A stretch of 64,000 nt of DNA from Tremella fuciformis (lineage: Eukaryota; Basidiomycota; Tremellomycetes; Tremellales; Tremellaceae), in contig CP136498.1 of NCBI GenBank assembly GCA_032768795.1, forward strand, positions 62,001 through 126,000, read 5' to 3'. Positions within the stretch are counted from its first letter, which is position 1, and every line of letters starts with the position of its first letter. The notes beneath the pieces are model-generated. The model had not been told where the DNA came from. It did no database searches and saw nothing but the letters and a program-made list of their open reading frames with translations. Positions 1 to 64,000 of the stretch are shown here, in pieces. The position numbers and the translations under genes are program-made.

Positions 1-918
1 GCCGTTCTCTCGCTTTGGCATCTCGCGCTACCATACTGGGTCGGATCACAAGGCCCATTCGGTGAACCCTGTCCTCTTCACCCATTCACTCGACTGCTTT
101 TCCAAGCTGCCCTACTCGTCATTCTCGCCAGCCTTATTAGCCGTGTCAAGAGTCAAGCTCTGTTGTCCAGTCTTTCGTCCTGTTCTCAACGGCTCGCTAG
201 GCTCGATGCGGCAGCGGCCGACTTGCGTCTCTAACGCTACTAGCAAAACCCCAAGCGCGGGAGAGTGGCCGTCAATATCAAAAGCCAAATTGGCGGGCGT
301 TTTTGCTGCGCTGAACCGACGGCCGAGTCCCCTGTTGTGTCGTAGTGGGTGTATCCTCGGTCCTCGCTCTTTCGCTGACTCCCAAAAGAATGCTCTCGTT
401 GAGCTCCCAGCCAGCTTGGAGAGGTCGATGCGGGCTATTGCCTATATCCGACAGCGACGGACGTTGAGACGCAATGGCCAGAGGTGTCCACGAGAACGGT
501 AATGGAGTCAGAGCACGATACTCTATGACGTGGCATCTCTGCTAGCCACTCTCCTTCCTTTCATCCCTCTTGCTCTCCTCTCTATCCTCTATCTCTCTCT
601 TTCAAGGATTCCGCTCTCATAGCGATCGCTCTTTCTGTTCTCGCCCGCCCGCCATCCCCGGGATCGCCGCGTAGGGTTCTCTGACAAAGGTTTTATCCCA
701 CTGGGTTTCCCCGCAGAGTTTTATCCCGCGCTTGTAGTAGTTAGCAACTCGGGCTCCGATGTGTCGCCCCTCGTGACCTCTGGAGCAAATGCACTTCTCC
801 GGTGTCGTTGGCGTCGGCATGAGCATCATGGCTTCATCTTGCGTGTCAGCTCCCGCCAAATACTTCGACCTGTCCCAGCCCGAAACCTTCAGCCAGCCCC
901 TCTGAGCGATTCAGACAC
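1..918. other. No gene recognised
   Basis: Open frames here are short, overlap on both strands and lack a consistent pattern of exons. A pyrimidine-rich tract lies near 545-605. I see no RNA gene, repeat or protein family that I could support. Confidence 0.4.
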
Positions 919-1730
919 CTACTCTGTCAGTCCTCGGCAAGGAATCATCGGTGGCCGTGGCGAGCGAGAAGGCAGCCGACGGCTATGGGGGCAAATGTCC
1001 TCCTCATGTTGTGCTTGGTCCCTCCATTCCTTGGGCTGATCCCGTCTCAATGTCCCTTGTCCCGGAGAGTTGTGGCTGAGGTTGCTGTGGGGGCGATGGC
1101 TGCGGGAGAGGCGGTTGCTGAGAAGCACTGGGAGGGTAGACGGGCGGATCCAACGCGAGGGGGATGACCTGTACTCAACGTCGCCGGCACTTGGAATGGG
1201 ACCGGGAACGGCCCGCTGGTGCCGCTCGTATTTGCGAACGCAGTCGAGCGTGACGGCGAGGACAAGTGGGAAAGGGTTGAGAGTAAGGATGGGCCGTTGA
1301 AGTGAGTCGAGCATCGCAGGACGACGACCCATCGCCGTCGACCAGTAGGCGCCGGCCCTTCCGATGGGTCTTGAAACTCGCAATACTTGGGCAGACTCGT
1401 CATAGCAGCGCAACCGGTAGTTGGACAGGATGGTAAATCAAGAGCGATGACTGCGCAAGGCTCCGAAGACCTGCAGTTAGCGGGGAGGCAATGGGGATGG
1501 GAGAAAGGATGATTTGAGAGATGGAGGCGGGAGAAGCAAGAACTCGCCTGAATGAACAGATGGTAAACCTTGCCCGTCTGTGGTATATGCGGTACGTCTG
1601 AATCGACCAAGATGACTCCTGAATGATTCGCCAACAGATACCCGCCCTTGTTGGCCAGGACCCAGATGTCATTCATCTTGGTCTTTGTGCCGTCCGATTT
1701 CCTAATCCTGGACGAAAGGCGTTGGTGCAC
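919..1730 (-). CDS. Possible exons of an unrecognised minus-strand gene
   Basis: Two overlapping minus-strand frames look more protein-like than their surroundings. The upstream one (from about 1730) includes the stretch MNDIWVLANKGGYLLANHSG and is followed by a plausible splice donor. The downstream one (about 1413 to 919) begins MRCYDESAQVLRVSRP and becomes rich in Ser, Pro and Arg. No family is recognised and the exon joins are not resolved. It could be the 3' part of the gene at 2102-3999 or a separate decayed gene. Confidence 0.22.
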
Positions 1731-2101
1731 GAAACGCTCAAGTCGCTCGAAATGCGTTTGACTGTTTTCAACGAGATATCACTGTGTAGACATCCGTTTT
1801 ACATGCAGTCCTCTACATCCCGCCCTGGAGAGGCTCCTGGTACAATCCAGCTGGCTCCGAGGCAGAAGTGGTGCGGGAGATACGTAGACGTGGCGGGTTT
1901 TACACCCCTCTTATCATACCTGTCCGAACGACATTGCGACCTGCGTAAATACTCCATCAGTATATTTGCATCATTCTGGTCGCGCTCCGCCTGTGGCACT
2001 CTGCGTGCTGCGTGCTGCGGGCCATGGGCGACTCCGTACTTTTTTGCATGTAGCAAAAGGGGGGTGCCGAACACTAGGCACAAATCGTTGGGTGTCCAAC
2101 T

Positions 2102-3999
2102 TCATTCCGAAGCTATCCCTGGCAATCCCATGCCCAACATCGCCGCCCATATCCCGCCCGTTGACACTGCTTTCTGCAAGTTTCGGGTGGCTCGCGCTTC
2201 CGCCAACAACCACCCAACGTGTTCACGCTTGATATCGATCATCAAGCTGTCGGGTTGGACCGCTTGGTACCGGTCAAAGACGCCCAAAGCCAAGGAGTTG
2301 TCTACTCCGTCTACGAACCGCGCTTGCAACGCATGTGCCGCCAGCACCGCAAACGGGCCGCTGACGGTGAAGCTCCGGTTGTCGTCGACCAAACCAAACT
2401 GCATCTTCAGCATTGTGTCTTCACGTGCCTCCCCAGCTGCGAGCAGAGAGACAAGCTGGGTGCTGATTGAACGTACCAGAGCGGGGACGTTGTGCACGGA
2501 GACGTCCCACAATCGTATGTCGGGATTGAAAGAGGGACCAGCGAGCCCAGTGGCACTGAGAAGCTCAAGCAGCTGGCAAGTCAGCAGGACGTACCTTGAT
2601 CATTCGGGGGCTAGGGAGACGTGGAGAGGCGGCGCGACAGACCTTCGGCGGCACTTCGTCGTTAAACGCCGCGTAACAATCGGAGACTTTGATGCCAGCT
2701 GGGAGCGTGACATAGAGCTGGATCTCGCGTATGCGTGGTCGGATGGCATAAGCGATGTAAGCCACCGCCTCAGCCCATGAGGACGAGAGCCGCGTGTTTT
2801 CGGGGGGTCCCCCATTGGATCTGCTCATGTCTTCCATGACCGCATCTTTTTCTCGCTCCTCCTGTTGGCAAGACCCCCTCCGCTCGCCGTTGAGCATTTT
2901 GCAATTGTGCATGGCGATTACACCAATGATGCTGCCGATCGTTGGAGGCGCAGAAGTCCAATCGGGCGAGTGCCAGCGCGAGTACGATGCCCGGAGGGCT
3001 TGCAAAGCAGGCTGTGCACCCGCTCCAGCGACCCAAGTGGTGCTGTCCGACGGCGAGGACGATGCAACTGGGTCGTGGGACATGTCCAGAACTGGCAGAG
3101 CTGGAACGACAAGGCAGACTTCGGTCGGATACGGAGTAGCCGTGTGGTTCGGAGTGAGGATGGCCATGCCCTGGCGCGTTCGGACATCGAGTTGAGCACG
3201 ATGCGTCATCAGCTCGATTTCGGCGAGCAGCAGCGCGACCGTTTCGGGTCGGTATTCGTGCCATCGTCCCACGAATTCCTTCATCAGGACATCGTTTATT
3301 CGAGTCTGATCGGAACGCTGTTGCGACAATGAGCTTGGCGAGGAGTCAACAAATAGACTGCTAGCCCAAGCACCCCATGTAGGAATTGTGGGTATCGCTC
3401 CCGGAAGCCTTGTCGAGGTTTGGCCCGTGCCGAATAAGTGCTCTCCATTCCCACGACTCTCCAAAAGCAGACGGACAAGCTCGTCCGCCTCGGACAAGAG
3501 GGAGGAGCCTTCCTCTCCTTGTCCAGCTTGATGCTCTGCCGAAAATGGGGCAAGGGACAGACGAGGCACGTGGAGTTTGAGCAATTGTTTAACGCGCAGA
3601 GCGATCAAATCATGGCGGAACTCGTGCAAGTTTGCAGCCCGTATGCCCACGGATGCCGTCCACAGATCTTCCAGATATCCGAAGTGGGGCGCGATCGCTT
3701 TGACTCGTTCAGCAATAGCCTCAGTCTCGTCCGGTTCGAGCTTGAGGTGGGGATAGTGCTGACGGAGAGCGAGAACCATGAGCTCTCGGTAACGGCCGTC
3801 TTGGCATATATTGTTTATGAGCGGTCCTATTATCGGATCGGAATGTCTGTCAGCCGGTGCCAGACAGATAGACACACATGGGCCGAAGCAGACAGCCACA
3901 TGGAAAGAAAAGGAAGGGAAGGAGCAGGGGTTAAGGCAGACTGCGCGAGAGGTGCGTTGAACTCACGTCACCCGAGGAGTGAGCGCTTGCCACGTCCAT
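2102..3999 (-). CDS. Unrecognised multi-exon protein
   Basis: A likely start (MDVASAHSSGD) lies at 3999, followed by a GTGAGT donor. A long open stretch from about 3880 to 2600 reads like a natural protein, including RELMVLALRQHYPHLKLEPD and a helical segment rich in Leu and Arg. A further exon at 2512-2102 ends in a stop after GMGLPGIASE. The middle part is low complexity (Ser, Pro, Thr). I do not recognise the family and see no signal peptide or membrane segment. The exon 1 to exon 2 phase does not join cleanly, so either the start or an intron is misplaced, or the gene is damaged. Confidence 0.4.
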
Positions 4000-4266
4000 T
4001 CTGACCTGGATCGAAGTTGAGATTGAGCTCGGATTTGGGGTTGAAGTTGGGTGTGAGAATGGGATCCTCAACGGAACCCGGGAAGAAGGGGAGGGGGCGT
4101 TCGGTTTTTGGAAGTCTAGCCAAACACCAAGCCTATTTTCTGTCGAGCAGTCTTGACAGGCCTATTGGTCCATCGGGGAAGTACTCGAGTCGAGTACGTG
4201 GTAGGCTTGTCACGCCTAATCTCTGTCAAAATAGGCATCTGGTTGTCAACTCCTGCTCTGTTCGTT

Positions 4267-4364
4267 TTCTCTTGCTCTTTGCTCTTGCTCTTTGCTCTTG
4301 CTCTTTGCTCTTGCTCTTTGCTCTCTCTCTTTGCTTTCGCTCTTGCTGTCACTCTAGCTCTAGC
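4267..4364 (+). promoter_or_regulatory. Pyrimidine-rich tandem repeat upstream of the JmjC gene
   Basis: A 12-bp unit close to TTGCTCTTTGCT is repeated about five times and runs into CT-rich sequence ending directly before the ATG at 4365. CT-rich tracts are common in fungal core promoters and 5' leaders. A regulatory role is inferred from position only. Confidence 0.4.
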
Positions 4365-7300
4365 ATGATCGATCCTCGACCCACACCTCTCGAAATGCAA
4401 TTAGTCCGCACTCTCATCGCGCATGCCGCCATACCTCATACGAATGATGACGGCAATGGTGATGACGTGCATCTCAGCCGCCTCCTTTCCGACATTGCCG
4501 CCTGTGTTGTCAGTAGCAGACTCTGTAAGGTCGTCATGCTTCCACCAGAGCTCTGCGAACGGGTCGAGGCGGTCTCATCATCTTTGCAGAGACGTGCGGT
4601 GCTGCCAAGGGTGTGGTTACGGGAGATATTCCAGTTGATTACCGGTATAGACGTCGGCCACGTAGGCGATCAGGCGTAAGTCGGCATTCCCTCCAGCCCA
4701 TCGAGCTATCAATGTACTCGCGCCTGGAAATATCTGCCTCTTCACCTCTCGGGCAGCAGAAGGCAGCATAGTCCGGGAGACTGACGATCAGTCTTATGCT
4801 CCGAGCTCCGAGTTCAGCTGTAGGCGCCCTCCCCTTCCACTTGTACCTGCGATTGTGTGTAGCACATCTCCCGACGACAGCACCTACCACGACTGCTCCC
4901 GAACAGCGCATCAGCTGTATCTCTAACGCGGTCGACCCCGAGAGGTCCGGATTGGATACCCTTAGTTTCTACCACTTCAATCGCTTCCTGGTCAAGCAAG
5001 CCGCCTACAGCATGCAGCGACTGCCCCAGCAATTGATCGACACATGCAGCGCGTACATCAACTCGACAAGAGCTCCCGCATCAGAAGCAACAGCCGTAGC
5101 TCAAAGGAGTGTAAATGGGCAGCATTCGTCCCCGATCACTTCTTCCGTTTCATCACAACGACTCTCTCACACACCGTTTCGCGGCTATAAAAGAGAGGGC
5201 ACGCCTGACCATATCGCTTCATTGTGTGACATCTCCGACACTCTGCGTATTGGTTCCGGCGGCGCATCCTCTGCATGTCAAGACGGCGGGCAGGCTTTTG
5301 TGCTGCAGAGACCGGCATCCAGCCAGACATTCAAGAGCACTTGTGCCGCCAAGATTGTCAAGTCTGTTAATGTCAAGAAAGGAAGCCGCAAGAGGAAGAG
5401 GGAGTCCCCACCGAACCCGTGTGTTGAGGCCTTGAATGGGCTCTTCGGACGAATCGATGTACCAACAGGTAAGTGTACATACAACTTTCTTCCCAATGCA
5501 TGACTGACAGACACAGACGTCGTGAAGCAGATCCCCGCGTCACTCTTGCCAGTCTCGGACACGACTCACGCTTTCTTGCGAAACGTGATGCATGAAGGCA
5601 AACCTATATTGATCAATCTGGACCACCCCTGGCCCGCGACCGATCGCGAGGTCAAAGAGCTCGCCGACTCGCACCTCACTTGGCCAATCTCCCAAGCGGC
5701 AGACGGGGAGCTGTCTCACATCTCGGAGTGGGGTCGAGACATGCAGTTCACCGTTGTTGGTGAGCCGCTTCGGGATCCTCATCCTTCTCTTGGCTATAGA
5801 CCGTACCTTGTCTCGAGAAGAACAGCTCATACCACACACGCTACGCGCGTGCCGGCCCGCCCCCCGCCCTCCCCCCTCCCTCCCTCTCGCCCGACCCGCG
5901 GTTACTCAGAGGAAGACTGATGAGTGACAGACTGCTTGCAACAATCGGACATGAGGTGGAACGGAAAGAAAGTCCAGCTCGAGTTCTCGTGCAGTCTCAA
6001 AGAGAAGACTCCATCGCGACCTCATAACTTGCTATCCTCAGAGCTGTCGAGCACCGCCATCGGCAACCGCATATTCCCGGCCAAATTTGCCCGCCAAGCT
6101 TGCTGGGCCACACGATTCGGGTCCGTCCCGCTTGGAAAGGGCGCACCGGGTAATCATCGGTATTACATAGTGCGTGGGCCACTTCTCTTCATCCGTCAAT
6201 TTGAGCCGCTATGCACCCAAGGGAGAAAGCAACCAAGTGGCCGAGATGATCGAGGCTGACGACCGCAGTTGAGCGATGCTGGCGCGATGACCGTGAGTTC
6301 GAAAGCATTGGAGCAGTTCGGACATTCAATATTGACAATGGCCAGGACTGGCACGTTGATTTCTCCGCCAACACCAATCTCGCTCGCGTTGTCAGGGGCC
6401 ACAAGGCGAGTACTGACTGAAAGAGAATGGTTTCTACCGAGGACAACGACTGACAGGACTAGGTGTTCTATTTTCTTGAACCGAGCGCAGCAAATCTGCG
6501 GAATGTAGTGAAGAGTGAGTCTGGACGTAGGTCTGGGACAATTGTACTGTTACTTACCGTTCCCCCAGCAAAGTACACCTCTCCCCGTGTCCCATTCGAT
6601 CTCAAGGACAAGGCCGTCTTCAAAGTCGATGTGCGTGCTGGACAAGCCCTGTCAGTATCTGCTTGCGATTCACCTCCATCACTCCCACATATCCTAACAA
6701 GGCTGCTCTAAGGGTTGAAGCCGCAAGGTGTGGGAGTCGAGGAAACGTTGTCTGTGAGTTGTAAAAGCGAGGCTGACACGACCTCAGTCTCCTACCAGGT
6801 GGCTGGATTCACTGCGTCGAGACAAGAGAGCCATCCGAGATGATAGTGTCCGACTTCTTGCACGACTACAACTTGATACGACGTGAGTTGTTGATCTGAC
6901 ATACACACTCTGCGCAGTCTCGCAGCTGATGGGCAGAGATTGAGGTTTTCAGGCTAGAGAGAGAGTTTGCGGGCATCGATGGACTTCAGGATGACTTTGT
7001 GCTGTAAGTTGCGGTCACGCTTTCTCCTTGTTAGAGGGGGTGATGCGGATCTGCTGATCGAGAAAACCAGACTCAACTTTCTCGCGGCTATCGATATTGC
7101 GGATCGCATCAGCAGCATCACGATGATGATTCGTCAAGAGCGGTCTATGGACGTGAGCATGGCGACAGAAGACAGACATCATGCGCCCGCAAATCTCGCG
7201 CGTTTGAGGGAAGGCGAGAGTCCATTGTCGTCGACGAGCCGGACAGAAGGTGCGCGGGGGCATGACCCTTCCCCCTTTGCCATTCCGACTTCCGATCATG

Positions 7301-7659
7301 TTCAACAAACACCTGGCAGCGAGTCGCAGCCGACGCACGACGATACACCGGACCTTACCCCTTCGACGGTCACTGGCATGATGGCGCTACTACCCGATCG
7401 CAAGTCTCTTCTTGTTCTTGCGCAATTCATTCAAGACGAAACACAAGAGATCATTCACTCGATCACGGCATATCTCCAGGTCTTTGGTCCGGGGCTAGCG
7501 GCGTCCCCTGCGATAGAAGGTCGTCCCCGTCGCCCTGGGCATCGGGCAATAAGACTACTGCAAGCCAAAGGGATTGTCGACGCCGAATCCATCATCCGGC
7601 ACGTCGCCAAGGTCTGCGATGCTCTTCGTCGATCAGATGAGGTACGTGCTCTTATGTGA
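4365..7659 (+). CDS. JmjC-domain protein, KDM2/JHDM1-like histone demethylase
   Basis: Predicted exons 4365-4675, 4792-5468, 5517-5759 and 5931 to about 6170 keep one reading frame across GT-AG introns. Later exons carry the JmjC domain. DWHVDF at 6349-6363 gives the iron-binding HxD. RGHK joins VFYFLEPSAANL at 6463, matching the family's GxKVxxxxxPTxxNL region. GWIHCVE near 6804-6822 supplies the distal His, followed by a DFLHDYNL segment. The intron before 6463 appears to be GC-AG. The C-terminal part (about 6967-7659) is Ser/Thr-rich, then helical. The family removes methyl groups from histone lysines in the nucleus using Fe(II) and 2-oxoglutarate. The N-terminal 300 residues are not recognised. 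The exon boundary near 6170-6270 is uncertain, so damage cannot be excluded. Confidence 0.62.
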
Positions 7660-8003
7660 TACCGTCTCTCCATCGTGGGAAATGTGGGAGCAAGTGTGGG
7701 GATTGTAAGCGGCCTTGTCGGCGGAAGGAAACCAGCACACGTATACGAACCCAGCTGCCTGTGCCCAAGATGCATTTTGACTGATCCCCTAGTGCCATGA
7801 AAAGGACTGCGTCGTCATGATCTGACAAACGGTACGGCGGCCAGGAGAATGCATCGAGATAATGTACGACGCAATAAGCTGGAGCAGCCGTCAGGATGAA
7901 TATGATCGTAAAATCATGCGGCAGGAAACGGGCTTGAAATAGGTTTGATTCACCCTGCACAGCAAACCACTGCCCACAACGCTGACGACAAATCACAACG
8001 ACA

Positions 8004-9930
8004 CTAAACCTCGTCGAAAAGGGCATTGCCGCTGGGCTGCACGTCCAGCGTCTCAAGGTCATCACGATCCTCGTCCATATCTTCGTCCTCGTCCTCTGAC
8101 TCCTGGTCCTCACAATCCGACGGCCGCGGGGTCACGACATGAAACGGTGCTTCGCCGTCACGGACAGCATATCTATCCTGATCGAGTGCAGCATGGATTT
8201 TCCAGGCCAGCTGACGTAAGAGTTGGTGCGCCTCTTTCGACGTGAGAGTGCGAGAATAGGGGGCGATGTAAGGGACCTGTGGGAGCCATACGCCAAACAA
8301 ATAGCCGCGGTCGCTCGGGAGGGTGATGGGAGGCAGTGCTACGACCAGACAGGGGGAGTTGAGGGCGACAGTGGTAAATCGCACCATCGAAGACATCCAC
8401 ACAAAGTTCTCAGCCGACCTTTCGTCAGCCAACATATACACCTCGTCCACGTCGATCCAATGATTACGACCTACCACTCGAGATTATTTTGCAGCCACCA
8501 AACGGACGCTTCTTGCTGCTTTGGGACCACTAGGACCCGACTGACTGTAAGCTCCGCCCATCAAACCCCCACTTCACGGATCGCATGTCCAGAGGCATGA
8601 CTCACATCAAGCATTCCAGACCCCGCGCTGCATGGTCTGCGACGGCGGCCTGGTATGCTAGATTGGGCATTCGGATATATCTAGGGCGAGGCGGTACCGT
8701 TGTTGTTGTTGGCAAGGCTGTTCTCTCTTCGCTGAGCGAGACTTCTTGAGGATCTTGATCGGTGCATTCGAATTGAATCTGCCGTTGTCCATCCAGGTTA
8801 GCATCGTCGCCGCCGAGGAAAGCGACATGGAGGCGCTGGCGAAGGCAGGTCTCTAACTCGGCCGAACAGGCGACCGGATTGACGTTGGTTGAGTCGGGAT
8901 CCCCGGTGGCGGCTTTCGTCATTAGGGTCATGTCGTCAAGGTGTACCCAGCCCATCCCCGGTCCCCACCACCGTTTGCTCTCAGTGATACCGGTGCCGGG
9001 ATCTGCGAAATGAAGAGTGCTTGCGATATAGGTTGGTCGGTCGTCCCGATCCCAACCGGTGAAGCCTGGGGTATGATGCGTCTTGCCTACTTCGTATGCT
9101 TCTTCGATCGAGTCCTCGGACCTTTCAACCGAGGTGGAAGGGTTATGAGCGGCAATCTTCTCCCCAGCTTTGTAAGGAATGGTAGCAAATGTGCGGTATG
9201 GAATCCTGTTTTCAGTCAGCTCGTGATCTCTTCAACGGCCGATCTCAGAATGATGTGTGCACCTGTACCACCGCTGCTTTTATCTCGATGGCACAAAGGT
9301 AGCAGCAGGGTAAGGCGGAAGGACGGATGTTCCAGACCGATCGATGCTTACCACACCCCAATCGACTCTAAGGTAGGAGCCATCTCGCCCCTCCTCTGTT
9401 TGCCCACATTCTCGTTCGCGGAATAGATGTCGCCTCGGAGGAGGAAGTAGAGTCGCTCCTGGGCACCCGCCCATGGGATCAGAGCAGACCTGATCAGTCA
9501 GCGCTACACAGCCCTTCTCCTTCTTCTTGACGGTCGTCGTCGTCGCCTTGACCGTTTTCTACTCGCCCCTCTGACGAGGCACCTGTTTCTCTGACACAAT
9601 CCTCGTCGCTCTTCCCACTTCTTCCACTGGCTGTTCACCGGGCTGTCTCGGAGGACAGTCGCCGTCGACCTCCACCTCAGGCATTGGTGCTCATACGCTC
9701 GAGCCAGCAGCTGCACAGATGAGAGGTGACCGGTGCAAGAATAACAGCGATGGCGAAATGGTAAGCGTGTTGGAGGAAGAAGGCGAGACATGGATTCAAA
9801 GAAGTCTGAATGGGAGGATCACTTACCCGCAGACGACGCGACGACGGGAGCCGCGAAAATCGCATGCCACTTCCCTCGTGACATGAGCGGCCATTTCGGC
9901 GGTGAGTCGTCGCCGTACAATCTTGACCAT
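8004..9930 (-). CDS. Unrecognised multi-exon protein with acidic C-terminus
   Basis: The likely start is the ATG at 9930 (MVKIVRRRLTAEMAAHVTRE), followed by a GTAAGT donor near 9831. Further exons include RLYFLLRGDIYSANEN near 9450-9370. A long open block at about 9210-8602 contains HHTPGFTGWDRDDRPTY and GMGWVHLDDMTLM. The last exon is 8477-8004 and ends in an Asp/Glu-rich tail (EDQESEDEDEDMDEDRDD) before a short terminal segment. Several introns are bounded by GT-AG. No known domain is recognised. It is divergent from the JmjC gene, with its end 345 bp from that gene's stop, so the two are convergent. Confidence 0.5.
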
Positions 9931-10474
9931 GGCGGGAATGATGAGGCTAGCAGAACGAAGTCAGACCGGTGATGAAGCGCCGCTAGTTACGAGTAACGTC
10001 AACCATCCCCTTTAACTAGGTAAGTAAATGTAACGTCGCTGACACGCCGTCTTATTGACCTCGGATGCCTATCCTTTGGATTGCCTCGCAAGCCTACCAC
10101 CTCCTTGCTTTCACAGGCACGCTGTCAGTTCGATCACCCTTAACCGTGCTTCGCCCGGAATAAACACCCCCCCTCTCCCCTTATGGACGCCTCTCATCCC
10201 CTTATACACTCTGAGACATGCTTTCGTGCATGTAGAGCACCATCTACAGCCCCATGAGGATAGCAGGCGGTGTATAAGACCTCTCTGGACCGTCCTGGAT
10301 GGTATTTGAAGGCTGACAAGCTGCCTGGCAGCCTCTGCGGACGGCTCCTTCGGACAGAAGTTGAATGGCCTGTTGCGAGACCGCAGGCGTGCTGAAGTGT
10401 TGTTGTCCCACATTGGACACTGTCATTCCCTTGCGATGGCTCTTGATTTGTTCCAGCTCTTCCTTGGCTAAGAT
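9931..10474. other. No confident gene; possible coding remnant
   Basis: The minus strand at about 10474-10290 has a protein-like run (AKEELEQIKSHRKGM) that is cut by the LTR-Y insertion. After removing LTR-Y the frame may continue at 11243. The product is not recognised. The rest of this interval shows nothing I can support. Confidence 0.3.
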
Positions 10475-10849
10475 CTCACTGTCACGCTGGGGTCGGATGT
10501 ACGAGGAGTGACCTTGAGGGTTGAGGGGTAAGTCTCTGACTTGTCTGAACGAGAGTGACTGAGGGTACTGAGGTTGTTGGGTTTGAACCAACTGTGTGAC
10601 TTTGTACAAGGAAGTACAAGATACATCGCTGAAGAAGAAAAGCAATGTCAAACGAACTACAGGGTTTATATAGTCTACCTAGAGAAAACTACCTATATCA
10701 CTGATATAGGTTCGCCCGAAATCTCTATCTATTCTCATCATATCTTTCATATTTGCATGCTCTGCTCTGATGCCTTGTGATCTCCTATTCTCCTATATTC
10801 TCTTCTATTCTCATGCTCTAACAATGAGAATATAGGATATTTTCTATGA

Positions 10850-11048
10850 GACCGGTCTAGTTCTCTATGAGGATATGCTAGTTCTCTATGAGATATACTA
10901 GTTCTCAGTGAGAGTATGCTAGTTCTCTGTGAGAGTATGCTAGTTCTCTGTGAGAATATGCTAGTTCTCTGTGAGATATACTAGTTCTCAGTGAGAGTAT
11001 GCTAGTTCTCTGTGAGAGTATGCTAGTTCTCTGTGAGAGTATGCTAGT
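10850..11048. repeat. 21-bp tandem repeat within LTR-Y
   Basis: About nine copies of a 20-21 bp unit close to CTAGTTCTCTGTGAGAGTAT, with minor variants. One more unit follows the nested small LTR at 11200. The partial LTR-Y copy at 56400-56640 ends before this position, so the array may be specific to this copy or lost from the other. Confidence 0.85.
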
Positions 11049-11199
11049 TGTCATGACGGGCAATGACACATCAGCTCGGTAGCCCTGTTATATACCAATG
11101 GGCCCTGGTTTGGGATTAACCAGAGCGTTGGCTGCAGAATTCCTTTTATGGTTTAAGGTGCCTCACCCTTGGAGGGGGTTGGAGAGCGAGTTTGTGACA
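11049..11199 (+). mobile_element. 151-bp small solo LTR (miniature family)
   Basis: Starts TGTCATGACGGGCAATGACA, an imperfect palindrome, and ends GTTTGTGACA. TSD CTAGT at 11044-11048 and 11200-11204. It is inserted in the tandem array of LTR-Y. The sequence matches 13040-13190 in inverted orientation along its whole length. It is interpreted as a solo LTR of a TRIM-like element related to TRIM-A. Confidence 0.75.
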
Positions 11200-11801
11200 C
11201 TAGTTCTCTGTGAGAATATAGCTTTTATTGCGAGTCATGACACTCACGCTCCGATAAGGCGACTTTGGCCTATGCAGTCTTTAGGCAGTCTGATAGAGAG
11301 GAAAGTGCCTCTTGGTGGATGTTTGCAGGCTATTGGAATCTTGCATGAAGTTGCTGTTCTCTGTCATGAGGGATCCCAGAGGGGTGCAGTAAGGGGTGCG
11401 GGATTGCCAAAGAAGGCGTTGCACGCAGCTCAATGTGGCCAATGACAAGTGACTGTTCAAGCGCCCAGATACTGGCCTTTCCAAATCCGGACTTTATGAG
11501 CTTGTGTAATGACCCTACAACTCGGCTCATAACACAAACGACACATCAGCCACAGTCAACACTTATACCGGCGATCACCGACAAAACACTATACTTATTC
11601 CACCGACCCAAGCCACCATCAATACTTTTATTGATGAACTTCCCTGGCGTCAGTACTTTTCCCGGTGACCTGGCTCACCGACCTCAAGCCCCCTTACCAT
11701 TCCGAGTAATACAGTACAAGCCACTGCAGCAAGGAGAATCGCTTGCAGTCGAGGAATATTGAGTGCTGGGAAACTTTTCATGCGGAATGGGTGGCAAATA
11801 G

Positions 11802-12649
11802 TGTCACGCTGTCACGGGGGGTTCCACACCTGAAGAGCGGTGTGGCGAGAATGTACGCGAAGGTACAACGAGGTTGCCCGGGGGCTTAGTCTCTGGCTCG
11901 CAAAGCCTAGAAGTCTGCCTTAGGACGAGAGTGTTGGGCGAAACCAACTGTGTGACTTAACTGTAGAAGAAAGTACAGTAGAGATCCATCGCTAGAGAAG
12001 AAGGGGGTCAGAGGCAAAACCTCTGGGTTTATATCCCCTTCACATGACTACAGGAGGGACTAAATAAAGAGTATCGCTTATCAAGCGAGTGGAGGTATAA
12101 GAGCGTGTATCCCGTATATACTTGGTTTGGTACCTTCGTATATCTGAGTACCTTCGTATATCTGAGATGGCTTGAAGCCTAACTCTGATGTACCTAGATC
12201 ACGAGAACGCGAGAATCCGAGAACACGAGAAACTAGAATAAGTGAAGCGTGCGCTATCAAACCTCAGTGGTTGACCTGAATGACAGGTCTAGGAAGAGTT
12301 GTCGATCATGTCAACTGCCAAGTGGTACATTGTCGACCCTGTCGATCGAGTGGGAACGCTTTGTCGACTCTGTCGATTGAGTGGGGACACTTTGTCGATC
12401 ATGTCGACCCATTGTCGATTGTGTCGGTTGGCCAGAGAATATTTGTCGATCTTGTCGATCGACCAGAAATCCAAGTTACAGATGGGAGCGCACCGGAGCG
12501 CACAGAGGAGCGCACAGGACCGCACAGCGGACCGCACATGACCGCACATGGGGCGCACAGGACCGCACTTGGAGCGCACAAGAGCGCACACGGAGCGCAC
12601 GGAGCGCACAGGTTGTTTTGGCTGGTTGCTGGCTTGGCTGGTCATGACA
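11802..12649 (-). mobile_element. Solo LTR, family LTR-X
   Basis: Starts TGTCACGCTGTCACGGGG and ends GGCTGGTCATGACA, with TSD AATAG at 11797-11801 and 12650-12654. The ends may equally be GTGTCAC...CATGAC with TSD AAATA. A minus-strand TATA (GATATAAACC) near 12040 is followed by AGCGATGGATC, related to the Chr-C transcript start. It contains two simple arrays: TTGTCGATC-type repeats at about 12298-12470 and GCGCACA-type repeats at about 12487-12612. A second copy is at 19437-20243. Confidence 0.75.
12487..12612. repeat. GAGCGCACA-type imperfect tandem repeat in LTR-X
   Basis: About a dozen 9-11 bp units built on GAGCGCACAG or GACCGCACA. The same array occurs in the second LTR-X copy at about 20083-20205, so it belongs to the LTR itself. 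Confidence 0.75.
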
Positions 12650-12654
12650 AATAG

Positions 12655-12862
12655 CCTTCGGCATAGAGGGGTCTGAGATCTATATAAGGAGGCCCGTTTC
12701 CGGCCTAGAGATCTCCTCTTCAGAGATCCATTCTTGTAGTTACTTCTCATAGCTTTCTTGCACTCGAGTCTGCTTCCTTGCGCACCCAGCGCCCATTGAC
12801 TTCGACATTTGACATTTGACTTCAACCTTCAACCTTCTACCTTCAATTGTCCGGTACGTCAC
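12655..12862 (+). other. TATA-containing intergenic stretch, no gene seen
   Basis: A TATA-like sequence (CTATATAAGG) lies near 12680 and is followed by CT-rich sequence. It could be the promoter of a gene lost to repeat insertion, or part of another repeat. No coding sequence follows before the Chr-A LTR relic at 12863. Confidence 0.25.
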
Positions 12863-13421
12863 TGTCACGGGGCCAGGCCGGTCATCGACTGATAGGCCCT
12901 CTCACATGTGCTCTCTGTCAATCTATCTCTGTTCTCCACAAGAAGGTGTGTCCTACAGCCTCTTGTGCGTCAACGACGTGGCTGCGCCGTTGCTTTCTAT
13001 CCATGGGACTCAATACCACGGTGCTAAGGACAGTCTACGTGTCACAAACTCGCTCTCCAACCCCCTCCAAGAGTGAGGCACCTTAAACCATAAAAGGAAT
13101 TCTGCGGCCAACGCTCTGGTTAATCCCAAACCAGGGCCCATTGGTATATAACAGGGCTACCGAGCTGATGTGTCATTGCCCGTCATGACACTACGGGTGA
13201 GGACTTGTATATATATCGCCCGCGCCCTCCTCTGCACCGCCTCGGGCTTTCTCCTTGAAACACCATTGACAAGGCTCAAGCTCTAGAGTCGTGAAGGCTA
13301 CTTGACGCTTGTCAAACCTACTCAAGGGTTGACAATATCCTCACATGTCTGACAGGCGTGCTGGGCTGGGACGAAGGTCGTAGGCGTGCGTGGGTGATCA
13401 TGGAGGCGTGGCCAACATGAC
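12863..13421 (-). mobile_element. Decayed Chr-A-type LTR with nested small LTR
   Basis: Starts TGTCACGGGGCCAGGCCGG and ends near GGCGTGGCCAACATGAC, colinear with the Chr-A LTR (54578-54981) once 13040-13195 is removed. Most differences from the younger copies turn CpG into TpG or CpA. No clean TSD is seen because an inverted relic of the same LTR follows directly. Confidence 0.75.
13040..13190 (-). mobile_element. 151-bp small solo LTR (miniature family)
   Basis: Starts TGTCACAAACTC and ends TGCCCGTCATGACA, with TSD CTACG at 13035-13039 and 13191-13195. The TSD restores the Chr-A LTR sequence across the site. It is the inverted full-length match of 11049-11199. Confidence 0.8.
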
Positions 13422-13425
13422 CGCA

Positions 13426-13784
13426 CGGGTGATATATATGCAAGCTCTCACCCATAGACCGCTCTTAGCACCGTGGTATTGAGTCCCAAGGATAGAAAGT
13501 AATGGCGCAGCTGTCATGATGGGCATGACACGTCCAAGGTACCCTTGATAAACCGAGTTCAGGTTAGGGATTAACCAGAACTTGGGGCGCAAATATCCTT
13601 TTGGGATATTATTCCTCACCTTGAAAGACCTTGACCTTGACCATTGTTACAGCAGCCATGTTGTTGACGCATGAGAGGCTATCGGGTACACCTTCTTGTG
13701 GAGACAGAAACAGATCAACAGACAGAGAGAGAGAGCGCATGTGTGAGAGGGCCTTTCAGTCAACAACCGGCCTAGCCCCATGAC
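13426..13784 (+). mobile_element. Inverted, truncated and decayed Chr-A-type LTR
   Basis: Reverse orientation relative to 12863-13421. It runs from the TATA region (GTGATATATATG) to TAGCCCCATGACA, and has a nested 140-bp LTR at 13512-13651. CpG sites are strongly depleted. With the preceding copy it forms a head-to-head pair around 13422. Confidence 0.65.
13512..13651 (+). mobile_element. 140-bp small solo LTR (miniature family)
   Basis: Starts TGTCATGATGGGCATGACA, a palindrome-like end, and ends GACCATTGTTACA, with TSD GCAGC at 13507-13511 and 13652-13656. The TTGTTACA end matches the TRIM-A LTR end. It is more diverged than the 151-bp pair. An inverted relative lies at 18581-18720. Confidence 0.7.
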
Positions 13785-14441
13785 ATGTGGCGTCATTTTG
13801 CAAACGGAGTGACCATGGGAGGCATGACGACGTGACAGTAACCAACAAGGAGTCATTCAGAAATTCAGTGCCACAATTGTAGACAATCCTGCGCTTCTTG
13901 TGGACCACCTTAATGGGCCAGCCCTCATCCTGTACCTGCTTTGGGACATTTTGCCACATCGGTGGCAGTTGTTGGTCTCCTCCCAGGACCCCCGTCACCT
14001 CCCCTTACTCATCACAAACGACTGCTCTGGCAAGCAGCCTGTGACCCATTGGTGCACATCTTCTCCGGACATTCACCACACCTCCGCCCAGTCAACAACG
14101 ACGCTGCACCATCATTCACAAAGAGCCAGAACAGCAAGTTGATCTGATCTTCCAGAACCGCGTCCGCGTTCCGGAGGCGATACGGCCGTGTGTTTCGGCC
14201 GGACTTCGCTTCAGATCCCGTTACGTAAGGAGCGAGACAGGTCACGTTACACCTCTTCCCTCCCGAATGCCGAACGCGTTATTTTAACCCTCTCTCTCTC
14301 TCTCGCGCGCTCTCGGTTTTCTCAAAGAATTTCATGTCTGTCATCCTGCACGGCTCCTTGGTCATACCCTGCACGGTTGACCGGTTCGATCGACCCAGCA
14401 TTTGGTGAGGAATTCATCGAGCCTGAACCGCATTCCCTGCC
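13785..14441. other. No gene supported
   Basis: Contains a CT-rich stretch near 14290-14310 (CTCTCTCTCTCTCGCGCGC) that could be a promoter tract for the coding signal starting downstream. Open frames are short and I recognise none. Confidence 0.3.
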
Positions 14442-16044
14442 TTGCCTTCCTGTCCTCTGGATCCCTTCCGACCCGTTCATCTTGCACCCCTAGCACGTGA
14501 GGGCGCTATTGACCAAGACCCTAGTCACCCAGAGCGAGATTGCGGACCATGTCGACGTTCAGCATCCGAGTGCTTTTCTGAGGTCGACGCATACTCCAAA
14601 CAGACACTCCCGTTGGCCACCACTGACGTCTCCTCAACTCGAAACATTTACTGGGCGTCTTGCCGTCGTTGCTCGCACTTTTCCATGGACTGCGATCTTC
14701 GGTTATACCCGACCACCATCGTTACGCAAAGACAACCCCCCATCTTCACAGACTGCAGCGGCACTTCGACCGATCTCATCTCTTCCGTACCCTCTGGTAT
14801 CCTCCCGCCATTGATACAGGCGCTCGCGATAGACCAGCTTCACTGTGTTCTCGAGATGGAACACCTTCTTGCGACGGTGGCGGCTTGGGCAGCTGGGGTC
14901 GGCGTGGACGATCTTGATCTGGTCGCATCACTCCTTCTCGCAGAACCCACAACTTGTTCGGACGGCGTTCATCCCCGCGAGAGCGGGAATGTGGTTCAAG
15001 CACCGGATCTGGCACCGTCAGCTCTTCCGGCGGGGAACTCGACGAGTGCAGGTCGACACTCGCAGGCCAGTGACCTGCATCACCAACTCCGAAACATCGA
15101 GATCAGCTCATCGAGCATCGCAGGCGCTGCGGCTCAGGACGTCACGGGCCGCGTCCAAGTCGCTTTATCGCTGTTCGATGAGATGTGAGCAATGTCATGC
15201 ACTCCGCTCTAATAGTCTGTCGATTCGGCTGACGATCAAGCCGTGCCCGCGCCTCAACTATCAAGCCACGCAGGTTGGTAGAAGAGTGCGTGATCGAGCG
15301 CCCGGGCGCGACGACATCGCAAAACGAGAGGCTGATATGCAGTATTCATGTCAGCTACCGCGCACTGTTGCTTTCGTCTAGAGTCAGGATTGGGATAAGC
15401 GAGTTGGGCCAGAAACGCCAATTGGGGCTGTTTGCGGTGACGCTCAAATGTCCGGTGCAGTGCGACACCGAGCATAGTCCAAACGAATCCCGTACTTGTG
15501 TGGCCACGTCCATCCATCTCGAGCTACCGGGCATCGCGGATGCGTCCGAGGCACTCCCTACATCAGCCTTCGCTACGACGACTACTGCTACGACCAAAAG
15601 CTCAATGATCGCTTCGAACTCGAGACAAAAAATGCCCTGTCCAATGCTCCGTCAACGCCCCGCTGGACTCGAGGCCTCTCACAAGATGTTACTGTCTCAC
15701 CTGGGCGTCCGTGACTTCTCTCTAAGCACCTCTTTGCGCTCCAGCGCCGCTCTAGCCGTCCTGATAGGTCCCGGGCGTTTTCTCAACGTGAGCATTCTCC
15801 CCTGAACCATGAATTCCCGAAAGGAGGCACCGCTGTGCGGAGCTGGAGAACCGAGCTGATACGCTTGGGTAGCATGCCGAATCGGAACAGGTGACCAGTG
15901 TGGAACACCCGTACGCGGTCGATGCCTGTCACATGCTAGTGAGCATGGTTCTCAAATCAAGCGCAGAGAACACGCTCAAGGACGGCGACGAGCTCTTCTG
16001 GGATTACGGGACGTCTTTCCATGGGGTCACGGACTGGGCAGGAT
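14442..16044 (+). pseudogene. Possible SET-domain-like gene, damaged or poorly resolved
   Basis: Protein-like frames alternate on the plus strand. GPGRFLN near 15765-15790 resembles the GPARFxNH region of SET domains. It is followed by a disrupted stretch that includes GGTAVRSW. GDELFWDYG near 15985-16011 matches the SET C-terminal (E)LxxDYG signature, and the frame ends at 16044-16046. SET proteins transfer methyl groups to lysines, usually on histones. The two motifs are in different frames and an NHxC motif is not intact, so this is either a multi-exon gene I could not resolve or a relic. The upstream part (14442-15700) is not recognised. Confidence 0.27.
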
Positions 16045-16780
16045 GACGCGAGCATACGGCTCGAGAATCAGCTCGGTCACAGTCCTTAGTCCTGTCAGGA
16101 CCTGGGATATTCAACTGGAGCGTAGCTCAGCTCGCTCCTGACACATGCTTTGCGCAAAGCTAAGTAGACGAGTGGCCTTACTTTCAGGTCACACGGACAG
16201 ACCAATGCTCTAGCTGTATCTTATCTGTGCACAGCCTGGTAATGACCGATCTATGCGAAGACATCTCCGGCGCGCTCTCGCGTTGCACGATGCATGCTGT
16301 GGTCTGAAGTCCATCAACTGAGGCGGGTCGATCGGAGTGCGTATATCACGATTTGAGTCACGTACAGGTTGATCTCTCGCTGGGTCCGACCACCCCATCG
16401 TCCCCGAATTGCGCTTCATCCACTCCCCTGTCTCTATGCCGCTCATGACGGTCTCTAATGAAGATGTGATAGTGGCGGTGGGGTGGTGAAAGAGGAAGAC
16501 GTCTTGGAGGCCATGGCGTATGAGGGGAGATGTCCTTGAGTACGAACGACTGAAGGGAGCGCCGAGTGATCATCTCGAGATCCAGCCGACGCTGCTGCTA
16601 TGCTCTGGCCCATTGCATTGTCAACATCGGCATCAGTGAATTGCGGGATGATGACTTGATGATGCAGATCGAGAAAACGAGCGAGTGAAACCGCAGCGGA
16701 GAATCTGGGTGGGCCAGGTGTATCAGCCACAGCCAATCATGACCACGCCAAGAACCGGGTGAACCCGAGGAGGGGCACAG

Positions 16781-18320
16781 CTAGGGGCTAAGCAGGACTA
16801 ACCGAGGATCTCTGCCGCAACACTTTGCTGTCAGCCGATGTCTTGCATGCCACTCTTGCGTCGCGATAGCCCTGGACCGAATGCCAGTCGTGCCCGTAGC
16901 CAGTACCATGTGAATCACTCCCGGTCGCACGAATACCGACTTGCCAGGGTGGAGGACGACCCGACCAGTAGAGATGCCGTGAACGGTTCTGAGCTCATTT
17001 GGGGAGACGAGCATTGGTACTTGGCATGATTCAGCGCATAGATCGCACGCTTGCGTCTCTGTTGGCAGAAGCAAGATCAGCTCGGCTCATCGTTGCTTCT
17101 TTTCTCCAATCGGCCTTGCTTGCCATACCAGATAAGACGAGATGCGGGGAGATATCCCGAAGTGGAGTGACGTCACGGACGATGACGCTTGCGGGATCAC
17201 ATGGCAGACTCACCATCCATGTATGCTGCCATACGCTCACGACTGGCGAAGTCGATGGTGTAAAGAATCAAAGGTGCACCGAAAAGGTTGGTGAAGATGG
17301 TTCCCAATTCGAGCTATGTAGAGACGGCCTCAGCGCTCCTGCAGAACAGGTGAGAGGCTGAAAAGCTGACCAGAGTGATCGTCCATCCGAGCGTGTACCC
17401 TACTGAAACAATTTTGACAGGTGGAGGGAGGATGCCCTCTATCACAACCCCGCTAGATCGAAATAGATCGGCTACGACATCGTTCAGTCCATCCAGGGCA
17501 GCGATCGCTGTCATCAATGTCAGCCTGTCTACTGACTCTCTCCCGAGTGTAACTGACCGATTTGACCGAAAATTACTTGCTTCCACTCGACACATCGCTC
17601 GATCAGAGAGCCATGGCCGGGAGCAGGGGCGCTGGCAATCCCAGCAGCATTGCCGCCGTCCACTCCTCCCGCAATCCGTCCAAATGTCATCCTTCCCGCC
17701 GCTCCTGACCCGTTATTCAACGCGTCCTCGATGGGCTCGAGCGAACTGCCTATCGGAGAAGCCAGATTTACGTGAAGATTCTCGCCCACTCGGATTTGGG
17801 CGATCTTCAAGCTGCGCTTAAGGAGGGGCCTTTTGCTCAGCGCTACCGGAGATGTTGCCGTCCGATGAAGCTGGTTGAAGTCTTTGAGTACGGCCAATAA
17901 TGAGCCCCTACGCCCGCCAGATATCCGATTCCGTGCCGATGACTCGATCCTCTCGTCCCGACGTACGAGACTCGGTCTTCCTCGCCCTTCCCTCGGTTGC
18001 CCATCGTGCTGGTCGATTGCTTGACAAGCAAAGGTCTCGATCTTGGTTTCTCCGGAAACACACAGGACATCAAGTCGCTGAGCAAGAGTCGCGGCGGTAC
18101 CTCTCTCGAAGTCGAGGACGAATGGCCCGAACCATGCGTCTTCGGGTCTGTTTTCGACTGCCGAGGCGATTTTTGAGGCAAGATTCTGAAAGCAGATGTG
18201 AGCACAGGTAGATGTCGACTGAAGCAGGCAGGCGGCCGACTGAACGGCACGAGTATTGAGACACGTACCTCCCAAGCAGTATGTTTCTCCATTTTCGCAT
18301 GATCTTCCAAGTTGAACCAA
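16781..18320 (-). CDS. Possible second JmjC-like protein
   Basis: A long open frame starting near 18320 continues to about 17590 and includes EDAWFGPFVLDFERGTAATL and a Gly-rich run. Further exons include LGTIFTNLFGAPLILYTIDF near 17310-17240. The exon at about 17035-16850 contains VVLHPGKSVFVRPGVIHMVL, which resembles the end of a JmjC/cupin fold (PGxxxxxPxGxxHxV). The matching HxD motif was not located. The presence of a second JmjC-type protein in the window would fit the expanded JmjC families of basidiomycetes. Without the HxD, a cupin-like or inactive JmjC protein is possible. Confidence 0.35.
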
Positions 18321-18580
18321 CTCGAGCTCGAGGCCACCGGAGAAAAAGGCCCGCCCAATAGGCTCCTGACAAAATCATAGAACACCAGATAGGCTTGCAG
18401 TTCTGTTCAGTTTCATCCTTGTCTCACTAACTCCCACCAAAAATGGCTTCGCTTTTGGCAATTGAGAAGCTCATGCTTTGATTGCGCTTCATCAAGGTCA
18501 AGAACAATGGTAGGGAAAACTCAGATCACTCTACCTCCCAGACAACGCCCAAACTCCCATGTTCCGGCCTCACAGGACGG

Positions 18581-18720
18581 TGTAACAATGGTCATGGTCA
18601 AGGTCCTTCAAGGCAATGGATGATCTCCCAAAAGGATACTTGCCCCCAAAGTTCTGGTTAAACCCTAACCTGAACTTAGTTCATCAAGGGTGACTCAGAC
18701 ATGTCATGCCCATCATGACA
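18581..18720 (-). mobile_element. 140-bp small LTR relic (miniature family)
   Basis: Starts TGTAACAATGGTCATGG and ends GCCCATCATGACA. It is the reverse complement of a diverged copy of 13512-13651. No matching TSD is visible (GACGG before, CCTAT after), so it is older or rearranged. Confidence 0.55.
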
Positions 18721-18772
18721 CCTATTGTCACGATGGCCATGCCCTTGACAACCCACACACATGACCAACTGT

Positions 18773-18865
18773 CATGTTGGCCACGCCTCCATGATCACCA
18801 ACGCACGCCTACAACCTTTGTCCCAGCGCAACACATCTGTCAGACACAGGAGCACCTTGTCAATG
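18773..18865 (+). repeat. Inverted fragment of a Chr-A-type LTR end
   Basis: GTTGGCCACGCCTCCATGAT and the following sequence match the reverse complement of the Chr-A LTR 3' portion (for example 31720-31790) with many CpG-type changes. The stretch 18866-19116 up to the Chr-A start contains GTCGAGG-rich sequence and no gene. Confidence 0.45.
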
Positions 18866-19116
18866 CCTGTATACCTTTGACAAGTGTCACGATGCTGCGC
18901 TCTCCCGTTGGCAGAGGCCCTCTCGCACAATATCAGAGTCAAGAATAAAGGATAAAGGGGTAGAAACGAGGATGTCAAGGTAGGATCCTCGTCAAGGTTG
19001 GACCCTTGTCGAGGTTACAAGGTTGTCGAGGTAACAAGGTCGTCGAGAATACAGCGTGAGTGCGACTCAGCCACGCTGCGTGCCACGGAGAGAGTGAGAT
19101 CGTCAATGATGATCCA

Positions 19117-19436
19117 TGTCACGGGGCCAGGCCGGTCGTCGACTGATAGGCCCTCTCACACGTGCTGTCTGTCGATCTGTCTCTGTCCTCCACGAGAAGG
19201 TGTGTCCTACAGCCTCTCGTGCGTCGACAACACGGCTGCGCCGTTACTTTCTATCCATGGGACTCAATACCACGGTGCTAAGGACGGTCTACGGGTGAGG
19301 GCTTGTATATATATCACCCGTGCCCTCCTCTGCACCGCCTTGGGCTTTCTCCTTGAAACACCATCGACGAGGCTCGAGCTCTAAAGTTGTCGAGGCTACT
19401 CGAGCGTCATCGAGGCTACTCGAGGATCGACGATAG
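19117..19436 (-). repeat. Chr-A 3' LTR, first part (320 bp)
   Basis: Continues at 31710-31793; 320 plus 84 equals the 404 bp of the intact 5' LTR. The break is at GATAG (19432-19436). Confidence 0.92.
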
Positions 19437-20243
19437 GTGTCACGCTGTCACGGGGGGTTCCACACCTGAAGAGCGGTGTGGCAAGAATGTACGCAAAGGT
19501 ACAACGAGGTTGCCCGGGGGCTTAGTCTCTGGCTCGCAAAGCCTAGAAGTCTGCCTTAGGACGAGAGTGTTGGGCGAAACCAACTGTGTGACTTAACTGT
19601 AGAAGAAAGTACAGTAGAGATCCATCGCTAGAGAAGAAGGGGGTCAGAGGCAAAACCTCTGGGTTTATATCCCCTTCACATGACTACAGGAGGGACTAAA
19701 TAAAGAGTATCGCTTATCAAGCAAGTGGAGGTACAAGAGCGTGTATCCCGTATATACTTGGTTTGGTACCTTCGTATATCTGAGATGGCTTGAAGCCTAA
19801 CTCTGATGTACCTAGATCACGGGAACACGAGAACGCGAGAATACAAGAACACGAGAAACTAGAATAAGTGAAGCGTGCGCTATCAAACCTAAGTGGTTGA
19901 CCTGAATGACAGGTCTAGGAAGAATTGTCAATCATGTCGACTGCCAAGTGGTACATTGTCAACTCTGTCGATTGAGTCGGAACACTTTGTCAATCATGTC
20001 GATCCATTGTCGATTGTGTCGGTTGGCCAGAGAATATTTGTCGATCTTGTCGATCAACCAGAAATCCAAGTTGCAGCTGGGAGCGCACAGGAGCGCACAG
20101 AGGAGCGCACAGGACCGCACAGTCGACCGCACATGACCGCACATGGGGCGCACAGGACCGCACTTGGAGCGCACAAGAGCGCACACGGAGCGCACGGAGC
20201 GCACAGGCCGTTTTGGCTGGTTGCTGGCTTGGCTGGTCATGAC
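19437..20243 (-). mobile_element. Solo LTR-X inserted in the Chr-A 3' LTR
   Basis: GTGTCACGCTGTCACGGGG to GGCTGGTCATGAC, flanked by GATAG at 19432-19436 and 20244-20248. It is about 40 bp shorter than the copy at 11802-12649, which has an extra CTGAGTACCTTCGTATAT-type repeat. The same GATAG was reused by Chr-C. Confidence 0.8.
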
Positions 20244-20248
20244 GATAG

Positions 20249-20757
20249 TGTCACGCCTGCGGGTAGTCTGCGGTAGCGAGAGGTCTGCCTTGGGTACTGA
20301 AGGGGTTTAGTCTCTGGCTCGTAGAGCTTGATGACTGCCTTAGGTACTGAGGTGACTGAAGTGTTGGGTTAAGACCAACTGAGTGACTTTGTGTGAAGAG
20401 AAGACACAAGATCCATTGCTGAAGAAGAAGGGGGGAAGGGCCAGATGAGGCCTCCTTTTATACCCTTCACATCTAAAAGGTAGGACTAATTAAAGAGGTG
20501 TCGTGAGGGATTTACTGACCAATCAGATAAATGCCTCACTTAGACCACCGTGGGAAACTACAAGCTAGCCAATAGGAAAAATGCCTCAAAGGTGGAGGCT
20601 GACTAAGCTCTTTGAACTAGCCAATAGGAAAAATGCCTCAGAGGTGGAGGCTTACTAAGCAAGGTGGAGGCTGACTAATCAACTGATAAATGTTCTCCAA
20701 ATAACACATCATTCCATGAGTCATGTTTTCTCCTTTTCCTTATCACAAGTCATGACA
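20249..20757 (-). repeat. Chr-C 3' LTR (509 bp)
   Basis: TGTCACGCCTGCGGG to CACAAGTCATGACA. It contains three copies of a motif near GCCAATAGGAAAAATGCCTCA (about 20565-20650) and a TATA box. Confidence 0.93.
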
Positions 20758-20769
20758 GGAGCTCCCCCT

Positions 20770-22054
20770 CTAAGGGCGAAGTCCTCTGAGCCTTGGTGAT
20801 CTGCGTTCAGATCTTTTGGTGTTTGTTTGAGTTGGAGCTTGGCGGTGTGCTCTGGTTGGAGGGAAATGGTGTTGAGGCTCCTTGAGGTGTTGTCGATGGA
20901 ATTTGTTGTAGGCCGTGGTGTGATGAACATTCTCCCAGGGTTCCCAAGAGTTGTGGGCACTGGAGTAGTCCTTCCAGCTGACAAGGTAGTCATACCCATT
21001 GTCTGAGCTGATGCGTGAATCCAGAATGCGGTCGACAATGTATTCTTCTTGGCCATTGACTTCAATGCGTGGTGGGGGGTCCTGTGGTTGCTGAGGATGA
21101 CCTTTGCGCATTGGCTCCAAGAGGTTGACGTGAAAGACTGGATGTATTGCCATTGATGGTGGGAGGTCGAGTTTGAATGCCAGAGGAGATGACGTTGCTT
21201 CAATGATTTTGAAGGGCCCTAGCATCCTTTGATCCAGTTTGAGAGATGGTCGCAAGGTCTGTATGTTCCTGCGATTGAGGAAGACCTGATCACCCACTTT
21301 GAACAAAGGCTTGTCCTTGTTGGTGATTTCCTTGATTTTCCGGTTGTAGGATTTGGTGTAGTGCTCCTGTGCTGATTTGATGTTGTCGGCAAGTGTTTGG
21401 TGTAGGGAGCGCAGAGTGCCAAGGTGTGAGTCCACTGCTGGGACTGTCTGGGTTTCTGAGGATGGCAATGGCGAGAGTGTGTCGTTGGGGTGATAGCCAT
21501 AGTTGGCTTCAAACGGTGTGAACTTTGTCGATGTGTGAACAGAGTTGTTGTAGCTGTACTCTGCTAAGTCCAAGAGTGATGACCAATTTGCTTGATCATA
21601 GTCGCAGAAGGATCGTAGGTAGTGTTCCAAGACTTGATTGACTCTCTCTGTCTGTCCATCTGATTGGGGGTGGAAGGCCGTAGAGAAGTTTGGTGTGATG
21701 CCTAGTCCTTTGACAAAGGCTCGCCAGAATTGAGAGTTAAAGATTGGGCCGCGGTCGGAGACAATGTCCTTAGGAAGTCCATGGAGTCGCCAAATGTGTT
21801 GTCTGAACATTGAGGCTAGGTTGGGCGCATCAAAGCCTTCTTCCTTGAACGGTATGAAGTGGGCTTGTTTTGTGAAGCGATCAACAAAGACCATAATGCA
21901 GTCGTAGCCATTGGAAGTCGGTAGTTTGACAATGGCATCCATAGATATTGATTGCCACGGTTTTGTTGGTATCGGGAGTGGTTGTAATGGGCCATAGGGT
22001 TTGTGTCGAGGTATTTTGTTCCGTGCGCAAGTGTGACAACCGTCCACATAGGTG
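20770..22054 (-). CDS. Chr-C pol, C-terminal part: integrase core and chromodomain
   Basis: Resumes directly after Cop-1a at YVDGCHTCARNK, the CC half of the integrase zinc-binding HHCC. The catalytic triad is in SMDAI, SDRG and DGQTERVNQ. The C-terminal chromodomain includes YIVDRILDSR and YLVSWKDY followed by NSWEPWENV. Chromodomains direct integration to heterochromatin marked by H3K9 methylation in chromoviruses. The coding frame is open to the stop at 20770. Confidence 0.92.
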
Positions 22055-22372
22055 CGACGGAATCTTGGCTCTGAGGCAATGGGATTCCGGTCACCTGTTG
22101 CCCGCTCAGCACTTGCTATGAGTGATGCATTCGGACTTACCTGTTGCCCGCTCAGCACTTGCTATGAGTGATGAGGAGGGCAACAGGCGGCGGCATTCTA
22201 CAAGGTCGTCGAGGGTGTCGGCGTTATATGCGGAGTTATCGTTGTGGCAGCTTCCCCTGCCTCGTCGAGGATGAACCTCGTCGAGGCACAACCTCGTCGA
22301 GGATGTGTGTGCCTCGACGAGGCTACTCGAGGCTGAGTCAAGCTCATGTGAGCGTACTACCTATTTCCGTCG
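22055..22372 (-). repeat. Cop-1a 3' LTR (318 bp)
   Basis: Identical by eye to 26791-27108. It contains two 40-bp direct repeats (CACCTGTTGCCCGCTCAGCA...) and four CCTCGTCGAGG-type motifs at about 22259-22322. Confidence 0.93.
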
Positions 22373-22391
22373 CCTCCCCTCGCGAGCATGT

Positions 22392-25300
22392 CTATTGACT
22401 CTGCTGCTCTGCTTCTCCTTGTCTTCCCAAGCCCAGTAGCTGCCGAAGCTGTCTCGTCTTCTCGGCCGAAAGGTTCTTGGTCAGGATGTCGGCTCGGTTG
22501 CTGTCCGTTGGTGTGTATTTGAGCTCAAGCAGTCCACCAGCTTGATGCTCTCGTATCCACTGGGCTCGCATGTCGAATGCTTTGTTCAGCTTGAACCCGT
22601 GTTGATGTTTGGCCAGTTGAATGGCTCCATTGTTGTCGTTGTAGATGGGCACTGCCCCATCTATACCGAGGTCGAGGTCGTTCAATAATTGCCTGAGCCA
22701 TATTGCCTCTTTGCCCGCTTCTGTTGATGCTAGGAGTTCGGCCTGTGTCGTCGAGAGTGCGACTGTCGGTTGTCGCCTGCTTTTCCATGACACAATGCCC
22801 CCGTATGTATTGAAGACGTAGCCGGTTGTAGATCGACGTGTGTCGAGACATCCACCCCAGTCTGCGTCTGCCCAGCCTAGCAGTGCTCTTCTTCCTGCAT
22901 GTGCGTCAAAGGTGAGTGCGAGATCTGATGTTCCTCGCAGGTACCTTAATAGGTGCTTTGCGGCCCTCCAATGTGCGAGTGACCATTTGCTGATGAAGCG
23001 ACAGAGCAGTGATGCTGCGTAGGCGATGTCGGGTCGGGTGATCGTGGCAATATAGAGGATTGACCCGGCGAGTGCTGGAAATGGTTTATCTCGAGCCTCG
23101 TCGACCTCCTTTGGCGTAGCCTCGACGAGCTTTGCGTCAGGCAAGATTGTCTTGCAGGCTTTGCCGGGTTCACCGAAGCGTTGAAGAACTGCCTCGATGT
23201 AGTGCTCTTGTGACAGGTACATCTTCTTGTTTGACCTATCTCGGTAGATGTTGATACCGAGGAAGTAAGAGACCGGTCCTTGGTCCTTGCACTCGAGTTC
23301 CTTGTTGATCTTCCGTTTGATCTCGTCAATTGTTGATCGATCGTTGCCGGCTATGAGCATGTCGTCAACGTGGACTGAGATCATGCACCGCTTGTGTCCT
23401 TGTCGCAGCGAGTAGATGCATGGATCCGCTAGGGTCGGTTTGAAGCCTAGCTCCCGTAGGAACTCGTCGAGGCGCTTGTTGAACAAGTGCGGTGATTGTC
23501 GGAGACCGTATAATGATTTCCGGAGGTGCAGAACGTGTCCGGCGGCGATGTCGCTGCCTTCTGGTGGCTCGATGAAGATGTCCTTGTCGATGTTGGCCTT
23601 GAGAAATGCTCCAATGATATCTATTTGGTCGCATTCCCAGTCGAGGTAGTTGACGATGGAGAGGAACAGGCGGAATGATGACTTGTGGGTGACCGAAGCA
23701 AAGAGTTCGTCGAAGTCTCGTCCTGAGACTTGTTGAAATCCTCTCACAACGAATCTGGCCTTGTGCTGACTCGCTTTGCCCGTGTCCCCGTCGATCTTGC
23801 GGGTGAATACCCATTTGCCTGTAAGAGTGCGGTGATTCTCCTTGGGAACCATCTCCCACACTCCGTACTTCTCCATCTTTCCCATCTCCTCGTCCATGGC
23901 CGATTTCCAATCCTCCCAGTCTGCGGCTCGACGAGCTTCGGTGTACGACTGGGGGTTGTTGAGTGACTGGGCTGATAACGCGTGCTCTATGGCTACTCGG
24001 TTATAGTCCATGTCGATGTTGTGCAGAGGGTGATGACTAGGTTCTTGGCCCGCTAGTCTCCCCGACCGTCTTGGCTCATCTGCATCGGCCGCTGTGAGCT
24101 CGTTTAGTCGACGATCGGGATCCTCTGGTCCGTCGTCGGGATTCGGTTCCGGGCTCGGTGCATCCTCTCGGATGTACTCATTGACCCAGCCTCTTCCTTG
24201 CCTGGGTACGGCTTGGGGAGGTATGTCGTCCATCTCTTCCCCTTGTTCCTCTTCTTCTGGTGCCTCCCCTGCCTCGACTATCTCGTTCAGCTCGATGGAT
24301 GTATCGTCATCCTCGTCGAGGCTCGTCGATGGTTGTCGAGGTCCAGGTTGAGGCGGCTCCAGGATCTGTCGTGGTTCATCTGAACTGGGCGTTGTCTTCC
24401 TGCCCGTGATGAATGTGACGTCTCGGCTTGCGATGACCCTGTTGGATTGGGTCAGCACCTTGTAGCCCCAGCTCCCTTCTGTGTACCCCAGCAGTCGACC
24501 GCATTGTCCCCGCTCGTAGAGCTTCGATGCGGGGTTCACAACTCGATAGATGCAGTGATGACCGAATGGCTGCATCCCCTGGTACTGCAGGTCGATGTCG
24601 TGGTTTGGTCGGAAGAGCGTTATCGGGATTTTCGCGTGGGAGCCTGGTAGCCTGTTCCGAGTGAAGACTACATATCGCAGTGCATCTACCCAGAACTGGG
24701 TTGGCAAGTTCGAGTCCGCAAGACATGTCCGGATGTCATTGAGGATGGTGAGATGGACGCGCTCGACTCGACTGTTTTGGTTGTGTGCGTCGGTCGGCGT
24801 AAGGGTGTGCTCAATTCCCTTGCTTTTGCACCAGTGGCTGAATTCCTTGCTCGTGAATTCGCCTCCTTGGTCTGAGCGGATGGTCTTGACTGTTCGATCA
24901 AGCTGATTCTCTGCCAACTTGATATAGTCTTGCAGTGCTTCGGCTGCATCCGACTTCTTCTTGAGTGGTATGGCCTGCACGTATTTGCTGTGGTCGTCAT
25001 AGCAGGTGAGGAAGTATTGGAAGCCTTCTCTCGACTGGACGGTTGCTGGTCCCCATAGATCGACTGATACCTCGACGAGGGGCTTGCTGGCTCGACGAGG
25101 GTTAGGTAGAGATGCCGAGCGCGTTGCCTTCCCTTTCAGGCAATCCATGCATTCGACTCTCCGAAATGACCCTGTCCACTTTGCGCCTAGCTTCCCCTCT
25201 TTCCCGAGCTCCCACACCTTCCTCATGTTCGAGTGACCTAGACGTTTGTGCCAGGTGAGGAGGCGAGTGTCTTCGGCTTCAGTGTTTTCTATTGCCTGAA

Positions 25301-26693
25301 GTGCTCGGTGAATGCGCGAGGTGGTGCGTACCGGTGTGTCGTCTACAACCCATAGGTTGCCAAGTTTCTTTCCCCGGAGGATGACCTTCCCTTTCTCGAC
25401 CAATGTAGCCGAGTCCTTCGAGAAGCGCCAGTGTGTCCCTGTGTACGGACCGAGGCGCTGTGTTGAGAGGAGGTTGTGCGAGAATGATGGAACGTAGAGG
25501 GCGTTGTTGTACCATACGTTGTTGAAGGTGAGGCGGCCGGAGTGTGTAGCTTCGACAATCGATCCGTCTCCAATTTGGATCTTGACGGCCTTGTCGAGTT
25601 TGGTGAGATGTGAGAGAAGGTGCTTGTCCTTGATGAATGGACTGGTGGCACCGCTGTCGATGATGATGGAGGTGGATGGGAGGTTGTCGTTGGCGTGTAG
25701 TGCAATCTCCGTCGCATAATAGCCTTCCTCCTTTATCTCCCTCGACGAGCCTCTCTTGTTCTCACTTGATGAGTCGTCTCCTGACTCGCTCTGCTCTCTC
25801 GCCTTCATTCCCTTCCCCGCTTGTCCTCCTTGCTTCTTCCTCCTGTCTGCTTCCTTTGCCGACCTCTGCTCCTGGATGTGCTTCGGCACTCCAATCACTT
25901 TCCAGCACTCATCTGTGGAGTGCCTCCCCTGATCCGGATGGTGGATGCATCTCTTGCTTGCCGGTTTCTGCAGAGATTTGCTGAGCATCCCCATCTCGTT
26001 TACGCTCTCGCCCTTTTGTTGACGTCTGCGATGTTCATCGGCGACCCTATCGATAACCTCGTCGAGGTGGATCTTGTTCGACGAGGTCCCTGAGTAGAAG
26101 GTCGATGCGAGGAGGCCGTATGAGGACGGTAGGCGACGGATGGCGGCGTATGCGCCAATCTGGTTGGCGAATTGCTCAAGGGTGAGCTTGGAAGTGATGG
26201 CGGAGGAGGTGATTTCGGCCAGTTGCGACCGGATAGCTGTGAGATGAGGTTCGGGGTCCTCATTCTCTGGGATGGTCTCGCCAAATATCGATGACCATAA
26301 TTCGGCTAGGCGAGATCCGTTGTCGGCCCCATATGTGGTGACCAGATGATCGTAGAGCCCCTTCGGTTGAGGATTCTCGAAGTCGATCAGGTTTGAGGGA
26401 AGCTTGTTTTGGACAGTCTCTGTCAGACTGCCGTAGAGAGTGGAGAGGGCGGTGGACTGCTCCTTCTCATGCTCGTATAGAGCAACTGCTCTCTTTGATG
26501 TCTCGGCTGCTGTCGCCGGACTTGACACTGGATATCGAGCCTCGACGAGTGCCCGAATCGCTGACGCGTCCTTGGTGATGTGGGGTACGAGACCGGCGGA
26601 TCCGAGGACGACTCGAATCTCGCGCACCCACTGGGCGTAGTTGTCGCGCCCGTTGAGCTTGCGCTCCTCTTTCACCGTCTGCACAGATGGCAT
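22392..26693 (-). CDS. Cop-1a Gag-Pol polyprotein (1433 aa)
   Basis: A single ATG-started frame. Gag is about residues 1-330, with a CIHHPDQGRHSTDEC segment at 249-263 in place of a standard CCHC knuckle. Protease IIIDSGATS near 343-351. GAG-pre-integrase WHKRLGH at 481-487 with CMDC at 515-518. Integrase catalytic Asp 545 (DLWGP), Asp 608 (SDQGG) and Glu 644. RT from about 942 with VHVDDM at 1107-1112. RNase H from about 1270 (WADADWGG, QAELLAS). This gene order (integrase before RT) defines Copia. It would be translated as one polyprotein and cleaved by its own protease inside cytoplasmic particles. No stops or frameshifts are seen. Confidence 0.95.
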   Translation of the reverse strand: MPSVQTVKEERKLNGRDNYAQWVREIRVVLGSAGLVPHITKDASAIRALVEARYPVSSPATAAETSKRAVALYEHEKEQSTALSTLYGSLTETVQNKLPSNLIDFENPQPKGLYDHLVTTYGADNGSRLAELWSSIFGETIPENEDPEPHLTAIRSQLAEITSSAITSKLTLEQFANQIGAYAAIRRLPSSYGLLASTFYSGTSSNKIHLDEVIDRVADEHRRRQQKGESVNEMGMLSKSLQKPASKRCIHHPDQGRHSTDECWKVIGVPKHIQEQRSAKEADRRKKQGGQAGKGMKAREQSESGDDSSSENKRGSSREIKEEGYYATEIALHANDNLPSTSIIIDSGATSPFIKDKHLLSHLTKLDKAVKIQIGDGSIVEATHSGRLTFNNVWYNNALYVPSFSHNLLSTQRLGPYTGTHWRFSKDSATLVEKGKVILRGKKLGNLWVVDDTPVRTTSRIHRALQAIENTEAEDTRLLTWHKRLGHSNMRKVWELGKEGKLGAKWTGSFRRVECMDCLKGKATRSASLPNPRRASKPLVEVSVDLWGPATVQSREGFQYFLTCYDDHSKYVQAIPLKKKSDAAEALQDYIKLAENQLDRTVKTIRSDQGGEFTSKEFSHWCKSKGIEHTLTPTDAHNQNSRVERVHLTILNDIRTCLADSNLPTQFWVDALRYVVFTRNRLPGSHAKIPITLFRPNHDIDLQYQGMQPFGHHCIYRVVNPASKLYERGQCGRLLGYTEGSWGYKVLTQSNRVIASRDVTFITGRKTTPSSDEPRQILEPPQPGPRQPSTSLDEDDDTSIELNEIVEAGEAPEEEEQGEEMDDIPPQAVPRQGRGWVNEYIREDAPSPEPNPDDGPEDPDRRLNELTAADADEPRRSGRLAGQEPSHHPLHNIDMDYNRVAIEHALSAQSLNNPQSYTEARRAADWEDWKSAMDEEMGKMEKYGVWEMVPKENHRTLTGKWVFTRKIDGDTGKASQHKARFVVRGFQQVSGRDFDELFASVTHKSSFRLFLSIVNYLDWECDQIDIIGAFLKANIDKDIFIEPPEGSDIAAGHVLHLRKSLYGLRQSPHLFNKRLDEFLRELGFKPTLADPCIYSLRQGHKRCMISVHVDDMLIAGNDRSTIDEIKRKINKELECKDQGPVSYFLGINIYRDRSNKKMYLSQEHYIEAVLQRFGEPGKACKTILPDAKLVEATPKEVDEARDKPFPALAGSILYIATITRPDIAYAASLLCRFISKWSLAHWRAAKHLLRYLRGTSDLALTFDAHAGRRALLGWADADWGGCLDTRRSTTGYVFNTYGGIVSWKSRRQPTVALSTTQAELLASTEAGKEAIWLRQLLNDLDLGIDGAVPIYNDNNGAIQLAKHQHGFKLNKAFDMRAQWIREHQAGGLLELKYTPTDSNRADILTKNLSAEKTRQLRQLLGLGRQGEAEQQSQ

Positions 26694-26790
26694 GACGGAG
26701 GACCACTTCGAGGCTGGCGGTGCGTAGGCAAGGTCGACGAGTTTGTTGACGCGTTCTATCTACCGCGACTTGTCGAACGAGACGTTACCA

Positions 26791-27108
26791 CGACGGAATC
26801 TTGGCTCTGAGGCAATGGGATTCCGGTCACCTGTTGCCCGCTCAGCACTTGCTATGAGTGATGCATTCGGACTTACCTGTTGCCCGCTCAGCACTTGCTA
26901 TGAGTGATGAGGAGGGCAACAGGCGGCGGCATTCTACAAGGTCGTCGAGGGTGTCGGCGTTATATGCGGAGTTATCGTTGTGGCAGCTTCCCCTGCCTCG
27001 TCGAGGATGAACCTCGTCGAGGCACAACCTCGTCGAGGATGTGTGTGCCTCGACGAGGCTACTCGAGGCTGAGTCAAGCTCATGTGAGCGTACTACCTAT
27101 TTCCGTCG
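26791..27108 (-). repeat. Cop-1a 5' LTR (318 bp)
   Basis: The promoter-bearing LTR in element orientation. It is followed without spacer by the TGG-initial primer-binding site at 26790 downward, typical of tRNA priming. Confidence 0.93.
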
Positions 27109-29815
27109 AGGTGTTGGTGAATTGTCGTATTCCTGGGAAGTAATAGTGTCGGGAGAGGAGCTGGTAGGTCTTGAGTTGCCCATAGTGTCCTGCGGTAGGT
27201 GCGTTATGACTCTGATGGAGCAGGTCAATCTTGAGGTCGTAGTTATCCGGGATGTAGATCTTCTTGTTGTATCGGATGATGTTGGTGTCGAGGCTGAAGT
27301 CCTTGATTTTTCCTTGGAGTGTGCTGGGAACAGGTCGATCTGGATGATGCAGATAAGGCAAAAGCTCTTTAAGGACAGGGTCCTCAGGCTGAAGTTGCTC
27401 TATTCTGGTCATCAAGTCGGATTTCACTGGGGTGTCGGAAGGATCGGTAGATGTGAGGGTGCCAATGATGAATTGTCCTGGTTTGAGGAGTGTATGTGGA
27501 GGTGCTTCTGCAGCTCTACTCCCCCCTTGAAGGTCTGACCTCCTGGTCAGGGCGTCGGGTTTGCCCATCTTTTCTCCAGGTCGATAGTGGATTTTGAAGT
27601 CAAAGTTTGCTAAGAGTTCTGCCCAACGTGCTTGTCGTCTGTTGAGCACCTTTGATGTCGTGAAGTATTCCAGGTTCTTGTGGTCGGTGTAGACTGTAAT
27701 TTCCTTTGCTCCTTCGAGGTATGGTCGCCAGTGTTTGAATGCTTCCACTATGGCAAGCATTTCCTTGTCGTAGATTTCGTAGTTGAGTTCCGCTGGTTGA
27801 AGCTTCCGGGAGTAATATGCAATAGGGTGAAGCTCCTTGGAATTTTCTGAGGTGTGTGACAGGACGCCTGCAATAGCAAAGTCGGATGCGTCTGTCTCCA
27901 TGACGATGGGTTTCCCTGGTTGAAAGTGCTGGAGGATGGGAGCGCTGGTGAAAGCAGCTTTCAATGTGTCGAAGGCGTTTGGTGCTGTATTGCCCCATTC
28001 AAAGTCGACTCCTTTGCGTAGGAGGTGTGTGAGGGGTGCCGTGACCTTGGAGTATGCCTTGATGAAACGTCGGTAGAAGTTGGCAAAGCCAAGGAAGACT
28101 TGAACATCATGAACTGATTTTGGCGGTGGCCAGTTTGTGACTGCTTCAACTTTGTGAGGGTCCATTCTGACTCCTTTGTCAGAGACAAGGTAGCCTAGGA
28201 AGTCAACCTCATGCTTGAAGAAGGTGCACTTTTCTGCCTTAGCCCAAAGATGATGCTCTTGTAGTCGTTGCAAGACTTGCTTGACATGGCCAATATGTTC
28301 GTCCTTTGATTTGCTGAAGATGAGGATGTCGTCCAGGTATACAATGACAAAGACATCCAAGAAGTCTCTGAGGACGTCATTGATGAGATTCTGGAATGAC
28401 GCGGGCGCATTTGTAAGCCCAAAAGGCATTACAAGGTACTCGTAGTGTCCATAGCGTGTGCGGAATGCCGTTTTCCATTCATCGCCTTTGGCAATGCGGA
28501 CAAGGTTGTAGGCGGCACGTAGGTCGATTTTGCTGAACCATGAAGCTCCTTTGAGCCTATCCAAAGATTCCTGTATCAATGGAAGTGGGTAGCGATTTTT
28601 CCTGGTGATGCTGTTGAGCTGTCGGTAGTCAACGCATAGTCGGAGGGATCCATCTGGCTTTTTGACAAAGAGGATGGGAGAGCCAGCTGGGCTTGAACTT
28701 GGTCGTATGAATCCTTTCTTGAGGTTTTCCTTGAGGTACTCGTCCAAAGCCTTGAGCTCTACTTCAGAGAGGCTGTAGATCGGACCAAACTTGGGCTGCG
28801 CATCGCCTTCAAGTGTTATGGCATGATCATAGGCACTGTGCTCTGGGAGCTTATCGGAGTTGGACTTTCTGAATACTTCCAAATGGTCGTGGAAGTCTGC
28901 GGGGATGATGTCCTTGAGTTGCTGAAGGTCGGGTTCCATAGTGTCGTCATTGTCTTCCTGAGCAGGTTGAGGGTCGATGAGACCTGAGACTTGAGCCGTA
29001 GTGGTAATGCCATAGATCTCTGCCGTTTTCATAGCTGTCCGGAAGGCAGAGGCACTGATGAGTGATATCCTTGGGGTCGAGGTTGTTGTTCCGTGGGTGT
29101 TGTTTGTGTCCTTGGGTGATGGCGTACCTGCAGCTTTGGCGCTGGGCAGGTTACCTGAGCTCGGTTTCCTTGGGGTCCTTGGGGTCCTTGAGTTCCTTGA
29201 GTTTCGAGGGTTCCTTGGTGACTGAGGAGCAGAATCTCCTTCCAAAGGCTGATCAGGCCAGTCACACTGCGCCAGGCAGTGAGCGGAGGAGAACTTGATA
29301 GTCTGTTGAGACCAATCAATGCTTGGGTTGTGCTGGGAGAGCCATGGTAGGCCAAGGATGATGGGGTATGTGCCGAGTGATGTGATGTCAAGAGAGAGCG
29401 TCTCTTCATGACCTGGAAGGCACAAGGTGATGGGTTTGGTGTGGTGTGTGATGGCGCCAGAAGAGATTGGTCGTCCATCAATGACTGAGACCTCTAAAGG
29501 CTCATCCTTGAGTATCCTTGGTATGTCCGTAGTGTCGAGGAAGTTTGCGTTGATGAAGCTGGCTGTTGCACCAGAATCAATCATAGCAAGTGTGTCGTAG
29601 TTGGTTTCCCCATACTTGAGCGTGATGGGAAGGCATAGGTGATCCTTGGGTGAAGCGGGAAGTATTGTTGACTGTAGCGATGTTGCCGTTATCCAATGTT
29701 GTGTGTGATGTACCGTGATGTGCCCCTTTGAGAGCCCCAGAGGTGGGGGCACGCTTAGGCCTGGGGCTGCGTGTTTTTTGCCTTGTTGTCGGAGGTAATA
29801 GTGGTGACCTTGGTG
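27109..29815 (-). CDS. Chr-C pol, N-terminal part: protease, RT, RNase H, integrase start
   Basis: The frame overlaps the gag end, so a ribosomal frameshift is likely; the first codon often assigned (29752) is GTG and is probably not a true start. Protease MIDSGATASF near 29585. RT includes CVDYRQLN and VYLDDIL (catalytic YLDD). RNase H includes METDASDFA and VYTDHKNLEY. The integrase zinc finger starts with HNAPTAGHYG and is cut after QFTNT by Cop-1a. Typical Ty3/gypsy order. It continues at 22054 after the insertion, in frame once one TSD copy is removed. Confidence 0.92.
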
Positions 29816-30774
29816 GCAGCATTGATTTGAGCCCTCTGCTCACGGCGTCGCTGAGCAGCACGGCACTCAAAGGCCTTGTGACCAGGCTTGCCGCAATAGT
29901 TGCAGAGGTTCTCCTTCATGCGTCGCTCACGCTCAGCCTGAGAGATTGGTCCATAGGCCTGGCGTGTCTGAGCAGCATCAATCTCCATGGGAGTAGGAGA
30001 GAATGTCGTAGTCGTTGTACGCGGGACAAAGGTGTTGACCCTTGTAGTTGTAGCGCCAGAGCGAGTGTAGTTGATGTTGTTGATAGGGCGCTGAGTGTTG
30101 ATCTGAGGTCGAGGATTGTTGTTTGTGCGTCGCCTTTGATAAAGAAGGTCGTCATACTCAATGGCAGCGGTGACCAAAGCCTCGTAGTCCTTGAATTTGC
30201 CAGGAGCAAGGAGTCGATCCTTGACGTCGTCCTTGAGGCCATCAAAGAAGTTCTGCTTCTTTGTCTCATTGTTCCAGTGCACATATGCTGCGTGGCGCTG
30301 GAATTCTGTGGCGTAGAGACTGGCTGATCCTGTCTGTCTGAGGTTGCGTAGCTTGAAACAAGATGTCTCAGCCAAGTTGGCGTCGCCAAAGTACTTCTTA
30401 AATTCGATTTGGAAGTCCTCCCAGTCATGGAGCCAAGAGGGCTGATCCTCTGCATCCATGCCAAGGTAAGGTAAGACCCATCGGTAGGCTTCTTCCTTCA
30501 GGAGGTTGGTTGCAAAGGCAATACGAGTGACGTCGGTGGCGTAGGTACGAGGTTGAACAGCAAAGACCATGTTGCACTTGGCTAGGAACTCCAGAGTCTG
30601 ATCCTTACGGCCATTAAAAGGCGGTGGATGAGAGATCTTTGGCTCCTTAGCATGCTCAGGCCTGGTGTTGTTGGTGACTTGAAGGGCATTGATCTGAGCC
30701 TGCAGCTGTAGGATCATGTCGTGCTGTGCTTGCATCGCTTGCTCAGCATTGAGCTGGGCGTTGTCAGATTCCAT
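29755..30774 (-). CDS. Chr-C Gag (339 aa)
   Basis: ATG at 30774. The N-terminal coiled-coil-like segment is rich in Gln (QAQHDMILQLQAQINAL). The retrotransposon gag core includes WVLPYLGMDAEDQPSWL and the FGDANLAETSCFKLRNLRQ stretch. The C-terminal zinc knuckle is CNYCGKPGHKAFEC (CX2CX4HX4C), which binds the element RNA. It forms the particle shell. It overlaps the pol frame at its end. Confidence 0.92.
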   Translation of the reverse strand: MESDNAQLNAEQAMQAQHDMILQLQAQINALQVTNNTRPEHAKEPKISHPPPFNGRKDQTLEFLAKCNMVFAVQPRTYATDVTRIAFATNLLKEEAYRWVLPYLGMDAEDQPSWLHDWEDFQIEFKKYFGDANLAETSCFKLRNLRQTGSASLYATEFQRHAAYVHWNNETKKQNFFDGLKDDVKDRLLAPGKFKDYEALVTAAIEYDDLLYQRRRTNNNPRPQINTQRPINNINYTRSGATTTRVNTFVPRTTTTTFSPTPMEIDAAQTRQAYGPISQAERERRMKENLCNYCGKPGHKAFECRAAQRRREQRAQINAATKVTTITSDNKAKNTQPQA

Positions 30775-31183
30775 GGTGACAGGGATGGAGTGATCTGAGT
30801 GTCAGCAGGAGCTTTTGGGTATCTGAGAGGATTGTAAGGGATTGATGATGGTATGGATGAAAGAAAGTAGAAGGAGGGCCTTAGATCAAGGTCTTATACT
30901 ATGTAGAAGTGATTCCTAAAGTCGAGGGTGGATCGAGTTTTTGATGGTGATGAGCACCCAAATGATGGTGACGACAAGGGTGATGATAATGTCGAAGTGA
31001 TCGAAGGTGTTGTTGAAAGTAGGATTGATGATGACGAGAGGTCCTTGGTTCAAGTCACAATGGTGACCAGAATGATCTTTTTGCCAGAGGTGTCGAGGGT
31101 AGCCGTGGGAAAGCCTTGGGTGGCAAAAATGCGAAAATGTTGTTGACGAGAGGACGAGGGACGAGCAAGGACTAAAGGGTTGG

Positions 31184-31193
31184 AGCAATGGAT
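31184..31193 (-). promoter_or_regulatory. Chr-C self-priming primer-binding site
   Basis: Element-sense ATCCATTGCT, two bases inside the 5' LTR edge (31196), is the exact complement of AGCAATGGAT in the LTR at 31358-31367. That lies about 35 bp downstream of the TATA box (TTTATA, about 31404), where transcription should start. This matches the Tf1/sushi self-priming design. Confidence 0.72.
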
Positions 31194-31195
31194 AC

Positions 31196-31704
31196 TGTCA
31201 CGCCTGCGGGTAGTCTGCGGTAGCGAGAGGTCTGCCTTGGGTACTGAAGGGGTTTAGTCTCTGGCTCGTAGAGCTTGATGACTGCCTTAGGTACTGAGGT
31301 GACTGAAGTGTTGGGTTAAGACCAACTGAGTGACTTTGTGTGAAGAGAAGACACAAGATCCATTGCTGAAGAAGAAGGGGGGAAGGGCCAGATGAGGCCT
31401 CCTTTTATACCCTTCACATCTAAAAGGTAGGACTAATTAAAGAGGTGTCGTGAGGGATTTACTGACCAATCAGATAAATGCCTCACTTAGACCACCGTGG
31501 GAAACTACAAGCTAGCCAATAGGAAAAATGCCTCAAAGGTGGAGGCTGACTAAGCTCTTTGAACTAGCCAATAGGAAAAATGCCTCAGAGGTGGAGGCTT
31601 ACTAAGCAAGGTGGAGGCTGACTAATCAACTGATAAATGTTCTCCAAATAACACATCATTCCATGAGTCATGTTTTCTCCTTTTCCTTATCACGAGTCAT
31701 GACA
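31196..31704 (-). repeat. Chr-C 5' LTR (509 bp)
   Basis: Differs from the 3' LTR at one site near the end (CACGAG versus CACAAG). It contains the TATA box near 31404 (element-sense GTATAAAAGG) and the inferred transcript start at 31367. Confidence 0.93.
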
Positions 31705-31709
31705 GATAG

Positions 31710-31793
31710 GCTCACGTGTCTGACAGGCGTGCTGGGCTGGAACGAGGCTCGTAGGCGTGCTTTGGTGATCATGGAGGCGTGGCCAACGTGACA
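31710..31793 (-). repeat. Chr-A 3' LTR, second part (84 bp)
   Basis: GCTCACGTGTCTGACAGG to GCCAACGTGACA. It completes the LTR begun at 19117. The purine tract GAGGGGGGCAGAG lies directly inside it (31794-31806, element sense). Confidence 0.92.
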
Positions 31794-32253
31794 CTCTGCC
31801 CCCCTCTGAAATCGAGCTCCTGCAAGATGGCGGGCGAGCCGGGGCAGCTTGTATGGCCTGAGCCTTTGCTCCCGCCTCGCGCTAAGCCGTATCTTTTGGT
31901 CATTCCTCGCAGGGCTCATCCCGAGGGTCTGTGGGTGTGTAAGCAGGGCCTGGTCTCGTCGACGGTCCGTCCTTCTTGGTTGCTCGAGGTCTCGCGCAGC
32001 TGGTGCTATGGGCACAGGTAGTGTGCAGCCCGCATGTGTCCCGACGCGCGTGGTGTCGAGGGTGATCCCTGTGCTGGATAGCCCGCCCGTTGCTGAGCTG
32101 TAGGCGTCTCATGCTGGAATTTGCGCGTATGTAAGTCGACCTTGAGTCGACCTCGTCCACGAGGCCGGGGTCAAATTGCCCAATGCGGCAGTCGCCGCGA
32201 GATAACCGGTGATTGCCGCTCCGCGCTACGCCCTTCTGTCGATCATGTTGCTC

Positions 32254-32266
32254 GTTGCTAGGCAAC
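32254..32266 (+). promoter_or_regulatory. Inverted repeat GTTGCTAGGCAAC upstream of the Chr-A accessory gene
   Basis: GTTGC and GCAAC arms around TAG, 158 bp before the presumed ATG. The same 13-mer occurs twice upstream of the Chr-B accessory gene. It resembles the RFX-type X-box (half-sites GTTGC and GCAAC). A TATA-like GGTATAAACC is at about 32358. Confidence 0.6.
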
Positions 32267-32423
32267 AAGTCGCCAAACTGTCGTGAAAAGTCGTGTTGTC
32301 TGCTCTCGTCGTCAAGTGCCCTCTCGTCCCTCGTCCCCGCCATGTCCCCTCCAAAAGGTATAAACCCCCCTCGACAAGGCTACTCGTCCCGTCCATTCCA
32401 AACTCTCCACTCCAACGCATCAT

Positions 32424-34252
32424 ATGTTCTCCAACGCCACCGATCCCTCCCTCAAAATTGTCCTCCGAGGACGACCTCTGCGCCTGGTCACCATGACCAA
32501 AACCCCTTCCCCCTGCCCCACGACGCCGCCGTCCTCTGCCGAGCCGGCTGTCGACGCTCTTCCTCCCCAACTGTTCCCTCAATGGGCAGTCCGTCCTCGC
32601 ACTCCGGAGCCCACACCAGTCGAGGAGATCGACGAGCTTGTCAATGAGCTCGACTGGTCGGATGCCGCCAGTGCTGCGCCAAGCGGTGAGTGATTGTCGA
32701 GCCACCCTACTGCTTGTATTGATGCCCAGGGCGTACAGCGATACTGCGCTTGCTGGCCGACATACACGCCGAGATCCGTCGGCACCAGGGGACCGTCAGA
32801 GCCGCTAGGGAGAGTAGCTGTGCTACCTCCTCTATGTCCAGCGGCTACTCAGACGCCTCGCCCTTGTCCTCCCAGGCGTCCGACGTGGCTTTTGCTGGCG
32901 AAAGCCGCTATCGCGAAGCCCGCTCCCTGCCGTTCGAGCCAGTCTCGCCTCGGCCTCTTCGCCCCTACGTTGGTGGTGGGACTGGGTCCCCCATCATACC
33001 ACCATATCCCCTCGTCCCCCTCGGCTCGCCTATCCTTCTCCTTCCCCCGCCTTCTATGCCTCCGCCATCCCGCTCTCCAACTCCGGCAATCAACCCACGC
33101 CGCCGGCGTCGAGTCGAGTTGCCCGGTTCCCCGGGTAACACTCCCCTGCCGACCATACCGCCTCCCCTCTCCCCAACCCCAAAGCGTCGTCGCGTGTCGC
33201 CTGTTGGCGGCATGTACTCCTCTCGCCTGCGTTCTGCCTCAACCCGGTATCTTGGAGTGTCTGAGGTAGCCGATGCTCTCCTGGCCGCCGTGGACAACGC
33301 AGGTGTAGGAGAAGACGTCGTGGAGGGGAGCATCTCGACGGGAGAGGGATCCAAAGCAGGCAGCGAAGGATCCGATGGGGAGGGTGGTGTGGCGTCGTTG
33401 AGGCGACTCGAGGCTGGCCCTTGAGTCCGGTGTAGGAAGGCGCTGGACCGCGCCTATTTCGGTACGTTTGTCATCTGCTGAGATCCCCGCTCATTCCCAG
33501 GGCCATTCTACCCGTCGTTCGACCGGGGATCGAATAGGACGCTCCCATGGGCCTTGGTGCGTTATCATCTTCTATCCTCCTGTCATCTCACGCTGATGTT
33601 GCAGTCTCAGGCAAAAGGGCGACCTCTCCGCACGCTCAACGGCCGCCAGCGATGCCAGCGGTGTTGTACGGACAACTTGCCGTGTAGGGTCCTAGACGGA
33701 GGAGGGCCGAAGATGAAGTGCTACACCTGTGGCACGGCCACGGGCTGCTCGTTCAACTCCAGCCCGACTCCTCGACAACCCACCGGCTCGTCCTCGACAC
33801 CCAGAGCTCGCCGGGCTGTGAGTTTCGCGGATGTCGACCCGCCTTTGCCGACTCCCGCCCCCACGCCTGTTGTCGGCCCGGCCGCCTTCACCGACCGACT
33901 TTGCTGGTCGGTTTGTCAACCCGTGCCGGCTCCCGTGCCGCCTCCGACGCCGCCTCCGGTGTCGACTCCTGCCCGCCCGTCCGCGCCAGCTGCCTTGTCG
34001 TGGACTCCCTCGACGAGGCTCAACATCGGTGTCCTCCAGCACCATGTCACGCTGGCCCAGTCCATCCTGGCAGACAGGGCGTACCACGTCGAGGAGGCGA
34101 GGCAGCACGCAAGGCTCCTGGGGCTGGATGTCACGATACCTCTCTGTCTCTGTCCAAAGGCCCGTCACTGGGTGACCGAGACTCTTCGACTTTGGCGAGG
34201 CGGGGCGAGACTAGGAGAGAAGGGCGAGGGCAAGGGCTTGGAGGACTCGTAG
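32424..34252 (+). pseudogene. Chr-A opposite-strand accessory gene, Zn2Cys6-like protein
   Basis: Exons 32424-32685, 32730-33461, 33501-33556 and 33605-34252 join in frame through GT-AG introns of 39-48 bp. The product is about 565 aa. An in-frame TGA at 33422-33424 in exon 2 is best explained by CGA to TGA, a CpG mutation. Exon 2 is Pro/Ser-rich with a basic patch (RRRRR near 33100). Exon 4 has the cysteine cluster CX2CX6CX11CX2CX5C (RCQRCCTDNLPC then CYTCGTATGC, about 33653-33749), then Pro-rich sequence and a C-terminal helix region. The first five cysteines fit fungal Zn(II)2Cys6 spacing. DNA or RNA binding is inferred. It lies between the pol end and the 3' LTR, opposite to gag-pol. No signal peptide or membrane segment, so it is not env-like. 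Confidence 0.68.
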
Positions 34253-35056
34253 AGCCTCAACGAGTGTTGACGAGGGTAGCCGAGGTTGACTAGGCAAGGC
34301 GAGGCAAGGCAAGGCGGGCCGACAAGTGCTAGACCTTAGCAGCTGTTGGCGGGACGGAGCGAGAGAGAGTAAGTGAGGGAGTAGTCCCATGCAACTCAAT
34401 TGCGAGAGTACTGGAGTTCTACAAGGGCTCTGCGAGCCTTATGTATCCTATGGCCCGTCCGTCGATTCTGCGACTCTGTCTCTGCGAGCTCGACAAGGTT
34501 TTGCCCAATGTACGTCGAGCTCATTGTTCTCTCGTTTCCCTTAGTCGAGTTTGCCGCATCCGGCGAGCTCGCTGAGTAAGCATCGAGGAGGCCTATTGTT
34601 CTTCGACGGCGAGCATGGCAAGCACGGCAAGTCTCGAAGAGTTCCTTGCTGTCGACGAGAGCTGTGGTGACGACGGGACTTAGCTGTGCGAGAGATGCAT
34701 CCTTTTGTCCGACGAATGCGGTAATTTCACGTGGGTCGGTCTTGACGAGTCGCGGCGAGCTTCGGCGAGTGCCGACGAGGACTCGACTCACGTTCCTTTG
34801 GCTCGGTCTTGCTCGGTCTTGGTGCTGCTTTGGTGTCATTCGTGACACTGGACCTCAGGGCGATGGTTGGGCCCATGTTCGACGACGTGGCGGAGGCGAG
34901 TGGTTCGGCGTCGTGAATGTAGATAGTGTACATAGTTCTTTCTTAGCTCATGTTCATATGTCGTGTTGTTCATGTTGTACAGGGGATGCAGGAATAGGAC
35001 TCAGCTTGGGTGACGAATCTCGATCCAGATCATCGTCACCGCCAGTAGTCTATGCG
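34253..35056. other. Chr-A spacer between accessory gene and integrase end
   Basis: Probably the 3' untranslated regions of two convergent transcripts. Short frames exist on both strands but none resembles a known protein. It has GACGAG/GGCGAG-rich low-complexity stretches near 34270-34310 and 34740-34800. Confidence 0.4.
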
Positions 35057-36354
35057 TTATATTCCTCTTGGTTTCCCTGGGTTCCTCTTGTGGAAGCTCT
35101 CGACGCTTTTGAGAGCACCAGTAATGTTCTCCACTGGTTCCCAGGTCGTCTCCTCATCTGTTCCTTCGTACCCCACCCACTCGACAAGGTACTCCACCTT
35201 TCTGCCCCTTTTCCTCGAGTCGACGACGTTCTTCACCTCATAGCTAGGGCCCTCGTCGTCGACCTCCACTGGTGGCGGAGGGTCGTAGGTCTGTCCAGGG
35301 ATCCTCGGCGGGTGGTATGGCTTAAGACGAAGGACGTTGAAGACCGGGCTCACTCTCATCGTCGCTGGCAGCTCCAGCTTGTACGTTGATGGCCCCGTCT
35401 TAGCGAGGATCTTGTATGGTCCCCCCCATTTGATGTCGAGCTTCTTCGAGGGTCGACGAGTCTTGATGTTCTCCATTGACAGCATGACCATATCATCCAC
35501 TTTCAACACTGGCGCATCCCTTCTCTTTGCATCGTAATACTTGGCGTACCGCTCATTGGCTTGCTGTATGGCTTGTCGGCAAGATCGGTGCACCTCGTCG
35601 AGGGACCCAAGCTTTTCCTTGACCAACGGTATCCCCGCCCGTTTGGCGCTCTCTCTCAAGTCATCCGTCCATCGCGGCGAGTACCCAAAGTTTGCCTCAA
35701 ACGGGCTCATCTTGATTGCCGAGTGCTGGGTATTGTTATAGGCGAAGGCTGCTCTCTGCAGCAGACTCGACCAATTGTCTTGTCTGTGATCGCAGAATAC
35801 CCGTAGGTACTGCTCAAGGACCTGATTGATTCGCTCTGTCTGCCCGTCGGTTTGAGGATGGAAGGCTGTCGACAGGCTGATCCTGATCCCCAGGGCCCCA
35901 CACAGTGCTCCCCATAGTCGACTAGTGAACTTGCTCCCTCGATCAGATACGATGGACCTTGGCAACCCATGCTGCGCCACGACATTGTCGATGATGAGGT
36001 CGACAAGTCCCGCCGTTGTGAGGCGAGTCGTTGTCGGCACGAAGATAGCCCACTTCGTCGGGCGGTCTACCACGACAAGGATGGAGTTGAAGCCCTGGCT
36101 GCCGAGGAGCTCCTCGATGAAGTCCATGGAAATTGCTTGCCACGGGCCTTCCGGGACTTCGAGACTCTGGAGGAGACCGTGAGGGCGCTGCCTGCTTGTC
36201 TTTGTCCTCTGGCAGATGGCACAACCCTGTACGTAGGCCTCGACATTGCGTCGCAGCCCCAGCCAACAGACGTCCCTCCTGAGCAACTCCAACATCTTGG
36301 TGATTCCCGGGTGTCCCGCTAGGATCCCCTCATGTCGATCCCGCATGGCCCGGA
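35057..36354 (-). CDS. Chr-A pol, integrase and chromodomain
   Basis: Begins after TRIM-A at LRAMRDRHEGILAGHPG. The zinc finger HHCC ends in CAICQRTK. Catalytic residues lie in SMDFIEELL, VSDRGSKFTS and DGQTERINQ. The conserved AFAYNNTQHS segment is present. The C-terminal chromodomain includes YEVKNVVDSR and EYLVEWVGY, then TTWEPVENI. The frame is open to the stop at 35057. It continues the pol of 36864-38213 once TRIM-A is removed. Confidence 0.92.
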
Positions 36355-36359
36355 GCCGC

Positions 36360-36511
36360 TGTAACAATGCCAATAACCTACCACATAGCTATTGCACTGT
36401 CCAGCTAATACCACTGCACCAAAAGGGTCACGATAACCCGAGTCTGACCGAGACTCGCGGTTTGTGGTACATATAGGCTTGCAAGGTGGCGGTGTCACGT
36501 CCGACGTGACA
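36360..36511 (-). repeat. TRIM-A 3' LTR (152 bp)
   Basis: Ends (plus strand) in the perfect 19-bp inverted repeat TGTCACGTCCGACGTGACA at 36493-36511. Confidence 0.88.
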
Positions 36512-36706
36512 CTCTGCCCCACCTCCCATAGGCGCGCCCTTGCGCCTATTGCCCCTCCCCCGAGGTGCAAGCCTATCTGGAACCCGAAAAGGATCCCCTA
36601 GCAGCCGCACGTGTCCTACACGAAGGCCCAGCGCCAGGTCTTTTCAAAACACCGTCTCATCCCACTCTGGGAATCGAACCTAAGTGTCCTTAGACTCGGG
36701 TTATTA

Positions 36707-36858
36707 TGTAACAATGCCAATAACCTACCACATAGCTATTGCACTGTCCAGCTAATACCACTGCACCAAAAGGGTCACGATAACCCGAGTCTGACCGAGA
36801 CTCGCGGTTTGTGGTACATATAGGCTTGCAAGGTGGCGGTGTCACGTCCGACGTGACA
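36707..36858 (-). repeat. TRIM-A 5' LTR (152 bp)
   Basis: Identical by eye to 36360-36511. The same 19-bp palindrome is at 36840-36858. A Pol III A-box-like TGGTGCAGTGG lies on the minus strand at 36758-36768, and a B-box-like GGTTCGATTCC at 36670-36680 inside the element. Confidence 0.88.
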
Positions 36859-36863
36859 GCCGC

Positions 36864-38213
36864 CCATCGCCCTTGCCAGTGAGGTATAGCCGTCCATTGA
36901 GTCGCAGGGCCCCGCCAGCCTCTATCTGGGCTCGCGTGGGCTCGTCGAGGCCCATCCTTTGAACCAACCCAAACAGTTTGGGAAAACCTGCCGCATCAAT
37001 CACCACCCCGTTCTCCTCCTTCTTGATTCTCTCCAGCTCTTCTCCAGCATGCTCGAACTCCTCATCCTCCTCCCAGATGCTCTGAGTACCCGTCTGCAGA
37101 TCCTCTCTTGCCTCTGGATCTGGGCTCGACAAGGCTCGTCGAGGCTCCTCGATGAGTGCCCGAAGCATGTACCCCAGCGACGTCTCGACCTTGCTTCCTT
37201 GGTCAAACCCAGGTAAGGCCTGCACTCGATCCTCCAGGTCCAATCCATCAGGCTTGTAGTCAGGCCTCCTTGACAGAGCGTCTGGGTAAGCCGCTTTGAG
37301 CCCGGGACGATACACGATTCGGAAGGAGAATCCTGCCAGGGCGTCGACCCATCGCGCAACCCGCCCACTCAGTTTCCTCGGCTCCATTCAGTAGCTGAGG
37401 TTGTGGTGATCCGTGAGGACCGTACAGCTTACTTGCAGGAGGAGGTGCCGCTTCTGTTTGAACGCCATCACTATCGCCAGGAACTCCTTCTCCGTAGTTG
37501 TCCAATTTAGCTCTGCCCCCGAGAACGACCCAGATTCGATGGCCACCGGGTGCTCGAGGCTCGTCGAGGGGTTAATCTGCGATATCACAAACCCCCACCC
37601 ATAGAGCGAAGCGTCGGTCTGCACGATGGTCTCAAATGCAGGGTCGAAGTGGGCCAATACAGGGGGCTCGCTCATTCGCCTTTTGATCTCTTCGAAGGCT
37701 CTTGCCTGCGGGTCTCCCCAACCAAACGGAACTCCCTTCTTTGTCAGCAACACTAGGGGCAGCGCTACCTTGGCAAAGTTTGGTACGAAGCGGCGGTGAT
37801 AGTTTGCCAGACCCAAGAACCGGCATACTTCGAGCAGGTTGCTGGGTGCCGGGAACTCGACCACGCCCTTCACATATTCCGGATTCGCTTCCACACCTTC
37901 CCGAGAGATGACAAACCCCAGGAAGTCGACCTTCCTCCTCTCAAACTCGGACTTTGACGCCTTCACGTACAGTCCCGCTTTCCGCAGCACCTAGAGTACG
38001 GCTCTTGTGAGGGAACAAAGTTCGTCGAGGCTCTTGGCGTGGACCAAAATGTCGTTGATGTAGATGACCACCCCTCGCCCTACAAACTCTCTGAGTACTT
38101 CGTTGAGGAAATGCTGGAAGACTGCTGGCGCGTTCTTCAAGCCATCTCGCACAACCAAGGACTCGAACATCCCCAAAGGCATCCTAAAGGCGGTATAGGC
38201 TTCGTGTCCTGGT
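36864..38213 (-). pseudogene. Chr-A pol, RT C-terminal half and RNase H
   Basis: Begins at the Chr-B junction with LGMFESLVVRDGLKNAPAVF. RT has VVIYINDILVHAKS, where the catalytic motif reads YIND instead of YIDD. RNase H includes VQTDASLYGWG and VLTDHHNLSY. In-frame stops occur at about 37993 (TAG) and 37387 (TGA). This part of the copy is therefore inactive. Neighbouring pieces are 35057-36354 and 52079-53495. Confidence 0.9.
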
Positions 38214-38985
38214 TGTCAGGAAACCGACATGGCATCCTGACCACGAGACTACCACGAGGCAAATTCCGACGGAAACATCCAAAGGATCCTACGAACCAAA
38301 GAACGTGAGTACGGTAGAACCGTCACTATTAGTCACGAATAACTACGACTTGCTCTTGAAGGCGCTGGAACAACCTGGAGAACGATAGAAGGATACATCT
38401 CAGTCTTCCATCGGCCGATTTGAGATAGGAACGCACACAAGGACAAGAGTCAGGTCCGCGATAACGGAGGATAGAGTTATCTCACAGTCAGGGCCATGGG
38501 ACGGAGACCAAGGACGATAAGGACGACGACGGGCACGCAAAGAGATTAGATGCAAGCCAGCGCGGAGAGAAGACGATAGAAGAGAGGAGAGACGACGAGA
38601 GAATACTAGAGAATATTGGGAACGAGTAGAAACGACTGGGAGAACAATGGAACGATCCACGAAGGACGATGCTAGAAGGATCAGAGAGAGAGCGGGCGAG
38701 AGCCAGCAGATACTTAAGAAGGAAGATCGCAGAGGAAGCTCCTCAGCGATCTAGTTAACTAGTCCTCTAGATAGAACGTCTACTTAGAGAATCGACCGTA
38801 CCAGTGACGAGAGGTAGATAAGTGAAGTGAGTCTTGATCGCTCCTCACCCAGCTTGGTTCCACTCTACTCTTGTTCGTTACTATCTGTTACGAATAGTCG
38901 TTGATAGTTAGCAACTTGAACCGATAGATTGATTTAGGTGAGCTTTAGTTGGATCTAAAACAGGTCACCGGGTACAGGTCTGACA
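38214..38985 (+). repeat. Chr-B 5' LTR (772 bp)
   Basis: TGTCAGGAAACCGACATGG to GGTACAGGTCTGACA. A TATA-like TACTTAAG at about 38711 precedes the inferred transcript start AGCGATCTAGTTA at 38745-38757. Confidence 0.93.
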
Positions 38986-38987
38986 GA

Positions 38988-39000
38988 TAACTAGATCGCT
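38988..39000 (+). promoter_or_regulatory. Chr-B self-priming primer-binding site
   Basis: TAACTAGATCGCT, two bases after the LTR, is the exact 13-nt complement of AGCGATCTAGTTA at 38745-38757. No TGG-initial tRNA-type site is present. Confidence 0.78.
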
Positions 39001-39034
39001 CATATCCTTCGACAAGCCACCAAATCAAGACGAC

Positions 39035-40282
39035 ATGTCCTCTGCACCTACGACCGGGTACGGCCTTAGGAACCGAGGCGCGACAGGCAATCCCGACGCA
39101 GAGCATGAGCTGATCACTCCTCCCATTGGGACTACCACGGAGGAAGGAGAAGGAGCTCAAGGTACCCCAGGCGTGTACGAGCCAGGCGCTCAAGAAGACA
39201 CAATGGAGTCTACCCAGGATGATGGGCTCTCTTCGATCAGGACCCAACTCGACAAGATTGGTGAGGCACTACTGCTCTTGAGTCAGAATCAAAGGATGAT
39301 GACTGAGCATCGAGTGAACCAATTCGAAACTAATACGAACAAATCGAACAACAAGGAACCAAAGGTCAACTCTCCGGACGAGTATCAAGGAGAGAGGAAC
39401 AAACTCACCGGATTCTTGACGCAGTGTCAGCTGGTCTTCGACTTACAACCAGCCCGATACGCCACCGACTATGCCAAGATCCGATATATGATATCGTTCT
39501 TTAGGAAGGCGCCACTGCACTCTATTGAGGCGCACTTAGCTAAGGATGTCGACGATCAGCCTAGATGGCTTCACGATTACGGGTTGTTCATCAAACACAT
39601 CAAACGAACCTACGGAGATCCAGATGAAGTTCATACAGCCAAACGGAAACTATTAGCGATCCAACAAAAGTCTTCTGTTACGAATTACTTTGCAGAGTTC
39701 GAACAGTTATCATCATCATTGCTGGATTGGCCCGATTCGGTTCTCATCGCCAAGGCTAGGGAAGGCTTGAAGCCCTCTCTCAAGGACGCCATCGCTACCA
39801 AGGTGGAGGAGATCCCTAAGACCTGGAACGACTTTGTCACGGTGATCACGAGACTTGATGAACGCATGTTCGAGAGGGAACAAGAGAAGAAGAACGAACA
39901 AGGACGCCCAGAGAGGCACGAACAACGACAAATAGAGACGAATAGTGGGCGAGTGCGACCAACTGTTACCAGTTTTAACCGCTCATCAGAAACCAGTACA
40001 GTCAAGAGCACTCAGCCACCGCGTGCGACCACCCCATGGAATGGCAACCCATTTGCGGGCCTGGGTATGCGACCACGCCTGAGTGAGTTCGAGAAGCAGA
40101 GACGAAGGGATTCGGGCTTATGCTTTTCTTGCGGACAGAGTGGTCATCAGGCCAAGGACTGTTCGCAATCGACGCGATCTCAAGGAACGGTGGTCTCTTC
40201 CAATGCTACGAATACCTACCAGCGTACCACGACCCCTTCTACGAGCTCGCAACAGTCAAAAGTAAGCGCCCCGTCGAATTGA
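39035..40282 (+). CDS. Chr-B Gag (415 aa)
   Basis: ATG 49 bp after the 5' LTR. The gag core includes LTGFLTQCQLVFDLQP and DVDDQPRWLHDYGLFI. A Glu/Arg-rich linker precedes the C-terminal zinc knuckle CFSCGQSGHQAKDC (CX2CX4HX4C). It forms the particle and packages RNA. Its end overlaps the pol frame by about 160 bases, so pol is probably reached by a ribosomal frameshift. Confidence 0.93.
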   Translation: MSSAPTTGYGLRNRGATGNPDAEHELITPPIGTTTEEGEGAQGTPGVYEPGAQEDTMESTQDDGLSSIRTQLDKIGEALLLLSQNQRMMTEHRVNQFETNTNKSNNKEPKVNSPDEYQGERNKLTGFLTQCQLVFDLQPARYATDYAKIRYMISFFRKAPLHSIEAHLAKDVDDQPRWLHDYGLFIKHIKRTYGDPDEVHTAKRKLLAIQQKSSVTNYFAEFEQLSSSLLDWPDSVLIAKAREGLKPSLKDAIATKVEEIPKTWNDFVTVITRLDERMFEREQEKKNEQGRPERHEQRQIETNSGRVRPTVTSFNRSSETSTVKSTQPPRATTPWNGNPFAGLGMRPRLSEFEKQRRRDSGLCFSCGQSGHQAKDCSQSTRSQGTVVSSNATNTYQRTTTPSTSSQQSKVSAPSN

Positions 40283-43200
40283 GAGGAAGTCGGGGCTCAA
40301 ACAAATCTCTCACTCTAGGTGCGGCATTCAAGAATTACAACGGAACAGAATTTATTGGGGACGAACTACTACCAAAAAGATCAATTGTATGCTACGATAA
40401 TATGACCGAGAATCTACGATTAAGGGTACTCCTAACGGGCGGCCGGGCAAAGCTCCAGTGCGGATTCCCTTCCTTATATTGCCAACAAGGATATCTCTCC
40501 AACATCCTGTTCGACACTGGAGCCAGCTCCTGCTTTGTCGACTGGAGGTCAGAGATAGCCCAGACCTTAAACCACACCGTGATTGAACGACCCAAACACG
40601 TAGTAATGTTTGATGGACGTACAAGCGCGTTTGGTCTGGTTCACACCTATATCGACACGAACATCCAACTTCATCCCGAATATCCCCCAATAGATGTCAA
40701 ATTGCTTGTGACAGAATTAAACGGGGCCGACATTGTATTGGGATGGCCGTGGATGGCCGAGAACGGAGTAACCATTGATGCGAGGCATGGATGGGCTGAG
40801 TTCCCGTGCACTCCTGTGGTGAGAAAACCACACAGACGGAAGGGGAAGGCTTACAGGAAGCCCTATGCGTCTGGGACGACCTATCCCAACAACATCGAGA
40901 TGGCGGAAAGCGGCAATCGATGGAGACCGATCTCAGTAAGCCAGGAAAGTTTTGACGAGGCTGGAATAAGCAACGATGGCGAAGGAGCAGCGAAAACGAA
41001 TAGCTACGAAGAAACGCCAGTAGCGGACGATCCTCTTGAAAGGGCTGGAACGGAAGACGGGACTCCCGTACTCAGTGACCCTTCTACGATGGATGACGAG
41101 TCAAGCGATGATTCTAGTGGAATCTACGACGACTACAAATACGGCAAGGATGAAGCCGGAACCGATCCGGAGGACTGGACGGCAATCGAAGATCTGCAAG
41201 ATGTGACTATTTGGAACAAATGGGGACGAATAGCACTTGAGGAGAAACAATACGACCAAGCAAGGGTAGAGGTGAACGGAGTAACCGCCGGTGAGAGCGA
41301 CTCGTACACGACCTTGAACGAGAAAGAACAGTCTTCGGCAAAGGAAAGCAAGATTCCGGAGGCCTACCAAGGATGGGAGGACTTGTTTGAAGAACCGAGT
41401 GGGTCGGCAGCGTTGCCACCACATCGACCGTACGACCACAGGATAGAACTAAAGGAGGGAGGTAAGCTGCCTCTTGCTCCTCTCTATCAACTATCTCCGA
41501 AGGAAAAGAACGCCTTACACGAATACTTGGAAAAGGAGAAAGCGGAAGGAAAGATATACCATTCGTTATCACCTTATGGATCGCCGGCGTTCTTTGTCCC
41601 AAAGAAAGACGGACGCTTACGACTAGTCGTGGACTATCGCAAGCTAAATGAAGCCACAGTAAATAGCGCCTATCCGTTACCATTAATCTCGCAGATCTTG
41701 GCAGATCTACGTGACGCACGGTTCTACACAAAGCTGGATCTGGCAGGGGCCTATCAGCTGGTGCGGATGGCTGAGGGACACGAACACCTGACGGCGTTCA
41801 GGACTATCTTTGGTATGTTCGAGTCCACTGTGATGAGGGATGGCCTAAAAGGGGCTCCCGCAACGTTCCAACATTTTATGAACGATATATTTTCGGAACT
41901 AATAGGGAAAGGTGTCTACGTATATATCGACGACATTCTCATTTACGCGAAAACGGTTGAAGAACTTCGAGCTCTTACCAAGACAGTCTTCGATATACTA
42001 CGACAATGGGAGCTTCGACTAAAAGCAGCAAAATGCGAGTTCGAGAAGGACAGCATTACATTCTTAGGACACAGGGTGTCTGCAGAAGGGATAGCAACCG
42101 ACGAAGGACTAACAGAAACTATTAGGAACTTCCCTATCCCGACTACACAGAAAGAACTACGATCTGCGGTGGGTCTTTTCAGTTACTACCGAAGATTTGT
42201 ACCCAACTTCTCGGGAATTGCGAGACCTCTCAACAAGTTGATGTCGAAGAAAGCAAGGTTTATTTGGAACGAAGAGGCTGACAAGGCATTCCAGTCGCTG
42301 AAAGGTGCCCTGTCATCACCGCCTATTCTCGGGCATTTCGATTCAGAGCTCCTGATAGAGGTACACACGGATGCCTCGGACTTCGCCATTGGGTATGTGA
42401 TCTACCATGTGGACCGCAACACCATGAAGCGAACGGCAATCCATTATGGTTCAGCAAGACTCAAACCGAATGAGGAGAACTGGACTGTCACCGAGAAGGA
42501 ACTATTCGCAATTATTTATTGCTTACAGCATCATCGAGCATATTTCGAGGGCAGTAAATGGCCAATAATCTTCGTCACCGACCATCAGCCCCTGATAGGG
42601 TATACCATGCCAAAGCAGGTCTCGAACAGGGAGGCCAGATGGGCAGAGATCCTGGCTCGCTTTGACCTACGGATAGTGTACACCCCAGGTAAGGGCAATG
42701 TGGTACCAGACGCCCTGTCGCGACGACCTGACCTGGCAGGGACAAGAGGCGGCGACAGTTACCAAACGGACTCGAAGGTTCGACAAGTGATCAAGACAAT
42801 CGATGCTGAGAACGAATTGGACCAAATAGTGACGAATTTAGAAGAATCAAAGAAGACAGCTTCAATCGTCGCAGATCAAGAACCCCTTGAAATGTATGGG
42901 GTTACAACAACGGAATCACCCAGCACGGCAGACCCGAACACGTATGACTGGATCATCGATGGAAGCAGAGTAAGGGAAGGGTATATGAAGGACGAGCATT
43001 GCAGGCAAGTCATCGAAGGGATTGCCGCACAGAAGCCGCTCGAAGATATTAGGAACGAATTGCGACTATCAAGCGATACTAGAGTCGAAATAGACCAACA
43101 AGGGTTCATCCGCATCGACGGCAAGATCTATATCCCAGACTACGATGATTTGAGGTTCAAGATCATAAATTCAAGACACGATACTCCGTTGGCAGGACAT

Positions 43201-44577
43201 CCAGGAGTTAAGAGAACTATGAAGGCGGTCCAACGGGACTATTACTGGCCTGGGCTCACTGCGCACGTCACCAAGTACGTGTCGAGCTGCACAGCCTGTC
43301 TGCGCACCAAGCCTTTCAATCAGAGACCAAGAGGGCAGCTACGAACCTTGGAAGTTCCACGCCTACCGTTCGAGGACATCACGATGGACTTCATCGAAGA
43401 GCTGCCAGTCTCAAACAACTTCAATTCAATACTAGTAGTGGTCGACCGCTTGACAAAGTACAAAGTGCTCATACCCACGGTAACAAAGTTGAACGCACCC
43501 GAAATGTGTTCGTTACTATTCGATACGGTTTTCTCCAGATACGGACTACCGAGCACAATTGTATCCGACAGGGGAAGTAAATTTGTGTCAGACTTCTGGA
43601 GGAGTCTAGCGGAGCAATTCGACATACGATTGGCGCTCAGCACGGCAAGAAGGCCGCAGACTGATGGTCAAACCGAGCGACATAACCAGAAGGTAGAGGG
43701 ATTCATGAGGATCTTCATCAACTTCGACCAGGACAACTGGGCACCGTTGTTGGATACGATAGGAATGACCCCGTTCTATGCGTTACACGGTTTTCATCCT
43801 AGATGGGTTCAGGAAATATTAGAACCAAATAAAGTCGACAATCAGCAAGCAAGACAACGTGCGAACTCAATGAATGAAGTTCACTCAATCTGCAGGGAGA
43901 ACTATGTACAAGCAGGAAAGGAGATGGAGAAGTACTACAACAGGAAGCACCAACCGCAAGTCGAGATCAAGGACGGAGACTATGTCATGTTAGACCTTGA
44001 GGGCCTTAACACGAAACGACCCAGCAAGAAAATCGACTACAGGCGAGATGGACCCTTCCAGGTGGAAGAGTCAATAGGAACACACGCGAAGAAATTGAAG
44101 TTACCAGCGACGCTCAAGATCCACAATGTTTTTCATGTGTCCAGACTGCATCCAGTCGACGTTATTAGCGTCAAAGACAAACGAATACGACCAAAAGGGC
44201 AACCACAAGGACTACCAACTATAGTGGAGCCTGACGCTGAGTTTGAAGTCGAGAGGATTCTGGACTCGAGGAGAACAAAGAATGGGAAGGTCGAGTACCT
44301 AGTGGAGTGGAGAGGCTACGGGGATGATGAAGTGGGCTGGGAGCCAGAGGTGAACGTCAGGAACGCGGCAGAGGTTGTGAGGACATTCCACGAGCGACAC
44401 CCCGACAAGCCCATTGGTCACACATTCGGAGGAATCAAGAAAGATAGGAGCTATTCAAAACGAATAAAGACAAATAGCGACAAGGAGGAGCCTGTACGAT
44501 CTACCAAACGACAACGAACTCAAGAGTCAGTCAGGCAAGAGTCCGGGCACAGGCATAATCTAAGAAGTCGTCAGTAA
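40120..44577 (+). CDS. Chr-B Pol polyprotein with chromodomain (up to 1485 aa)
   Basis: The first ATG lies inside gag, so the true N-terminus depends on the frameshift. Protease ILFDTGASS near residue 129-137. An acidic linker follows. RT VVDYRKLNEA with catalytic VYIDDILIY near 600. RNase H VHTDASDFA and VTDHQPLIGY. Integrase zinc finger HPGVKRT with CTACLRTK near 1027-1066; catalytic ITMDFIEEL, VSDRGSKF and DGQTERHNQ. Chromodomain EFEVERILDSR and EYLVEWRGYG near 1375-1405. Odd: after DNWAPLL the conserved segment with the AFAYNN motif is missing in frame (LLDTIGMTPFY), a loss of about 14 residues. Otherwise uninterrupted. Confidence 0.93.
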   Translation: MLFLRTEWSSGQGLFAIDAISRNGGLFQCYEYLPAYHDPFYELATVKSKRPVELRGSRGSNKSLTLGAAFKNYNGTEFIGDELLPKRSIVCYDNMTENLRLRVLLTGGRAKLQCGFPSLYCQQGYLSNILFDTGASSCFVDWRSEIAQTLNHTVIERPKHVVMFDGRTSAFGLVHTYIDTNIQLHPEYPPIDVKLLVTELNGADIVLGWPWMAENGVTIDARHGWAEFPCTPVVRKPHRRKGKAYRKPYASGTTYPNNIEMAESGNRWRPISVSQESFDEAGISNDGEGAAKTNSYEETPVADDPLERAGTEDGTPVLSDPSTMDDESSDDSSGIYDDYKYGKDEAGTDPEDWTAIEDLQDVTIWNKWGRIALEEKQYDQARVEVNGVTAGESDSYTTLNEKEQSSAKESKIPEAYQGWEDLFEEPSGSAALPPHRPYDHRIELKEGGKLPLAPLYQLSPKEKNALHEYLEKEKAEGKIYHSLSPYGSPAFFVPKKDGRLRLVVDYRKLNEATVNSAYPLPLISQILADLRDARFYTKLDLAGAYQLVRMAEGHEHLTAFRTIFGMFESTVMRDGLKGAPATFQHFMNDIFSELIGKGVYVYIDDILIYAKTVEELRALTKTVFDILRQWELRLKAAKCEFEKDSITFLGHRVSAEGIATDEGLTETIRNFPIPTTQKELRSAVGLFSYYRRFVPNFSGIARPLNKLMSKKARFIWNEEADKAFQSLKGALSSPPILGHFDSELLIEVHTDASDFAIGYVIYHVDRNTMKRTAIHYGSARLKPNEENWTVTEKELFAIIYCLQHHRAYFEGSKWPIIFVTDHQPLIGYTMPKQVSNREARWAEILARFDLRIVYTPGKGNVVPDALSRRPDLAGTRGGDSYQTDSKVRQVIKTIDAENELDQIVTNLEESKKTASIVADQEPLEMYGVTTTESPSTADPNTYDWIIDGSRVREGYMKDEHCRQVIEGIAAQKPLEDIRNELRLSSDTRVEIDQQGFIRIDGKIYIPDYDDLRFKIINSRHDTPLAGHPGVKRTMKAVQRDYYWPGLTAHVTKYVSSCTACLRTKPFNQRPRGQLRTLEVPRLPFEDITMDFIEELPVSNNFNSILVVVDRLTKYKVLIPTVTKLNAPEMCSLLFDTVFSRYGLPSTIVSDRGSKFVSDFWRSLAEQFDIRLALSTARRPQTDGQTERHNQKVEGFMRIFINFDQDNWAPLLDTIGMTPFYALHGFHPRWVQEILEPNKVDNQQARQRANSMNEVHSICRENYVQAGKEMEKYYNRKHQPQVEIKDGDYVMLDLEGLNTKRPSKKIDYRRDGPFQVEESIGTHAKKLKLPATLKIHNVFHVSRLHPVDVISVKDKRIRPKGQPQGLPTIVEPDAEFEVERILDSRRTKNGKVEYLVEWRGYGDDEVGWEPEVNVRNAAEVVRTFHERHPDKPIGHTFGGIKKDRSYSKRIKTNSDKEEPVRSTKRQRTQESVRQESGHRHNLRSRQ

Positions 44578-45186
44578 CTATTAGTCCCAAATAGCACTCA
44601 GTGCAATTGAAGACTTCATAGGTACAACGATAGATGACTATATGCTACAGTTCCCTATTCTTCCTCTTCAGCGACTCCAGAGCATGAACAGCTGCCTCGG
44701 CTTCACTTATCTGGGAAATGCGCGCATGTATATCCGCAAAAGTGCCCGAAGGAATAGTGACTGTGCCGGAGGTAGACGAATTCAATTGAGCCCGTTCTAG
44801 CCCCTTCAGGCCTTCCTTGAGGGAAAGGAAATGTTCTCGTAAAACCTGAAGATATGGCCCGGGGTCTGAGAAAGAACAGGCCGAAGTGCACACCGCACAG
44901 CGGATTGAGCCTGGCTTGACTCGACAAACAAGCTTGGCCTTGAGACAGCCTCGGCATGGTGGAACCGCAACCGGATATTTTTGCTCTTCGGCGAACTTTT
45001 CATTGGAAAGTGGGCGCGTGCCGCGAGCAGCACGTTTGGGCGGCGCCTCACCGGCCTTAAGTTCGGACGGCCGCTTGTAAGGTGGAGGGACAGCGACAGT
45101 GTGAGACTATTTGTTACTATTAAGCCCCAAACAGTGCGAAGTCACTTGCCTTCGGAACAAACTTAGACGGGGTCTGACTCGCGTGG

Positions 45187-45949
45187 TGTAAAGGTTCAGG
45201 TTAGCTGTGTAGAGAAACAGCTTACCTTCTCCTCACATATAATAATGCCAGCCTCTGTCTGTAAGACTGATAGCTGTGTTGGGTTCCTTCGCAATAGTCA
45301 ATGTCACACAGAGCAACACTAGTAAGTAAGTCAGTTAGGAAAAGTAGGAGGGCAGAGCCCAGACTCTGAGAGAGAGAGAGAGAGGAGTGAAGAAGAGTGG
45401 GAAGTCGGGAGTGAGAGAAGTAGGAGAAGAGGAGGTGATGATGGGTTCTCTCTCTCAGGCCTGGTTTATATACATGAAAGTCAGGCTGAGGAATCTACGG
45501 AGTACGTACGGTGTACGTACGATATCGTGACGCGGCTGAGAGGTACGGAAGGAGAATCTACTACAAGAGGAAACTATTCTACGGGAGACATGGGGAGGAA
45601 ACAGGCGTGGCTTAAGGGTCTGCTACGGACTGTCCAGACATCAGCCGTATTAGTGTGAGTGGAGCACGATTGTCAAATGGTGCAGGATCAGGCATGAGAG
45701 CTGAGGATCCTAGGTCGGATGATGTGTCGGGTAAGGTCGTATTGTATTGTAGGTGGGTCCGAGGTGAGCCAGGCTGTGATTTGGGCATCAGGCCTGAGGA
45801 TGGTGGATCGGATACGGCGTCGGGTGTACTCGTAGGTATGTCGGTTGATGTCGGATTGAATGTCGGATGAGGGGCAAAGGCAGAGGCCGTAGGGCTTTCT
45901 CCTAGTCATGTAGGGGACAGGCAGAGCGTCAGAGGGGCGGTCCACTACA
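45187..45949 (-). repeat. Gyp-D 3' LTR (763 bp)
   Basis: Includes an AG microsatellite near 45371-45391 and a TATA-like GTATATAAACC (element sense) near 45465-45476. Confidence 0.92.
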
Positions 45950-46739
45950 TCACCCCGGGTGGCAGAGAAGCTTGGTCCCCAAGCTTATGTGTATTTGAAG
46001 GGGTATGGATTGTGTGGTGCCAAGTGTTGGCAAGGGTTGATACAGTTGGCTTCAAGCAAGTATTGACTGGCAGTTGGGGATAATTGGCACTGTGATTTTG
46101 GCAGGAGTTGATGGGTGAAGAGTGATTGAGTCCAAGAGAGGGCCATTGAGTAGGCAAGAAAAGTCGATAGTGCGTGGATGAGTCGGTGGACTGTAGAGAG
46201 AGCTGTAGAGCTGGTGAAAGTGTGAGAGCCAGTTGGTGAATGTGTGTGAGCCTGCCAAGCTCATTTGCCAATTGTGAGATGCCTCATGTTGAGCCTTGCT
46301 GATTGTCCTATGTAGCATGTACACAGATTTCCTTGTTGTTCCCCCAAATGTTGTCATGTTACTTGTGCCCATGTTGTAGCTTCTTGCCATTTGTTTGGTG
46401 TGATATGCGGTCTCCTTGTTGGTCTTGTTGAATAGGTATCCAGATGCTTGCGGTTTTGACAAGCCAGTCATATGAAGTTTGACTCCAGGTGATAAGCTTG
46501 AACATGTTGTCGGTGTTGGTACAGTGTTGGTCAAAAGTGTTTTTGTTGAATGTGTGGCTGAAGGGGATATGATGTCGATGTATTACAGTACCATTTGGCC
46601 CTTGTAGTGACTGGGTAGTTTGCCCAAAGACTGCTAGAAAATTTCGATGATCCTTGGGTGTGTGGTCAAAACCAAAGACAAATCAAAGGTACTGAGCTAC
46701 TCGTCCTGCAAGCTGAGCTAGGAAGTCATTGATTTGGAG
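45950..46739 (-). other. Gyp-D 3' internal region, no intact frame
   Basis: Lies where RT, RNase H and integrase would be in a complete element. Only short frames occur and none shows pol motifs, so these domains appear deleted. A 20-bp sequence around GATTTGGAGCTAGGAAGTCA is repeated near 46728-46752 and may mark the deletion joint. Confidence 0.5.
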
Positions 46740-47150
46740 CTAGGAAGTCATTATTTGGGGAAGTGGATGTTGATCAGCTTTGTTAACATTATTGATTTTT
46801 CTGAAATCAATGCAAAGTTGTTCCTTCCCTTTCTGTTGCACCAAAATAGAGGGTAAGTCCACGGTGAATCAGATTCCTCAATAACTCCTTGTTTGACTGG
46901 CAGATTGTTGGTTACCTTGTTGGAGAAGTTGCTTGGCGGATTGAAGCTTTGATAGTCGGTTGAATAGTCGGTGGGATGGTCGGTTGGAAAGTCGGTCGGA
47001 TATTCGGTCGGATAGTCGGTCGGATAGTCGGTGAATAGTTGGTCGGATAGTCGATTGAATGCTTGGTTGGTGGTAGAGAAGCCATGGCTGGCACTGACAT
47101 TGCTAGTTTGAGTTAGGTTGCCACTGTTTGCCATCATTGTTGCCTGTAGA
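46740..47150 (-). pseudogene. Gyp-D pol relic: spacer and start of RT
   Basis: The frame contains a (DYPT)n repeat at about 46965-47050, then VIEESDSPW, matching the start of Ty3/gypsy RT. The following frame LCIDFRKINNVNKADQHPLP can be read after a shift of one base, so a frameshift is present near 46820. Homology stops soon after. Confidence 0.7.
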
Positions 47151-47267
47151 GTTGACTGAGTTGATAGGGGGCATGAATGTGGGATAACCCAAATGTTGTG
47201 GTAGAGTCACAGGTTGCTGTGAAAAAAAGTGTGTCGGTATGGGGGAATGTCGATTGATTGGGTAGGG

Positions 47268-48524
47268 TCAATTTGTTGGAGTTCCAGAGCTTGGTTGATG
47301 TGGGCAATCCCTTCTCCAGTGATATTCACCACAGGTACAAGGAGTCTTTGGGATGCTAGGCTGGTCCATCAAGCCTCTAGTCTGGCTAAGGTGGTTGCTA
47401 TCACTGACTCTTTGCGTAGGCACAATTTCATTTCTGTCTGTGATGTTGGGACCTTGGTGTGAGTCAAAGTTGCCTCTGAGGCCAGGCTCCACATCCATCA
47501 AGTGTCTTCTGAAGTCTTCCAGAGTCATAAGCGGCGTGATGCCTGCTTTGATCAATGGGTGCATGCTTACAGGTATTCCTGTCAGCAAGTCCTCAATCAA
47601 CTCTGCATCAGAAGTGCTTTGAGGGTAGACATAGCGCTGCAGCTTAGTTTTGTCCTGGAAATAATCTGTGAAGGTCTCATTCGCACGCAGAGTGCGGTAC
47701 AAACATTGCCTGCGCAGAGTAAGCTTGTGATTAGGCATGTAGAAGGCATTGCGCAAAGCATCTTTCCAAGTATCCCAAGTGCTGAGCTGTGTACGGCGTG
47801 CTGAGCCAAGGTGGGTAAACCAAGTGGAAGCTTTGCTGACCAGGATCAAAGGCAACTGCTGGAGAAGCGCCCTGTCAGAAGTGCCAGAGTACTCAAAGAT
47901 AGCAGAGACCTTTTCTATCCATTCGTCAACATCTTCATCATCCTTGCCTCCAAATTTGGGCAAGTCGGAAGCCTTTAGCTTAGAATGATTAATGACACCA
48001 GCTGCATCAGTATAAGTGGTACTGCGGTATCTAGTGGCCAACTGTAAGTCTTCCAGTGCCTGCTGATGCGCTTCTTCACCTTGCTTTGCTGCTGTGAGGA
48101 TGTCCTGCAGCTGGATAGCATGCTCTTGCTCTGTAGCACGAGTGTCATGCCTAGCCTGTTGAAGTTGCTGATTGGCATCATGGAGCTGCTGTTGAAGCAA
48201 GGTGATCTGAGCTTGCAGGTCAGTGATACTTTGCTGTTGTCCATCATGACTGGTGTTGTTGTTGTCATTGTCATGAACTGGGGCTGGAGTGGTGTAAGAG
48301 TCGGAGTCAGAGTCGGGGTTGTTGTTGTTGTCGTCGGTGTTGTTGTCGTTGTTGATGGTCCTATTGGTGTTGTTGATGGTCTCCATAGCCAAGGGGGTGG
48401 GGATTGAGTCGTTTCCAGTGTTGTTTTGGCGGTTAGGAATAGGAGTGGTTGGGTCCTCAGCAGTAGGTGCTGAAGGGACTGAAGTCGGATAAGGGTGCCG
48501 GCGGGTGGCAGGTCTGATAGACAT
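47268..48524 (-). CDS. Gyp-D Gag (418 aa)
   Basis: ATG at 48524. The N-terminus is low complexity with Asn/Asp runs, then a coiled coil (about residues 95-165, repeated Gln/Leu heptads). The gag core includes KFGGKDDEDVDEWIEKV and FYMPNHKLTLRRQCLYRTL. The terminal CTCGEYHWRRDC is a shortened zinc-knuckle variant (CX1CX3HX4C). The frame is open. As the only intact gene of the element it may supply shells for trans-mobilisation, but this is inference. Confidence 0.88.
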   Translation of the reverse strand: MSIRPATRRHPYPTSVPSAPTAEDPTTPIPNRQNNTGNDSIPTPLAMETINNTNRTINNDNNTDDNNNNPDSDSDSYTTPAPVHDNDNNNTSHDGQQQSITDLQAQITLLQQQLHDANQQLQQARHDTRATEQEHAIQLQDILTAAKQGEEAHQQALEDLQLATRYRSTTYTDAAGVINHSKLKASDLPKFGGKDDEDVDEWIEKVSAIFEYSGTSDRALLQQLPLILVSKASTWFTHLGSARRTQLSTWDTWKDALRNAFYMPNHKLTLRRQCLYRTLRANETFTDYFQDKTKLQRYVYPQSTSDAELIEDLLTGIPVSMHPLIKAGITPLMTLEDFRRHLMDVEPGLRGNFDSHQGPNITDRNEIVPTQRVSDSNHLSQTRGLMDQPSIPKTPCTCGEYHWRRDCPHQPSSGTPTN

Positions 48525-49144
48525 GTTGGCGATGTTTTGGCTTTTGGGATGAGAGTATCCTCTATGCCAAAGAGAAAGGTGGTGGTGTGCTGTAGTAGGG
48601 TTGAAGAGAGATGAGGGCGCACTGCAGCCCTAGAAGTAGTAGGTGTAAAGAGAGAAGTGCACTGGGGCACAGATGGTCAAAGCGCAATGCAGCTAGTACC
48701 AGAAGAGATAGAGGAGAGATGTGCACAGGGGCACAGTGCACAGGGGCACAGAGGAGCCTATAGCTCACCTTCTGCAGTAGGTCTTCCCAGAGTTCCACCG
48801 GAGTCTGAGGGGATAGCTTACCTAGTTGCACGAACTGATATGGGTAAGTGGTTGGCCAACCAGGGAGAGAGAAGAGAGATGTCGAAGTAAGAAAGATAGT
48901 CGAAGTAGGCAAAGTCAATGATGGTCAGGTAGCTAGTCTGACCAGATTGTGTTGTGTTGGGTACCTAATGAATTAGTTGTACAGAGGGATCCCTGTCTAT
49001 TGCTACAGTAAGGAAAAGAATATCACTCAGGTATTTTTGGTTGTATGTTGTTTTGCCTTATCCCTAAGGCTTTTGTTGAAGTGTCCTAATGTCCTGTGTC
49101 CATGTGGGTCGGATCTGATTCAAACTGGCCAGCAGTTGAAGCAA

Positions 49145-49290
49145 GATAGTCGGTCAAGTGTTGAAGGGTGTTGAAGGATGTTGAAGGTTGTTGAAGGTTG
49201 TTGAAGGTTGTGAAGGTTGTCGAAGGTTGTCAAAGGTTGTCGAAGGTTGTCGAAGGTTGTTGAAGGATGTCGAAGGTTGTTGAAAGAGTG
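49145..49290. repeat. 10-bp minisatellite GTTGAAGGTT in Gyp-D leader
   Basis: About 14 imperfect units (GTTGAAGGTT, GTCGAAGGTT) between the 5' LTR and gag. In element sense it is in the untranslated leader. Confidence 0.8.
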
Positions 49291-49414
49291 TGGAGGGTAA
49301 AAGAGTGTTGATTAAAGAGTGTGGTGGTGTAAAGAGTGTGATCCGACTGTACTGTATGATGTTGGTGTATGACTAATGGCTGAGGCAAAGAAAATCCCCA
49401 GAACGGACCCCAGA

Positions 49415-50179
49415 TGTAAAGGTTCAGGTTAGCTGTGTAGAGAAACAGCTTACCTTCTCCTCACATATAATAATGCCAGCCTCTGTCTGTAAGACTGATA
49501 GCTGTGTTGGGTTCCTTCGCGATAGTCAATGTCACACAGAGCAACACTAGTAAGTAAGTCAGTTAGGAAAAGTAGGAGGGCAGAGCCCAGACTCTGAGAG
49601 AGAGAGAGAGAGAGGAGTGAAGAAGAGTGGGAAGTCGGGAGTGAGAGAAGTAGGAGAAGAGGAGGTGATGATGGGTTCTCTCTCTCAGGCCTGGTTTATA
49701 TACATGAAAGTCAGGCTGAGGAATCTACGGAGTACGTACGGTGTACGTACAATATCGTGACGCGGCTGAGAGGTACGGAAGGAGAATCTACTACAAGAGG
49801 AAACTATTCTACGGGAGACATGGGGAGGAAACAGGCGTGGCTTAAGGGTCTGCTACGGACTGTCCAGACATCAGCCGTATTAGTGTGAGTGGAGCACGAT
49901 TGTCAAATGGTGCAGGATCAGGCATGAGAGCTGAGGATCCTAGGTCGGATGATGTGTCGGGTAAGGTCGTATTGTATCGTAGGTGGGTCCGAGGTGAGCC
50001 AGGCTGTGATTTGGGCATCAGGCCTGAGGATGGTGGATCGGATACGGCGTCGGGTGTACTCGTAGGTATGTCGGTTGATGTCGGATTGAATGTCGGATGA
50101 GGGGCAAAGGCAGAGGCCGTAGGGCTTTCTCCTAGTCATGTAGGGGACAGGCAGAGCGTCAGAGGGGCGGTCCACTACA
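49415..50179 (-). repeat. Gyp-D 5' LTR (765 bp)
   Basis: Matches 45187-45949 with three substitutions and one extra AG unit. The PBS lies at about 49412 downward. Confidence 0.92.
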
Positions 50180-51140
50180 CGTGGGCGGCTGACATGAACG
50201 TGGAATAGTCCTACAATTAGTTTCTATTTGTAACGAATAGGAACTACTCACAATGGCCAGAATCTCGTCGGGATCGAGTGATTCCGGAGTGGACGGAATG
50301 GGCTTGGTCTCGTCGAGCTCGCGAATAGGAGTATTGACAATGGCGCGTTGTTTCCCTTTGGAAACCTTCTTGTGAGGGGGCTCAGGCTCTGTCTCCGACG
50401 AGTCCAGCTCGTCTTCGTTGGCGGGAAGATCAGAGGAAAGAAGGAAGGCTGCTATTAGTTACGGATGAAATCGAATTCGAGCGACTTACTAGGGTCTTCA
50501 TCGACATTGCCCTCGGAATCAGTGTTCTCGGATTCATCTGGAAACTATTAGTAACGAATACGCACGAATACAAGAAAACAAACACACCTTTGGACTGGTT
50601 GTCAGCCTCCGGGGCGGGCGACGAAGTCTTGTCTTTGGCGGTGTTCGGAGGGGCAGTGGGGGCACGCTCGAGAGCAGCGGGAGCTGAGACGGTGTCGGCA
50701 GGGGCGAGAGGCTGGGTGACGCCTTCTCCGTCCGAGAGGGTGGGGAGGGCAGGTGTCTCGTCTGCTATTAGTAACAAATACAAGCGAGTAGTAATAACTC
50801 ACTCGGGTCTGCGTCCATCTGGGCGAGATCTTGTCGCGTGTCGTTAGACGGAGCCGACTCGTCCAACTCAGGCAGGGGCGTCATAGTGGGCGACTTGGAC
50901 TTGCGCGTGAAGCGTCCGTTATGCTCTTGGTCAGTAATAGCCACGAACATGATCGAGTACTCACACGTCGTTGGGAGGATGCGCGAGAGCGGGCCATAGG
51001 GATACGCCAAAGTCAAGAAAAGTAGAAGTACGAACGAACAACGAGAGGGCGCAGTCGCGCCCTTATGTATCCTGCGGGCGTCTATCGGCAAAACGGCGTT
51101 ACGAGTAAAAACGAGTATGAGGCAGTCGCAAGAACGAGCG

Positions 51141-51205
51141 GTTGCTAGGCAACTAGGGTGACAACTTGCAGATGCTCGACATGTACAAAGTCGTTGCTAG
51201 GCAAC
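51141..51205 (-). promoter_or_regulatory. Two GTTGCTAGGCAAC inverted repeats upstream of the Chr-B accessory gene
   Basis: Identical 13-mers at 51141-51153 and 51193-51205, that is 145 and 197 bp upstream of the ATG at 50996. The same 13-mer precedes the Chr-A accessory gene (32254-32266). Between these sites and the 3' LTR I see no other gene. Confidence 0.62.
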
Positions 51206-51306
51206 GGGACGATAAGCGACAACCGATAGGCGGTGTCAGGAACAAATAAAAATCAGTCGCGACTAATCTTATCATGAAGGGACTCATGATGTAAAGGAGG
51301 GAGGAG

Positions 51307-52078
51307 TGTCAGGAAACCGACACGGCATCCTGACCACGAGACTACCACGAGGCAATTTCCGACGGAAACATCCAAAGGATCCTACGAACCAAAGAACGTG
51401 AGTACGGTAGAACCGTCACTATTAGTCACGAATAACTACGACTTGCTCTTGAAGGCGCTGGAACAACCTGGAGAACGATAGAAGGATACATCTCAGTCTT
51501 CCATCGGCCGATTTGAGATAGGAACGCACACAAGGACAAGAGTCAGGTCCGCGATAACGGAGGATAGAGTTATCTCACAGTCAGGGCCATGGGACGGAGA
51601 CCAAGGACGATAAGGACGACGACGGGCACGCAAAGAGATTAGATGCAAGCCAGCGCGGAGAGAAGACGATAGAAGAGAGGAGAGACGACGAGAGAATACT
51701 AGAGAATATTGGGAACGAGTAGAAACGACTGGGAGAACAATGGAACGATCCACGAAGGACGATGCTAGAAGGATCAGAGAGAGAGCGGGCGAGAGCCAGC
51801 AGATACTTAAGAAGGAAGATCGCAGAGGAAGCTCCTCAGCGATCTAGTTAACTAGTCCTCTAGATAGAACGTCTACTTAGAGAATCGACCGTACCAGTGA
51901 CGAGAGGTAGATAAGTGAAGTGAGTCTTGATCGCTCCTCACCCAGCTTGGTTCCACTCTACTCTTGTTCGTTACTATCTGTTACGAATAGTCGTTGATAG
52001 TTAGCAACTTGAACCGATAGATTGATTTAGGTGAGCTTTAGTTGGATCTAAAACAGGTCACCGGGTACAGGTCTGACA
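51307..52078 (+). repeat. Chr-B 3' LTR (772 bp)
   Basis: Differs from the 5' LTR at CGACACGG versus CGACATGG and AATTTCC versus AAATTCC. It is preceded by a purine tract. Confidence 0.93.
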
Positions 52079-53495
52079 CTGGTGCCATGCGAAGGAGCTG
52101 GTAGGCCCCCGGTAGATTGAACTTGGTATACCATTCTGACTCCGCCAGATCGGCCGTGACCTGGGAAATCAGCGGCAAGGGGTACGCGTCCGACACTGTT
52201 GCCTCGTTGAGCTTCCGGTAATCGACCACCATTCGCCATTCGCCAGCAACCTTCTTAGGGACGAAGAAGCTCGGCGACCCGTACGCCGCGTTCGACGGCC
52301 TGATCTTGCCCGCTGCTTGCTCTTTGGCGAGGAGCTCTCTGAGTGCTCTCATCTGATCCGGCAACAATTGGTAAAGCGGTGCGACCCGTAGTTCCGCGCC
52401 CTCCTTCAGTCTGATTCGCAGGTCGTATTCTCTACTCGGCGGGAGCGTGTCGGCAGGTCGACGAGGGTGGAACACATCGAGGAACTCGTGGTAGTACTCC
52501 GGGACGACCCTTCGCACCACCTGGGACTCCTCCTCTGACAGGGTGTACTCGTCAAACCCAAGATGCCCGTCCAAACGCCCCACCACTTCCTCGAGCTCGT
52601 TGGTGACAGTCCCTCGCAGCCGTTCTGCGGCGAGCCTGTTCTGCTCCCACCGATTGATCCGCAAGGGGATATGGTTCGGGGAGCTCCTACGGGACTGCCC
52701 CGCACGTTTTCCTCTCTCTCTTCCTGCTCTGGTAGCCTAAATGGCCAGATCACTTGAGGCAGCCTCGACGACCGTCGACGAGGCTACCTCTTCTTCTCCA
52801 CGGGTGACTTCCATAGTTCCCATGTCCATGACTACTCTCTTCTCTTGCATCCAGTTGTACCCTAGCACGACGTCCGCACCTGCAAGCCGCGTAACCGCTA
52901 GCCGTTCTTCACTTGTTTCCCCAAGCGTCTCCACCGGGGCCACTACTTCGTGGGTGATTTTGCCTGCGGATGACGGTTTGCCGTCAAACAGGAGGACATT
53001 CCTTGGCCGCTCCAATTTCTGTTGGGTCAAGCCCTGGCCTTCGGCGTAGTCCTGATCAATGAAGGTCCCGCCTGCGCCTGTATCTAGCAGTATGCAGGCG
53101 GCCGTCCCGTCCACTTTTCCTGCTACGACAGCTTGATGCCCTCCCAGTCTGCAAGCCTCACCGCTCATGCATTCCTCGGCATCACTAGCACTCTGTACAG
53201 ACTCTTTTTCGGACTCCAGGTCCCCTGCTTCTTCTTCATGTTGATCTTCCTCGACGAGGGAAGCGGACCTTGTCGGTGGGTGAGTGGGCGTTGGATTAGA
53301 GGATTTGAGAGGTGAAGTCGGTTGTTCAGGAGGCGTGAGGGCGGAGAGTGTGTATGGAGCGGGGCCTCGAGTTTCTCCTTGTAGCTTGGGACCCCTCAGG
53401 CTTCCCCCTGCAGCTCCTGCTTCACGCGTTGGCCGGGGTTGAACGAGCCTGGGCAGTCGCGCGCAAGATGCCCAGCGTTTCCGCACTTGAAGCAA
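52079..53495 (-). pseudogene. Chr-A pol, protease and first half of RT
   Basis: The frame overlaps the gag end by about 100 bases. Protease ILLDTGAGGTF near 53080. One in-frame TAG at about 52739 (DLAI then stop) separates the protease from the RT part; it is most simply a TGG to TAG change. The RT part has FHPRRPADTLPPSREYDLRI, MVVDYRKLNEA and PGAYQLLRMAP, where it meets Chr-B (TSD CTGGT). It continues at 38213 downward. Confidence 0.9.
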
Positions 53496-54538
53496 AGGCC
53501 CTGGCTGCCTCGCCTCTCGTGCTTGTCCGGAGTGAGCCTAGGGCGAGGAGGGTAGACTCGTCGAGGGGCTGCAGCGGGATTGAGACTCGACGAGGTTGTC
53601 GGGCCAGGTGAGGGTCTGGGATTCGTCGCCGGCGCTCCAACCTCTGACGTAACCACCGTAGATCCGCCGTTGTTGCCACCCAGTCCAGTCTTCTTCTTCT
53701 CTCGCCTGCCCTCCGCTTTGTTCTTCTCCGCCTCCCTTGCTCGCAGGCTGTTGTCGAGGCGCACCACAAACGCCTGCAGCTCGGCAAAGGTCTCGAACTC
53801 CTTGGGATGCCTGGCTACCTCATCCTGAAGCACGTTGGAGAGCCCTTCCTTGGCACGAGCCGTTGCTTGCTCGTCGAGCTCCCATGATAGGACTAACATG
53901 TACTCCCGAATCTTGGCAAAGTACTCAGCTGCCGACCCTGTCTGCCGCAGCGAGAAGTACTTGCGTCGAGCAGTCCCCTTCGCTTCGGGATCCCCAAAGT
54001 TCTCGCGCAGGTAGCGACGAAGCCCAGCATAAGTCCGAATTTTCTCGTCGAGGTAGTTGCCAGCCTCGACATGCTCTCCGTTCTTGTTCAAATCGCTGTC
54101 TTGCCCTGTTGCCAAGGGCTGAATTGCGTCGAGCACAAATCCTCTGAGGAACGAGATCACATACATGACCTTGTGCGTGTCGCCAGAGAACTTCGACGGC
54201 TGCAGCTTGAAGACCGTCTCGCACTGCATGATGAACCGCTCCAAGGCGGCTGGATCCTTGCCGTTAAACATGTCAGGCGGGTTCGCCTTCGGCTCGGAGG
54301 GGTTCCCAACGCCTGGCGAGCCTTGTCGTTGCTGCGCCTGCTGCTCGACGAGGGCCGCCTGAAGCTGCACGATCTGCGCGAGCAGCTGCTGCACAGACGG
54401 CTGATCACCCAAGGGTTGGGCCATGTTGATCGCGGCGGCTCTCAGTCGAGTATCCACCGGTAGTCGTAGGTTTGTTGGTAGAGCAATGTGCTGATGCTCA
54501 GGATCTGTCAACGTGATTCGTCGAGTCGATGGTGCCAT
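53396..54538 (-). CDS. Chr-A Gag (380 aa)
   Basis: ATG at 54538, 40 bases after the 5' LTR. The N-terminus carries a Gln-rich coiled coil (QQLLAQIVQLQAALVEQQ). The gag core includes LERFIMQCETVFKLQPS and YLRENFGDPEAKGTARRKYF. The terminal zinc knuckle is CFKCGNAGHLARDC. It overlaps the protease frame, so frameshift expression of pol is likely. Open throughout, unlike its pol. Confidence 0.92.
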   Translation of the reverse strand: MAPSTRRITLTDPEHQHIALPTNLRLPVDTRLRAAAINMAQPLGDQPSVQQLLAQIVQLQAALVEQQAQQRQGSPGVGNPSEPKANPPDMFNGKDPAALERFIMQCETVFKLQPSKFSGDTHKVMYVISFLRGFVLDAIQPLATGQDSDLNKNGEHVEAGNYLDEKIRTYAGLRRYLRENFGDPEAKGTARRKYFSLRQTGSAAEYFAKIREYMLVLSWELDEQATARAKEGLSNVLQDEVARHPKEFETFAELQAFVVRLDNSLRAREAEKNKAEGRREKKKTGLGGNNGGSTVVTSEVGAPATNPRPSPGPTTSSSLNPAAAPRRVYPPRPRLTPDKHERRGSQGLCFKCGNAGHLARDCPGSFNPGQRVKQELQGEA

Positions 54539-54562
54539 GAACTAGTCGTGTGAGAGGTAGAG

Positions 54563-54575
54563 AGCACCGTGGTAT
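54563..54575 (-). promoter_or_regulatory. Chr-A self-priming primer-binding site
   Basis: Element-sense ATACCACGGTGCT, two bases inside the 5' LTR edge, is the exact 13-nt complement of AGCACCGTGGTAT in the LTR (54728-54740). That is about 30 bp downstream of the TATA run at 54766-54775. Confidence 0.78.
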
Positions 54576-54577
54576 AC

Positions 54578-54981
54578 TGTCACGGGGCCAGGCCGGTCGT
54601 CGACTGATAGGCCCTCTCACACGTGCTGTCTGTCGATCTGTCTCTGTCCTCCACAAGAAGGTGTGTCCTACAGCCTCTCGTGCGTCGACAACACGGCTGC
54701 GCCGTTACTTTCTATCCATGGGACTCAATACCACGGTGCTAAGGACGGTCTACGGGTGAGGGCTTGTATATATATCACCCGTGCCCTCCTCTGCACCGCC
54801 TTGGGCTTTCTCCTTGAAACACCATCGACGAGGCTCGAGCTCTAAAGTCGTCGAGGCTACTCGAGCGTCGTCAAGGCTACTCGAGGATCGACGATAGGCT
54901 CACGTGTCTGACAGGCGTGCTGGGCTGGAACGAGGCTCGTAGGCGTGCTTTGGTGATCATGGAGGCGTGGCCGACGTGACA
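54578..54981 (-). repeat. Chr-A 5' LTR (404 bp)
   Basis: Complete copy. It differs from the split 3' LTR at five sites, all CpG to TpG/CpA. It contains the TATATATA box and inferred start AGCACCGTGGTAT. Confidence 0.93.
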
Positions 54982-54986
54982 ATCCA

Positions 54987-55483
54987 TGAGACTCAATCAG
55001 AGAGTGCTGAAGAACTACGACGGGCGCCCGGGGGCATCCTATATGACTCTGCGCCTGCTTCCCGTCGTCGCGCGTTCTTTCAACATCTACTCCCTCGTCG
55101 AGGTTCTCCAGCCCGAGGTAGGTCACGTGTCGGCCACGTGAGAGGTGTCGGTCACGTGCGTAGGTCGTCGAGGGCGTGGCCGTCGTGACAACAAGCCTCA
55201 AAGAACCGCAACAACTCTAGAGCTCCCGCCTTATTGACGGTGTTTCAAGGAGAAAGCCCAAGTGTCAGGAAACCAACATGGCATCCTGACCACGAGACTA
55301 CCACAAGGCAATTTCTACCCGAAACAACCAAGGGTTCCTACAAAAGTGTCAGGAAATTGACACGTATGGCAAGCAGATAGCGCCTAAAATCAATCTAGTA
55401 GCGATTCTTACCCTCCCCTTGATACCTATCTTCAATTCCGTGTTTCACGTGTTGTATGCATTGTACGGCCTTGAGACCACCAC
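54987..55483. other. Mosaic of LTR fragments, no gene
   Basis: A GGTCACGTG-rich stretch at 55118-55190 ends GGCGTGGCCGTCGTGACA, like a diverged Chr-A LTR end. A short inverted Chr-A LTR piece (GGTGTTTCAAGGAGAAAGCC) lies near 55240-55260. A Chr-B LTR start (TGTCAGGAAACCAACATGG) runs 55263 to about 55345. The remainder is unassigned. Confidence 0.5.
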
Positions 55484-56248
55484 TGTCAGACCTGTGCCCG
55501 GTCGGTGAGCTGTTTTAGATCCAACTAAAGCTCACCTAAATCAATCTATTGGTTCAAGCTGCTAACTATCAACGACTATTCGTAACAGATAGTAACGAAC
55601 AAGAGTAGAGTGGAACCAAGCTGGGTGAGGAGCGATCAAGACTCACTTCACTTATCTATCTCTTGTCACTGGTACGGTCGATTCTCTAAGTAGACGTTCT
55701 ATCTAGAGGACTAGTTAACTAGATCGCTGAGGAACTTCCTCTGCAATCTTCCTTCTTAAGTATCCGCTTACTCTCGCCCGCTCTCTCTCTGATCCTTCTA
55801 GCATCGTCCTTTGTGGATCATTCCATCGTTCTCCTAGTCGTTTCTACTCGTTTCCAATACTCTCTAGTATTCTCTCATCATCTCTCTTCTCTTCTATCGT
55901 CTTCTCTCCGTGCTGGCTTGCATCTAATCTCTTTGCATGCCCATTGTCATTCTTATCGTCCTTGGTCTCCGCCTCGTGCCCCTGACTGTGAGATAACTCT
56001 ATCCTCCATTATCGTGGACCTGACTTTTCCCCTTGTGTGCGTTCCTATCTCAACTCGGCCTGTGGAAGACTGAGATGCATCCTTCTATCGTTCTCCAGAT
56101 TGTTCCAGCGTCTTCAAGAGTAAGTTGTAGTTGTTCGTGACTAGTAGTGACGGTTTCACCAGACTATCGTTCCTTGGTTCGTAGGATCCTTTGGATGTTT
56201 CTGCCGGAAGTTGCCTCGTGGTCAGGATGCCGCGTCGGTTTCCTGACA
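55484..56248 (-). mobile_element. Solo LTR of the Chr-B family, inverted
   Basis: Reverse complement of the Chr-B LTR: starts TGTCAGACCTGTGCCCGG and ends TCGGTTTCCTGACA, about 765 bp. The flanks ACCAC and AAGCT do not match, so it is older or recombined. Many substitutions relative to 51307-52078. Confidence 0.78.
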
Positions 56249-56254
56249 AAGCTC

Positions 56255-56396
56255 ATTCTTCTCTGTATGATTTTGGAGATATGCCGTGCAGCCAAATCGT
56301 GAAGGTTTGTGATTTGGCAATTGCAATTTTGAGGTGAAGGGCAATGAACAAGCACTGTTCTGACTCCATTCAATATTGTGAGGTGTAAATGCTCAC
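56255..56396 (-). pseudogene. Cop-2 integrase fragment with internal deletion
   Basis: HLTILNGVRTVLVH and CNCQITNLHDLAA repeat parts of the integrase found at 56700-56910, with the sequence between them missing. It abuts the truncated LTR-Y copy at 56400. Confidence 0.6.
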
Positions 56397-56399
56397 TGT

Positions 56400-56640
56400 C
56401 ACGCTGGGGTTGGATGTGCGAGGAGTGACCTTGAGGGTTGAGGGGTAGTCTCTGACTTGTCTGAACGAGGGTGACTGAGGGTACTGAGGTTGTTGGGTTA
56501 GTAGAACCAAGTGTGTGACTTTGTACAAGGAAGTACAAGATACAGAGCTGAACACGAAAAGCAATGTCAAACGAACTAAAGGGTTTATATAGTGTAACTA
56601 GAGAAAACTACCTATATCACTGATATAGGTTTACCCAAAA
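56400..56640 (-). repeat. Truncated LTR-Y copy
   Basis: TGTCACGCTGGGGTTGG to about CAAAATCTCTATG, colinear with 10480-10725. The 21-bp array and the far end are absent. Confidence 0.7.
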
Positions 56641-58189
56641 TCTCTATGTAGATGTGTCTCTTGTCATATGATATGAAGTGCATAGAAAGAGTTCCAAAAA
56701 ATGCTTTGCAGCCAAATGATTGAAGGTGTGTAATTTGGCAATTTCGATTTTGCCATTTGTCTTCAGGTGTTTCCTGCTTTGGACCACAGGGTGTGCAATT
56801 TTGAGTGTAGGCTATATAATTTTCCGCTTCAGCCCAAAGATTCTGAGGTAATCCGGAATGAACTAGCACAGTTCTGACACCATTGAGGATTGTAAGGTGC
56901 AAACGATCAACTCGCCCATTCTGAGTGTGCGCATCTGGAGGGACTTGGATGTGCTGAATTCCGTGATTCCTCATGAATTGTTTCCACCCATTTGAGGAGA
57001 ATTCACCACCATTGTCGGATCTAAATGTTTTGACCTTTGTAGACAATTGGCGCTCGACCAAGGTAATGTATTGTTGAATTGCTTCAAATGCTCCGGATTT
57101 CTGCTTGAGAAAATACAAATGTGATTTCCTTGTGAAATCATCATAGCAGGTAAGGGGATATCGAGCCCCATTGACAGAGGGGACTTTGGCAGGGCCCCAT
57201 AAGTCAATATGGACAATTTCAAGCGGTGTAGAAGCTCTGATATTGCTTGGTAGTGATGGAAGTCGGCCGGTTTTGCCTAAAATGCAGCTCTGGCACTGAA
57301 ATGACTTTGCATCAGTAGCTGAAATTTCGATATTGCCCATTCTCCCACTTCCAACCACTCTGAGCACACCGGATATATTCAAATGGCCCAATCGCTCATG
57401 GATGTCTTGTAAATCAGCTGCAGAAGCGATATTGGCTGATGGGCTTGCCTCCTGGTGGACTTAGAGGCCGGAACGCTTTGGAGCAGTGAGAATTTGATTT
57501 CCGGTCTGGATTTCGCATAATTTCGCATTTCCGGCCGCAAAATTCCACTCCAGGCCTGGTGGTGATGCAGAGACCGAGATGAGGTTCCGATCTAGCCCAG
57601 GAATATATAGGCAGCCTGGAAAGTCATGTTGCAAGGCAGTTGTGCTGAATTGCCAAACCGGACTTGCAGTTTCTGAGCCGGTTTCAGATCCGATAGCATT
57701 TGAGCATCGTTACACATGTGATGTGTTGCTCCAGAATCGATGATAAATTCATAGCGGTCGCATTTTGCATGGTAGGCTGATGCGGTCGCTGTGGCTGGCA
57801 GGGTAGGCAGATGCTGGACCAATGTCGGTATCGATTTTGCGATTTCGGCCTTGGGCGGAATTCTGTGTGCTGATGTATTCCGATTTTGCTGATTTCTGCA
57901 GTCTGCATTATTGTGGGTGTGCGATTTGTGATAATCGCAATATTTCGGTTCTCTGGGGCGATTTGGCCTGAATGCAGCCGGTCTCCTTGCTGCAGCGAGA
58001 GCTGTGGCCGATTCTGAATTTTTCGCTTCAATTCCTCCCAGAGCGATTTTGGAGAGGGTGATGTCCAATCTTTGACTGAGGCTGGCAGGGCGGCTTGGAC
58101 GGTCTCAGAGAGCGATTGAAAGATGATGGAAAACAATTTATCGAATTTGAGCTGTTCTGCAGCTGTAACTGGCGAAATTGGCTCGGATC
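56641..58189 (-). pseudogene. Cop-2: decayed Copia, gag end, protease and integrase
   Basis: In element order: gag end with CDYHKSHTHNNADC, protease FIIDSGATHHMC (about 57740), GAG-pre-integrase HERLGHLN and CQSCILGK with a stop between frames near 57460, then integrase HIDLWGPAKV, RSDNGGEF and a position corresponding to the catalytic Glu reading NGRVDRLH, so Asp replaces Glu. RT and RNase H are absent. Upstream it is cut by Cop-1b; the gag N-terminus is at 63235-63364. Confidence 0.82.
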
Positions 58190-58507
58190 CGACGGAATCT
58201 TAGCTCTGAGGCAATGGGATTCCGGTCACCTGTTGCCCGCTCAGCACTTGCTATGAGTGATGCATTCGGACTTACCTGTTGCCCGCTCAGCACTTGCTAT
58301 GAGTGATGAGAAGGGCAACAGGCGGCGGCATTCTACAAGGTCGTCGAGGGTGTCGGCGTTATATGCGGAGTTATCGTTGTGGCAGCTTCCCCTGCCTCGT
58401 CGAGGATGAACCTCGTCGAGGCACAACCTCGTCGAGGATGTGTGTGCCTCGACGAGGCTACTCGAGGCTGAGTCAAGCTCATGTGAGCGTACTACCTATT
58501 TCCGTCG
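58190..58507 (-). repeat. Cop-1b 3' LTR (318 bp)
   Basis: Same internal structure as the Cop-1a LTR, preceded in element sense by the same purine tract. Confidence 0.93.
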
Positions 58508-58526
58508 CCTCCCCTCGCGAGCATGT

Positions 58527-61500
58527 CTATTGACTCTGCTGCTCTGCTTCTCCTTGTCTTCCCAAGCCCAGTAGCTGCCGAAGCTGTCTCGTCTTCTCGG
58601 CCGAAAGGTTCTTGGTCAGGATGTCGGCTCGGTTGCTGTCCGTTGGTGTGTATTTGAGCTCAAGCAGTCCACCAGCTTGATGCTCTCGTATCCACTGGGC
58701 TCGCATGTCGAATGCTTTGTTCAGCTTGAACCCGTGTTGATGTTTGGCCAGTTGAATGGCTCCATTGTTGTCGTTGTAGATGGGCACTGCCCCGTCTATC
58801 CCGAGGTCGAGGTCGTTCAATAATTGCCTGAGCCATATTGCCTCTTTGCCCGCTTCTGTTGATGCTAGGAGTTCGGCCTGTGTCGTCGAGAGTGCGACTG
58901 TCGGTTGTCGCCTGCTTTTCCATGACACAATGCCCCCGTATGTATTGAAGACGTAGCCGGTTGTAGATCGACGTGTGTCGAGACATCCACCCCAGTCTGC
59001 GTCTGCCCAGCCTAGCAGTGCTCTTCTTCCTGCATGTGCGTCAAAGGTGAGTGCGAGATCTGATGTTCCTCGCAGGTACCTTAATAGGTGCTTTGCGGCC
59101 CTCCAATGTGCGAGTGACCATTTGCTGATGAAGCGACAGAGCAGTGATGCTGCGTAGGCGATGTCGGGTCGGGTGATCGTGGCAATATAGAGGATTGACC
59201 CGGCGAGTGCTGGAAATGGTTTATCTCGAGCCTCGTCGACCTCCTTTGGCGTAGCCTCGACGAGCTTTGCGTCAGGCAAGATTGTCTTGCAGGCTTTGCC
59301 GGGTTCACCGAAGCGTTGAAGAACTGCCTCGATGTAGTGCTCTTGTGACAGGTACATCTTCTTGTTTGACCTATCTCGGTAGATGTTGATACCGAGGAAG
59401 TAAGAGACCGGTCCTTGGTCCTTGCACTCGAGTTCCTTGTTGATCTTCCGTTTGATCTCGTCAATTGTTGATCGATCGTTGCCGGCTATGAGCATGTCGT
59501 CAACGTGGACTGAGATCATGCACCGCTTGTGTCCTTGTCGCAGCGAGTAGATGCATGGATCCGCTAGGGTCGGTTTGAAGCCTAGCTCCCGTAGGAACTC
59601 GTCGAGGCGCTTGTTGAACAAGTGCGGTGATTGTCGGAGACCGTATAGTGATTTCCGGAGGTGCAGAACGTGTCCGGCGGCGATGTCGCTGCCTTCTGGT
59701 GGCTCGATGAAGATGTCCTTGTCGATGTTGGCCTTGAGGAATGCTCCAATGATATCTATTTGGTCGCATTCCCAGTCGAGGTAGTTGACGATGGAGAGGA
59801 ACAGGCGGAATGATGACTTGTGGGTGACCGAAGCAAAGAGTTCGTCGAAGTCTCGTCCTGAGACTTGTTGAAATCCTCTCACAACGAATCTGGCCTTGTG
59901 CTGACTCGCTTTGCCCGTGTCCCCGTCGATCTTGCGGGTGAATACCCATTTGCCTGTAAGAGTGCGGTGATTCTCCTTGGGAACCATCTCCCACACTCCG
60001 TACTTCTCCATCTTTCCCATCTCCTCGTCCATGGCCGATTTCCAATCCTCCCAGTCTGCGGCTCGACGAGCTTCGGTGTACGACTGGGGGTTGTTGAGTG
60101 ACTGGGCTGATAACGCGTGCTCTATGGCTACTCGGTTATAGTCCATGTCGATGTTGTGCAGAGGGTGATGACTAGGTTCTTGGCCCGCTAGTCTCCCCGA
60201 CCGTCTTGGCTCATCTGCATCGGCCGCTGTGAGCTCGTTTAGTCGACGATCGGGATCCTCTGGTCCGTCGTCGGGATTCGGTTCCGGGCTCGGTGCATCC
60301 TCTCGGATGTACTCATTGACCCAGCCTCTTCCTTGCCTGGGTACGGCTTGGGGAGGTATGTCGTCCATCTCTTCCCCTTGTTCCTCTTCTTCTGGTGCCT
60401 CCCCTGCCTCGACTATCTCGTTCAGCTCGATGGATGTATCGTCATCCTCGTCGAGGCTCGTCGATGGTTGTCGAGGTCCAGGTTGAGGCGGCTTCAGGAT
60501 CTGTCGTGGTTCATCTGAACTGGGCGTTGTCTTCCTGCCCGTGATGAATGTGACGTCTCGGCTTGCGATGACCCTGTTGGATTGGGTCAGCACCTTGTAG
60601 CCCCAGCTCCCTTCTGTGTACCCCAGCAGTCGACCGCATTGTCCCCGCTCGTCGAGCTTCGATGCGGGGTTCACAACTCGATAGATGCAGTGATGGCCGA
60701 ATGGCTGCATCCCCTGGTACTGCAGGTCGATGTCGTGGTTTGGTCGGAAGAGCGTTATCGGGATTTTCGCGTGGGAGCCTGGTAGCCTGTTCCGAGTGAA
60801 GACTACATATCGCAGTGCATCTACCCAGAACTGGGTTGGCAAGTTCGAGTCCGCAAGACATGTCCGGATGTCATTGAGGATGGTGAGATGGACGCGCTCG
60901 ACTCGACTGTTTTGGTTGTGTGCGTCGGTCGGCGTAAGGGTGTGCTCAATTCCCTTGCTTTTGCACCAGTGGCTGAATTCCTTGCTCGTGAATTCGCCTC
61001 CTTGGTCTGAGCGGATGGTCTTGACTGTTCGATCAAGCTGATTCTCTGCCAACTTGATATAGTCTTGCAGTGCTTCGGCTGCATCCGACTTCTTCTTGAG
61101 TGGTATGGCCTGCACGTATTTGCTGTGGTCGTCATAGCAGGTGAGGAAGTATTGGAAGCCTTCTCTCGACTGGACGGTTGCTGGTCCCCATAGATCGACT
61201 GATACCTCGACGAGGGGCTTGCTGGCTCGACGAGGGTTAGGTAGAGATGCCGAGCGCGTTGCCTTCCCTTTCAGGCAATCCATGCATTCGACTCTCCGAA
61301 ATGACCCTGTCCACTTTGCGCCTAGCTTCCCCTCTTTCCCGAGCTCCCACACCTTCCTCATGTTCGAGTGACCTAGGCGTTTGTGCCAGGTGAGGAGGCG
61401 AGTGTCTTCGGCTTCAGTGTTTTCTATTGCCTGAAGTGCTCGGTGAATGCGCGAGGTGGTGCGTACCGGTGTGTCGTCTACAACCCATAGGTTGCCAAGT

Positions 61501-62819
61501 TTCTTTCCCCGGAGGATGACCTTCCCTTTCTCGACCAATGTAGCCGAGTCCTTCGAGAAGCGCCAGTGTGTCCCTGTATACGGACCGAGGCGCTGTGTTG
61601 AGAGGAGGTTGTGCGAGAATGATGGAACGTAGAGGGCGTTGTTGTACCATACGTTGTTGAAGGTGAGGCGGCCGGAGTGTGTAGCTTCGACAATCGATCC
61701 GTCTCCAATTTGGATCTTGACGGCCTTGTCGAGTTTGGTGAGATGTGAGAGAAGGTGCTTGTCCTTGATGAATGGACTGGTGGCACCGCTGTCGATGATG
61801 ATGGAGGTGGATGGGAGGTTGTCGTTGGCGTGTAGTGCAATCTCCGTCGCATAATATCCTTCCTCCTTTGTCTCCCTCGACGAGCCTCTCTTGTTCTCAC
61901 TCGATGAGTCATCCTCTGACTCCATCTGCTCTCTTGCCTTCTTCGCTTGTCCTCCCTGCTTCCTTCCCTTGGCTGCTTCCCTGGCCGACCTTTGCTCCTG
62001 GATGTGCTTCGGCACTCCAATCACTTTCCAGCACTCATCTGTGGAGTGCCTCCCCTGATCCGGATGGTGGATGCATCTCTTGCTTGCCGGTTTCTGCAGA
62101 GATTTGCTGAGCATCCCCATCTCGTTTACGCTCTCGCCCTTTTGTTGACGTCTGCGATGTTCATCGGCGACCCTATCGATAACCTCGTCGAGGTGGATCT
62201 TGTTCGACGAGGTCCCTGAGTAGAAGGTCGATGCGAGGAGGCCGTATGAGGACGGTAGGCGACGGATGGCGGCGTATGCGCCGATCTGGTTGGCGAATTG
62301 CTCAAGGGTGAGCTTGGAAGTGATGGCGGAGGAGGTGATTTCGGCCAACTGTGACCGGATAGCAGTGAGATGAGGTTCGGGGTCCTCATTCTCTGGGATG
62401 GTCTCGCCAAATATCGATGACCATAATTCGGCTAGGCGAGATCCGTTATCGGCCCCATATGTGGTGACCAGGTGATCGTAAAGCCCCTTCGGTTGAGGAT
62501 TCTCGAAGTCGATCAGGCTCGAGGGAAGCTTATTTTGGACAGTCTCTGTCAGACTGCCGTAGAGAGTGGAGAGGGCGGTGGACTGCTCCTTCTCATGCTC
62601 GTATAGAGCAACTGCTCTCTTTGATGTCTCGGCTGCTGTGGCCGGACTTGACACTGGATATCGAGCCTCGACGAGTGCTCGGATCGCTGACGCGTCCTTG
62701 GTGATGTGGGGTACGAGACCGGCGGATCCGAGGACGACTCGAATCTCGCGCACCCACTGGGCGTAGTTGTCGCGCCCGTTGAGCTTACGCTCCTCTTTCA
62801 CCGTCTGCACAGATGGCAT
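58527..62819 (-). CDS. Cop-1b Gag-Pol polyprotein (1430 aa)
   Basis: Nearly identical to the Cop-1a protein, with all motifs intact: protease DSGATS, integrase DLWGP, SDQGG and ERVH, RT VHVDDM, RNase H DADWGG. Most differences fall in the linker before the protease (three residues shorter, from EAAKGRKQGG to EDDSSS), plus scattered single changes such as YERG to DERG. Open throughout and probably functional. Confidence 0.95.
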   Translation of the reverse strand: MPSVQTVKEERKLNGRDNYAQWVREIRVVLGSAGLVPHITKDASAIRALVEARYPVSSPATAAETSKRAVALYEHEKEQSTALSTLYGSLTETVQNKLPSSLIDFENPQPKGLYDHLVTTYGADNGSRLAELWSSIFGETIPENEDPEPHLTAIRSQLAEITSSAITSKLTLEQFANQIGAYAAIRRLPSSYGLLASTFYSGTSSNKIHLDEVIDRVADEHRRRQQKGESVNEMGMLSKSLQKPASKRCIHHPDQGRHSTDECWKVIGVPKHIQEQRSAREAAKGRKQGGQAKKAREQMESEDDSSSENKRGSSRETKEEGYYATEIALHANDNLPSTSIIIDSGATSPFIKDKHLLSHLTKLDKAVKIQIGDGSIVEATHSGRLTFNNVWYNNALYVPSFSHNLLSTQRLGPYTGTHWRFSKDSATLVEKGKVILRGKKLGNLWVVDDTPVRTTSRIHRALQAIENTEAEDTRLLTWHKRLGHSNMRKVWELGKEGKLGAKWTGSFRRVECMDCLKGKATRSASLPNPRRASKPLVEVSVDLWGPATVQSREGFQYFLTCYDDHSKYVQAIPLKKKSDAAEALQDYIKLAENQLDRTVKTIRSDQGGEFTSKEFSHWCKSKGIEHTLTPTDAHNQNSRVERVHLTILNDIRTCLADSNLPTQFWVDALRYVVFTRNRLPGSHAKIPITLFRPNHDIDLQYQGMQPFGHHCIYRVVNPASKLDERGQCGRLLGYTEGSWGYKVLTQSNRVIASRDVTFITGRKTTPSSDEPRQILKPPQPGPRQPSTSLDEDDDTSIELNEIVEAGEAPEEEEQGEEMDDIPPQAVPRQGRGWVNEYIREDAPSPEPNPDDGPEDPDRRLNELTAADADEPRRSGRLAGQEPSHHPLHNIDMDYNRVAIEHALSAQSLNNPQSYTEARRAADWEDWKSAMDEEMGKMEKYGVWEMVPKENHRTLTGKWVFTRKIDGDTGKASQHKARFVVRGFQQVSGRDFDELFASVTHKSSFRLFLSIVNYLDWECDQIDIIGAFLKANIDKDIFIEPPEGSDIAAGHVLHLRKSLYGLRQSPHLFNKRLDEFLRELGFKPTLADPCIYSLRQGHKRCMISVHVDDMLIAGNDRSTIDEIKRKINKELECKDQGPVSYFLGINIYRDRSNKKMYLSQEHYIEAVLQRFGEPGKACKTILPDAKLVEATPKEVDEARDKPFPALAGSILYIATITRPDIAYAASLLCRFISKWSLAHWRAAKHLLRYLRGTSDLALTFDAHAGRRALLGWADADWGGCLDTRRSTTGYVFNTYGGIVSWKSRRQPTVALSTTQAELLASTEAGKEAIWLRQLLNDLDLGIDGAVPIYNDNNGAIQLAKHQHGFKLNKAFDMRAQWIREHQAGGLLELKYTPTDSNRADILTKNLSAEKTRQLRQLLGLGRQGEAEQQSQ

Positions 62820-62916
62820 GACGGAGGACCACTTCGAGGCTGGCGGTGCGTAGGCAAGGTCGACGAGTTTGTTGACGCGTTCTATCTACCGCGACTTGTC
62901 GAACGAGACGTTACCA

Positions 62917-63234
62917 CGACGGAATCTTAGCTCTGAGGCAATGGGATTCCGGTCACCTGTTGCCCGCTCAGCACTTGCTATGAGTGATGCATTCGGACTT
63001 ACCTGTTGCCCGCTCAGCACTTGCTATGAGTGATGAGAAGGGCAACAGGCGGCGGCATTCTACAAGGTCGTCGAGGGTGTCGGCGTTATATGCGGAGTTA
63101 TCGTTGTGGCAGCTTCCCCTGCCTCGTCGAGGATGAACCTCGTCGAGGCACAACCTCGTCGAGGATGTGTGTGCCTCGACGAGGCTACTCGAGGCTGAGT
63201 CAAGCTCATGTGAGCGTACTACCTATTTCCGTCG
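62917..63234 (-). repeat. Cop-1b 5' LTR (318 bp)
   Basis: Followed directly by the PBS TGGTAACGTCTCG at 62916 downward, as in Cop-1a. Confidence 0.93.
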
Positions 63235-63364
63235 GGATCTGATACAGGCAAGCAAGCCCTTGCCCATGAGAGTGGTGGCGATATGCGATTCCCATTGTGG
63301 ATAATTAATTATCGCTCCCCTTCAAAGTGATGACCTTGACTTTGGAAATTTTGTGTTCCTCCAT
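63235..63364 (-). pseudogene. Cop-2 gag N-terminus
   Basis: ATG at 63364 gives MEEHKISKVKVITLKGSDN, then a stop and a one-base shift before WESHIATTLMGKG. It joins 58189 after removing Cop-1b and one TSD. The stretch 63365-63690 is unassigned; part may be Cop-2 leader. Confidence 0.6.
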
Positions 63365-63689
63365 CTCCTATAATCATTTCTCAAGAACCCTGGGGCCGAT
63401 CGGGTGGCCGGCAAGAGGAGTGATGTAGGCCGGTGCAATGTATATCGTGTGCAAAGGGGAAGTCGTAATTATGCGAGTGTCAGCTGCAATTGCAAAAGTT
63501 TGAACAAGACTCTCAAAGAGACTCAGCTGAAAGCAAGAGCAGCTTGAATTGCTTATGAGGCTCAGAGGCTGCCCACCAGGTTTCACTGGATTCTGCGGCC
63601 ACCGGAACGGTGTACGACCTCCTGGGTGCTCCACCAAGCTGGGGAATTGGCCCAAAGTTTGATTTCTGCAGAGCCAAGTCCGGATTTGC

Positions 63690-64000
63690 TTGAACTCCCT
63701 CCGGCCAAGGATGTCAAAATATTGCGACCATCACCGGATTGATGGCCACAGCAATGCAGAGTGTTTTAATCAGCAAAATCGGAACAAGCAGACACAAAGT
63801 ATTCCGCCCAAGGCCAAGATCGCCTCTGTCAGCCATGAGATCAATACCAGCATTGGACCAGCATCTGCTTTCAATGCTGTGGCGACCGCATCCGCCTATC
63901 ATGCCAAATGCGGCCGTTATGAATTTATTATCAATTATGGAGGAACACATCACATGTGTAATGATGCTCAAATGCTATCGGATCCGAAACCGGCTCAGAA
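63690..64000 (+). pseudogene. Cop-2 fragment in opposite orientation, runs off the window
   Basis: KYCDHHRIDGHSNAEC and later YHAKCGRYEFIIN match gag end and protease of the minus-strand Cop-2. The protease motif reads NYGGTHHMC where the other copy has DSGATHHMC, so the catalytic Asp is lost. Several stops occur. Confidence 0.7.

Follow-up and report, generated by a model that had tools for sequence, protein, structure and literature searches.

Two chromodomain Ty3 retrotransposons, Chr-A and Chr-B, in a 64,000-nucleotide stretch of the Tremella fuciformis genome (the whole stretch analysed, hereafter the window) each carry a gene of several exons between pol and the 3′ LTR, on the strand opposite gag-pol. 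At least five related chromovirus families of this genome (A–E) have such a gene, and in families A–D the antisense protein is under purifying selection. Taken as a whole, we explain it with moderate confidence as an element-borne, spliced antisense gene, accessory to a group of chromodomain Ty3 elements, which may encode a nuclear nucleic-acid-binding regulator.

A first-pass annotation, made from the sequence alone, had proposed opposite-strand genes in both elements, and their structure is confirmed here (Table 1), with exon phases joining at every intron and pol ORFs that fit the chromodomain label. The Chr-A gene has four exons and three introns, the Chr-B gene seven exons and six introns, the last of these being GC-AG. 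The window's Chr-A copy is dead, because it contains an in-frame TGA, noticed earlier and now located at 33422-33424, and a solo LTR at 34129-34847. The gene is real, but its earlier span (32424-34252) was not, as the solo LTR lies in exon 4 and codons past 34128 are therefore LTR, the gene's own 3′ end being displaced to 34853-34916. Similarly, the Chr-B gene is real but broken, with exon 6 split by a nested LTR element (45187-50179) that both the earlier span (44645-50996) and the gene's full extent (44645-50997) take in.

Table 1. Features of Chr-A and Chr-B and their antisense genes, in window positions.
Feature	Positions	Strand	Remarks
Chr-A, Ty3 chromodomain element	31701..54981	- (sense strand)	Chr-B nested inside; from LTR matches to intact copies and ORFs
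Chr-A 5′ LTR	54578..54981	-	LTR matches to intact copies
Chr-A gag ORF	53396..54541	-	ORF
Chr-A pol 3′ end (integrase and chromodomain)	35057..36388	-	convergent with antisense gene; first codons of ORF (36360 upward) are TRIM-like sequence
Chr-A 3′ LTR remnant	about 31701..31793	-	LTR matches to intact copies; adjoined by a different LTR copy, 31191-31705
X-box palindrome GTTGCTAGGCAAC, Chr-A	32254..32266	.	158-170 nt upstream of antisense ATG
TATAAA box, Chr-A gene	32359..32364	+	~60 nt upstream of ATG
Chr-A antisense exon 1	32424..32685	+	ATG at 32424
Chr-A antisense exon 2	32730..33461	+	contains in-frame TGA
Chr-A antisense exon 3	33501..33556	+	family C shares position and phase of both flanking introns
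Chr-A antisense exon 4, to solo LTR	33605..34128	+	Cys6 motif 33653-33748
Solo LTR in Chr-A exon 4	34129..34847	.	ends TGTCACGA...TCGTGACA; 5-bp TSD CTGGA; first 72 nt match seven other places
Chr-A displaced exon 4 3′ end	34853..34916	+	stop 34914-34916; from comparison with L021
Chr-B, chromodomain Ty3 element	38214..52078	+	in Chr-A pol; TSD CTGGT; LTRs 38214-38986 and 51306-52078 differ by 2 substitutions
Chr-B pol ORF	40087..44577	+	stop to stop; chromodomain at its end
Second X-box, Chr-B	51193..51205	.	52 nt from first
First X-box, Chr-B	51141..51153	.	upstream of antisense ATG
TATA-like GATACATAAG, Chr-B	51062..51071	-	upstream of antisense ATG
Chr-B antisense exon 1	50965..50997	-	ATG at 50997
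Chr-B antisense exon 2	50803..50923	-	
Chr-B antisense exon 3	50588..50761	-	
Chr-B antisense exon 4	50490..50537	-	
Chr-B antisense exon 5	50252..50448	-	
Chr-B antisense exon 6, first part (interrupted)	50180..50210	-	
LTR element nested in Chr-B exon 6	45187..50179	-	5-bp TSD CCACG
Chr-B antisense exon 6, remainder	45150..45181	-	outside duplicated CCACG
Chr-B antisense exon 7	44645..45106	-	Cys6 motif 44876-44956 and stop

Comparison of diverged copies revealed selection on the annotated frame. Among four diverged Chr-A copies (L021, L033, L036 and L038) six pairs gave dN/dS of 0.19-0.29, a diverged Chr-B pair (L042/L059) gave 0.22, the cysteine exon of the window's Chr-B 0.07-0.15, and one pair each from families C and D 0.30 and 0.15. 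Control frames shifted on the same strand gave ≥0.95, and pol, at 0.08-0.13, is more strongly constrained than the antisense gene. By codon position, L021 and L038 differ by 103/56/209 substitutions (chi-square p 1.8e-22) and L042 and L059 by 48/32/109 (p 4.2e-12), with 1-2 stop-bearing codons per pair in the annotated frame vs 7-25 in the five other frames. Besides the terminal stop, the annotated frame holds one more in the decayed copies L036 and L038. The earlier annotation had itself named dN/dS and the conservation of frame and cysteines as checks; dN/dS was 0.15-0.30 across four families, not near 1, the frame is open in most copies, and six cysteines are invariant in all 12 alignment rows, drawn from five families.

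The gene was found beside a chromodomain pol at every locus where pol was read, and is convergent with it in all five families. Both elements originally described do carry it, but two is an understatement of the number of families. Its place relative to the 3′ LTR was examined for A and B in the window, while in C, D and E the gene adjoins and opposes pol. For A and B, the antisense position between pol and 3′ LTR in the window, and presence and conservation in most family copies, are those by which plant antisense additional ORFs (aORF-3R) are recognised. Of 30 Chr-A loci in the same genome, 19 have an uninterrupted reading frame, as do 16 of 20 Chr-B copies. Introns were retained, as had been suggested: 27/30 A loci have the splice sites for each of the three introns, 20/20 B copies those for introns 2-6 and 19/20 those for intron 1, and no intronless copy was seen among these 30 loci and 20 copies. 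Families A and C share two introns with identical position and phase.

The encoded protein has a basic, low-complexity N-terminal region followed by a six-cysteine cluster, which is probably zinc-binding. A scan of the window for CX2CX6CX6-13CX2CX3-8C returned four matches, the two genes and two low-complexity CAPCAPC stretches, and none in each of 20 codon-block shuffles, so the cysteine pattern first reported in both genes exceeds chance. Protein matches among families A-D span 37-44 aa in five of six pairs and 82 aa for A-C, the proteins being barely alignable outside the cluster; A, C and D have few basic residues between the second and third cysteines. The helical tail described previously was predicted for the B protein with low confidence (mean pLDDT 55.7), and the tail of the window's A copy is partly LTR-derived.

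Assignment of the cluster to the fungal Zn(II)2Cys6 family was not supported as originally put. In that family the last cysteine spacing is 6-8. Like Zn(II)2Cys6 factors (PF00172; Gal4, Pho7), the element proteins have a CX2CX6C first half (12/12 rows), CX2C in the second half and a weak profile resemblance, but their last spacing is 3, 4 or 5 in 12/12 rows, rather than that of a CX2CX6-8C second half. The Pfam check proposed at the outset was negative: PF00172 (Zn_clus) matched no element protein scanned at E≤10, and no Pfam family was found for these proteins. As a control in this genome, 148 of 150 listed PF00172 matches (150 of 199 candidates having been scored) were above the cut-off, none of those listed being at element genes. 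Against the PDB, the domain profile placed the Zn2Cys6 factor Pho7 top with two entries (E 0.046 and 0.052, short of significance), and fold searches with weak structure models returned nothing significant.

Upstream of the ATG, the three X-box sites in the window all read GTTGCC-T-AGCAAC on one strand and are its only strict matches to the definition GTNRCC N0-3 RGYAAC, as given in the available text of PMC10530576. There are 85 X-box sites in 28 Mb vs 2 for the reversed control; among 50 sites listed, 43 are at A or B copies and 5 lie away from these elements. X-boxes are present in 27/30 A loci and 20/21 B copies; the locus of L059 (family B) has none, and L038, 75% identical to Chr-A, has a variant, GTTGCCAGGCAAC, which retains the palindrome. 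TATAAA or TATAAG occurs in 6 of 7 A copies displayed, with ATACAAG in L036. No X-box was seen in the stretches read of families C, D and E (L069-L077, coverage ending short of the D and E upstream regions), therefore the antisense gene does not generally come with it. The genome encodes one RFX DNA-binding domain, and RFX may control families A and B via the X-box.

We propose that a promoter within the element, just upstream of the antisense ATG and comprising a TATA-like box plus an RFX-type X-box in A and B, would produce an antisense transcript that sheds three (A) or six (B) short introns. Its product, with the basic N-terminal region and cysteine cluster, would most likely be a regulator that binds nucleic acids in the nucleus and acts on expression or replication of the element itself, a plausible role, and would be expressed apart from the genomic RNA, like HBZ in HTLV-1. 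It might conceivably also counter host silencing, as the first-pass annotation had put forward. The introns would be inherited through the genomic RNA, since they are reversed there and could not be spliced out. RFX proteins are DNA-damage and cell-cycle factors in some fungi. Tentatively, and less probably than not, the gene could be an old regulator shared by fungal chromoviruses, predating the divergence of at least five families, maintained by selection and, in two of them, controlled by the host's single RFX regulator; if so, elements would use the replication state of the host to time a nuclear regulator that they encode themselves.

Other roles for the protein are less convincing. It could instead help replication or integration, for example by chaperoning nucleic acids, by importing the pre-integration complex into the nucleus or by joining the chromodomain integrase in selecting target sites, which we consider rather unlikely: the chromodomain pol adjoins the gene wherever pol was read, the protein has basic stretches, both RNA and DNA are possible partners for a cysteine cluster, and the plant review, in its available text, also discusses nuclear import (PMC7264820), but a separate antisense promoter would uncouple the protein from gag-pol supply and no packaging or integrase-like feature was found in the protein. 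An origin as a host Zn2Cys6 transcription factor, captured and carried as a passenger, is improbable despite the CX2CX6C half and the Pho7 profile rows, as PF00172 has no match, a passenger would not hold the dN/dS measured in four families, and no intact relative was recognised outside such elements among the low-copy matches read (L070-L073, L077 and L078, which leaves e.g. C10:13336, C10:798765 and C9:805215). Five Piwi-domain matches at about three places in the genome, one with stops, make RNAi possible, and antisense RNA rather than protein might matter, forming dsRNA against the element that feeds or titrates this pathway; we consider this very improbable, since the codon-position bias, the low dN/dS specific to one frame and the invariant cysteines all call for a protein, and the gene does not overlap gag-pol. 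GC-rich DNA also yields long chance ORFs on both strands, but an annotation artefact opposite unused sequence has next to no probability and was rejected on the conservation of frame, introns and splice sites across copies, together with the same dN/dS and cysteine evidence.

The X-box itself has a second, possible though doubtful reading, as a palindrome to which the Cys6 protein of the element binds, or a hairpin, insulator or the like, instead of a site for host RFX. In favour of this, it is palindromic, paired at 52 nt in B and rare elsewhere in the genome. Against it, C-E have the gene, yet no such site was seen in the stretches read, and Zn2Cys6 factors prefer CGG half-sites. The half-site GTTGCY also fits the RFX monomer site GTTRCY (available text of PMC10530576), and the genome has one RFX domain.

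That LTR retrotransposons can carry antisense accessory genes has been recognised for years, with no function assigned to them, and a 2020 review, in its available text, calls for study of antisense and spliced transcripts (PMC7264820). In the present case, within one compact 28-Mb genome, the cysteine cluster is defined, the introns are conserved, selection can be measured, many copies are nearly identical and there is a candidate promoter switch. This makes it testable whether elements of this kind code for a regulator of their own, as HBZ is for HTLV-1. Antisense orientation would also be a way for a retroelement to keep introns.

Plant elements, such as Retand and Grande, and the fungal element Boty are already known to have antisense accessory ORFs in this place; what is new here is the multi-intron structure, the Cys6 cluster, the spread across families and the X-box. 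The available texts of PMC7264820 and PMC11963269 describe aORF-3R as antisense ORFs between pol and the 3′ LTR, in maize Grande (gene23, which has a separate promoter and encodes a nuclear protein), rice RIRE2, Retand (TRP28, with predicted DNA binding) and PvRetro13; neither "zinc" nor "intron" occurs in that of PMC11963269. Place, antisense orientation, presence in most copies and conservation are common to both, whereas those are plant elements, Retand being a non-chromovirus, and ours have several conserved introns, the Cys6 cluster and the X-box. The brtn gene of Boty was reportedly described by Zhao et al. in 2011. Boty, of Botrytis cinerea, is a fungal LTR element with a chromodomain in gag-pol and the antisense gene brtn (available texts of PMC8365987, PMC4227169 and PMC7264820). 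It likewise represents an antisense gene in a fungal chromodomain LTR element, compared here through citing descriptions. HBZ of HTLV-1 is located in the nucleus. Its gene is a spliced antisense gene that starts in the 3′ LTR and encodes a transcription regulator (available text of PMC1459196). The likeness, that of spliced antisense retroelement genes, is a functional analogy with no homology expected, as HBZ is a bZIP protein whose transcript starts in the LTR, whereas the element protein carries a cysteine cluster.

Chr-A and Chr-B, two chromodomain Ty3 elements (chromoviruses), each carry a multi-exon gene between pol and the 3' LTR, on the strand opposite to gag-pol, whose predicted product holds a cluster of six cysteines (Cys6). 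The first-pass annotation had proposed such spliced-type genes in both elements, and the joined exons indeed give products of 556 aa in family A (Chr-A and relatives) and 367 aa in family B (Chr-B and relatives). Both window copies are broken, Chr-A by a TGA and a solo LTR and Chr-B by a split in exon 6, and both families have intact copies of the gene elsewhere in the genome (28.14 Mb, 11 contigs), in which the window occupies C9:62001-126000. Because the solo LTR occupies the sequence after 34128, the residues previously read there as the Chr-A C-terminus are LTR, not gene. Chr-B is a recent insertion: an alignment of its two LTRs (773 nt) shows 2 substitutions and 2 gap columns. A cysteine-pattern scan of the further Ty3-like element in the window found no Cys6 gene.

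Elements and other features in the window
Feature	Position	Strand	Remark
Chr-A	31701-54981	- (sense)	Target of Chr-B insertion
Chr-B	38214-52078		Inserted in Chr-A; TSD CTGGT
Nested LTR element	45187-50179		Inserted in Chr-B antisense gene; TSD CCACG
TGA in Chr-A antisense gene	33422-33424
Solo LTR in Chr-A antisense gene	34129-34847
TRIM-like insertion	36360-36858		499 nt, inside Chr-A pol; identical 152-nt terminal repeats, ~195 nt between; 5-bp TSD GCCGC
GTCACTATTAGTCAC in Chr-B LTRs	38322-38336, 51415-51429		Looser X-box-shaped inverted repeat
Further Ty3-like element	20244-31705	-
Its gag ORF	29755-30801	-
Its pol ORF	27080-29839	-
LTR pair within it	22055-22354/26791-27090
Repeat array	10840-11026		~21-nt repeats, TTCTCTATGAG/TTCTCTGTGAG type

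The family A sample comprised 30 loci of the Chr-A region (from 41 genome matches), with the window copy as L009. Its gene has four exons and three introns (44, 39 and 47 nt in copy L021); the frame is open in 19/30 loci and all splice sites are kept in 27/30, the alignable part being incomplete in each of the other three (L034, L035, L037). For family B, 43 matches, many of them to the unrelated nested LTR, gave 22 loci (L039-L060); with the window copy (L039) set aside and L058 dropped as the same copy as L060, 20 copies remained. This gene has seven exons and six introns of 41–50 nt, five GT-AG and one GC-AG, whose ends (GT/GC...AG) are kept in 20/20 copies for introns 2–6 and 19/20 for intron 1. 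Its ATG-to-stop frame is open in 16/20 copies; of the other four, L041 and L052 have one stop each, L060 carries an insertion, and L059 is open apart from a first exon that is not alignable. No intronless copy was seen among the 30 A loci and 20 B copies.

Sequence comparison establishes a conserved antisense gene of spliced type in five element families, with purifying selection in A to D. Family C was recovered with an A exon query (53% identity across the Cys region); a C query matched 20 copies at >=97% over 268–270 of 270 residues, plus diverged copies, and in L069 a chromodomain pol end and the Cys6 gene lie on opposite strands. Families A and C share two introns in place and phase (...FFG|, phase 1; ...WA[LR]|, phase 0). 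A B exon query recovered family D (C11:80914, E 0.0014), its gene adjoining the integrase-chromodomain on the opposite strand, and a D query recovered family E (C1:5073249 and others, E about 1e-5), convergent with chromodomain pol (L076, L077). As pol identity is 43% for A-B, 64% for A-C and 61% for A-D, the predicted gene is shared by deeply diverged elements. All five families have copies on contig C11 (426 kb; L070, L072, L074 and L077 among them), many of which are diverged, so that the contig resembles a reservoir of old elements. Beside a weak D match in L078 lies a frame like a dual-specificity phosphatase exon (VHCVSLC...), presumably of a host gene.

Selection was estimated by Nei-Gojobori dN/dS on chosen copies (six A rows, three B rows, window B as two pieces). 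Values were 0.19–0.29 in six A pairs (L021, L033, L036, L038), 0.19–0.47 over all 15 A pairs, with the maximum involving the dead window copy, and 0.22 for the B pair L042/L059; window Chr-B gave 0.41–0.45 in piece 1 and 0.07–0.15 in piece 2 (Cys exon). Families C (0.30) and D (0.15), one pair each, agree, and B pol 3' ends are under tighter constraint (0.08–0.13). Same-strand shifted frames gave >=0.95. On the opposite strand, the mirror frame reached 0.30–0.38 because third positions coincide, yet it has 10–17 stop-bearing codons; in the six-frame test, pairs showed 1–2 such codons in the annotated frame (the terminal one, plus one more in decayed L036 and L038) vs 7–25 in others.

Coordinates 32254 and 51205, which bounded the first-pass annotation, fall on a 13-nt palindrome, GTTGCTAGGCAAC, found three times in the window with <=1 mismatch (0.19 expected). 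On one strand it fits the X-box consensus GTNRCC N0-3 RGYAAC (PMC10530576, seen in part), and these three are the window's only strict X-boxes. Genome-wide, GTTGCYWRGCAAC occurs at 85 places vs 2 for the reversed control; the 50 that were listed comprise 18 sites at A copies, 25 at B copies, two (C4:89919, 89971) outside both copy lists with B's 52-nt spacing, and five elsewhere with other centres. The palindrome is present in 27/30 A loci, the other three matching the query only from position 168, beyond the site, and twice in 20/21 B copies, window counted. In L038, which shares 75% identity with Chr-A, the site reads GTTGCCAGGCAAC and remains palindromic; since flanking sequence is conserved too, conservation alone does not single out the X-box within A. 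In both A and B, a TATA-like box precedes the ATG by ~60–75 nt. The C, D and E stretches read (L069-L077) held no X-box. One RFX domain is encoded in the genome (C1:4614642, E 2.6e-20); the parts of PMC2873420 consulted describe one RFX or none in the fungi examined, and a function of Crt1 in the yeast DNA-damage response. Separately, GTCACTATTAGTCAC in the Chr-B LTRs resembles, on the other strand, the antisense gene's intron-end motif ACTAATAG.

The cysteine cluster itself was borne out, the six cysteines being the sole invariant columns in a 12-row alignment of the five families (spacing 2-6-11-2-5 in A, 2-6-8-2-3 in B, 2-6-10-2-4 in C and E, 2-6-8-2-4 in D). Its proposed Zn2Cys6 membership was not: Pfam gave no match to the element proteins scanned, and among the 150 PF00172 matches listed for the genome (148 over cut-off) none lies at the element antisense genes. 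PDB profile searches ranked Zn2Cys6 factors first, below significance (eight rows: LAC9, GAL4, Pho7 and its synonym entry, E 3.9–5.4; twelve rows: Pho7, E 0.046 and 0.052), so the protein is not assignable to that class and may, at best, work like a zinc cluster. Basic stretches appear NLS-like by eye (PKRRRV and RRRRRV in A, RKKGSKGKGKQR in B, KKGKGKGREKRRAR in C). We propose that the gene would be transcribed from its own promoter and that its product would enter the nucleus and act on nucleic acid, thereby regulating the element; it may instead serve as a helper in replication or integration. Antisense placement explains the retained introns, which are reversed in genomic RNA and so carried along by retrotransposition.

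Antisense ORFs between pol and the 3' LTR are known in plants, according to the parts consulted of PMC7264820 and PMC11963269, and Boty has one (brtn) at the same place, according to citing literature seen in part. As far as the literature was searched, what is new here is the several conserved introns, the Cys6 cluster, the spread over five chromovirus families, the frame-specific selection and the X-box. In a retrovirus, the spliced antisense analogue is HTLV-1 HBZ (PMC1459196, consulted in part).
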